From positions 1 through 33,416 of the forward strand of contig JAPPOR010000505.1 of assembly GCA_028817905.1 (NCBI GenBank): a DNA stretch of 33,416 nt, given 5' to 3'. Below, piece after piece: positions 1 through 33,416 of the stretch. Both the position numbers and the translations under genes were made by a program. The notes beneath the pieces were generated by a model. That model was not told where the DNA came from. It saw only the letters and a list, made by a program, of their open reading frames with translations, and made no database searches. This DNA is from Myxococcales bacterium (GTDB lineage: Bacteria; Myxococcota_A; Polyangia; Polyangiales; JAFGIB01). Within the stretch, counting starts at the first letter, position 1, and each line of letters begins with the position of its first letter.

Positions 1-1020
1 CGCTCGAGGCCTTCCCCCCCATGCCCCCAAATCGTCCACTATTCCGCAACGCTCGAAGTCCTCTTGGCTGATTCCGCGTCTGGCCGCAGCTTCGACCAGT
101 CGTCGGCGCGCCCGCCGACGTGCGGCGCCGGCCCATAGCACGTTGGTGAGCAGGGCGACACAAAGCAGCCAGCCCGACGGAAAGAAGTATGTGGCCGGCA
201 AGGAAGCCTGCAACAGCGGTAGTTGGAGCGAATCGGGCAGCCGCGTTTCCTCCTCCACCAGCGCCCACTTCTTCTCCGCAACCGCCAAGGCTTGGCGGTG
301 GTCCGACCGTCTCCGCCGCGCCTCGTCATGGGCGAGTTCCGCCTCGACGCGGACGATGTATGCGGCTTCATGCGCCTCTTCGGCGCGCGCGTAATCCTCT
401 TGCAAGTTGCGCCCCTGTATCCTTTGCCCTTCCAACTCAGCGCCGGCGGCTTCCACCTCCTTCGATGCCGCTGCTACGAGTGAGACCTGCCCTTGAAGCC
501 TCTCGTTGCGCGAAGCCAGCCCCGGAATCGCACGGACATCGCCGTTCCCAGCGCCTCTCTGAGCCAAGGTGCGGGCGGCATGATCGGTGCGATCCCGCTC
601 GAGCTGCCGCAGGCGCACACGCGCGCGCTTGAAATGGTCACGCAGCTGCGCTGCGTGCTGTTCCTTCTGAGCCTCGCGATCCGTGTGCGAGCCCGTGCGT
701 CCGCGAAGGGTATTGACGTGCTTGAGGGCCCATGCCTCCCTGGATCGCGCGTGTCTGAGGACCTTGTATGCGTTCGATTCCTCCTGGTTCGACGCCTCTT
801 GGTCCCTGCGAGCGTTGTCGAGAAGCTTCGCAGCCACCTTTGACTTGCGCACGCGCTCGGCCTTGCGGTGCTTCAGCCCTACTTGCGCAGCGGCGACCAG
901 CAGACATGCGGTCGTGAGTGTCAACCATGCGCGCAGGTAGCGCTGCCGGGAGCGTTCCATCAGCGCCCAACGCAGCTTGCCTTCCTCAGACCCCAAAAGC
1001 TCTTCTAGCCCGGCCACCAC
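1..1020 (-). CDS. Two-TM coiled-coil protein of unknown function, 3'-truncated by the window edge
   Basis: An open frame runs from GTG at 1020 to the left edge with no stop, at least 340 residues. GTG is chosen because a purine-rich GGGGAG lies just upstream, overlapping the end of the preceding gene; the first ATG in frame is at 960. The protein has an N-terminal membrane helix (about residues 32-48, WLTLTTACLLVAAA). It is followed by about 200 residues rich in Arg, Glu, Lys, Gln and Ala with coiled-coil character. A second hydrophobic helix follows (FFPSGWLLCVALLTNVLWAG), then a basic tail. The predicted topology is a hairpin with the coiled coil on one side of the membrane. It starts 3 bp after the TPR lipoprotein stop and in the same frame, so the two are probably co-transcribed and may act together at the envelope. 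I do not recognise the family. Residue composition and GC-rich third positions support coding. Confidence 0.7.
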   Translation of the reverse strand, partial: MVAGLEELLGSEEGKLRWALMERSRQRYLRAWLTLTTACLLVAAAQVGLKHRKAERVRKSKVAAKLLDNARRDQEASNQEESNAYKVLRHARSREAWALKHVNTLRGRTGSHTDREAQKEQHAAQLRDHFKRARVRLRQLERDRTDHAARTLAQRGAGNGDVRAIPGLASRNERLQGQVSLVAAASKEVEAAGAELEGQRIQGRNLQEDYARAEEAHEAAYIVRVEAELAHDEARRRRSDHRQALAVAEKKWALVEEETRLPDSLQLPLLQASLPATYFFPSGWLLCVALLTNVLWAGAARRRARRRLVEAAARRGISQEDFERCGIVDDLGAWGGRPRA

Positions 1021-1023
1021 GGA

Positions 1024-4000
1024 TCACTCCCCTTCCGAAGCCGGCTGCAGCTCACGCCACGCCGCAAGCGGCACGCGCGGACACGTTTCCGGTGAGGGGG
1101 CTTTGGCCCCGGCCATATCTTGGCGCAGCGACTTGCGGGCAAGCTCGGCGTGAGGGTGGTCCAGTTCCTTCAGGGTGGTCAATGCTTCGAGGCCAGCCGC
1201 GATGGCCTCACACGGGGGCTCCCTGCGGCGCTCGCTGATCCGACGCGCCGCCTCGGCAAGAAGAAGTTGATTGAGGCCCCACAGGCGCGGGGAAGACTCG
1301 CGCTCGATGTGCGCGAGCGAATCCCGGTAGGCCGCCACCGCCTGCTCGAGCCGCGCCGTACCCGACCCCTGAATGCCCAACCGCATCAATACTCCGCCAC
1401 GGACGTGCTGCGTGCTCGCACGGGCGGCCCGCAACCCGGGCTCCGACCGGACCTCCAGGGCACGGTCGAGGGCAACAAGCGCCCGTTCCGTTTCGCCGAG
1501 AAGAGACAGCGTGGTGCCCAAGTTGTGCTGCAGCTCCGACCAGCCCCGAGGGTCGAGCGCTTGCGGCACCTCGAGCAACGCGGCTTCGTAAGCCTCGACT
1601 CCCCGCAACCGCGACTCGCGGTCGCCCATGGCACTCCAGGCGATGGCGAGGTGCTGCTGCACACCGGCCCAATGCGATGGGGCGCGCTCCCGCGTCCACA
1701 CGGACAGCGCCTGCTGGTGGGCGGAAACCGCGTCGTCCATCAGGCTTCTGTCCCCGCCGCCGAAGCGAGCCAGTCTTGTCAAGGTGCTTCCGAGCGCGTC
1801 CTGGGCGGCCGCCCAGTAGTGGGGCGCCTTGGCCTTCGTCCAGACCTCGAGCGAACGACGGCGGGCGGCTACCGATCGGCGCAGAAGTTCAGGGCTCTTC
1901 TCTAGCTCGCCAAGCACTTTGAGCGCCGCGCCTCGGTTGTGGTGAACCCGTGCCCATTCCATCGGCGCGCGGTCGCGGCTGAGTACCTCGAGCGCCCGGT
2001 CGTAGCCAGCAAGGGCCGCCCGCAGGGACTTCGCGTCTCGCTCGTGTGCCCCCAGTGACTGCAGCGCGTTCGCCCGCCCCCGCTGGGCCCGAGCCCAATC
2101 CCATCGCTCCTGGTCCCGCTTCCAAACCGACAGCGCGGCCTCGTGCGCCTTCAGGGCGCGCTCTAGAACCTCGCGCCCGGCGCCGCTCCGCACGGCGAGC
2201 TCCCGCAGGGCTTCGCCGAGCATCTCCTGGGTGATCGCCCAGTCGCGCGGGGTCCGCTGCTGCGAATAGACCTGCAAGGCCGACTCGTAGGCTTCGATGG
2301 CCTCATGCAGAGGCAAAACCCCACCAGACAACCTCACCGAAGTCCAGAGGGCGACCCCTAGGTCGTGCTGGGCTGCGGCCCACAGGAGCGGCGCGCCCTC
2401 GCGGGTCAGCTCGCACAGCGCTTGTCTCAGGGCGGCAATCGCGGGCCCGAGGGTGGCGTCCTCGCCCGTGGATTCCGCGATGGCAAGCAGCGCCAACCCA
2501 AGGTTCAGCTGGGACATCGCCCACTCCATTGGCGCGTCCTTGCGCGTATGAACGCGCAGCACGGCCTCGTGGGCGTGCACCGCCGCCTGGAGCGTGGAGA
2601 TGTCACCCTGGCGCTCCCCCAGATGCAGCTGCGCGACGCCCAGGTTGTTTTGGAGCTGGGCCCACACGAGGGGCTTCCGTTCAAACAGGTCCCCTGCAAG
2701 CGCCTGCTGGAAGCTCTCGATCGCCTTTCGGAAGTGTTCGAATCCATCCCCGCGAACGGCTACCGTCCAATAGGCGGTGCCCAGGCTGTTCCGGATGTGA
2801 GCAGCTCGGTCGTCCCCCTCATCCGGGTGTCGGTGCTTGGGGAGGAGCTCCAGCGCTTGGTGGTAGACCTCGATCGCCTCCTCCAACTTGCGGCTATCAC
2901 GGGCGCGTTCGCCAAGCCCCTGAAGCGCTACGCCTAGAAGGTTCAGGAACCGAGCATGTTGCCGAGGCGCGGGTTCTATGGTCTCGTGGGGCGAGATCTG
3001 CTGCGGTGTTAGCGGCGCGTCGTCGAGGGCGCGGCGAGCGAGGCCCTCGGCCAGTCTTAGCGACAACTCGCTTCCGGTGAGGTCCGCATCCGTCAGGAGC
3101 AAGAGGATGTAGACGAACAGGACCTCCCGGCGCGCCTCCGATGACCATGTGTCGAAGTGCGGCGTCCAGGGGGGGAGCTTCCCGTCGCTGGCGCTCGGAT
3201 CTTCGGCGAACACCAGTCGCTGCAGGCGCGGAAACTCCGCCTCGAGCGCTTCGCGTGGGCGCAGCGCGTGACCGCTGGCGGCGGCGCGGGTAACAACCGT
3301 CGCCTGCAATAGATCACCGACATGGGCGCCGAGCGCAATGCTCGACAGCGCGACAGGCGGTGTCGGTGCGCTCCTGTCTGGGCCAGGTGCCCGGGCGCGT
3401 GGGACACGAGCATCTGGGCGGCCTCCGAGCCGATAGCCCCGGAACCTCGTCCGACTCCCACCGCGACTGGCAGCGGCCGAGGTCACATAGGCCACAAACT
3501 GCTGTTCGCCTGCATTGTAGAGGACCTCGCCCCAGACCAGCGCGTCCGCTCCTCGCACGCGGAGGATCTCTCGCGCGCGGGCATAACCGGCCTCCGCCTC
3601 GCTCGGGTGCGGTACATCGATCAGGACATCGTCCTTGGCCACGACGTAGCCACGGGCTTGACTGCCGGATTCGACGTAGCCATCCACGGGCACGCCAAGG
3701 GCGCCCAACTTGTGGACGACCAGGTTCTGCGTACGGTTCACCGGGTCGTCTGCAAAGCGCGCAACGAGCACCCGAAACCGTTCCGACCGAGGCGCACTAG
3801 TGGCAGGGTCGGCGCTCCGGGCGGGCTCGCACCCCTCCGCCCCCGGTGGGGCCGCGGGTTCGGGTAGGGGCGTGGCTTCATGCTTGGCGGTAGGACCAGG
3901 TTCCGGAGCCGCCGAAGCCCCCTGCGGCCGAGCAGGCGGCGGAGTGTCCGGGCGCGGTGCGCACGCGCAAACCCACCCCATCGACACCAACATCGCCAGC

Positions 4001-4035
4001 GAGCCCGAGTTGCAGGTCGTTCGCGCCTTCTTCAT
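1024..4035 (-). CDS. TPR-repeat lipoprotein
   Basis: The 1003-residue protein starts MKKARTT, has a hydrophobic signal segment, and has a lipobox-like V-C-A-C at residues 22-25, so it is probably an envelope lipoprotein. A Pro/Ala/Glu-rich linker follows (about 26-85). Next is a compact domain beginning RFRVLVARFADDPVNRTQNL and reading through about residue 190, which resembles the N-terminal nucleotide/peptide-binding-like domain of TolB/FlgO-type proteins. From about residue 330 to 960 it is built of tandem helical repeats with the recurrent pattern W-A-x-x-Q-x-x-L-G-x-A-L, typical of the long TPR arrays common in myxobacteria. TPR arrays bind protein partners; the partner here is unknown. 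It is the first gene of an apparent two-gene operon with the coiled-coil membrane protein. No enzymatic motif is seen. Confidence 0.85.
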   Translation of the reverse strand: MKKARTTCNSGSLAMLVSMGWVCACAPRPDTPPPARPQGASAAPEPGPTAKHEATPLPEPAAPPGAEGCEPARSADPATSAPRSERFRVLVARFADDPVNRTQNLVVHKLGALGVPVDGYVESGSQARGYVVAKDDVLIDVPHPSEAEAGYARAREILRVRGADALVWGEVLYNAGEQQFVAYVTSAAASRGGSRTRFRGYRLGGRPDARVPRARAPGPDRSAPTPPVALSSIALGAHVGDLLQATVVTRAAASGHALRPREALEAEFPRLQRLVFAEDPSASDGKLPPWTPHFDTWSSEARREVLFVYILLLLTDADLTGSELSLRLAEGLARRALDDAPLTPQQISPHETIEPAPRQHARFLNLLGVALQGLGERARDSRKLEEAIEVYHQALELLPKHRHPDEGDDRAAHIRNSLGTAYWTVAVRGDGFEHFRKAIESFQQALAGDLFERKPLVWAQLQNNLGVAQLHLGERQGDISTLQAAVHAHEAVLRVHTRKDAPMEWAMSQLNLGLALLAIAESTGEDATLGPAIAALRQALCELTREGAPLLWAAAQHDLGVALWTSVRLSGGVLPLHEAIEAYESALQVYSQQRTPRDWAITQEMLGEALRELAVRSGAGREVLERALKAHEAALSVWKRDQERWDWARAQRGRANALQSLGAHERDAKSLRAALAGYDRALEVLSRDRAPMEWARVHHNRGAALKVLGELEKSPELLRRSVAARRRSLEVWTKAKAPHYWAAAQDALGSTLTRLARFGGGDRSLMDDAVSAHQQALSVWTRERAPSHWAGVQQHLAIAWSAMGDRESRLRGVEAYEAALLEVPQALDPRGWSELQHNLGTTLSLLGETERALVALDRALEVRSEPGLRAARASTQHVRGGVLMRLGIQGSGTARLEQAVAAYRDSLAHIERESSPRLWGLNQLLLAEAARRISERRREPPCEAIAAGLEALTTLKELDHPHAELARKSLRQDMAGAKAPSPETCPRVPLAAWRELQPASEGE

Positions 4036-4125
4036 GGCGTCACGATACAGACTCCGGCGCCCCCCGTGGGAAGCAACAACGTGCTAGGCCGTTTTCCCGC
4101 AACCGAACGCAGCCTGTCGCGAACT

Positions 4126-4182
4126 CGAACGAAGCGCACTGGCCAACCACCCGAACGAAGTGCTCGAGGACGAAGCGCACTG
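4126..4182. repeat. Short direct repeats upstream of the TPR lipoprotein gene
   Basis: ACGAAGCGCACTG occurs at 4129-4141 and again at 4170-4182, and a related CGAACGAAG occurs at 4126-4134 and 4152-4160. They lie about 90-150 bp upstream of the minus-strand start at 4035, where a promoter is expected. They could be regulator sites or a small duplication. The rest of 4036-4300 shows no credible gene. Confidence 0.4.
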
Positions 4183-4300
4183 ATCTCCACAGTCCTCGTC
4201 GGAAGCACACACCGGGGAGCACTGGCACTACACTCACGTGCTCGGGCATCGTGGGGTGGTGCGCCAGACCGGTTGGTCGGAAACTCAGGAAGCGACGCGG

Positions 4301-4436
4301 GTGCAAGACAAGAAATTCAAGAACATAGCATCGGGGGTTCAGGCACTTGTACCCTCGGTTGCGGTGGCCATCGGTGGCATCTGGACCCTGTACACATCTG
4401 CCTCATTGGATCAGGTCGAACAGGCAAGGGCCGCGA
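4301..4436 (+). pseudogene. N-terminal fragment of a membrane-anchored protein
   Basis: A frame opening with GTG at 4301 reads VQDKKFKNIASGVQALVPSV and continues through a hydrophobic helix (AVAIGGIWTLYT) into a short charged stretch ending near QVEQARAA. This is a convincing N-terminus with a signal-anchor followed by the start of a coiled coil. The frame then degenerates into Trp/Ser/Lys-rich sequence that looks non-coding, exactly where a CYTH fragment begins in another frame. I interpret it as the 5' remnant of a gene whose body was deleted. The original function is unknown. Confidence 0.5.
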
Positions 4437-4650
4437 AGTCATTCAGGTGGAGCAGACCCGCGTTCACCTGGATGAGGTTGTCGGTTTGGGCCCCTTCCTC
4501 GAACTCGAAATGGTGCTGGAAGAAGGCCTGGGCGTCGAAGAGGGTCAGCGCACCGCCTTGAAGCTGATGGGTGCGCTCGAGACGGAATCCCTCGTGGAGG
4601 AAGCGTACATCGACCTCCTCGAGTCGAACTCATGCACTGTCCCTAAATGA
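4437..4650 (+). pseudogene. C-terminal fragment of a CYTH-domain protein (class IV adenylate cyclase / triphosphatase-like)
   Basis: The frame reads EVIQVEQTRVHLDEVVGLGP, then FLELEMVLEEG, later LKLMGAL and EEAYIDLLE, ending at TGA 4650. In CYTH proteins the T/V-R-(V/I)-H-L-D-x-V-x-G-L-G and F-(L/I)-E-(L/I)-E strands form the metal- and triphosphate-binding tunnel, and the A-Y-x-D-L-L motif closes the domain. Only this last third is present: the N-terminal E-x-E-x-K motif and the basic strands are absent, and no start codon is suitably placed. It therefore cannot be an active cyclase or thiamine triphosphatase. It directly abuts the unrelated fragment at 4301-4436 in a different frame, indicating a deletion or recombination scar. 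Confidence 0.65.
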
Positions 4651-4747
4651 GATCACAGCAGGATGGGAGGGCGCACGCCCGGCGCGCCTATGCAACCCGG
4701 GTTGGATGAAGTCAGAGGAGAAGGGCGATGACGAGCAACAGGCTCGG

Positions 4748-6406
4748 TCAATGGCCACGTTTGGCGCCCAGGAAGCGGGCGAAGCGGATCATGGCGCTGC
4801 CGGCGTGTTGGGAAAAATCGTTGCGCACCAGCAGGTCGACGGGCGAGCCCGGCACGCCTCCCAAGACGGCCGCTGGATCCGCCATCAGGAAGGTGGGCCC
4901 AGGTGCAAACTGGTAGCGCATCACGTAGGCGAGGCTTCGGCGAATCTGGTTTTCCAGGGCGGCCCGCTGATCGTCGTCGACGCCAGCGCGTGTGGCCGTG
5001 GCGAGGGTCGCCACGGCGGCCTCGCTGCGGCTCGATGCGGACGTGAGACGCGGTGGAAAGAACGGGTTGGGTCCAAAGCCGCCGTCATAGGGCCCCAGGG
5101 GGTTGTCGTGCCGGAACTGCACATGTCGATTGAAGGCATGGTAGTCCAGGCAGAAGCGTAGCGCGGGGCGGCTTTGCGTGTGCTCCCAAAGGGCCTCCAA
5201 CGCCTGGCAGGTCCAGTGTTCGGCCCCGAAGAAGTAGCGGTCACCAAACGAGCGCCAGGACTTGTCGACAAGGTGGGACAGGGCGCTGGACGCCGCACTG
5301 AGATTGGCCTCAGGCTCATTCAGGCGGGCCGCGCGCGCGAGCGCGAGCGCGGCTTCGCCTGTGTAGAAGGGGAACTGGACGTCGCGCCGTCGCTTCCGCT
5401 GGCGATCGTAGAGATGCATGAACTCGCCGTCGGAGCGCTGCATGAAGCGCAGGAATTTGGCGAGCCCATCGATGTGACGCAAGAACCCCTTTCCGGAGCC
5501 ATGTTCAGCGAGCTCGACATATGCGAGCAGCGCAAGGGCCGAGGAGCCCAAGTCCACGCGCCTGCCTCGACCGATGCAGCGGTGCCGGCCGCAGCGTTGA
5601 GTCGCGTGACGGCGCAGACGCTTGGCGGCCCGGCGCGCGACCGCTACGAGCTCCCGTTCTCCGAGGAAGTGTGCCGCTTGGGCCAAGAACAGGGTCGAGC
5701 CTGCATGGCGTGGCCAGTTGTAGCCGGCAAGGGCTTTGCCGGTGCGCGCGTCGATGCCGTAGACAAAGCTTCCATCGGGCCGCACGGTTTTCGCCAGGTA
5801 GCTGGCCGCAGCCCTGACACTATGTGTCAGGCGGCGGCGGGTGACCTCACTTGGGCCCACCTTGCGCGGCCAGGTTTCGGCCGCCTCGTCCTGTCTCTGT
5901 ACACAGAAACGCTCCAGGCGGCCTCGGTTCACCAGGGTGGCCCGGTCCGTGCCGAGCTCGGATGCCAAGGTCTGCAAGACCGCTTGCACGTCATCGAGCC
6001 CAGCACGTAAGCGCAGAAAGCCAAAGCGCGCCTTGCCAGTGGTGGCGTGGGTGGACAGCAGGTCCAACGGTGTCAGGTAAGCGGAGCGACCATCCAGGTG
6101 GGCGGCAATGCCGTCGCGCCCGGCGACCACGGAGATCGACAACACAAGGGGATTGCGAAACCACAGTGGGGAGCGATCGACGATTGCCTCTACCGTCCGG
6201 ACGCAGCCGTCGCATGCCGGCAGGGCTTCGGCGCCACTCACGACCACCCTGCCGACGCGTGCCCCCGCGCGCCACAGGCTCACGATTCGTTCGCCCGTAG
6301 GTTCCCGGTCGCTGGCAAGCGCCAGCACGTTGCGCACGGTGATGCAGGTGCCCGCTAGTACTAGTATGTAGCATGCGAGCAGACGGACTAGGGTGCGTGG
6401 GCTCAT
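4748..6406 (-). CDS. Membrane-anchored alpha/alpha-toroid (six-hairpin-like) protein of unknown function
   Basis: The 552-residue protein starts at ATG 6406 (MSPRTLVRLLACYILVLAG), chosen over the longer open frame because this ATG overlaps the preceding stop as ATGA and begins a clear signal anchor. The upstream extension in the frame is Arg/Gly/Pro-rich shadow sequence. Residues about 70-190 form a mixed domain with a C-x2-C pair (ACDGC). From about residue 215 a repetitive helical domain begins (YLAKTVRPDGSFVYGIDA, then YNWPRHAGSTLFLAQAA), followed by further helical hairpins with small conserved DG-x-F and YTGEAALAL motifs. This resembles alpha/alpha toroids of glycosidase/terpene-cyclase fold proteins. 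Location is probably periplasmic, tethered to the inner membrane. Substrate unknown; no catalytic assignment is made. It is translationally coupled to the small membrane protein upstream. Confidence 0.8.
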   Translation of the reverse strand: MSPRTLVRLLACYILVLAGTCITVRNVLALASDREPTGERIVSLWRAGARVGRVVVSGAEALPACDGCVRTVEAIVDRSPLWFRNPLVLSISVVAGRDGIAAHLDGRSAYLTPLDLLSTHATTGKARFGFLRLRAGLDDVQAVLQTLASELGTDRATLVNRGRLERFCVQRQDEAAETWPRKVGPSEVTRRRLTHSVRAAASYLAKTVRPDGSFVYGIDARTGKALAGYNWPRHAGSTLFLAQAAHFLGERELVAVARRAAKRLRRHATQRCGRHRCIGRGRRVDLGSSALALLAYVELAEHGSGKGFLRHIDGLAKFLRFMQRSDGEFMHLYDRQRKRRRDVQFPFYTGEAALALARAARLNEPEANLSAASSALSHLVDKSWRSFGDRYFFGAEHWTCQALEALWEHTQSRPALRFCLDYHAFNRHVQFRHDNPLGPYDGGFGPNPFFPPRLTSASSRSEAAVATLATATRAGVDDDQRAALENQIRRSLAYVMRYQFAPGPTFLMADPAAVLGGVPGSPVDLLVRNDFSQHAGSAMIRFARFLGAKRGH

Positions 6407-6894
6407 GTCCCCGGCCTGTGTGCTCGGCTGCTTCTGGCGTGCACCCACAGGAGTTGCACGCTGGGGTAGAGGAGGAAGTAGGGAACTGCCAGCGCGATCA
6501 CCAAGGTAAGGGTCAGGGCCCCGCCCCTTCCCAGGTTGCCGAGCGTTCCGCTGAGGTAGGCCGCCGACAGCGAAAGCACAGCAACCGCAAGCAGGCCGAC
6601 CACCAGACCCGCCATGGCGCTGACTCGCAACAGCACCAAGCTGATGGGAAGGCGTACTAGCAAGGCCCCGCCGGACACGAGCCAGAGGGTGCCTAGCAGG
6701 ACCGCGGGCACATCCACTACGTACCAGCGCGTGGGCAAGCCGCCAAACACCGCCCATAGCAGGATAGTCGCGACCACGATGTTACCAAGGCCGAACCACA
6801 ACCCGACAGTCGAAGTGGTCGCTGGCTCAGCGTTGGAGGCTCCGGTCGCGAGAGCTTGCCCCGCACCATCGGCGAGGTCATTGTATTCGGGCAT
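6403..6894 (-). CDS. Four-helix integral membrane protein, unknown function
   Basis: The 163-residue protein starts at ATG 6894 (MPEYNDLADGAGQ). A short polar N-terminus is followed by four hydrophobic helices: GLWFGLGNIVVATILLWAVF, VPAVLLGTLWLVSGGALLV, AMAGLVVGLLAVAVLSLSAA and LTLTLVIALAVPYFLLYPSV. The tail is short and basic. Its TGA overlaps the ATG of the helical-toroid gene by 4 bp, a hallmark of translational coupling, so the two products probably work together in the inner membrane. I do not recognise a named family. An alternative start 12 codons upstream is possible. Confidence 0.75.
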   Translation of the reverse strand: MPEYNDLADGAGQALATGASNAEPATTSTVGLWFGLGNIVVATILLWAVFGGLPTRWYVVDVPAVLLGTLWLVSGGALLVRLPISLVLLRVSAMAGLVVGLLAVAVLSLSAAYLSGTLGNLGRGGALTLTLVIALAVPYFLLYPSVQLLWVHARSSRAHRPGT

Positions 6895-6975
6895 GGGTGA
6901 ATCTCGATGCAGGTTCGTCGAAGAACCCAACGTCTATCACATCTCAGGGGCGCATCACTTCAGCGCTCTCATCCA

Positions 6976-7025
6976 GGAAAGGGCCCGCGTCCTTTCCCGG
7001 ATGGACACTAGCTAAGCTAGCTAGT
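6976..7025. terminator. Two adjacent hairpins between minus-strand genes
   Basis: ACTAGCTA-AGC-TAGCTAGT at 7007-7025 is a perfect 8-bp stem that includes the ATPase stop codon. GGAAAGG-N8-CCTTTCC at 6976-6997 is a perfect 7-bp stem. Both sit just 3' of the ATPase gene and before the next minus-strand gene, as expected for termination or mRNA 3'-end protection. No U-run follows, so intrinsic termination is uncertain. Confidence 0.4.
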
Positions 7026-8325
7026 CCTGCTCGAGCAGCCAGCGCCAGGCGGGTACGACGTCGGCTCGCCCGGACTGGAGTTGAATCGTCTCCTCCGCGC
7101 TCAGCGTCACGAGCGTGGCCGAGGTCACGCCAAGCTCCTGCATCGCGGCCTCGAGCGCACGCAGCTCGCGCTTGCGGGTGTCCTGAGAAGTGATGTCCGC
7201 GCTCACCTGGACCAGCTCAACCTGGCCGCTTTTCTGTACGACGAAGTCAACCTCGGTGCCAGCATCGTCGCGATAGTAGCCGAGTGCATCGGTCTTGCGC
7301 CGCAAGTGCAAGAAGACGACGGTTTCCAGCAGCTGACCGATGCCGCGCCCTGGCAGCGACGAGCAGGCGGTTACCACGCCCGGGTCGATCGGGTAGACCT
7401 TGCGTGGATTGCTCTGCCGGCGTCGCTCCGACGCCGTGTGAATCGCCATGGGAAACAGCAGATAGGCATCGTGCAGGTGATCCAGGTACCCGTGCAGTGC
7501 ATCCTTGCTAACGGATATTCCCTGCGAGCGCAGGTCGCCGTATAGGCGGTGCACGCTGACCAACCCCGCTGGCGCGTTGATCAGTTGCCGAATCATACGC
7601 CTCAGGGCGCTCACGTTTGTGACACCGTGGCGTTCCACCACGTCGCGGAGGATGACCGCATCCAGATACTCCTGGAGAACGCGAACGCGCATGGGCTCTT
7701 GCATGCCGAGCACCTCTGGGAAGCCACCACGCTCGAGGTAGCGGCCCAGCTCGTGCTCGATGCGGGAGCGGAGCGCCTTGCCAGGTCGAAGGCCTCCAGC
7801 CGGCAACTCGACACCGAAGTGTTCCAGATGCTCCCGAAAGCTGAACGGAAATACCTCGGTCGGCAGCGAGCGGCCACGCAGCGCGGTCTCCAGCTCTCGA
7901 CTCAGCAACTTCGCACTCGAGCCCGAGACCACGACGTGGATGTCTTCGGTGTCGAGCAGCCGGCGTACGAAGCGCTCCCAGCCAGGCACTACCTGAATCT
8001 CGTCCAAGAAGAACGCACACTCACGAGCCCGCAACTCCGGGTGCCGTTGGTAGAAGACGTCCACGATCAAGTGCAGCTCCTCGCGACCCATCTCCCATAG
8101 ACGCTCGTCCTCGAAGTTCAGGTACAAGAGCGCCTCGCGCGGGTAGCCATCCGCCAGCCGGTCCTGCATCAGTTGCCGCATCCGCGTCGTCTTGCCTGCC
8201 CGCCGCATCCCGACTAGCGCGTCCGCCTTGCCAGGCAGCCACGGGACACGAGTCCGGCGCCGGGTGGTTTCGGCAAAGGCCCGCTCCTGGTCGTCCGCGA
8301 TGAGCTGCTCAATCAGCGCCCGCAT
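7021..8325 (-). CDS. AAA+ ATPase with C-terminal DUF4143 nuclease-fold domain
   Basis: This 434-residue protein is of the common AAA_14/DUF4143 family. Walker A is GMRRAGKTT (residues 39-47), Walker B is FFLDEIQ (105-111), and the sensor region is VVVSGSSAKLLSRE followed by LRGRSLPTEVFPFSFREHL, all diagnostic. A winged-helix-like segment follows (about 225-290). The C-terminal domain has GTEVDFV (356-362) and E370-LVQVS, the positions of the acidic pair and E-x-(K/Q) of PD-(D/E)XK folds; here the usual lysine is replaced by Gln, so nuclease activity is doubtful. Biological roles in this family are largely undefined; it is abundant in accessory regions. The gene is monocistronic, with an AT-rich palindrome over its start codon. 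Confidence 0.9.
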   Translation of the reverse strand: MRALIEQLIADDQERAFAETTRRRTRVPWLPGKADALVGMRRAGKTTRMRQLMQDRLADGYPREALLYLNFEDERLWEMGREELHLIVDVFYQRHPELRARECAFFLDEIQVVPGWERFVRRLLDTEDIHVVVSGSSAKLLSRELETALRGRSLPTEVFPFSFREHLEHFGVELPAGGLRPGKALRSRIEHELGRYLERGGFPEVLGMQEPMRVRVLQEYLDAVILRDVVERHGVTNVSALRRMIRQLINAPAGLVSVHRLYGDLRSQGISVSKDALHGYLDHLHDAYLLFPMAIHTASERRRQSNPRKVYPIDPGVVTACSSLPGRGIGQLLETVVFLHLRRKTDALGYYRDDAGTEVDFVVQKSGQVELVQVSADITSQDTRKRELRALEAAMQELGVTSATLVTLSAEETIQLQSGRADVVPAWRWLLEQD

Positions 8326-8353
8326 ATCTATCCTATATCAAAGGATGGATATG
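8323..8353 (-). promoter_or_regulatory. Palindrome covering the ATPase start, with a possible promoter
   Basis: CATATCTATCC (8323-8333) and GGATGGATATG (8343-8353) pair at 10 of 11 positions around a 9-nt loop. The left arm contains the ATG (complement of CAT 8323-8325). On the minus strand a TTACCA and TAGGAT separated by 16 nt are seen, which would place transcription start at or near the ATG. The site could serve as an operator or as an mRNA hairpin masking initiation. Confidence 0.4.
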
Positions 8354-8566
8354 GTAAGAAGCGTACTTCATTGAGTATCAGAAACGGACAGAGTCGGCCT
8401 GACTGCGAGGGCTGATTGGGTGGATCAGAAAACTAGCAATCCCGTTCGCCGTCCCCCAAACAACCTACAACCATTCATCTTTTCACGATACTCTGGCTCT
8501 TTGACGAGCGCTCGCTGCTTCGGAACTAGGCGCCGGATCATTCACGACATATTGATGCGAGCCAAA
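8354..8566. other. Intergenic region without a supported gene
   Basis: This stretch lies between two divergent genes and is less GC-rich than its surroundings. A 65-codon frame at 8420-8617 has neither a ribosome binding site nor protein-like composition. I see no gene or RNA here. Confidence 0.5.
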
Positions 8567-8568
8567 AG

Positions 8569-8583
8569 GTCAAGCTGCTTGAC
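8569..8583. promoter_or_regulatory. MarR-type operator 1 (GTCAA-N5-TTGAC)
   Basis: GTCAAGC-T-GCTTGAC is a perfect inverted repeat. It shares half-sites and 5-nt spacing with a second palindrome centred exactly 40 bp downstream. It overlaps the likely -35 element of the cupin-marR operon. Confidence 0.65.
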
Positions 8584-8607
8584 TAATTCCTCGAACCTCG
8601 AGAATAT
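8579..8607 (+). promoter_or_regulatory. Predicted promoter of the cupin-marR operon
   Basis: TTGACT (8579-8584), a 17-nt spacer and GAATAT (8602-8607) form a plausible sigma70-type promoter. The -35 lies in operator 1 and the -10 abuts operator 2. The arrangement suits repression by a dimeric regulator bound at both sites. The -10 match is only partial. Confidence 0.45.
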
Positions 8608-8625
8608 GGTCAACTAGATTGACCA
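8607..8625. promoter_or_regulatory. MarR-type operator 2 (TGGTCAA-N5-TTGACCA)
   Basis: TGGTCAA-CTAGA-TTGACCA is a perfect 7-bp inverted repeat with a 5-nt centre, just before the cupin ribosome binding site. Same core as operator 1. The probable ligand is the MarR protein encoded 400 bp downstream. Confidence 0.65.
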
Positions 8626-8642
8626 ATAGCCAGGAGCGTCCC

Positions 8643-9014
8643 ATGCCCGTCATTCCAGCGCCCGAGACCTTCACGCACGAGCTGCCCCACGCTCGCTTCT
8701 ACTCGTTGGCAACGCCCAGTCGTGGTTCGCGCGAGACCAGTGTGTGGCGCGCGCGGCTCGATCCCGCGTCCAGTACCGCGCCGCACCGCCTGACGCGCGA
8801 AGAGATCTTCGTCGTGCTCTCGGGCACCCTGCGCGTCGCGTTCGCAGACCAAGTCGCCGAGGCCCGCGCAGGCGACGCGATCGTCGTGCCCAAGGACACG
8901 GAAGTCACGCTGTCTTGCCTCGCCGATGGCGCCGAGGTGCTGTGCTGCCTGCCGGTCGGTGGACAAGCGCAAATCCAAGACGGCCCGTTGTTCACGCCGC
9001 CCTGGGCCGAGTAG
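8643..9014 (+). CDS. Small cupin-domain protein
   Basis: This is a 123-residue single-domain cupin. ATG 8643 is chosen because AGGAG (8632-8636) lies 6 nt upstream; a TTG-started extension would run into the operator. The cupin signature is visible as PHRLTREEIFVVLSGTLRVAF followed by ARAGDAIVVPKDTEVTLSC. His46 and Glu51 are candidate metal ligands, and the G-D-A-I-V-V-P strand is the standard second part of motif 1. Such proteins bind a metal and a small molecule, or isomerise or oxidise it; the substrate cannot be deduced. It is the first gene of an operon with a MarR-family regulator 10 bp downstream, so it is probably induced by the regulator's ligand. Confidence 0.85.
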   Translation: MPVIPAPETFTHELPHARFYSLATPSRGSRETSVWRARLDPASSTAPHRLTREEIFVVLSGTLRVAFADQVAEARAGDAIVVPKDTEVTLSCLADGAEVLCCLPVGGQAQIQDGPLFTPPWAE

Positions 9015-9024
9015 ATTGCGAGCG

Positions 9025-9486
9025 GTGACCGACCCGACCCAGGTCCCGCTCGCACGCCTCATGGCCATGGGGCTTCGATCACTCGTCGATGCTCTGCACG
9101 AGCGGCTCGAACGACGCGGCTTGGAGGTCAAGCCGGTCTACGCCTTCGTGCTGCTCGCATCGCGCGAGCGCCCGCTCACCGTCAACGACGTAGCAGAACT
9201 GCTCGGCTTCACCAAACAAGCCGCATCCAAGCTCGCCGAAGTCATGGAGCGCGAGGACTATCTGCTCCGCAGACCCCACCCTCAGGACGCGCGCGCCAAA
9301 CTGCTGCACCTCGCTCCCCGTGGCCAGCGCGCCCTCAGAGCCGCCGAAGACATCTACGTCGAGCTGGAAGCCGAGTGGGCCGAGGTGATCGGCAAGCGCC
9401 GCCTGGAGGCACTGCGTTCCGATCTGAACGCAGTGCTCCGGGCAACGCATGGCGGCAACTTGCCTCCGATTCGGCCGACCTGGTGA
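9025..9486 (+). CDS. MarR-family transcriptional regulator
   Basis: From GTG 9025 the protein has 153 residues, the usual MarR length; starting at ATG 9061 would remove part of helix 1. The winged helix-turn-helix is clear: PLTVNDVAELLGFTKQAASK (recognition helix) followed by LAEVMEREDYLLRRPHPQDARAKLLHLAPRG, where the D-x-R-(A)-K-x-L wing is the hallmark of the family. N- and C-terminal helices (VDALHERLERR; AEDIYVELEAEWAEVIG) would form the dimer interface. It probably represses its own operon through the two GTCAA-N5-TTGAC sites upstream of the cupin gene. The inducing ligand is unknown. Confidence 0.9.
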   Translation: MTDPTQVPLARLMAMGLRSLVDALHERLERRGLEVKPVYAFVLLASRERPLTVNDVAELLGFTKQAASKLAEVMEREDYLLRRPHPQDARAKLLHLAPRGQRALRAAEDIYVELEAEWAEVIGKRRLEALRSDLNAVLRATHGGNLPPIRPTW

Positions 9487-9507
9487 GCAGGGTGGCTCAA
9501 CCCTCCT
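9486..9507. terminator. Weak bidirectional hairpin between convergent genes
   Basis: AGGGT-GGCTCA-ACCCT (9489-9504), extendable by GAG/CTC with one mismatch, lies in the 21-bp gap between the MarR gene and the convergent lipoprotein gene. No T-run is present. Confidence 0.3.
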
Positions 9508-11118
9508 CTAGTCGATGACGATGTGCTCGATGCCACCGAATAGGCGTCCACCTGTCGTCTGCCCGTCCAGCAGGCACATCTCGCCGGCCGTGGCGTGGTT
9601 GGCCCAGGTTATCGGAGCCGTGGGCAGTGGCACGCCGAGTTCCTCTGCCCGCTCTCGCGTCGTGCTCGCGTGGCAGTTGAAGTGCATCTCGTCGCCGGGC
9701 TGTAGGATGAGCGGGCCTGAGCTGGCGCCGTCGAAGCCTTTCCCCGGCTCCGGGTTCTTCGCGACACTGTTGTAGGAGTACGTCGGCATGTCGTACCAGT
9801 CATTCGAGTCGTATACGAGCTCTTCGCTGCCGTCCGTTCGCACAACCCAAGCATGGAAGCGCGTCGTCCACGCGTGACGATGTCCCCACAAGCTCAAGAC
9901 CTGCGTCTCGGTACGGGCGACGGCGAAGCCTTCGCTATCGGTCTCCATCCCGATGGGATAGTTGACGGGTGCGGCGATCAGAATCCCCTGCGCCCTGCGG
10001 GTCACCTCCTCTTTGGGGAGGTACCAGGCGTTCACCCAGTTCTCGCGAAGCAAGGGCGCATCCGTGCTGTTGAAGTGGTGGAGGTTCATGTTCAGCCCTG
10101 AGTTGAGCGGAAGCGAGATTCCGATGCCTTCCTCCTCGGGAGAGATCTCGAGCGTGTTCTGCGGAATATCCGTGTAGGCGTTTTGCACGGTCAATAGTGA
10201 CGTTCCAAGAACCCGATCACCATTGGACTGCCAACCCTCCGTCACCGGCGATCCAGTGAAGGCCGCCGCACCATGATGCGATCCATAGCGACCACGGAAG
10301 TTCCTGCGATAGAAGTATCGCTCCTCGGTCGGCCCCCGGAAGTCCACGAGATAGTTCTGAAGGGTGTCCTCGCCGGGGTCCAGGATGTAGTCCTCCGTCA
10401 GCGAGGTGTCCTCGTAGAACGAATAGTCGCCGGCCCACATCTTGTCCCAGTAGTCGACGTTGCCTCCCGGGTGCACCCCAAGCTGGAAGCCCAGCTCGGG
10501 AGGCGGCGGGAGGATGCAGTACTCGTCACCGGGGAACGGTGTCTCGAAGTCCGGCATCGCATCGATGCAGCGCACCGCGTACGGGTTGTTGTTGCGTACG
10601 TCGAACGGAGCGCACTTGTTGGGGAGCGTGGTTCCCCCCGGGCTGTACTTCATGCCGACGAGCGGAAGCCCGTGACACTCGGGAACGATTCTGCCGGCAT
10701 CGTCTACGCTGTCCTCGGGAGCAATGTCGGTCGGCAGAGATGGGTCGGTCTCCGGGCCCTCGGCATCGGATCCCTCGGCATCGGATCCCTCGGCATCGGA
10801 TCCCTCGGCATCGGACCCATCGACATCGCCTTCAGCGTCGGACCCATTGACCTCGGACCCATTGACCTCGGACCCATTGACCTCGGACCCGTCTGCTTCA
10901 GCACCGCTTGAAGACATTGAGGCGGCCTCGGAGTCGGACCCTGGGTCGGCTGAGGGGTCGCCTGAAGGCTCGGCCGTTCCGTCGGCGATCAGGCCGGCAT
11001 CAGGAGCGTCGGGATCTCCGACGCCGTCACTTGCGCACCCGCCCGCGATGGCGAGCAGCGCCATCAGAAGGGGGCAAGAGCCTGATCGAGAAGTGAAATT
11101 CAGCAAACCGTCTATCAT
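9508..11118 (-). CDS. Lipoprotein with a copper type II monooxygenase-like domain
   Basis: The 536-residue protein is started at ATG 11118 (MIDGLLNFTSRSG), which begins a signal peptide ending in an A-G-G-C lipobox; GGAGAG is just upstream. Residues about 35-130 are an acidic linker with pentapeptide repeats (SDAEG, SEVNG). The C-terminal 400 residues are rich in Trp, Tyr, His and Asn. They show MNLHHFN (His347-348), GHRHAW (412-417), MHFNCH (about 478-483) and GEMC (Met about 514). The order His-His, H-x-H, Met matches the copper ligands of the peptidylglycine hydroxylase / dopamine-beta-monooxygenase superfamily, which has many bacterial lipoprotein members. Location is cell-surface or periplasmic. 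Substrate is unknown and the assignment to a true monooxygenase is an inference. Confidence 0.75.
   Translation of the reverse strand: MIDGLLNFTSRSGSCPLLMALLAIAGGCASDGVGDPDAPDAGLIADGTAEPSGDPSADPGSDSEAASMSSSGAEADGSEVNGSEVNGSEVNGSDAEGDVDGSDAEGSDAEGSDAEGSDAEGPETDPSLPTDIAPEDSVDDAGRIVPECHGLPLVGMKYSPGGTTLPNKCAPFDVRNNNPYAVRCIDAMPDFETPFPGDEYCILPPPPELGFQLGVHPGGNVDYWDKMWAGDYSFYEDTSLTEDYILDPGEDTLQNYLVDFRGPTEERYFYRRNFRGRYGSHHGAAAFTGSPVTEGWQSNGDRVLGTSLLTVQNAYTDIPQNTLEISPEEEGIGISLPLNSGLNMNLHHFNSTDAPLLRENWVNAWYLPKEEVTRRAQGILIAAPVNYPIGMETDSEGFAVARTETQVLSLWGHRHAWTTRFHAWVVRTDGSEELVYDSNDWYDMPTYSYNSVAKNPEPGKGFDGASSGPLILQPGDEMHFNCHASTTRERAEELGVPLPTAPITWANHATAGEMCLLDGQTTGGRLFGGIEHIVID
10757..10887. repeat. 15-bp coding minisatellite in the lipoprotein linker
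   Basis: Four units of CCCTCGGCATCGGA(T/C) occupy 10757-10816. After a degenerate stretch, three exact units of CCCATTGACCTCGGA occupy 10843-10887. On the coding strand they specify SDAEG and SEVNG pentapeptides. The 15-bp period keeps the frame, so copy-number change by slippage would lengthen or shorten the linker without breaking the gene. Confidence 0.9.
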
Positions 11119-11622
11119 GTACTCTCCAGTTGCTTCGAACGGGTGGCTCTCGCCGCAGCGAAGACCAATCCGACTCCGCGCGGAAACACCGCGGCAAGGT
11201 CCACCTGCCACGAGGCCATGCACAGGGCGGAGCCAAATTATGACGACCCTGCGGATCAAGGTGTGAGAGGAGCGCGCCTCGAGCGACATGCTCTTGTGGG
11301 TTGCAGGATCTAGGTGCGGTTCACTGCGTCGCCGAATTCACAACGCGGCGACATGGACGGCGACGGCGTGCCCGACATTCTGCAGGCACCATCTTCTCCA
11401 CTCCGTCAGATTGACGCGATGGGGAGGAGATCGCCTCATCAGTCGCGAAGGGACAGGCGCAATCGGTCGCGCGACTGCGCCGATCCCCCCCCAGAGGAAG
11501 CGGGTCCCGCAGAGTGCACGTGGCCGCCGCCGGGTCCTGCCAGCGTCCAGCCTTCGGGTCATGGCGACCAGATGGCTACTCGCAGGGGAGGTTGATTGAG
11601 GGCGGGAGGCCGCGTGCGACTT
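11119..11622. other. Intergenic region with a calcium-loop-like remnant
   Basis: No complete gene is supported. One short plus-strand stretch (11350-11376) encodes D-M-D-G-D-G-V-P-D, the DxDxDGxxD calcium-binding loop of EF-hand, thrombospondin-3 or FG-GAP repeats, but the frame around it is not protein-like. It may be a gene remnant or chance. The segment must also contain the promoter of the lipoprotein gene. Confidence 0.35.
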
Positions 11623-11630
11623 GGTGCTAG

Positions 11631-11797
11631 CTAGCCCGGATCATTCATGACATCGACGCCGCCTCGCTTGTCCTTCGACTCCACAGGACTTTCGCCGCCC
11701 TCGAAAATACGGGCAGTATTCCCGTCGGTCGTCGAATGCCCTGTGAAGCCGAATCCCTGCGCGATCCGACGCCGATGTCATGAATGATCCGGGCTAG
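11631..11797. mobile_element. 167-bp MITE-like palindromic element
   Basis: Perfect 25-bp terminal inverted repeats lie at 11631-11655 (starting CTAGCCCGGATCATTCATGA) and 11773-11797. The similarity continues inward: blocks such as TCGC, CACAGG and TTCG pair between the halves, and ACGGG/CCCGT pair at the centre. The entire element can therefore fold into one long imperfect hairpin. GGTGCT occurs at 11623-11628 and 11797-11802, flanking the ends, and could be a target-site duplication. It has no coding capacity, as expected for a non-autonomous transposon mobilised in trans. The parent transposase family is not identified. Confidence 0.7.
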
Positions 11798-11961
11798 GTG
11801 CTCCACCTGAGTTTTCTCCAGTAGCCACGGCAACTTTCCGGGGGGCGGGTCGCGAAGCGGCGTCTTGTCTGGCTTCAAGGTTCCGGCCCGATATCGAGCC
11901 GACCCACAAATCAATGAAATTTCTGACGTTTATGCCCGGATTGCTGGAGGGCGTCCAAACT

Positions 11962-12033
11962 GCGCAGCACGATAGCCTAACCGAAGCACAACACAATAAC
12001 CTAGTAGGAGCACAGCTGAATAACCTAAGATCG
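11962..12033. repeat. Three 24-bp direct repeats just upstream of the fic gene
   Basis: Units at 11962-11985, 11986-12009 and 12010-12033 share GCRCAG/A-N5-ATARCCTA. They end 10 bp before the Fic start codon. In a 70-codon plus-strand frame from ATG 11914 that overlaps the fic start, they read as AQHDSLTE, AQHNNLVG and AQLNNLRS. They may be an iterated operator, or part of a small coding sequence whose repeat unit is eight residues. Confidence 0.55.
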
Positions 12034-12043
12034 CGACGGTCAC

Positions 12044-13603
12044 ATGGCTACGCCCCAAGAAAAATTGGCGGAGTCTCTCGATGCGCTCAAGAGACTGCAA
12101 GAGCACGGACTGATCGCCATTCGTAGTACCGACCTGACGCGCGTGCAGCGCGAGCGCCTTAGCAGTGCGGGCTTTCTGCGAGAAGTGATGAAGGGCTGGT
12201 ATGTCGCCGCGCGCCCCGATGAAGACGCCGGCGAAAGCACCTCCTGGTACACGTCGTTCTGGGCCTTTTGCGCCCAGTACCTGAGGGCTCGCTTTGGCGA
12301 CGATTGGTGCCTGGCGCCCGAGCAATCGCTTTCGGTGTTGGCGGGCAACCGGACGGTACCCCGCCAGCTCGTTTTCAGGGCGCCGGGAGCCGATAACAAG
12401 CCGACTTCCCTTCCTTACAACACCTCGCTCTTCGGCATGCGCGCATCGTTGCCCGATGAGAGTGACACCGTCGTGCAGGATGGGCTCCGCATGTTTTCCC
12501 TACCCGCTGCCTTGCTGGCCTGCTCATCGAGCTATTTCGAGCATCACCCGACCGACGCGCGCGCGGCGCTTTCGATGGTGCGCGACGCTTCCACAGTTCT
12601 CGAGCCGCTGCTGGCCGGTGGCCACAGCACGATTGCCGGTCGCCTGGCCGGCGCGTTCAGAGACATCGGGCGCGATCGGATCGCGGTTGACATCGTTGCG
12701 ACGATGCAGGCCGCTGGCTACTCCGTGCGGGAGTCGACCCCATTCGCTAGCCGGCTTAGCTTTCCCACAACAGGCTCGCGGACAAGCTCGCCGCACGTTG
12801 CGCGCATTCGCCTGATGTGGGCTGCGATGCGCGGAAAGGTTCCAGATCAGTTCCCGGACGCGCCTGGCTTGCCGGACGATTCCGGCCGCTACCTGCAAGC
12901 CGTCGCGGACGCCTACGTGACCGACGCGTACCACTCGTTGTCGATCGAGGGGTATCGGGTCAGCCCGCAGCTGATCGAACGGGTCCGCAGCGGGGACTGG
13001 AAGCCCGACACGGAAGCCGCCGACCGCAACCAGCGGGACGCTCTCGCCGCGCGAGGCTACTTCCAAGCCTATCAAGCAGTCCGAGACAGCCTGCGCCGAG
13101 TGCTGGGTGGAGACCACCCCGGATTGGTTGCGGACGAGGACCACGGTATCTGGTACCGCCAGATGTTCGCGCCGAGCGTCCATGCCGGCCTCATCGAAGC
13201 GCGCGACCTCGCAGGATACCGAAACGCCCCTGTGTACATTCGCCGCTCCAAACACGTTCCGCCAAGCCCAGAGGCTGTACGCGATGCACTGCCCGCGCTC
13301 TATGAGCTGCTCGCCGAAGAGCCTGACCCGGCGGTGCGAGTCGTGCTGGGTCATTTCGTGTTCGTCTACATTCACCCGTACATGGATGGCAACGGTCGCA
13401 TGGGCCGCTTCGTCATGAACCTCATGCTGGCAGGAGGCGGCTACCCATGGACAGTCGTCCCGCTGGAACGTCGCGACACGTACATGCAAGCGCTGGAGTC
13501 CGCGAGCGCCGACCAGGACATCGTCCCCTTCGCGCGGTTTGTCGGTGAACTCGTCGCCGCTGCGATGGAAGGCCACTCCATCGCGCACCCACCCATCCGC
13601 TGA
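12044..13603 (+). CDS. Fic-domain AMPylase-like protein with N-terminal winged-helix domain
   Basis: The protein has 519 residues. The N-terminal region, about 1-60 (LIAIRSTDLTRVQRERLSSA then GFLREVMKGWYVA), resembles the AbiEi-type winged helix found in several antitoxins and regulators. Residues about 285-515 are a Fic domain: HPYMDGNGRMGR at 444-455 fits HxFx(D/E)GNGRxxR, with Tyr replacing Phe. SLSIEG at 298-303 fits the inhibitory (S/T)xxxE(G/N) helix placed N-terminal to the Fic core, which blocks ATP binding in cis in class II enzymes. Fic proteins transfer AMP (or another phosphate-containing group) to hydroxyl side chains of target proteins; the target is unknown. No ribosome binding site is obvious. 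The combination of DNA-binding-like domain and self-inhibited Fic suggests an autoregulated single-gene toxin-antitoxin-like unit. Confidence 0.9.
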   Translation: MATPQEKLAESLDALKRLQEHGLIAIRSTDLTRVQRERLSSAGFLREVMKGWYVAARPDEDAGESTSWYTSFWAFCAQYLRARFGDDWCLAPEQSLSVLAGNRTVPRQLVFRAPGADNKPTSLPYNTSLFGMRASLPDESDTVVQDGLRMFSLPAALLACSSSYFEHHPTDARAALSMVRDASTVLEPLLAGGHSTIAGRLAGAFRDIGRDRIAVDIVATMQAAGYSVRESTPFASRLSFPTTGSRTSSPHVARIRLMWAAMRGKVPDQFPDAPGLPDDSGRYLQAVADAYVTDAYHSLSIEGYRVSPQLIERVRSGDWKPDTEAADRNQRDALAARGYFQAYQAVRDSLRRVLGGDHPGLVADEDHGIWYRQMFAPSVHAGLIEARDLAGYRNAPVYIRRSKHVPPSPEAVRDALPALYELLAEEPDPAVRVVLGHFVFVYIHPYMDGNGRMGRFVMNLMLAGGGYPWTVVPLERRDTYMQALESASADQDIVPFARFVGELVAAAMEGHSIAHPPIR

Positions 13604-13684
13604 ACCACTGGCTTGGGACCGTCGATCGCGCCTCCTCGGGCTCGCGCCGCGTGCACTCCCGGGCCATCTGCGGTATGGCCGCTC

Positions 13685-14575
13685 ATGGCCCGTCGCCACG
13701 TGCTCGCCGCCGCCAGCTTTCTCATCACAGGTGAGCTGGTGATCGTCCTGATGTCGGGCGTGATCAAGCACCTCTCGGCCACCATGCCGGCCGAGATGAT
13801 TGTGTTCTTCCGCAATCTCTTCGGATTGGTCTTCGTGCTGCCGATGGCGGCCCGCAGCGGGCTGTCAGAGCTGCGTACGCGGCGCCCCCTGCTCCACCTG
13901 CTGCGCGCGGGCAGTGGCGTGTGTGCCATGTTCGGCTTCTTCTATGTGATCGCCCGCCTGCCCCTGGCGGAAGCCACGCTGGTCAAGCTCACCACCCCGA
14001 TCTTCCTGCCCCTCATCGCGCTGGCCTGGCTGGGCGAGGCGATTGGGCGCATGACGGTGGTGGCCATCGGGGTCGGTTTGTTGGGGGTGATGCTGATTCT
14101 CCAGCCCGGCACCGACGCCTTCAATCCGGCCGCACTCGCGGGCCTGGGGGCGGCGGCCTTTGCAGCCCTGGCCAAGGTGTGCATTCGCCGGATGGCCGAC
14201 ACCGAGCCACCAGCGCGGGTCGTCTTCTACTTCGCCGTCTTCAGCACCCTGATCTCGGCGCTGCCGCTGCTTGCCCTCGACGTGCGGCCGCCCGTCACCG
14301 CATGGGCGTGGGTGGTGCTGCTCGGTGCTTTGGGTACCACGGGCCAACTCCTGGTCACGCGCGCCTACCAGCTCGCAACACCCGGCGAGGTCGGGCCCTA
14401 CACCTACACCTCCGTGGTCTTCGCCAGCCTGCTCGGCTGGGCGCTGTGGGGCGAGACGTTGGCAGCCACGGTCGTCGCGGGCAGTGCACTGGTGATCGGC
14501 GCCGGTCTACTCAACCTGCACGCCAGCACCGGCCACCCGCCGGTGGCAGCCCAGGCACCCAAGGGAGCGAATTGA
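13685..14575 (+). CDS. EamA/DMT-family transporter
   Basis: The 296-residue integral membrane protein starts at ATG 13685 (MARRHVLAAASFLITGELV); a longer TTG-started frame adds 24 Pro/Arg-rich residues that do not look coding. About ten hydrophobic helices are arranged as two EamA repeats. The first includes FRNLFGLVFVLP and ARLPLAEATLVKLTTPIFLP. The second includes the ALGTTGQLLVTRAYQLATPG and EVGPYTYTSVVFASLLGW signature of DMT exporters. It probably exports a metabolite or amino acid across the inner membrane. It lies 81 bp downstream of the Fic gene on the same strand; whether they are co-transcribed is not clear. Confidence 0.9.
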   Translation: MARRHVLAAASFLITGELVIVLMSGVIKHLSATMPAEMIVFFRNLFGLVFVLPMAARSGLSELRTRRPLLHLLRAGSGVCAMFGFFYVIARLPLAEATLVKLTTPIFLPLIALAWLGEAIGRMTVVAIGVGLLGVMLILQPGTDAFNPAALAGLGAAAFAALAKVCIRRMADTEPPARVVFYFAVFSTLISALPLLALDVRPPVTAWAWVVLLGALGTTGQLLVTRAYQLATPGEVGPYTYTSVVFASLLGWALWGETLAATVVAGSALVIGAGLLNLHASTGHPPVAAQAPKGAN

Positions 14576-14680
14576 AGGGAGAGGCTGCGACCACCCTGGA
14601 CTCCCCGTAGTACGCCCGGATCCTGTTCGCGGATACTGATACTCAGACCGGTGACCGCGTCAGCGTGTCGGGTCGCGCGG

Positions 14681-15589
14681 TCAGAAAGACGAGAGCAGCT
14701 GCCCGCCGATCTGATCGCCGCTGATGACCGGTAGCAGCGCGGTCGTACTCCTTGTCCCGCTCAAACCGCTGCGGGCGTCGTTGTGCTCGTAGAAGAACAG
14801 CGTTGGGATGAGATAGCCAGCGGCGAACCCCACCAGGTGTCCGGTCATCACGTCGCTGAGCCAGTGACGGTCGCTGGTCATGCGCAGGGCGCCGGTGAGG
14901 ATGGTCATGCCCACCCCGAAACCACAGGTGGCCCAGTCCAGCGCCCTGCGGCGATAGAGCGGCATGTGCAGGTGATGGGCGCACAACAAGCCGGCGCCCA
15001 CGGCCGTGGTCGTAGCGTGGGCGCTGAAGAAGGAGCGATAGCTGGTGGGCGCCCCGCACAGGCGCGTGTAACCGGGGTCGCGGCGGCACTCCCGGGCGAA
15101 CGGACGCTCGCGCCCGGCGGCCGTCTTGACCAGCCCGGTGAGGGCGCCCGCGACGGCGTAAGCCTCCAGGTTCATGACGGTCATCTGAAACGCGGTCCCC
15201 GGCTCCCCGTGCACCGCCCAAGCCACGAGCAGATTGTCGAAGATCATGTTGTGCAGGACGGATCCGGCGAAGAGCCAGTCGCTCACCTCGGCTGAGCGCT
15301 CCCGTGCATCGCGATCCTCGAACGCGCTCAGCTCGCGCACGGTCTTGTCGAGCAGGATCGGGCCACTCCACACGGCGCGCGTACGCCACGGAATTAGGTA
15401 GTGGTCCGTCAGGTACAGCCCGCCCCCGAGCGCCATCACGAGCGCGTCCACGGGCGTCGCGCGCCGATAGTGCGGGCGCCACAGCGGGTCCGCCTCCTGG
15501 GCCGCACCCGACGCCGGCGCCGAGAGCAGCCCCACGGCGGACAGGACTGCGAGAAATGCACACGCCAGCTGCACCGTCGGCCTCACCAT
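14681..15589 (-). CDS. PAP2-family phosphatase, exported or membrane-bound
   Basis: The 302-residue protein has an N-terminal signal (MVRPTVQLACAFLAVLSAVG ending ASGAAQ). All three PAP2 motifs are present in variant form: K155-x6-R162-P163 (KTAAGRERP); SFFSAH at 186-191 in place of PSGH, with catalytic His191; and R236-x5-H242-x3-D246 (RMTSDRHWLSD). Hydrophobic helices surround the motifs. PAP2 enzymes hydrolyse phosphomonoesters of lipids such as phosphatidate, undecaprenyl pyrophosphate or lipid A, with the active site on the periplasmic face. It is divergent from a beta-barrel-like gene and a paralogous PAP2 gene, and shares CAHHL-x-(M/L)-PLY with the latter. Confidence 0.9.
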   Translation of the reverse strand: MVRPTVQLACAFLAVLSAVGLLSAPASGAAQEADPLWRPHYRRATPVDALVMALGGGLYLTDHYLIPWRTRAVWSGPILLDKTVRELSAFEDRDARERSAEVSDWLFAGSVLHNMIFDNLLVAWAVHGEPGTAFQMTVMNLEAYAVAGALTGLVKTAAGRERPFARECRRDPGYTRLCGAPTSYRSFFSAHATTTAVGAGLLCAHHLHMPLYRRRALDWATCGFGVGMTILTGALRMTSDRHWLSDVMTGHLVGFAAGYLIPTLFFYEHNDARSGLSGTRSTTALLPVISGDQIGGQLLSSF

Positions 15590-15682
15590 TCGGTTCTACA
15601 TACGCACTGATCGGATCGCCACCGGCGGACTGCCCGGCCCGACGTGCCTTGCCGGCGGCTCGACCCGCGGGTACTGGAAGGC

Positions 15683-16435
15683 GTGCCCACTCGGATTCAG
15701 ACGCTCTCGTTGCTGGCATGGGTCGCGACCGTGACCACCCCCGCGGGCGCAGTCGCCCAGGACGTGCTCCTGGAGCTCCCGGCCGAGGTTCGGAGCATCC
15801 TGCCGGAACGCCAGGCCGATGCCCGCTCCCCCCTGCGGCTGGGCGCCCAGCTGTCGCTGGACCAGGCCGACAGAATGCCATTTTCGCCCGGGGTCAGCCT
15901 CGCGCTTCGCCCGCGCGACTGGCGCATGGGCAGCGACGAGTCTCGGCTGGGCGCGCAGTTCGGCGCCGGGCTGCGCGCACCCACCCACGGCAGCGCCGGG
16001 CGAGCGGCCGAGCGCAGCCGCATCCTGGGCCCGGCGGTGGTGGTGGAGCCGGTGCTGATGGCCAGCCACGGCGTCCTGCCCGGCTTGCTGCTCGCAGCCC
16101 GCGGGTTCGCGCGCGTCGAGTGGCAACTGGCGCGCGTGGCGGACCAGGCCCGGGCGCCGCTCTTCCTGGCCGCCGGGTTGCAGGGGGGCGTCGGTGTGGG
16201 CCCCTGCTACGCCGCGCTCGATCTCTCCGTGGCGCGCCATGTCTGGGACGGAGGCACGGCCGGCGAGTTCCTGCGCGTGGCCGAGGAGACTCCGCGCGTC
16301 GCGCTGCTCGCTGTGGTGGACGTATGGACCCACGTGCAGGTCTTCGCCCGGTTGACGCTCAACGACGACCCATCAAAACGTGGCACCCTCTGGACCGCGG
16401 GGCTCGCGGGAAGCGTGGCGGCGATCGATGGCTAG
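15683..16435 (+). CDS. Exported, beta-rich outer-membrane-like protein
   Basis: From GTG 15683 the protein has 250 residues and begins with a signal peptide (VPTRIQTLSLLAWVATVTTP, cleavage likely after AVAQ). A GTG 13 codons upstream is an alternative start. The mature part alternates hydrophobic and polar residues in short strands rich in Gly, Ala, Arg and Val (SPLRLGAQLSLDQADRM; VSLALRPRDWRMG; LLLAARGFARVEWQLARV; HVQVFARLTLNDD), consistent with an outer-membrane beta barrel. I do not recognise a named family. Its stop overlaps the start of the second PAP2 gene by 8 bp, so they are translationally coupled. Confidence 0.7.
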   Translation: MPTRIQTLSLLAWVATVTTPAGAVAQDVLLELPAEVRSILPERQADARSPLRLGAQLSLDQADRMPFSPGVSLALRPRDWRMGSDESRLGAQFGAGLRAPTHGSAGRAAERSRILGPAVVVEPVLMASHGVLPGLLLAARGFARVEWQLARVADQARAPLFLAAGLQGGVGVGPCYAALDLSVARHVWDGGTAGEFLRVAEETPRVALLAVVDVWTHVQVFARLTLNDDPSKRGTLWTAGLAGSVAAIDG

Positions 16436-17300
16436 GTTCGCGTGCATCTTCAGCCTGCTGCTCGCGTCGAGAGCGCACGCCCAGCAGCCGTCGGACGGGG
16501 CCCAACTGCACTGGTCGCCCCACCGGCGCGTGGGTCTTGTCGAGTATGCGGTCACGCTGGGCTCCCCGGTGCTGCTGCGCATGGCGAACTACGCGCTGAC
16601 CGAGCCCAGTTCGGCGCGCCTGGGCAGCGGGGTGCTGTTCGACGACGACGCGCGCGACGCCCTGCGATTGCGCAGCCGCAACCGGCGTGACGCCGCCGAC
16701 CTCTTCAGCGACGTCACCTGGCTCAGCTCCATGGCCTATCCCTACGTGGACGCCCTGCTTGTGGCCTGGCTACTTCGGGACAGCCCGGACGTGGCCTGGC
16801 AGATGATCGTGATCTCGACCCAGGCCTTCTCGATCACCTCTTTTGTGACCGAGCTGTCGATCCACCACGCGGCGCGCGAACGGCCCGGGCAGCAGGAGTG
16901 CGCGGTGGACCCGAACTACGCGCCAACCTGCAGCAGCAACGCCTCATTCCACAGCTTCCCGAGCGGGCACACGGCGGGTGCCTTCGTCGGAGCCGGCCTC
17001 GCGTGCGCCCACCACCTGAACCTGCCGCTCTACGACGGCGGCGCGGCAGACGTGGTGGCCTGCGGCCTGGCCCTGACCTGGGCCTCCGCCAACGCCCTCG
17101 CTCGCATCGCGTCCGACCGCCACTGGGTCAGCGACGTGATCGTCGGCGCCGGTATCGGGCTCTCGTTGGGGTGGCTGATGCCCGAGCTGCTCTACTTTGC
17201 CGACCCGGAGGAGGGAGGCCTCTCCACCGGCCGACCGCTCGTCCTGCCCTTTGCCAGCCCTGACGGATCGGTGGGCCTGTTCACCACCGGTACCCTCTGA
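16428..17300 (+). CDS. PAP2-family phosphatase paralogue with altered motif 1
   Basis: The 290-residue protein starts at ATG 16428, giving a clean signal peptide (MARFACIFSLLLASRAHAQQ). Motif 2 is canonical, PSGH at 178-181, and motif 3 is R226-x5-H232-x3-D236 (RIASDRHWVSD). Motif 1 retains R152-P153, but the lysine seven residues before that arginine is replaced by Ile145 (SIHHAARERP); a His pair nearby may compensate. The gene is coupled to the beta-barrel-like protein and is paralogous to the divergent PAP2 protein, which has the lysine but a variant motif 2. A lipid phosphatase of the periplasmic face or outer membrane is the best guess. Loss of the lysine could weaken or change the phosphate specificity. 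Confidence 0.88.
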   Translation: MARFACIFSLLLASRAHAQQPSDGAQLHWSPHRRVGLVEYAVTLGSPVLLRMANYALTEPSSARLGSGVLFDDDARDALRLRSRNRRDAADLFSDVTWLSSMAYPYVDALLVAWLLRDSPDVAWQMIVISTQAFSITSFVTELSIHHAARERPGQQECAVDPNYAPTCSSNASFHSFPSGHTAGAFVGAGLACAHHLNLPLYDGGAADVVACGLALTWASANALARIASDRHWVSDVIVGAGIGLSLGWLMPELLYFADPEEGGLSTGRPLVLPFASPDGSVGLFTTGTL

Positions 17301-17334
17301 AGCGAAACCCCAGGCTGTCTGCCATTTGAATTCT

Positions 17335-17379
17335 TGGTCGGGGCAGCCCGATTCGAACGGGCGACCTCATGCTCCCAAA
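17335..17379. repeat. Left attachment site: 45-bp duplicate of the tRNA-Pro 3' part
   Basis: The 45 bp are identical to 33168-33212, the part of tRNA-Pro that runs from the anticodon loop through the encoded CCA. Identity stops abruptly in the anticodon loop, a usual crossover site for tyrosine integrases. No 5' half of the tRNA is present here, so this copy is not a functional tRNA. Confidence 0.92.
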
Positions 17380-17497
17380 CCGCCCCACGGGGTCTCAGAC
17401 GCGGACGGACATGGACTGCAACTGCATGAAAATACGCTTGTTTTCGGCACGCCCGGCTTGACGCTGAGTGCGCTGAATGGTCATGGTTGGACGCGAA

Positions 17498-17520
17498 AGG
17501 TTGCCCCAGAGGTTGCCCCA
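17498..17520. repeat. Tandem AGGTTGCCCCA repeats beside the integrase gene
   Basis: Two 11-bp copies at 17498-17508 and 17510-17520 have a 12-bp period. They lie between the att core and the integrase start, where arm-type integrase or excisionase sites are expected. Confidence 0.5.
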
Positions 17521-17546
17521 AACCTCACCGCAGTCGGTCGCGATCC

Positions 17547-18914
17547 ATGCCCCAGTACAAACGCTCTCCCCACCCAGGCGTCGTCCTCGCCAAGCGCACC
17601 AGGAAACGCGACGGCGTGATCACCGTCACCTGGCGCGCACGCTACAGGGACCCCGACACGCTGCTCATGGTCTGGGAGACCCTGGAGCCCACGCTCTCGA
17701 ACGCGACCGCCCGAAAGACCTGGGCCAAGCAGAAGTCCGAAGCGCTCTCGAGGCGACGTGCCGAGCTCGCCAGCGGTGCCCCGATCAAGACCCACACCCC
17801 GATCGAGAACGCCACCGACGACTTCATCACGTCCTGCAAGCACCGCCTGCGCACGTCGACCGTGACCCACTACGGCCACGGGTGCACCAAGTTCCGAGAC
17901 TGGGCCGTGCGCCGCGGCATCCACTTCACCGAATCACTGACCCCGCCCGAGCTGGTCGCATACCGGGAGCATGTCATCTCGGAACGCCGACGGGCCCCAA
18001 AGGCCGGCGGCACCCGCGGTACTCGCGCGACCACCGGCGAAAAACGCTCCCCCGAGTCGACCAACACGTACCTGCGCACGACCGAGACCCTACTCCTCCA
18101 CTGGCGCTCGCTCGGCTTGACCCCCACACTCCACCGCGACGACATCTCCGAATCGCTCAAGCCCCTACGAGCACGACGAGAGCCGGCCGAGTTCCTGCGG
18201 ACCCCGGATCTCCAGCTCCTGTTGTTAGCATCCGTTAAGCAGTACACCGCGATGTACACCGAGACACGCGACGAGCACGCCGGGCGTCGACCCCTCGGCA
18301 CGACCCCCAAGCACACCCCGATCGCCCCCTTCGTCGCCTTCATGCTGCTCTCCGGCTGCCGGCGTTCAGAAGGCCTGAGCCTCCGATGGCCGCTGGTACA
18401 ACTGAACGCAACCGACCGCGAGGGCCGCACAGTCGGCGAGATACGCCTGCCAGCAGAGATCCCCAAGACCCACCAAGCGCGAACGATCGGCCTCGAGGTC
18501 TCCCCCGGCCTGCACCGCCTCCTCAGCACCATCAAACCCACGACAGCCCGCTCCATGGGCCATCTGTTCTGCGGACACCAACCCTACACCGTCGACCTCG
18601 TCGAAACCGCACGCGCCCGCTTGATGGCCGAATACGGCGCCCCCAAGTTTTCCTGGCAAGTGCTGCGTTCCACCTGCGCCACCTTTCTGACCAACGCCCC
18701 CGGGATCTGGGGCGCCGCCACCGTGTTCCTCAGCGCCCGGCAGCTCGGACACAGTGTGGCCGTCGCCGAGAAGCACTACCTCGGTGAACACCGAGGCGTC
18801 CCCCGGGAGGCGCGCACGCTGGAAGCCGCGATGGGGATCGATGCGCAGCTTGAGGCGGTGACCGCTGCCGCTCGGCCATCGTCCCAGGCGTTGCGCCTGG
18901 TCACGAGTCAGTAG
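17547..18914 (+). CDS. Tyrosine recombinase (island integrase)
   Basis: The 455-residue protein from ATG 17547 begins MPQYKRSPHPGVVLAKRTRK; the upstream TTG-started frame would translate the repeat region and is not used. An N-terminal SAM-like core-binding domain spans about residues 85-185. The catalytic domain shows SGCRRSEGLSLRW (Arg272), a beta-hairpin lysine in IPKTHQARTIGL (Lys307), WQVLRSTCATFL (Arg374), LGHS (His402) and the nucleophile in KHYL (Tyr411). The histidine usually at the H-x-L-R position is Gln371. It would catalyse site-specific integration and excision at the tRNA-Pro 3' end. It reads from the left att site into the island. The gene appears intact. Confidence 0.93.
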   Translation: MPQYKRSPHPGVVLAKRTRKRDGVITVTWRARYRDPDTLLMVWETLEPTLSNATARKTWAKQKSEALSRRRAELASGAPIKTHTPIENATDDFITSCKHRLRTSTVTHYGHGCTKFRDWAVRRGIHFTESLTPPELVAYREHVISERRRAPKAGGTRGTRATTGEKRSPESTNTYLRTTETLLLHWRSLGLTPTLHRDDISESLKPLRARREPAEFLRTPDLQLLLLASVKQYTAMYTETRDEHAGRRPLGTTPKHTPIAPFVAFMLLSGCRRSEGLSLRWPLVQLNATDREGRTVGEIRLPAEIPKTHQARTIGLEVSPGLHRLLSTIKPTTARSMGHLFCGHQPYTVDLVETARARLMAEYGAPKFSWQVLRSTCATFLTNAPGIWGAATVFLSARQLGHSVAVAEKHYLGEHRGVPREARTLEAAMGIDAQLEAVTAAARPSSQALRLVTSQ

Positions 18915-19002
18915 TGGGCAACGCACGTTCATACTCATGGCCCTCAGCCTCGGCAGTCAGGGCCACCGAAGACGAATCAGCGGGGCGCGCCGCCGTCGCA
19001 CG

Positions 19003-19632
19003 TCAGAAATAGTGGTCCGGCAAGGTCATCCTCTTCAAGAATCCCTGCACCGCCTGGTTGTTGTACTTCGTCAACATGCTGTGGGGGCAGTAGTACTCGT
19101 GCCCTGCTGGCACGTGGTTTCCCTTCCATTCTCTATACAAGTAGTCGGGAATGCAGAAGGCCACTCGAAGAAAGCGTACGGGAAGAACGTGGTCATACGT
19201 CGGAGCCTCGGCGAACGTACCACACGCCCTCCAGCGGGGACGGGCCGCGCCTCCCGCGATACCTACCGCCTCGGTGAGCCATGCGCGTGGCAAGCAGGCA
19301 ATGACGCTACCCACGGTAGGCATGTAGCGCGATCGCTTGTCGTAGAGGTTCTGCCGGCTACCACTCACTTCCACGGCCACTGCATCCACGAACGAATCCG
19401 GAACGATATAGAACCACAGGCCATCCGGTTGCGTCTTGAACACCTCTGTGCCCGGAAGCCGAAGGGTGGGCGTTGTCGCCTGACCTTCCTTCGGCTGTGC
19501 TTGTATCCAATAACCACCATCATGCAGCGACGCCCACAGCATGGAAGTTCGCGTTGGCCATCCCCGTAGGATCTCCTTTGCCTCTCCATCCGTCAGGTTG
19601 TGCTTGTCGCGGATATGGTCCCATTTCGCCAT
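19003..19632 (-). CDS. Unknown protein downstream of the Res gene
   Basis: The 209-residue protein starts at ATG 19632 (MAKWDHIRDKHNLTDGEAKE), preceded by an AGGAAGAGG stretch; the frame extends 27 codons further but that part is low quality. It has no signal peptide or membrane helix. It is rich in aromatic residues and Pro (HDGGYWIQAQ; DGLWFYIVPDSFVDAVAVEV; RFLRVAFCIPDYLYREWKG; GHEYYCPH). I do not recognise the family and see no catalytic motif. It follows the Res-S24 gene on the same strand after 193 bp and could be an accessory subunit of that system, or independent cargo. Confidence 0.75.
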   Translation of the reverse strand: MAKWDHIRDKHNLTDGEAKEILRGWPTRTSMLWASLHDGGYWIQAQPKEGQATTPTLRLPGTEVFKTQPDGLWFYIVPDSFVDAVAVEVSGSRQNLYDKRSRYMPTVGSVIACLPRAWLTEAVGIAGGAARPRWRACGTFAEAPTYDHVLPVRFLRVAFCIPDYLYREWKGNHVPAGHEYYCPHSMLTKYNNQAVQGFLKRMTLPDHYF

Positions 19633-19825
19633 TGGCCTCTTCCTCCCCGTACTGCACGCGCTGCGAAGCACAGCATACGCGGCCGTAGAAGCCACGGTCG
19701 CGCCAGCTCTCAACGCCTCCGACCATCAACTGGCCTCCCGGTGATCTCCGAGTCCAACACCACGCGCAACTCAAACCACTCGCCATCTCACTTTGCGTCC
19801 CGACCGCCCGGAATCCTGGAACGCT

Positions 19826-22800
19826 TCATCCCGGTGCCACGCCAATACCAAGCACCTCGACCAGCTCGGCGATGACAGTCATCTCCCCGTCCTGCAAGTC
19901 CTCAAGGACGATTGGCTGATAGGTCGGGTCGGTCGAATCAGGCTTCAAGACGACCCGAGAGTGCTTCCACGAGCCCTCCCCGTCTGCTTCCTTCTCGCTC
20001 TCGTAGACCTTTACCGTGTACGTTCCGCCGTGCTCGGGGTCTTGAATGTCTCGGTGCTGGGCAAGGACCACCTTCCCCTGCCGCGTGCCGCCCGGATGCA
20101 ACCGCCACAGGCACCAGGCGCCGTTGGGGATCCGGCGGTTCATCGATTCCCCCACGACTTGAGCGACGAACAAGGACTCGGACGGCTTGCGGCCGCCGCC
20201 GAGCTCCGCCCAATCGTAGTCGGCCTCGTCAACTGATTGCACTGGCGAGAAGCCGCCCGCGGCGGCCTTCAGCTCGAGCAAAGGCACGCAGTTATGGTAC
20301 GGCTTGGCGACTTCGCGCTCGAGTCGTCGAAAGGGAAGAATGGTCGCTGCGATGGGAATGTTGACGTCGAAGTCGACGGCTACGTTGGACCGGTAGATCT
20401 CCGCCGCGGTCTTCTGGTCGTGCAGCACAGCCAGGCGTACTGCTTCGTCCTTCAAGTCGAGGACTCTCATGCGTCCGTCGATCTCGGCCAGGGCCTCGAT
20501 GCGGTGGAACGCACGTCCGAACTCCTCGGCGTACTTCGCGAGGGCCTTGAGTTTCATCGGCGCGTCGTCGAGGTGATGTCCATGTGGGTCGAGGATGGAC
20601 GCGACGACCTTTCCACTGACCTCGTGGAAGAACACGAAGTCGGGGTGCATGGACCGCCAGTTCCCGGTATCGTCGTCCCGGTAGGCAACTCCGAGCGAAT
20701 CGACCGCAGCTCGAGACGGGTTGCGGTACCAGCCACACACGTTGGGGCGTGCGAGTTCGGCCCGCACCACATCTCGCTCCCAACTGTTAAGCGACGTCAA
20801 TGGGAACTGCCCGTCGTCGTCCGCCATCAGATGTAGCGGCGCTAGTGGCGCCGGGACGATCTCGTCGCCTTCTTCAACCGAGAAGCCCTCGACGCGGGTT
20901 CTGGGAGGCCGGAGGACCCCGATTTGCGGGTCGGTAGCCATCGCGCGGATGTCCTCGTACTCTTGCTGGCGCGCGTCGGGAAGCCCCATGAGGGCTACCC
21001 GGTTCTCGGCGAACAGACGGTCGGTCAGCTCGAGGGCCTCACGGTCCACTTTGTCGCGCGCTTCCTTGACGGTGGCGAGGGCGGCGGCCTTCACGTACGC
21101 CTCACGCAGCCCGTCGTCATCGGCATCCTCCTCGTCGGGACCCGCCAGGCGGTTCACGTACGATTGTGCGACATCGGCGCCGAAGGCTTTCTTCGCTGCC
21201 TCGAACCCCGAACGGATAGCACGGTCATCCGCCCGCTCGACGAACTCTGCATACGTCAGACCCGCCTTGCCGAAGCGTCCTGCGATTTGCTTGACATGAA
21301 CGTCCCACACTTCCTGAATAGCTGCATCCAGCTTGTCCTCGTACCGTTTGGCATAGGCCTCGAGAATGAGGTGCAGCTCGTTCTCCACTCTGTGCAACGC
21401 GCCCAGCGACACACCGTCCGCCGATAGCGCCTGGGCCAGCGCGACCAGCCGCTTCACCGGCCGGGCTCCACGCTGCGGAAGGGTCTGCGTGGGAAGAGAC
21501 GCCCATACGTCCCAAACGTCATCAGATACGTTGGGATTGGGTAGCAGCTCCTTGCCATCGAGCACTGCCTTCTTTTCGCCGCCCGGCATGGCTTCCAGAT
21601 CGCCGGTCAAGTAACGGACCACCTTCACGGCGGTAGCTCGGTCGAAGAACGGCAGGATGCAGTCGACCGCGTTTAGCCGCTCATCGCCTGGGATGCGACG
21701 AGCCAGCGGGTTGCGGACCATGCGTCCGAGAAGCTGGGTGATGTGAGTGTTGTCCTTGGCGGGCCGAAACGAGACCAGCACCTCGGCGCGAGGGCAATCC
21801 CAGCCCGTCGAGATCGCGTCCTTGGCGATCAAGACGCGCACCTCCGGTGTTTCCTGCACGCGTTGAGGTTCGATCCATCTCACCTCCCATGCACCGTAGG
21901 TCTGCGTGGAGCGCTCGCCCAGCACGTGCCTGACCGCGGTAGCGCGCAAGTCCGGATATTCTGCGACGATGGTATCGAGCGCCACGCCGACGTCATCGGG
22001 GTTGGGCGTGTTCGGCGTTTGGAGCACAAGAAGGGGCTGAACGGGATCCCGGAGTCCTTGGGAGCTGGCGTATTCGGACCAGCGAGCCGTCGCCTCCCTT
22101 AGCTTGCGCGAAGCTCGGCGCACCAGGACGGAGTCGAAGTTGCCGACCTCGTCGGGAATGTCCAGAACAAGGGTGTCCTTGACGAGGCCGGATTCCTGCA
22201 CCCGGACGGGGTCGACCACAACCGCCTGCAGAATGCGTCGGTTCCCGGCGATCTCAGCTTCCTTCATCGCCGCCTCAAAGCGGGCGCTGGTCGCCGAAAT
22301 GCCCCACACGATGGGGATAGGTGGCCGCTGGCGCGTCCCGTTGATAAGACGGCGAACGATGGTTGGCTTGTCGCGGGTGGCCTTGCTGTTGAAACCGCGG
22401 TGCGCCTCGTCAAGCACAAAGTAGAGCGTGAGGTCCTCGGCTTCGACCGTGTTGGCGAGCGTCTGCCAGATGGTCCATCCTTGCATGTCGGGCGCGGCAG
22501 CCGTGATCGCGGGCATCTGCTCTTGAGGCCCACTAACAGGCTCAACGTGCCCGCGGGTCAGAAGGGAACTCTTGGTCAGCTTCTGTGTGTTCAGAAAGTA
22601 GACCTTGCCGGGATCGAGCCGTGGCTTGGCGAATGGCGGCTCGATTTGCACCAGGTTCGAGTACGTGAACTTCTCGGAGGCCTGGCGCAGACGGTTGAAG
22701 GTCTGCATGTTCAGGCTCGGATCATCGGAGAACCAGATGACCACAGCGCCAGGGTCTGGATCGAAGTCAAAGGCCTCGTTGCCCCAGAAGAGCGCCTCAA

Positions 22801-22966
22801 TCGCTGCCGCGGCCATCACCGTCTTGCCAGCGCCAGTGGTGGCCGTGAGCGAGAAGGCCGAGAGCTCCCGCTTACCTGGGTTCTTGAAATTGTCGCGGGC
22901 CCGCCGGAGATTGGAGAGGACGTCGTCTACGGCATCGGCCTGGTAGTCCTTGAGCGTGAACCTCAC
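19826..22966 (-). CDS. Type III restriction Res subunit with C-terminal S24 (LexA-like) peptidase domain
   Basis: The 1046-residue protein is an SF2 helicase-nuclease. Walker A is TATTGAGKT (41-49), DEAH is at 186-189, SAT at 224-226, and helicase motifs V-VI are DAISTGWDCPRAEVLVSFRP and QLLGRMVRNP. A nuclease-like region follows with HPDF (774-777) and SILDPHGHHLDDA (about 790-802), the PD-x-(D/E)xK-like site of this Res family. Beyond it lies an extra domain: FVAQVVGESMNRRIPNGAWC (Ser941 in G-E-S-M-N) and GTYTVKVYE (Lys986). These are the Ser and Lys positions of LexA/UmuD/phage-repressor S24 peptidases. The ATG overlaps the stop of the mod gene by 4 bp. It would translocate on and cleave unmodified DNA with Mod; the S24 domain suggests self-cleavage or damage-responsive control. 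Confidence 0.92.
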   Translation of the reverse strand: MRFTLKDYQADAVDDVLSNLRRARDNFKNPGKRELSAFSLTATTGAGKTVMAAAAIEALFWGNEAFDFDPDPGAVVIWFSDDPSLNMQTFNRLRQASEKFTYSNLVQIEPPFAKPRLDPGKVYFLNTQKLTKSSLLTRGHVEPVSGPQEQMPAITAAAPDMQGWTIWQTLANTVEAEDLTLYFVLDEAHRGFNSKATRDKPTIVRRLINGTRQRPPIPIVWGISATSARFEAAMKEAEIAGNRRILQAVVVDPVRVQESGLVKDTLVLDIPDEVGNFDSVLVRRASRKLREATARWSEYASSQGLRDPVQPLLVLQTPNTPNPDDVGVALDTIVAEYPDLRATAVRHVLGERSTQTYGAWEVRWIEPQRVQETPEVRVLIAKDAISTGWDCPRAEVLVSFRPAKDNTHITQLLGRMVRNPLARRIPGDERLNAVDCILPFFDRATAVKVVRYLTGDLEAMPGGEKKAVLDGKELLPNPNVSDDVWDVWASLPTQTLPQRGARPVKRLVALAQALSADGVSLGALHRVENELHLILEAYAKRYEDKLDAAIQEVWDVHVKQIAGRFGKAGLTYAEFVERADDRAIRSGFEAAKKAFGADVAQSYVNRLAGPDEEDADDDGLREAYVKAAALATVKEARDKVDREALELTDRLFAENRVALMGLPDARQQEYEDIRAMATDPQIGVLRPPRTRVEGFSVEEGDEIVPAPLAPLHLMADDDGQFPLTSLNSWERDVVRAELARPNVCGWYRNPSRAAVDSLGVAYRDDDTGNWRSMHPDFVFFHEVSGKVVASILDPHGHHLDDAPMKLKALAKYAEEFGRAFHRIEALAEIDGRMRVLDLKDEAVRLAVLHDQKTAAEIYRSNVAVDFDVNIPIAATILPFRRLEREVAKPYHNCVPLLELKAAAGGFSPVQSVDEADYDWAELGGGRKPSESLFVAQVVGESMNRRIPNGAWCLWRLHPGGTRQGKVVLAQHRDIQDPEHGGTYTVKVYESEKEADGEGSWKHSRVVLKPDSTDPTYQPIVLEDLQDGEMTVIAELVEVLGIGVAPG

Positions 22967-25110
22967 GGGGCACCTCGACCGGATTCGATCTCGAAGTTCC
23001 GGAGGTACGCCTCGTAGAGGCGAACTGGCTCGACGTGATCGGGAAGCTTCTGCGCGACGGACTCGAACAGGCGGTCTTCGTCCGTGACAATGTACGCAAT
23101 GGACAGTTCGTTCGCGGCAATGACTTTCTTCAAGAAGGCCTTAGTTCGGTCGAGGTTGGCCAGCACCCCGTAGGTATCGGCAACATCCCAGCCATCAGCA
23201 ATGCTCTCGATACGACGGCCGCGTGCGCCGGCTCGTAGCCAAAGCAGGGGTGCGATCTTCTTGAACTCGCGGTGCGAGGCGACCCGGAGCGGCGCCTCAT
23301 AGGTGAGGGTGAAGAACTCGACGTTCGCTTCAAGCCCCTCGGCGATCGGAAACTCGTCGGTGAACTTGTAGTCGCCCTTGACCGAAACACCTTCCGGAGT
23401 CTTGCCGGTCACGGCCGCTGCTATTCGCGGCTTCGTAATGTATTCGCAAATCCCACACGACTCCCAATCCGTGTCGCCCGGGCGAAAGCGCCTCTTTCGG
23501 AGCACTTGCTGTTCGTCCGCCGCAACCTCGTTGTTTGTCACGGATATGCATTGGCGGCGCCCCGTGTCCTGGCGATTCAAACGCATCACCGCGTGTGTGG
23601 TGGTGCCAGAACCGGCGAAGAAGTCGAGGATGACCGCTGCGGGCTTGTCCTTGAGAAAGAAGCGGAGCGAGTCTTCGACCGCGTAAAGGGACTTCGGGAA
23701 CGGGAAGCTGCGTTCCGGAACCAGGGCCCTTAACATGCTCGTTCCGTAGGCGCCAGCGTCGTGGGCCTTCTCGCGCCAGACGGTAGTTGGTCGCGAAACC
23801 TTGCCACCAGGCATTACCACGATCTTGGAACCATCGCTTCTTTCACCAGTGACCTTGTACCGACCAGACGTGATGTTCTTTGCGACGCCCCTGAGGTACT
23901 TGATCGTCCACGGCTGCTCTGCGTTCGTACCCGCAGTGACTCGGACAAACCCATCCCGGTCCGCCTGCCGGAGCGACGGAGCAGTCAACCCCCACACCAT
24001 TTCTGTCCCGTCGGCCTTTACGGGGTAAACCGCAGTACAGCCGTGGCGGTGCGGCTCAGTCCCTCGGTTGGCGCCCGGTGGCAGGGGTTCGCCGACCAAC
24101 TCGATGCGGCCCGAATCAGTACCAACGTAGATCGGGAAGAATTGATTCGGACGGCCGGAGGCTCGCGTGCTCGTCCGCTCGTCACGCCGCAGGTACTGCC
24201 ATCGAGCCTCGACAGCCTCGCCGGCTGCTCCGTCGTCTAGCGCGAGCTGCACTTGGCCGATGAACGCCACGAAGACGTACTCATCCACGCGGGAGAACTC
24301 GTTGGCTCGGCTCGTCCCTCGCGGACTTATCGTGATGCTGATCATTTGTACGCGCGCCGCGGGGAAGATCTGCTCGAGTAGTAGACCCAGGCGCAAGTAC
24401 TCCTTTTCGTCGACTGTGACGATCAGCACTGAATCATCCGGGTTCAGGAGTTCCCTTGCCAAGAGCAGGCGTCGCTCCATAAATGCAAGCCACTTCGAAT
24501 GGCGGTAGAGGTCGTCGGCCTCCACGTAGTTGTTGTTGTACTTCCAGTCCTTGGCGCCCGTGTTGTACGGGGGGTCGATGTAGATGGCGTCGACGCTGCC
24601 GCGATGCGTGAACAGCAACGTCTCCAGGGCGTGATAGTTCTCTGCGTTGATCACAGTGTGGAACGGCTTGTCACCACCGCGCGCCACTTTGCCGGTGGAG
24701 ACCAGGCCCGGGTAGATCGGGTCACGGAACTCGGCGACCACGACTAGGTCCTCAAGGGACGCCAACGTTGCGTTCCCGTCGGGCAAGCTTGCCTGCCCAT
24801 CGACATCTCCGGAACCAACCGCCGCGAGCGGCTCCAAGGTCGCCCGCCCTGTGGACCGATCGATGCCAACGACCCGCCACAGCTTCTCGTCCGACTTCTT
24901 GGGCGTCTGGCCTCGGGGCGGCAGAACGCGGACCTTGTCGCCCTTGCGGACCTTGCGCCCAGGCAGCTCGACTGCCTCCGGAACGTGACGCTCGAAATTT
25001 AGGCCGAAAGCGCGTCGCTCCGACAGGGCGTTCACCTCGCGTTCGAGATCACGGGCTAGTGCGGGTTCCCTGGCTCGAAGCTCGCGGAGTAGGTCACTTA
25101 TCCGGGACAC
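22963..25110 (-). CDS. Type III-like N6-adenine DNA methyltransferase (Mod)
   Basis: The 715-residue protein starts at ATG 25110 (MSRISDLLRELRAREPALAR). An N-terminal helical and beta region (1-130) precedes VINAENYHAL, then the catalytic DPPYNTG at 179-185. The target-recognition region spans about 255-460, and the S-adenosylmethionine-binding FAGSGTT is at 498-504. DPPY before FxGxG is the beta-class order of type III Mod proteins. The C-terminal 150 residues (EANVEFFTLTYEAPLRV onwards) form an extra domain also seen in large Mod homologues. Mod provides sequence recognition and protects host DNA; with the overlapping Res gene it forms the restriction complex. No frameshift or phase-variable repeat is seen. 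Confidence 0.93.
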   Translation of the reverse strand: MSRISDLLRELRAREPALARDLEREVNALSERRAFGLNFERHVPEAVELPGRKVRKGDKVRVLPPRGQTPKKSDEKLWRVVGIDRSTGRATLEPLAAVGSGDVDGQASLPDGNATLASLEDLVVVAEFRDPIYPGLVSTGKVARGGDKPFHTVINAENYHALETLLFTHRGSVDAIYIDPPYNTGAKDWKYNNNYVEADDLYRHSKWLAFMERRLLLARELLNPDDSVLIVTVDEKEYLRLGLLLEQIFPAARVQMISITISPRGTSRANEFSRVDEYVFVAFIGQVQLALDDGAAGEAVEARWQYLRRDERTSTRASGRPNQFFPIYVGTDSGRIELVGEPLPPGANRGTEPHRHGCTAVYPVKADGTEMVWGLTAPSLRQADRDGFVRVTAGTNAEQPWTIKYLRGVAKNITSGRYKVTGERSDGSKIVVMPGGKVSRPTTVWREKAHDAGAYGTSMLRALVPERSFPFPKSLYAVEDSLRFFLKDKPAAVILDFFAGSGTTTHAVMRLNRQDTGRRQCISVTNNEVAADEQQVLRKRRFRPGDTDWESCGICEYITKPRIAAAVTGKTPEGVSVKGDYKFTDEFPIAEGLEANVEFFTLTYEAPLRVASHREFKKIAPLLWLRAGARGRRIESIADGWDVADTYGVLANLDRTKAFLKKVIAANELSIAYIVTDEDRLFESVAQKLPDHVEPVRLYEAYLRNFEIESGRGAP

Positions 25111-25151
25111 GGATCCGGCACTCTACCGTATCGCCAGGATCTCATGGCTGC

Positions 25152-25164
25152 TAAAATGCAGTGG
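25152..25164 (+). promoter_or_regulatory. Possible -10 box for leaderless helicase-nuclease mRNA
   Basis: TAAAAT at 25152-25157 is 5 of 6 to the sigma70 -10 and is 6 nt before GTG 25164. No ribosome binding site is visible. Transcription from here would start at the start codon. The -35 is not convincing. The 50-bp gap also holds the mod promoter. Confidence 0.3.
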
Positions 25165-27932
25165 TGACGGCCTACACCGACGCGCAGGCGGAGGCGATCG
25201 CATGCCTCGACAGGCCCCTGCAGGTGATCGCCTGTGCAGGGTCCGGCAAGACTCAGGTCATCTCGCAGCGGATTGCGGGCATGCTGGCTCAGCCAGAGAC
25301 ATCGCCCGCAAACGTAATCGCATTCACATTTACCGAAAAGGCTGCTGCCGAGCTGAAGGAGCGCGTCCTGTCCATCGTGGCGCGCGAGCTGGGCGACGTC
25401 ACCGGGCTGGCGGAGATGTACATCGGCACGATGCACGGGTACTGCCTGGACCTGCTCCAGCGGCTCGTGCCCGACAAGTTCAAGTTCTCCGTGCTCACAG
25501 ACGTCACGGCGCAGTTGTTGGTGGACCGGTACAGTGGCCAGTCGGGGCTGACGAGTTGTCCCACCAGCGCGAGGCCAGGGGTGCTACGTCGCTACGTCAA
25601 CTCGAAGCTGTACCTGCAGGTACTTAGCGTGCTGCGGGAAGACAAGGTCGACTTCCGTCAGGTCGCGGCCGGTGTCATTGAGGCCTTCGAGAAGTACCGC
25701 ACGCTACTGCATGAGAAGTCCGTATTCGACTACACGGCGATCATCCGAAACGCGGTCGATTACCTGGAAGGTGACCCGTACGAAGACGACGATTTCGCCC
25801 GGGTCCAGGAACACGTCCGCGACGATATCCGCTACGTCGTGGTCGACGAGTACCAGGACGTAAATGCGCTACAAGAGCGCCTCATTCGGGGGCTGGTCAG
25901 CGCAGGAGCCAACCTGTGCGTCGTCGGCGACGACGACCAAACGATCTATCAGTGGCGCGGGAGCCAGGTGTCGAACATCGTCGCCTTCGCGAAGCGGTAC
26001 CCCAATGTTCAGCAGGTGACCCTCGACCAGAACTTCCGCTCAAGCCGGGGTGTTGTAGAAGTTGGCCGGTCCGTGGCCGAACGGATAGCCGCGAGCGATC
26101 GCCTTCCCAAGGCGATGGTCGCCTCCGGGCACCAGTCCTGGGAGCGAGGCGACCTGTTGGCTCTGACGTTCGACGACCCGACCGCAGAAGCAGCCTGGAT
26201 TGCAGACCGAATCGAACACCTACGGGGGATACCGTTCAGGGACCGCCCGGACGCCGAGCCTCGCGGACTGTCGTGGTCGGACTGCGCGGTTCTGTTTCGG
26301 TCCGTCGCCAAGGACTCGGAGCCGGTGGTCGATGAGCTGCGGCGTCGTGGGATCCCGTTCGTCGTGAAGGGACTGAACCGGCTCTTCGACAGTCCCGAGA
26401 TTCAGGCAGTTGTGGGCATCTTCCGCTTCATGGCCAGCGACATCGACGCCGCTTCATTGTTCGCACTCTGGGAGGTTGCCGAGCTGGTTCCGACCGGCGC
26501 GGACTGGACGAAGGCGATGACCGTTCTGGAGGTCGGGCGAGACTTCGACGCAAACAAGCGGCACGCTGTCTACAATATCCAACGCCTGTACCTGGACTTC
26601 CTTGAGGCGTTGGACATGCGCGAGGACACGTTGCCAGCCGATTCTGGTCGGGGTGAGCTCGTCTTCTACCAGCTCGGCAAGTTCAGCCAGGTGATCTCCG
26701 ACTACGAGCAGATCTACTTCACGGTGGCTCCTAAGTCGAAGTACAAGGGGTTTGCCAAGTGGCTTGAGCACCAGGCGCGGGACTACTACGCCGACGCAGA
26801 TGCCGACGTCGGCTACGCCGCCCCGGACGCCGTCACGATCGCGACGGTCCATCAGTCGAAGGGTCTACAGTGGCCGGTGGTGTTCCTACCTGCGCTGCGC
26901 AAAAACCGATTCCCGTCGCGCGTGATGGGTGGAGTTACGCTGCGCCACGTCATTCCGGATGAAGCGCTCGAAGAGCCCGATCGGTACCGTGGAACGGTCG
27001 AAGATGAGACGCGGCTGCTGTACGTGGCCGTCACTCGAGCGCAGAAGTACCTGTACGCCACGTTCGCCCCGGTAGAGACCAACAAGCAGCAGAAGAAGCG
27101 CTCACCCTTCTTCGACCACATCGCCGCCCAGCAGTGGGTCTCGACGGCTCCGGCGCCCATCGGCGGCGACCGGTTGGCGCCGCAGCCCCGTCAGGAGACT
27201 CCACAGGTCACCCTGTCGTTCTCTGAACTCAAGTACCTGTTCGAGTGCCCCTACCAGTTCAAGCTGCGCTTCCTGTACGGGTTCAACGCCCCCATTCAAG
27301 AGGCGCTCGGTTACGGAAAGGGACTCCACGACGCGCTGTCTGAGATCCACAAGCGCGCACTGGAGGGCGAGGTCGTCACCAAGGCTTCGGCAGCCGCGCT
27401 CATTGACCGGCATCTCAACGCACCCTTCGCCTATCCGGCCCTGTTTGACCAACTCCGAAAGGCTGGAATCAGGGCGATCGAGCGGTACTTCGACACCCAC
27501 GGCGACGAGATCGCCAACACGGAGTTCTCCGAGAAGCAGATTCAGGTCCATGTCGCCCCTGGCATCACCGTGGACGGCCGCATCGACTTGATTCGCCGGC
27601 TCGACACCGGCGAGGTCGCGATCGTCGACTTCAAGTCAAGCGAGCGCGCCCAGGCCGAGGATGTCACCCGCGATCAGCTACATGTCTACGCTGTCGGCTA
27701 CCACGAGCTGACCGGGCAGTCCGCCGACCTCATCGAGGTGCTGAATCTCGACGAGAAGGGCGAGACGACCCGCGAGGCGGTCGTCGCCCCCCTGCTGACT
27801 GCAGTCCGGGACAAGATCCGAACTGGCGGCGAAGGGCTGCGCAAGAACGAGCTTCCGCGGCTCGCAACGTGGGACAAGCACAAGTGCGGCTCATGCGACC
27901 TTGTTGCGCTTTGCCGTAAGCGGCCGCAATGA
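25161..27932 (+). CDS. UvrD/Rep-family helicase fused to a Cas4/AddB-like nuclease
   Basis: The 923-residue protein can start at tandem GTG codons 25161 or 25164. SF1A helicase motifs are complete: Q-motif region TDAQAEAI; Walker A ACAGSGKT (24-31); AFTFTEKAAAELKER; Walker B VVVDEYQD (to 233); GDDDQTIYQWRG (256-267); TIATVHQSKGLQWPVVFLPA; and RLLYVAVTRAQ. The C-terminal 230 residues carry a PD-(D/E)XK nuclease: FECPYQFKLRFLYGF, GRIDLIRR, VAIVDFKSS and Q-x-x-x-Y. C909-x2-C912-x5-C918, with the Cys in FECPYQF, matches the four-cysteine Fe-S cluster of AddB/Cas4 nucleases. It would unwind and degrade DNA ends. It is divergently transcribed from the mod-res operon and is probably part of the same defence locus, though a repair role is possible. 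Confidence 0.92.
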   Translation: MVTAYTDAQAEAIACLDRPLQVIACAGSGKTQVISQRIAGMLAQPETSPANVIAFTFTEKAAAELKERVLSIVARELGDVTGLAEMYIGTMHGYCLDLLQRLVPDKFKFSVLTDVTAQLLVDRYSGQSGLTSCPTSARPGVLRRYVNSKLYLQVLSVLREDKVDFRQVAAGVIEAFEKYRTLLHEKSVFDYTAIIRNAVDYLEGDPYEDDDFARVQEHVRDDIRYVVVDEYQDVNALQERLIRGLVSAGANLCVVGDDDQTIYQWRGSQVSNIVAFAKRYPNVQQVTLDQNFRSSRGVVEVGRSVAERIAASDRLPKAMVASGHQSWERGDLLALTFDDPTAEAAWIADRIEHLRGIPFRDRPDAEPRGLSWSDCAVLFRSVAKDSEPVVDELRRRGIPFVVKGLNRLFDSPEIQAVVGIFRFMASDIDAASLFALWEVAELVPTGADWTKAMTVLEVGRDFDANKRHAVYNIQRLYLDFLEALDMREDTLPADSGRGELVFYQLGKFSQVISDYEQIYFTVAPKSKYKGFAKWLEHQARDYYADADADVGYAAPDAVTIATVHQSKGLQWPVVFLPALRKNRFPSRVMGGVTLRHVIPDEALEEPDRYRGTVEDETRLLYVAVTRAQKYLYATFAPVETNKQQKKRSPFFDHIAAQQWVSTAPAPIGGDRLAPQPRQETPQVTLSFSELKYLFECPYQFKLRFLYGFNAPIQEALGYGKGLHDALSEIHKRALEGEVVTKASAAALIDRHLNAPFAYPALFDQLRKAGIRAIERYFDTHGDEIANTEFSEKQIQVHVAPGITVDGRIDLIRRLDTGEVAIVDFKSSERAQAEDVTRDQLHVYAVGYHELTGQSADLIEVLNLDEKGETTREAVVAPLLTAVRDKIRTGGEGLRKNELPRLATWDKHKCGSCDLVALCRKRPQ

Positions 27933-28009
27933 CCGCCAGCCTCGCGGCCCCACTTGAGGCCTTTCTAGTACCGCCTGGGCCGGCGATGGCTGGGTGGCGC
28001 CAAGCTGTC

Positions 28010-28938
28010 TCAAACCTCGACCTCGGTCACGATCGGCACGCCAACCTCGTTTGCCACCGGTGTCCAGACGTCGACGTCCGTCGCGTCGGTTTCGATCGAG
28101 ACGATGAGGGCGTAGCGGGCGCCCCGGGCGCCGCGGTCGCGGGTGGGCTGGTCCTTCCACCAGCCGCTGACGAGATAGATGCCCACCACGCCACGCTCGG
28201 CGAGATCGGCAGCGAAACCCTGCAGGTGGTCTGAGTGCACGGAACCGTGGTTGCGGGCCTGGGGGCCGGGTACCAGCCATCCGGGCCGTCGGCCTTGGGT
28301 TTGTCCTCATCCTCTTCCAGCGCCTGCTGGTTGAGCCGTTTGCGGAACTCGTCGAGCGACTCGGTGGGGCCTTTGACGTCGAAGCGGAGGCCGTGGGAGG
28401 CGTACCGGTGGCGCTTTGTCCAGCCACGCCGACCGGGGTTGGGCTCGATGAAGTAGGACAGCGTGACGCGCAGACGCACGGGCTGCTCCCCCAGGCTCTG
28501 AAGCACCTCGGTGGGCCAGGGCAGGTCGAAGAAGTGGATGTCACCCATGCTTCGCTTCTTCGGGTCCTTGCCGGGCACGAACGGCCGGATGGACCCCTGG
28601 GCGATCAACGTCAGGGAGTCACTGGCACTGCGGAGCGCCCGGGAGAGACGCGGGACCCCGAAGCCATATCGCCGAACGAGCATCTCCCGCTTTCGCTTGC
28701 CCCCCGCACCGCGAAGGTGGCCCTGCATGGCGCGCGTCCACTCGGCGGAGTGCACGATCAATCCACGGACGGTCTCCGGCCACAGCGGCGGGTACTGGGC
28801 CTTGATGATCGCCGCCATGCGCGCCGCTTGGGCCGTGGCCGCACTCGTTGCGTAGGTCAGCACGAACGGCTTCTGGGCCGGCTTGTAGTGCGTCGACAGG
28901 AGGCATAGGTCGGGGCACCAGCTGATCTCTGTATTTTC
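28010..28938 (-). pseudogene. C-terminal remnant of a subtilisin-like (S8) protease
   Basis: Starting immediately after and in frame with the TAG of the upstream gene, the frame reads WCPDLCLLSTHYKPAQKPFV then TYATSAATAQAARMAAIIKA; T-S-A-A-T is the S8 active-site serine region. The catalytic Asp and His segments are missing, so the first half of the gene is deleted. A second lesion lies near 28267-28269: after DGWYP the reading frame shifts, and the continuation (GPQARNHGSVHSDHLQG, later GIYLVSGWWKD and VPIVTEVEV) is found in another frame ending at 28010. One missing base after the Trp-Tyr codons explains this. Full-length relatives are often encoded beside an AAA ATPase; none is present here. 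Confidence 0.8.
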
Positions 28939-29442
28939 CTACGATGCCGTCACCATGCGTCTCAGCACTCGGTCGGCGGAATCCGTCTCCAGCACGGACA
29001 TGGGGGACTGGTTCAGCTTCATGTTGATCTCGGCGATGTCGGCGGCGCCGAGCCCGCCCGTGTACAGGACCATGTGGTCGAACATGTGCCTGTAGTCCAA
29101 CATCGACCCGACCACGCGCCGCTCATCGGTCGGCGCGTAGGCCTCGGGCTCGTAGACCCCGAATCGGTCGATCAGGGTCTCGGGCAACGCGAGCGACGCG
29201 AGGATGGTCCGGAACTCGAACCTGAACAGCCCGTGGAACTCGCGTAGCTCGGCCGCCGTGACTGCCGGCCGCACGAACGTCAGCAGCGTCGGGCGGTGCA
29301 CCCAGATCACGGCCTTCTTACCTTGCACGAAGAACAGGTCGGCGAACCACTCGTGCTCGGGGTTGTGCTGTTCGACGGGCTGCTTCGGGAGCTTGACCTT
29401 GAGCGCCGTGGACAGCTTCTTTGTGACTCGAAACAGCGGCAT
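28939..29442 (-). CDS. DUF6933-like small protein
   Basis: The 167-residue protein starts MPLFRVTKKLSTALKVKLPK, followed by EWFADLFFVQGKKAVIWVHR and PTLLTFVRPAV. The T-K-K-L start, W-(Y/F)-A-(N/D)-L strand, R-x-x-x-(L/I) strand and (R/E)-T-L-(F/L)-(S/T)-F strand fit the DUF6933 family, whose function is unknown. No signal or membrane segment. It ends at TAG 28939-28941, and the S8-protease remnant continues from there in the same frame with no gap. The upstream gene ends 51 bp away, so it is in an apparent operon with the ParB-like fusion. Confidence 0.8.
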   Translation of the reverse strand: MPLFRVTKKLSTALKVKLPKQPVEQHNPEHEWFADLFFVQGKKAVIWVHRPTLLTFVRPAVTAAELREFHGLFRFEFRTILASLALPETLIDRFGVYEPEAYAPTDERRVVGSMLDYRHMFDHMVLYTGGLGAADIAEINMKLNQSPMSVLETDSADRVLRRMVTAS

Positions 29443-29493
29443 CAGCTCTCCCCGCTCACCTGCCGGTCGCGGTACCGATTCCGACAGGCCGCC

Positions 29494-30003
29494 CTACTCC
29501 CCTTCATCGGGTTCCCGCACCTCGACGTCCGGCCGTACGTGCACCTCCTCGTCGAACACGAACTCGATGCGCATGCCCCAGCCCCCGAATGTGCCGATCA
29601 TCTTCACGAACTCACGTAGGGTGAAGTCGCGGTCGTCGATGGACACGACGGTCTCGTCGAGGTTGGGCTCGATCGCAGCGTCGGTCTCCACCACGCACCT
29701 CAGGACGTGCCCGCGCGGCACCCACTGGTCGCACTGGGCTTCATAGATGACCTGGGGTTTGCCCACCGGGATTTCAATTGCTGGAGCGTCCTGTGCGCGA
29801 ATGAACTCGTCGGTCGCCTCGATCCCGTCGTTCCATACCGCGAGGATGTCAGCGTCGGTCATGGTGGCGAGTTTGTCGCGGCCGATCGTGAAATGTGTCG
29901 TTCGGACCCGAGGATCTGCGTACTGGATGATCGCGGCGTCGCCGTCGCGAGTGATCTTGACCTGGTCGGGAGAGGCGACGTAGGGACGCTTGCGCTTCGG
30001 CAT
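29494..30003 (-). CDS. Unknown 169-residue protein (possible independent gene within a longer frame)
   Basis: From ATG 30003 the protein reads MPKRKRPYVASPDQVKITRD, then IIQYADPRVRTTHFTIGRDK, VPRGHVLRCVVETD, DFTLREFVKMIGTFGGWGMR and an acidic tail. It has the character of a complete small soluble alpha/beta protein. I know no function. Its frame is open upstream into a ParB-like protein without an intervening stop, but the 45 residues just before this Met look non-coding, and a weak AGG lies about 12 nt upstream. An independent start here is more likely than a genuine fusion. It is 51 bp upstream of the DUF6933-like gene. Confidence 0.7.
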   Translation of the reverse strand: MPKRKRPYVASPDQVKITRDGDAAIIQYADPRVRTTHFTIGRDKLATMTDADILAVWNDGIEATDEFIRAQDAPAIEIPVGKPQVIYEAQCDQWVPRGHVLRCVVETDAAIEPNLDETVVSIDDRDFTLREFVKMIGTFGGWGMRIEFVFDEEVHVRPDVEVREPDEGE

Positions 30004-31092
30004 GACGGGGCGGAGCCTACCAGAGATGCGATCGACATGCGGGGGCACTTCACAAGAGGCCGCAACGAACACGATCTGCGTCAGCCGGTGAAAATGCGGC
30101 GGCCATCGCAGGGAAGGGCAGGTGTTTCGAACGCGCCCAGGACGAACAGCGAGGCGCTCGTGAATCCTGGTCTGCATCGGTGGGGCCGCGTGGTATCCGG
30201 GAACCATGACCACAACCCGAGAGCCACACCCCGACGGGCCGCAGACCGGACAGGACGAGCTGCCTTCCAACGGCAAGATGTCGGCGATCATGCTCGGCTT
30301 CGCCGAGCCTCTGATCACCGCGATGGGTCCCTGCAGAAACTCGAATACAGCGAGCGCCCTGTCCCGGCGAGCTCGCTTCGCTGGCGACTCCGACTCGTGC
30401 TGGTGCGAAGGGCCCGGGTCGGTGGCGAGCGGACTCCCCCACCCCTCGCCAAATGTCTTGAGAAATTCGAGTGGGTCATCGTGCACCAGGTCGCAAGCGT
30501 CCACACGGGTCTCTAGCTGCACGGCACCCGGCTCTGCCTGACCAGGAGCTCCCGTTTCATCGCTCGGCTGATCGACCTCTGTTCCGCGCGCTGTCTGGTA
30601 GGCAGCCATCACCTCGCGCACGCGGTTTGCATTCACCTCTGCGACGTCCACGGGCTCGATGAGTGGCCGCTCGAGGGCTTTCTTGAACGCCCGACTTCCG
30701 CCGCTCCTGAACGCCTCCACCGCAGCCCTTCGGCGGTCGATGTCCGGTTCTCGGCAGAGGGCTAGCAAGGAGGATTGGGTGATCGCAAGCTTTGGCTGGT
30801 CGGCAAGCAACGCGCGAGTCCCCGCGTCAAGCTGCGCGATCCGTAGCAGCCGGTCCACGAAGCTCGGCGAACGATCGAGTCTCTCCGCCGCGACATGTAC
30901 AAAGGGCGCAACGCCGTGGGGGTTGAGCTTTCCGTGGCCGGTGCCGGTCTCGAGCTCGTACAACTCCTTCGCCTGGGTCAACAGGTCGGCAACGGGCAGC
31001 AACGCACGATACATCGCCCGGTGCACTCGCAGTTCGATCCGGTCAATCCGTCGCTTGGCTTCGTCGAGAAGTTCTTCTGAATCAGCGCGCAT
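29494..31092 (-). CDS. ParB/KorB-like DNA-binding protein reading in frame into the following gene
   Basis: From ATG 31092 (MRADSEELLDEAKRRIDRIE) the frame gives 532 residues. Residues about 25-160 show a ParB/KorB-like helical DNA-binding region: ALLPVADLLTQAKELYEL, AERLDRSPSFVDRLLRIAQL (helix-turn-helix), LADQPKLAITQSSLLALCRE and RRAAVEAFRSGG. A polar linker follows, then CPVCGPSGCG, a possible zinc-binding cluster. From about residue 315 to 360 the sequence looks like translated intergenic DNA before joining the 169-residue unit. No N-terminal ParB CTPase box is seen. It may regulate or segregate the element. The missing stop suggests a mutation or deletion fused two genes, or only the first 300 residues matter. 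Confidence 0.6.
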   Translation of the reverse strand: MRADSEELLDEAKRRIDRIELRVHRAMYRALLPVADLLTQAKELYELETGTGHGKLNPHGVAPFVHVAAERLDRSPSFVDRLLRIAQLDAGTRALLADQPKLAITQSSLLALCREPDIDRRRAAVEAFRSGGSRAFKKALERPLIEPVDVAEVNANRVREVMAAYQTARGTEVDQPSDETGAPGQAEPGAVQLETRVDACDLVHDDPLEFLKTFGEGWGSPLATDPGPSHQHESESPAKRARRDRALAVFEFLQGPIAVIRGSAKPSMIADILPLEGSSSCPVCGPSGCGSRVVVMVPGYHAAPPMQTRIHERLAVRPGRVRNTCPSLRWPPHFHRLTQIVFVAASCEVPPHVDRISGRLRPVMPKRKRPYVASPDQVKITRDGDAAIIQYADPRVRTTHFTIGRDKLATMTDADILAVWNDGIEATDEFIRAQDAPAIEIPVGKPQVIYEAQCDQWVPRGHVLRCVVETDAAIEPNLDETVVSIDDRDFTLREFVKMIGTFGGWGMRIEFVFDEEVHVRPDVEVREPDEGE

Positions 31093-31378
31093 AGCCCCGC
31101 ACCACGACCCAATGGTGAGGGACCAGAGCAAGAACGCTCCGAGCTGCGACCGACCCGGGCCAAGGTAATCGGCACCCATCAGCTCTTAGAACACGATGCA
31201 AGGACGACGGTCGCGGCGTCAAGGGCGAGGTCGCAAAGGCGTCAACTTTGACGGCTTTGGGCGATACTTGCGTGGTCGAGCTGCACGCCGGCCAGCTCAA
31301 CCGGGGAAATGCGCACGGCACAGGTGCCATGCGACTGATCGTCGATGTGCCGGTCGGGCGGCGTAAATACACCTGCAC

Positions 31379-31867
31379 CTATCGTTCTAGGCGTTCCTCC
31401 CACCCGTCCAGCGCGCGCTCGCATTCACGCATGAATTCCGCGGCGTTCGGGAGCACCTCTCCAGCCACGGCGCGCACACGGTCGATGAATGCTGCGTAAA
31501 TACATTGCAGGTCTTCGCTGTATGGGGGCTCTCGATCAACCCAAGCTTGCCGCCCTCCAGAACGATCGCGGCCATCTTCTTGAGCGCGTCGATCCGTCTG
31601 GATCGCTTCCTGTCGATCAGGTTGTGTTCTTCCCTGGTGTTCGTCGACGGCAACCTCGTGCCTGATTGAAGCGGCTTCGACAGCCAACGCGTGAACGGCG
31701 AGGAGCAGTACGTCTTCACCTCGGTCGCCACGCTCGATCGCCCCCACGAGGGCATCACCCTCGACATGCCTGCGCCGCGCCCGGTTGCACGCCTCGATGT
31801 ACTCGTCTTGGCTGGGAACGTCCGCAGGGGGCGTCCGGATTCGAGGCGGCCGGCCCGCCTTCGGCAC
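31379..31867 (-). pseudogene. Unknown protein gene with two compensating frameshifts
   Basis: The frame from ATG 31867 begins MPKAGRPPRIRTPPADVPSQ and stays protein-like to about VAVDEH. The middle (GRTQPDRQEAIQTDRRAQED) has poor codon use. In the neighbouring minus frame the same bases read EEHNLIDRKRSRRIDALKKM then AAIVLEGGKLGLIES, with GC-ending codons throughout. The first frame becomes protein-like again at SEDLQCIYAAFIDRVRAV. So one indel lies near 31630 and an opposite one near 31535. Either these are real mutations leaving a protein with about 30 altered residues, or two assembly errors. Function unknown; predicted soluble and helical. Confidence 0.6.
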
Positions 31868-32329
31868 GCCTGCACAAGTTGACCCTGCGCGTCGCGGGCG
31901 AGATGGAGAGGTTTCGGGACGTGGGCGTGCACGGAATAGAGCTGGACCGGTTCTGCTGATCGGCAGCCGACAAATGGATCATCGACACCACGGGTTTTGT
32001 CGGTATTTTCTCATCCTGGTGTTTCTTGCGAGGCCGCGGGCATGCATGGCGGGTTTTGGGCAGGCCAGCTCGAAGGCACCACGTGTAGCGGACGATTCTC
32101 ACCCTGGGCGCGGGGGCGCCGGGATCCCGCGAAGAGCACCAGCGAAGAGCATCAGATGGCGGAAACCACCCACGCGTGCATGGCTTGTACGCGTACGCCC
32201 TTTCCTACCTGCACCGTCGCCAGCCTCGCACTCCCAAAGCCAATTCCCCAATACCTGTAGCTGTAGCTGTTCGCGCCGTGCCTTGCGGCCTTCCAGCGCC
32301 ACGGCAGGCGTCGTCTACGCGGCAGCCCA
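31868..32329. other. Island intergenic region without a supported gene
   Basis: No frame on either strand has a ribosome binding site and protein-like composition. A 13-bp imperfect tandem (GCGAAGAGCAYCA, 32129-32154) and the palindrome GTACGCGTAC near 32189-32198 are the only structures noticed. Probably decayed sequence. Confidence 0.5.
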
Positions 32330-32800
32330 TCATGGGCTTCTTTTCCCCATCCCTTGTCTGCGCGTCGCGATCTCTCGTTCGAGCAAGGGTCTACACGTGT
32401 CGTGGGCACCCATGTTGGCCGGGTGGAGGCAAATGTATCCGAAGTACACATCGCCGCGGTCATCGCCCGTGCGCCCGACCGAACTCTGCCACGGGGCTCC
32501 TGACGTGATCTCGGCAACCTCGCCCGCACATTCCTCGAGCCATTCGATGTAGAGCCCCCGGTCGGGAAGATCACCAGCGATGCGGGCGGTACCGGAGCGG
32601 GGAAGTTGGATCTCGTGCGTCCGACCTCGCTGCAAGCGCCCGCTGCCGTCCTGGCTACCGAACGCGATCAGGAACGGGGCGTCATGCTTGCAGGGGAGGA
32701 CGACCCGAAGGTGCACGAACGCGAACTGCGTGTACGCCTTGTAGCCCAAGAAAGCGGCGAGGACGGCAACCACCGCCCACAAGAGGCGACGACGGAGCAC
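32330..32800 (-). CDS. Membrane-anchored unknown protein
   Basis: The 156-residue protein starts at GTG 32800 (VLRRRLLWAVVAVLAAFLGY), preceded by a GGGGCGGG purine stretch. One N-terminal membrane helix anchors an extracytoplasmic domain. That domain has LRVVLPCKHDAPFLIAFGSQ, GRTHEIQLPRSGTARIAGDL, EWLEECAGE and YFGYICLHPAN; its four cysteines could form disulfides. I do not recognise a family. It follows the 83-residue gene on the same strand. Confidence 0.7.
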   Translation of the reverse strand: MLRRRLLWAVVAVLAAFLGYKAYTQFAFVHLRVVLPCKHDAPFLIAFGSQDGSGRLQRGRTHEIQLPRSGTARIAGDLPDRGLYIEWLEECAGEVAEITSGAPWQSSVGRTGDDRGDVYFGYICLHPANMGAHDTCRPLLEREIATRRQGMGKRSP

Positions 32801-32901
32801 CTACCCGCCCCGCCGCCGCGTCGCTGCTGCACGACTGTCTTGTTTCATTGCTCGAACAGGCTCCTGGTAGTCTGGCCGCATGAGGCGTTCGGTCGGCAGC
32901 T

Positions 32902-33153
32902 TCACAGCGGGACCAGGGTACAAATGGCACCCATCGGGCGTCGATTGTCTCCCCACAGGGCGACGCCTGGCCCCGTGTTTGGACCGTGGGATGTTTCGAA
33001 CGTGACGATGAGCGTCCGCCGCCGCGTCCGGGTCTGCTCGACGAACACCTCCGCATTCGGAAACGCGTCGCCGGAGAGATCCGCGTTGATGCGCAGGCTG
33101 TTGCCGAACAGCTCAGTCTTGAAACGCAAGTGCACATCGATGTCCGGAGACAC
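32902..33153 (-). CDS. Small unknown protein next to the right attachment site
   Basis: From GTG 33153 the protein has 83 residues (VSPDIDVHLRFKTELFGNSL, then RINADLSGDAFPNAEVFVEQ, and RRTLIVTFETS). The frame extends back into tRNA-Pro, so the first in-frame valine after the tRNA is used. Third positions are G or C in most codons, and the strand pattern suggests a small beta-rich protein. It begins 15 bp inside the island from the tRNA 3' end. No function can be proposed. Confidence 0.5.
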   Translation of the reverse strand: MSPDIDVHLRFKTELFGNSLRINADLSGDAFPNAEVFVEQTRTRRRTLIVTFETSHGPNTGPGVALWGDNRRPMGAICTLVPL

Positions 33154-33167
33154 GGGGTCAAGTGTTG

Positions 33168-33212
33168 TGGTCGGGGCAGCCCGATTCGAACGGGCGACCT
33201 CATGCTCCCAAA
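33168..33212. repeat. Right attachment site within tRNA-Pro
   Basis: Same 45 bp as 17335-17379, in the same orientation. It spans from the CCA end to the first base of the anticodon loop. Beyond 33212 the sequence is the host 5' half of the tRNA. Confidence 0.92.
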
Positions 33213-33244
33213 GCATGCGCACTACCAGGCTGTGCTATACCCCG
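33168..33244 (-). tRNA. tRNA-Pro (anticodon TGG), CCA encoded
   Basis: The minus strand folds as a full cloverleaf. The acceptor is CGGGGTA/TGCCCCG, followed by unpaired A and an encoded CCA. The anticodon stem CATGC/GCATG surrounds the loop TTTGGGA (anticodon TGG). The T arm is GCCCG-TTCGAAT-CGGGC. The gene is intact and its 3' part doubles as the right att site of the island, so integration restores a working tRNA. It lies 55 bp downstream of rdgB. Confidence 0.95.
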
Positions 33245-33299
33245 TGATCCTGCGACTTTCTGCAGCGGTCGGGTGGTATAGCCGACGCGGGTGCAGGGC

Positions 33300-33416
33300 T
33301 CAAGCTTTGCGCTGGGAGAGTTTTTTTTCAAGCAGGGCGCGGAGGTTTTGCAGGGCCCGGGCCCGGTGGCTGATGGTGTTCTTGGCCACCTTGGGGAGCT
33401 CGGCCATCGAGCGTGT
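33300..33416 (-). CDS. rdgB: C-terminus of RdgB/HAM1 non-canonical purine NTP pyrophosphatase
   Basis: Only the last 38 residues are visible, running in from the right edge: TRSMAELPKVAKNTISHRAR, then ALQNLRALLEKKL and the stop at 33300. The (R/K)-S-x-A-E-(L)-x-x-x-x-K-N-x-(I)-S-H-R-A-x-A-L signature is the conserved C-terminus of RdgB, where S-H-R binds the purine base. The enzyme hydrolyses ITP, dITP and XTP to monophosphates, keeping deaminated purines out of nucleic acids. It lies outside the island and marks the host side of the insertion. Confidence 0.85.
   Translation of the reverse strand, partial: TRSMAELPKVAKNTISHRARALQNLRALLEKKLSQRKA

Follow-up and report, generated by a model that had tools for sequence, protein, structure and literature searches.

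The closest described counterparts of the locus reported here are genomic islands in tRNA genes, of which the Islander collection, according to the excerpted text of its report, comprises 2083 in the class with an anticodon-centred attachment site (PMC4383910). Attachment sites in the mycobacteriophages CrimD, Pixie, Giles and L5 have been described in some detail; in the excerpts of that source, a putative MerR-like Xis is given for these systems and direct orientation of the repeat pairs is stated for Giles and L5 (PMC3203893). For archaeal integrases of the pT26-2 type, 14 tRNA genes were reported as integration sites and diversification of the target was inferred by the authors, again according to the excerpts (PMC8371274). 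Here we analyzed a window of 33,416 bp, corresponding to bases 1–33416 of a 54,469-bp contig in an assembly of 11.1 Mb and 1110 contigs. Positions 17335–33212 of the window are an integrase-driven genomic island of the ordinary kind, inserted in a tRNA-Pro gene. Our explanation as a whole, i.e. integration at tRNA-Pro(UGG), a cargo of defence genes, loss of the right arm of the attachment site and no self-excision, we consider correct with a probability of roughly 85%.

The tRNA-Pro boundaries and the integrase

The first-pass annotation of this DNA had claimed an island with base-level ends, in which the 3' part of tRNA-Pro(UGG) occurs twice and exactly, a single complete tRNA stands at the right end and a tyrosine recombinase gene lies just inside the left copy. 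Indeed, all of these elements were recovered. A direct repeat of 45 bp without mismatch, far beyond what chance would produce, occupies positions 17335–17379 and 33168–33212, both on the minus strand, and corresponds to tRNA-Pro positions 33–77, i.e. from the anticodon loop to the encoded CCA. The single complete tRNA detected by ARAGORN in the window is tRNA-Pro(TGG) at 33244–33168 (minus strand). The right copy lies within this gene, restored at the right end of the island, and forms the attachment core at the tRNA end, while the left copy is the displaced tRNA 3' fragment and the core at the integrase end. When the assembly was searched with the tRNA, either alone or extended by 172 bp of upstream sequence, two matches were obtained, which were the two repeat sites. 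Hence, the locus has a whole tRNA at one end, a 3' fragment on the same strand at the other and an integrase in between, a layout that recurs in relatives and supports the base-level ends. Composition gave little help in telling the island apart (GC 0.60–0.67, flanks 0.61–0.73). Relaxase or secretion genes were detected in none of two sets of 9 and 3 island ORFs (Pfam only), and virion structural families neither in PHROGs for 10 island ORFs nor in Pfam for the longer ORFs scanned, so that the island qualifies neither as a conjugative or mobilizable element nor as a prophage. The possibility of a third, decayed tRNA-Pro core around 32200, beside a period-13 repeat at 32129, was considered and rejected: the best local scores of the island are 15–16, as compared to 12–17 in three shuffled islands.

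The tyrosine recombinase (455 aa; 17547–18914, plus strand) begins 167 bp inward of the left repeat copy and was recognized by homologue alignments, PHROGs and a structure model. Its start was assigned to the ATG at 17547 rather than the TTG at 17487, on the basis of the start codon itself and the alignments. Among 19 aligned integrase sequences R272, R374, H402 and Y411 are invariant and K307 is nearly so; we take R272, K307, R374, H402 and Y411 to be the catalytic R, K, R, H and Y. The first His of the RKHRH signature is replaced by Q or K in five aligned family members. The Pfam model Phage_integrase scored 19.8 bits, under its cut-off of 27.1, and NCBIfam returned a sub-threshold XerC match only, while the PHROGs integrase family phrog_1 matched with an E value of 1.1e-14. 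No match was obtained with phage or plasmid records, nor between the profile of the integrase family and the sequences of solved structures, and the family is named in no paper title found in the literature, which is weak evidence of absence. In the predicted structure, the N-terminal domain consists of three strands followed by a helix (mean pLDDT 88.3). It is arm-binding-like by this model, and a role in arm binding is putative.

Arm repeats in the window and in related islands

Relatives of the integrase, in the same and in other genomes, repeat the order tRNA fragment, repeats, integrase gene, cargo, full tRNA. Both ends are visible in eight relative islands, either on one contig (L076 at tRNA-Gly, L078 at tRNA-Met, L079 and L087 at tRNA-Val, L082 at tRNA-Pro, and C391 of the same genome at tRNA-Ala) or on separate contigs (G002 and G006, both tRNA-Pro). 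In every complete member seen, the integrase gene is located at the tRNA-distal end. The genome under study contains two further loci of the integrase family, whose repeat units differ from those of the window. For a tRNA fragment on its contig C92, a search for the full tRNA returned without mismatch only the fragment itself, and this island thus has one known end.

In the eight islands, the tRNA core is flanked on each side by a pair of direct repeats specific to the island, with a spacing of about 12 bp, and the same plan is seen as an undivided attP on four viral contigs. In the window, the repeat pair on the integrase side of the core came to 15/18, with 0/500 shuffles as high. On the tRNA side, which was scanned with repeat units picked by the analyst from the integrase side, arm repeats were present in 12/12 relatives, comprising 8 islands and 4 viral attP sites, and each relative scored above all of its 1000 shuffles; their distance to the core is 45–49 bp in nine relatives and 70–72 bp in three. 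In the window, a direct repeat pair with a period of 12 precedes the integrase gene (17498–17520, plus strand) and represents a putative arm-type site; it is the sole exact copy in the genome and no further arm pair was found inside the island. On the island side of the core at 33168–33212, a search for arm repeats remained negative: 415/1000 shuffles scored as high, and the score stayed at shuffle level within 240 bp and, on the forward strand, within 1 kb. With the unit of a paralogue, the reverse strand within 1 kb yielded 13/16, which matches the highest score among 300 forward shuffles, so that the right arm may have diverged or lie farther away. A helix-turn-helix gene adjoins the right arm in three relatives (HTH_17 in C391 and G006, HTH_3 in L076), and no helix-turn-helix match was detected in the three window ORFs scanned near the right end. 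C391 also has a Pfam MerR match, to a domain more than 1 kb from its right arm.

These comparisons suggest that one half of the signal needed for exit has been lost and that the island is now trapped; judged from its sequence, it is probably stranded, or was rebuilt at its right end. As the arm repeats next to the tRNA are missing, it would most likely be unable to excise by itself, and a circular form is doubtful, because the right end is without the repeats that all 12 relatives have. We envisage site-specific recombination at tRNA-Pro(UGG) as the route of entry, with the integrase joining a circular form of the element to the chromosome in the region of the anticodon loop. The gene would have been restored by the tRNA 3' part that the element brought along, while the chromosomal 3' part would have been displaced to 17335. 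In related elements, layout and structure model are consistent with binding of the integrase N-terminal domain to the element-specific paired repeats flanking the core, whereas its core-binding and catalytic domains would act at the tRNA.

A composite origin is possible, albeit clearly less probable: two elements may have been arranged in tandem at tRNA-Pro until a deletion fused the integrase-proximal end of one with the tRNA-proximal end of the other, thereby removing the right arm. Such a history accounts for an absent right arm beside an intact core, and tRNA-Pro is indeed occupied by other elements in G002 and in several genomes of another genus. Moreover, a repeat with a period of 13 at 32129–32151 resembles the arm units; however, it is separated from the core by about 1 kb and could be fortuitous, and no third tRNA-Pro fragment above chance is present within the island. 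The composite history overlaps with our preferred explanation rather than excluding it. That the island is still mobile, its right arm being diverged, located elsewhere or unneeded, or factors being supplied in trans from the two other integrase loci, is unlikely in our view. In favour of mobility, the integrase reading frame is open, with the invariant residues of the family preserved, the two cores are identical and two homologous integrases are encoded in the same genome. However, these homologues use other repeat units, and a right-arm score that does not rise above shuffle level stands against arm repeats in every relative.

Flanks, distribution and cargo

To the right of the tRNA, the chromosome continues with rdgB (Pfam Ham1p_like; partly masked), the 3' end of which (33300–33416, minus strand) runs past the window edge, followed by rph (RNase_PH). 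The order rph-rdgB-tRNA-Pro is retained in G001, with a ParA-like ORF beyond the tRNA, and rdgB-tRNA-Pro in G005, where the contig ends beyond the tRNA. Among 56 genomes searched, the integrase is present in four, its own genome among them, and Mod in its own genome only (1/56). The distribution of both genes is patchy, and 17380–33167 as a whole is therefore not conserved chromosome; conservation of this interval in relatives, the finding named beforehand as speaking against an island, was not seen. The predicted empty site, i.e. rdgB and tRNA-Pro followed directly by the PAP2 gene, was not found in the 56 genomes, of which the genome under study is the sole one of its genus. A query of the tRNA and the rdgB end matched 49/56 genomes, mostly via the tRNA alone, and the closest PAP2 homologue (62%, G004) resides on a 3.8-kb contig without a tRNA and is followed by an Hsp70-like ORF. 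Likewise, when the joined flanks of two relative islands were searched among eight congeneric genomes, no empty site emerged: the core matched, in several genomes together with parts of the right flank, and the left flanks were unmatched beyond about 22 bp adjoining the core.

A contig misjoined through the 45-bp repeat is highly improbable. The assembly is fragmented, and contigs of G005, G045 and G049 end at this tRNA; however, the left-end unit of fragment, repeat and integrase gene recurs in independent assemblies, which leaves only the joining of the flanks open to error. A conserved chromosomal segment in which part of the tRNA was duplicated by chance or by an unrelated event would fit the failure to find the empty site, but can be dismissed almost entirely in view of the exact core in the correct orientation, the adjoining integrase and eight relatives alike at several tRNA genes.

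Behind the integrase gene follow an ORF without family match (19003–19713, minus strand; 236 aa as listed) and a type III restriction-modification pair on the same strand. Res (19826–22966) has a C-terminal S24 peptidase-like domain, and its Walker A, DEAH and Ser/Lys positions could be read; the adjacent Mod (22963–25110) matches PDLC03645 with an E value of 9.4e-259 and contains DPPY and FAGSG. With both genes adjacent and their motifs present, the pair looks intact. A UvrD-like helicase with a C-terminal PD-(D/E)XK nuclease is encoded at 25161–27932 (plus strand). It is followed on the minus strand by the remnant of an IetS-type subtilase (28037–28806), a DUF6933 gene (28939–29442; PADLOC candidate PDC-S63) and an ORF with a C-terminal DUF7713 assigned by Pfam (29494–31179). 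The remnant comprises the C-terminal part only, in two frames; it is frameshifted, and its alignment with the homologue in C391 begins only at about residue 553 of the latter. The tRNA-Ala island on that contig carries both IetA and IetS, but its IetA found no match in the window, which thus lacks the combination of an intact IetA ATPase and an IetS subtilase. By this comparison, the IetAS system of the island is decayed to the IetS remnant. Judging from the gene families, the type III pair, the helicase-nuclease and the DUF6933 gene would supply host defence. A single genome thus harbours two islands with defence genes that belong to the same integrase family and are inserted in different tRNA genes, in agreement with the idea that such islands shuttle defence genes.

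Comparison with known systems

The comparison yields a base-level rule by which the whole attachment site of the family can be recognized and complete islands be separated from stranded ones by sequence. We tentatively suggest, at slightly worse than even odds, that this integrase family of Polyangiales, Planctomycetota and phages, which Pfam and NCBIfam miss at their cut-offs, keeps a rigid attP plan while tRNA target and repeat sequence change along much of its tree. The plan would comprise, in this order, a first repeat pair at a distance of about 48 or 71 bp from the tRNA 3' end, a core extending from the anticodon loop, a second repeat pair and the integrase gene. If so, core and arm specificity evolve as exchangeable modules, the family offers a natural resource for re-targetable integrases, and stranded islands such as the one in the window are marked by the lack of an arm. 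Having several tRNA targets and matched arm repeats, such a set could serve to map target choice to protein segments.

As in the Islander islands, the integrase gene lies inside, with a whole tRNA at one end, a displaced 3' fragment at the other and an anticodon-centred site; judged by the excerpted description, the window island would still be classed as putatively active by the Islander criteria. It differs in the missing arm repeats at the tRNA end, and the family in the tRNA-distal position of the integrase gene in every complete member (PMC4383910). With mycobacteriophages the family shares, according to the excerpts, an attP core that lies within a tRNA or tmRNA gene (CrimD, Pixie) and 5' of the integrase gene, flanked by short arm-type repeats, which form pairs on both sides in CrimD. 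The two CrimD pairs are mutually inverted, whereas both pairs have the same orientation here; these phages infect another host group, and the likeness considered here is one of attP layout (PMC3203893). Tyrosine recombinases with arm-binding domains, as far as described in the excerpts, likewise possess an N-terminal domain of three strands and one helix ahead of core-binding and catalytic domains, and integrate near tRNA genes (PMC8138268). In contrast to these, the window integrase falls below the Pfam and NCBIfam cut-offs, and five family members have Q or K in place of the first RKHRH His. Finally, the suicidal integrases of the pT26-2 type are archaeal and have an att site that is translated within the integrase, but they resemble the present family, judged by the excerpts, in that one family is spread over many tRNA genes (PMC8371274).

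The island at tRNA-Pro and its flanks

The island boundaries proposed in the first-pass annotation were borne out at the level of single bases. The 45-bp stretch occurs as an exact direct repeat at 17335-17379 and 33168-33212, the right copy corresponding to positions 33-77, i.e. the 3' part, of tRNA-Pro(TGG) at 33244-33168, the sole complete tRNA in the window. The tyrosine recombinase gene (int) lies inside the left copy as described, homologue alignment placing its start at 17547. Searches of the 11.1-Mb own assembly returned no third repeat copy. Crossover presumably takes place within the anticodon-loop region. To the right of the tRNA follow rdgB and rph, which lie mostly beyond the window edge.

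The island segment is not conserved chromosome. The integrase was detected in four of 56 genomes (own, G002, G005 and G006; E 0.001) and, across the class, in 12 of 317 (E 1e-40); the cargo gene Mod was detected in the own genome only (1/56; E 1e-60). G001 shares the order rph-rdgB-tRNA-Pro with the own genome; in G005 rdgB adjoins tRNA-Pro and the contig stops at the tRNA 3' end, and in G002 rph adjoins tRNA-Pro without intervening rdgB. Beyond tRNA-Pro, the own genome carries the island, G001 a ParA-like ORF and G002 one end of a further island belonging to this integrase family, and therefore the tRNA is the point where these genomes start diverging. The empty site that had been predicted, in which rdgB and tRNA-Pro are directly followed by the PAP2-side sequence, was not seen among the 56 genomes searched.

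The ParA-like ORF of G001 (C115; L069, 1-674) stands at the contig end and possibly represents another kind of element at the rdgB-tRNA-Pro site. Left of the island, two divergent PAP2 genes are located at 14681-17300, and a similar pair is present in G004 (C692), there without a tRNA.

An integrase family with many tRNA targets

Scanning the contigs of 84,980 species yielded 18 loci, assigned by record titles to Polyangiaceae, Sandaracinaceae, Planctomycetota and other metagenome-assembled genomes. L084, L090, L091 and L093 were left out since their matches fall short of the N-terminus, and adding the window, L105 and two paralogues from the own genome (57% and 55%) gave a family set of 18 elements. 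A tRNA-matching stretch upstream of int, on the opposite strand, was detected in 15 of these (113-tRNA library, E 0.01), and in 10 of the 15 the match comprises 43-50 nt at ≥97%, beginning at tRNA positions 27-33. The targets of these strong matches are Pro(TGG) in four cases, Val(TAC) in two, and Ala(GGC), Gly(CCC), Met(CAT) and Arg(TCG) in one each. Anticodons were read by eye for L063 (Pro(GGG)), L080 (Arg(TCT)), L081 (Arg(TCG)), L085 (Phe(GAA)) and L105 (Arg(ACG)), which have a library match, and for L083 (Val(TAC)) and L088 (Gly(CCC)), which have none. In L092, neither the library nor inspection by eye revealed a tRNA fragment upstream of int. L063 (own contig C92, 3877-5480) encodes a third family integrase of the own genome; its repeats are doubled and degenerate, and no complete tRNA containing this fragment exactly was found.

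The structural model of the integrase (mean pLDDT 88.3) comprises an N-terminus of three strands and a helix, followed by further helical and catalytic parts, and its best solved-structure matches in Foldseek are an integron integrase and Cre. When 12 target labels, of which two are uncertain and several rest on reading by eye, were placed on a tree of 21 integrases, 16 target changes were required, the mean with shuffled labels being 16.0; target is thus without detectable tree signal at the present divergence. Good support was obtained for only 4 of the 18 inner branches.

Both ends reside on a single contig for the window (Pro), L076 (Gly), L078 (Met), L079 (Val), C391 (Ala), L082 (Pro) and L087 (Val). 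In all seven, int is located at the tRNA-distal end and transcribed inward; the layout of the window's island recurs in relatives. In G002 and G006 the ends are on different contigs and were matched up via tRNA and repeat sequence, suggesting that they belong together. The C391 island, the second of this family in the own genome, measures 21.2 kb and extends at tRNA-Ala(GGC) from position 244 of L064 to position 2020 of L142 (C391 21519).

In congeners of L082, tRNA-Pro(TGG) is partly duplicated, with copies ~17 kb apart in G282 (C56, L161), ~15.5 kb in G283 (C50, L159) and only ~50 bp in G280 (C22, L160), the latter resembling a scar left behind when an island was lost.

Paired arm repeats on both sides of the core in relatives

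A pair of short direct repeats with a period of ~12 and element-specific sequence precedes int. In the 120 bp ahead of the aligned int start, the pair was significant (p<0.05) by an exact-run statistic with 500 shuffles in 15/18 elements, in L086 through a different repeat than that seen by eye. The failures were L079 and L089, with pairs farther upstream by eye, and L063, with degenerate copies. The int-side unit, chosen by ourselves, was then sought in 240 bp beside the core (202 in L153). All 12 relatives (8 islands, 4 viral contigs) outscored every one of 1000 shuffles; the pair lies 45-49 bp from the core in nine and 70-72 bp in three. The relatives share a two-armed attP plan, one side of which is absent in the window: there, 415 of 1000 shuffles reached the tRNA-side score. 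Forward-strand scores of three units sought over 1 kb at this side were no higher than shuffles, and on the reverse strand the unit of a paralogue reached 13/16, a score that the top one of 300 forward shuffles also attained. The exact arm pair occurs once in the own genome, at 17498, with one further place at three mismatches; a backward control pattern gave three places.

Among 125 distinct tRNA 3' flanks, 15 carry a period 11-13 run of at least 8 within 130 bp, and the window's flank is not one of them. Six lie at offset 44-48 (five known islands and one new, L168), three at 69-72, all known islands, and six elsewhere, without a known island. In L168, a period-12 pair is positioned 46 bp from the 3' end of tRNA-Met of G282, which would predict an unlisted island of this type. 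The window itself contains a period-13 direct repeat resembling the relatives' arm units at 32129-32151, ~1 kb from the tRNA, which may be due to chance.

IMG/VR contributed seven loci with an integrase relative. In L150-L153 (45-34% identity), repeat pair, tRNA fragment, repeat pair and int follow each other within ~500 bp, the arrangement expected of an undivided attP; in L154-L156 (31-33%) this two-armed layout is absent. In L151 and L152, phage-family matches were obtained for 3 of 10 scanned ORFs (a RecE-type exonuclease, a helicase and, weakly, a holin-like protein), so that the viral nature of these contigs rests mainly on IMG/VR membership.

The paired repeats presumably bind integrase, and the window's island is probably unable to excise. 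Loss of the right arm could have occurred via simple deletion or via fusion of two elements. In C391 and G006, a short HTH_17 gene, of a kind often found in excisionases, ends just before the tRNA-side arm, as does an HTH_3 gene in L076. Within the final 1.8 kb, no Pfam or PHROGs family match was obtained for three window ORFs at the thresholds used.

Cargo genes and published precedents

Res (19826-22966) combines ResIII with an S24 peptidase-like end and overlaps by 4 bases with Mod, whose best type III model in PADLOC gives E 9.4e-259. The S24 (LexA-like) C-terminal domain retains a Ser (in GESM) as well as a Lys further downstream, and may provide self-cleaving or damage-linked restriction control. 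Res-Mod is followed by a UvrD helicase with PD-(D/E)XK nuclease and by what remains of IetS, then by a DUF6933 protein and an ORF with DUF7713. The IetS remnant aligns across two frames to residues 553-831 of IetS from C391, and no match to IetA was detected in the window. The C391 cargo comprises IetA, IetS, a Schlafen-like protein, the RNA-repair genes Hen1 and Pnkp and a Rep_1 match. When 13 window ORFs were compared with the ORFs of six islands, matches arose only via int and, for C391, IetS. The island cargo probably defends the cell.

The kind of island is known: published work already describes anticodon-type tRNA islands (PMC4383910), attP sites with two arms located 5' of int (PMC3203893) and the spread of targets inside one integrase family (PMC8371274).

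Follow-up and report, generated by a model that had tools for sequence, protein, structure and literature searches.

A LexA-type S24 peptidase domain on a Type III-like restriction subunit and on other defence enzymes: a possible self-cleaving off-switch

The S24 family (PF00717), with LexA, lambda CI and UmuD as its best known members, is characterised by a common fold, a Ser-Lys dyad and an Ala-Gly cleavage site, and in these proteins the peptidase is attached to a DNA-binding domain. When S24 proteins cleave themselves, degrons become accessible to ClpXP and to other proteases (PMC7101444). In Streptococcus mutans IrvR, which its authors regard as an exception, self-cleavage is constitutive and independent of RecA and is followed by degradation by ClpXP, and the cleaved protein is still functional unless its C-degron works (PMC7101444). 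What is known of how a host with damaged DNA is protected from its own restriction and nuclease defences concerns mainly Type I enzymes. In Escherichia coli, ClpXP removes the HsdR subunit of EcoKI during restriction alleviation; the degron of HsdR could not be identified, and the authors ask why alleviation has been unseen for other classes of restriction-modification enzymes (PMC4231737). Type III restriction-modification systems such as EcoP15I and EcoP1I are encoded by overlapping genes, the SF2 helicase Res adjoining an N6/N4 methyltransferase, Mod. Full-text searches of a collection of mainly open-access papers turned up no account of an S24 domain fused to a restriction or defence enzyme, and a 2025 review of restriction-modification mentions neither S24 nor LexA.

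The window analysed here is a stretch of 33,416 nucleotides from a Myxococcales bacterium. It contains on the minus strand an open reading frame of 1046 amino acids with a GTG start (19826-22966), the first 868 residues of which (20363..22966) make up a Type III-like Res core consisting of an SF2 helicase and a C-terminal PD-type nuclease-like domain. ResIII was matched by residues 3-195 in the Pfam protein scan (E 3.7e-11), and PADLOC assigned the core to REase_III. Comparison of the window protein with ten relatives (L002-L007, L185-L188) showed conservation of the SF2 helicase motifs I, II, III and VI, the Walker A sequence TGAGKT (residues 44-49, 22820..22837, minus strand) and the DEAH box of motif II (residues 186-189, 22400..22411, minus strand) being invariant in all 11 sequences. 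The nuclease-like motif HPDF...LDPH (residues 774-795, 20582..20647, minus strand) is non-canonical, with DxH for (D/E)xK. Where PD-(D/E)XK enzymes carry a lysine, the window protein has the histidine of Asp793-Pro-His795, and PD...DPH(G) is found in 11 of 11 sequences compared. The first-pass annotation had spoken of a complete helicase and nuclease core; the PD motif is indeed present, while the (D/E)xK element reads DPH in the window and in all ten relatives. From its sequence the protein is best described as a Type III-like restriction subunit with a putative nuclease activity, and even a motor without nuclease could be harmful to the host. The N-terminal helix-turn-helix DNA-binding domain of LexA and CI is absent, residues 1-868 being occupied by the ResIII-type core, so the protein is not a repressor.

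Directly upstream of Res lies the partner methyltransferase Mod (22963..25110, minus strand), the TGA stop codon of which shares four nucleotides (GTGA) with the GTG start of Res. It was recognised by Pfam as N6_N4_Mtase (E 3.5e-19) and matched the PADLOC model MTase_III PDLC03645 over its full length (E 9.4e-259). The pair is thus like EcoP15I and EcoP1I in having overlapping genes for an SF2 helicase Res and an N6/N4 Mod, and differs from them by the additional S24 domain, by DPH in place of (D/E)xK and by a Mod of 709 amino acids, which is of the long PDLC03645 type.

The C-terminal part of the Res protein had been likened to a LexA/S24 peptidase because of a GESMN and a TVK motif, and serine 941 and lysine 986 were both found at the positions given for them. 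The last approximately 155 residues are a genuine S24/LexA-type domain (residues 893-1046, 19829..20290, minus strand). It is connected to the core by a linker (residues 869-892, 20291..20362, minus strand) which has a low model confidence and is without counterpart in tail-less relatives. Peptidase_S24 matched residues 896-1034 with an E value of 1.2e-4 and 22.2 bits in the Pfam protein scan, marginally below the cut-off of 23.3, and the same tail reached 24.2 bits in a genome-wide scan, which is above it. A profile of the tail family compared with the PDB at E <= 0.01 yielded 13 matching sequences, all 13 of them LexA, and in the alignment with Mycobacterium tuberculosis LexA the predicted nucleophile Ser941 (VGESMN, 20144..20146, minus strand) and the predicted general base Lys986 (YTVK, 20009..20011, minus strand) fall on the serine of GDSM and the lysine of TVK. 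Another finding, absent from the first-pass annotation, was a canonical scissile pair, Ala903-Gly904 (LKAAA|GGF, 20255..20260, minus strand), which on the conservation of P1 and P1' in the tail family is the predicted site of self-cleavage. It is located 37 residues ahead of Ser941, and Ser941 is in turn 45 residues ahead of Lys986; the corresponding spacings are 37 and 43 in lambda CI, and 34 and 37 in E. coli LexA. The AlphaFold2 model of the tail had a mean pLDDT of 86.9 and a pTM of 0.82. Foldseek ranked the lambda CI repressor and LexA first, and VIA-align gave Z scores of 11.1 to LexA (7b5g and 3k2z) and 10.3 to RecA-bound LexA (8trg) and CI (8gmu), well above those of unrelated folds. 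Taken together, the alignment with the LexA dyad and the superposition of the confident model on LexA speak indirectly against a wide separation of Ser941 and Lys986. A model of the full-length protein was poor (pLDDT 61.8) and was set aside. As profile, fold and a strict conservation of Ser, Lys and Ala-Gly in 55 non-repressor relatives agree, a chance match to S24 was rejected and the assignment of the tail to S24/LexA is upheld.

Within this subfamily of Res proteins the S24 domain has been added on. The six nearest relatives of the core found in genomes, from records of Elusimicrobia, Mycobacterium, Planctomycetota, Arthrobacter, Myxococcales and Mycolicibacillus, match it at 66-78% identity across residues 1-860 but are only 870-877 amino acids long, so that in several phyla the protein stops at about residue 870. 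Among the matches listed for plasmid relatives, which number 47 records in all, the alignment ends by residue 880. An S24 domain as an ordinary feature of the subfamily was rejected on these grounds, and the claim that standard Res subunits lack it holds for this subfamily.

A search with the tail alone revealed a distinct S24 subfamily which is nearly always contained within a large protein. Matches above 100 bits occurred in 15 of 237 sampled genomes of the window's phylum, in 10 of 199 of the phylum of a Planctomycetota record and in 7 of 198 of the phylum of a Mycobacterium record; the remaining S24 matches in the latter two phyla were mostly frames of 200-400 amino acids which did not exceed 71 bits by the profile. 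Against its own profile the subfamily scores above 100 bits, LexA of other phyla mostly below 50. A single tail match was obtained from PLSDB; it is in Halomonas, in a frame overlapping the end of a gene for a Schlafen group 3 helicase. Phage records yielded weak matches only, and those with a named product were CI repressors. Cases which were broken or cut by a contig end (L017, L080, L091, L162, L169) or in which the S24 domain lies in an overlapping frame beside the enzyme (L027, a SLFN helicase; L088, PbeC) were not counted as clean fusions.

When the host enzymes were classified by Pfam and PADLOC, relatives of the tail were found on at least ten unrelated kinds of defence enzyme in several phyla. 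Type I HsdR subunits are represented by the HindI kind (e.g. L089, L092, L093, L156, L165, L167) and by a second kind (L096, L098, L101, L171), both with the S24 domain as a tail, and by the EcoEI kind (L159, L161), where it is inserted instead of being C-terminal as in the window Res. Further tails are carried by Type III Res proteins of other subfamilies (L157, L100, and L172 and L173, which adjoin their own Mod), Type ISP/IIG restriction-methylation enzymes (L082, E 0), Eco57I-type enzymes of 1.5 kaa (L155, L164, L166), Druantia DruE-like MZB helicases (L090, L154 and others), Schlafen group 3 helicases (L107), an OLD-family nuclease (L087), a ResIII/TnsA-like group (L104, L105), a SNF2 helicase (L168) and a HATPase_c_3 protein (L103). 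No stand-alone methyltransferase with the tail was among the classified hosts. The window Res thus has the tail subfamily and its catalytic residues in common with the S24-tailed HsdR, DruE, ISP/IIG, SLFN and OLD proteins, whereas the enzyme cores are unrelated; compared with LexA, CI and UmuD, it is the same peptidase fold in a distinct subfamily, now placed on a restriction motor and nuclease rather than on a DNA-binding domain. Two proteins of about 870-890 amino acids (L086:4425-7088, plus strand; L170:5102-7702, plus strand) have the S24 domain near residues 120-290, preceded by a possible zinc-binding stretch, and no clear Pfam match.

A tree of 57 tails did not follow the host enzymes, which are intermixed. 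The starred branches force at least three separate placements on Type III enzymes, at least five on HindI-type HsdR and at least three on DruE. The window's tail has its closest counterpart on a DruE-like protein (62% identity). Sister pairs are formed by one HsdR tail and a HATPase tail (100/99), and by another HsdR tail and a Type III Res tail (99/94). Because the tree mixes the host enzymes in this way, the S24 domain behaves as a mobile module which has been swapped repeatedly.

The first-pass annotation had suggested that self-cleavage might act as a switch of the restriction enzyme, and this idea is plausible from the sequences and is strengthened by the recurrence. The best explanation appears to be a modular S24 off-switch in which a self-cut stimulated by RecA is followed by loss of the enzyme through ClpXP, a reading which we hold to be on balance probable, if barely so, and in which we infer the cleavage, the trigger and the loss of activity. 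Where the chromosome of the cell itself is broken or gapped, or after self-restriction, RecA would be loaded on single-stranded DNA, and the RecA filament would stimulate the cut at Ala903-Gly904 as it does in LexA and CI. The enzyme part would then end in ...LKAAA and resemble cleaved LexA, whose ...VAA terminus ClpXP recognises, and the restriction subunit would be destroyed while the separate methyltransferase is spared. The host could then repair and re-methylate its DNA, which would amount to restriction alleviation built into the enzyme, and the S24 domain would have moved among many defence enzymes posing the same danger to their host. The machinery for a LexA-like outcome exists, since the genome of the window encodes two RecA proteins, a single ClpX and one further S24 protein, which has the size of LexA. 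The two RecA genes, a number that would be in keeping with Myxococcota, are located on contigs C827 and C760 (L176, L177). Residues P3-P1 are AAA in 30, IAA in 9 and VAA in 8 of 51 tails, together 47 of 51; the AA|G end is just as frequent in ordinary LexA proteins and repressors, so it is compatible with a LexA-type degron but does not specifically indicate that the enzymes have one. It speaks against an off-switch that the tail-less relatives show the core to be viable alone, so that a cut without degradation might leave an active enzyme.

The purpose proposed resembles that of the ClpXP-dependent alleviation of EcoKI, namely removal of the restriction subunit when the host DNA is damaged or unmodified, but EcoKI HsdR is without a known self-cleaving domain (PMC4231737), and in the window enzyme trigger and degron would be built in, and would reach beyond Type I. 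The recurrence on at least ten unrelated defence enzymes suggests, at the level of sequence, a mobile safety switch which disables the enzyme once the host DNA has suffered damage. If this is true, a transferable self-cleaving tail would directly answer the question of alleviation beyond Type I, SOS-coupled control of immunity would be testable by one point mutation (S941A), and a portable means of making defence enzymes safe would be at hand. The wider proposal, in which a single self-cleaving S24 subfamily is passed around horizontally and serves bacterial defence enzymes of the Type I, Type III, ISP/IIG, Druantia, Schlafen-type, OLD and other kinds as a general SOS off-switch, acting on the effector protein instead of on transcription and coupling immunity to the state of the host DNA, seems to us evenly poised.

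Cleavage could also work in the opposite direction, the S24 domain keeping the enzyme inactive until a RecA-stimulated cut during phage attack or DNA damage frees the active nuclease. UmuD, which is converted to active UmuD' by cleavage, is the model for such activation, single-stranded DNA and SOS do arise from phage replication, and after the cut the enzyme would resemble the widespread tail-less ones and could therefore be active. The EcoEI-type HsdR proteins speak for the other direction. In L159 (1999-4740, plus strand) and L161 (5656-8439, plus strand), and also in L160, the S24 domain is situated inside the HSDR_N nuclease domain; in L159 and L161 it separates the N-terminal helix of HSDR_N from the catalytic strands, the insert comprising residues 47-216 or thereabouts of L159 by reference to a tail-less relative which is 74.8% identical downstream and 60% identical over the first 40 residues. 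Self-cleavage there would cut through the nuclease domain rather than free it, which fits inactivation better than activation, and of the two directions offered in the first-pass annotation these sequences favour relief of restriction over release of a nuclease. In addition, an enzyme left with a ClpX-type C-terminus would tend to be lost, and restriction-modification enzymes tell DNA apart by methylation, which makes an SOS trigger unnecessary. Activation by cleavage is therefore regarded as unlikely. In the inserted form the -AAA end would land on a short peptide, so that for L159 and L161 the degron step of the proposed off-switch is not the whole story.

A little less probable still is that cleavage is constitutive, or signalled by something other than RecA, and simply sets a short lifetime of the enzyme with no sensing of damage. 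The RecA-independent cleavage of IrvR with its degradation by ClpXP is the precedent for this (PMC7101444), but the authors' own view of IrvR as an exception, and the fact that the nearest solved folds are those of the RecA-responsive LexA and CI, argue against it.

The C-terminal domains of S24 proteins generally serve for dimerisation, and the tail might likewise dimerise or tether the enzyme as in CI and LexA, self-cleavage being incidental or absent. A pure dimerisation module would be expected to lose Ser, Lys or Ala-Gly in some of its hosts, yet over many unrelated hosts few positions of the domain are as well conserved as these: in the 55 non-repressor rows the serine is present in 55 of 55, the lysine in 54 of the 54 rows with a letter, alanine at P1 in 53 of 54 and glycine at P1' in 52 of 54. 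The one deviation at P1 is a cysteine, as in UmuD. The two exceptions at P1', both threonine, can be read in favour of a structural use, which we nevertheless consider improbable. They belong to S24-tailed Res proteins of Type III Mod-Res pairs on viral contigs (L172:5295-8453, plus strand; L173:4923-8459, plus strand), which judging by this residue may be impaired in cleavage.

It has also to be considered that the tail, which resembles the domains of prophage CI-type repressors and sits on phage defence enzymes, senses anti-repressors or SOS manipulation aimed by phages at LexA/CI-type repressors and thereby triggers the defence enzyme, but this leaves the conservation of the cleavage site unexplained and is very doubtful. 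An assembly or annotation error that placed a fragment of a repressor behind Res in a chimeric contig is hardly credible and was rejected: the genome is a draft of 1110 contigs and this exact Res subfamily with the tail was seen only in the window, but the frame is uninterrupted by stops, GC (0.63) and GC3 (0.78) are equal in core and tail and so give no hint of chimerism or of recent fusion to foreign DNA, and in-frame fusions of the tail family, both to other Type III Res proteins (L100, L157, L172, L173) and to numerous further enzymes, occur in independent genomes as well as in viral contigs.

In the surroundings of the Mod-Res pair, a protein of 923 amino acids with a UvrD-type helicase and a C-terminal PDDEXK_1 nuclease is encoded divergently from Mod (25161-27932, plus strand) and is similar to helicase-nucleases of the GajB/RecB type. 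Farther away are genes for an AAA_14/DUF4143 protein (7021-8325, minus strand; PADLOC candidate PDC-S01), for a Fic-domain protein (12044-13603, plus strand) and for a protein with a weak phage-integrase match (17487-18914, plus strand), and with these the region looks like a mobile or defence-rich one.
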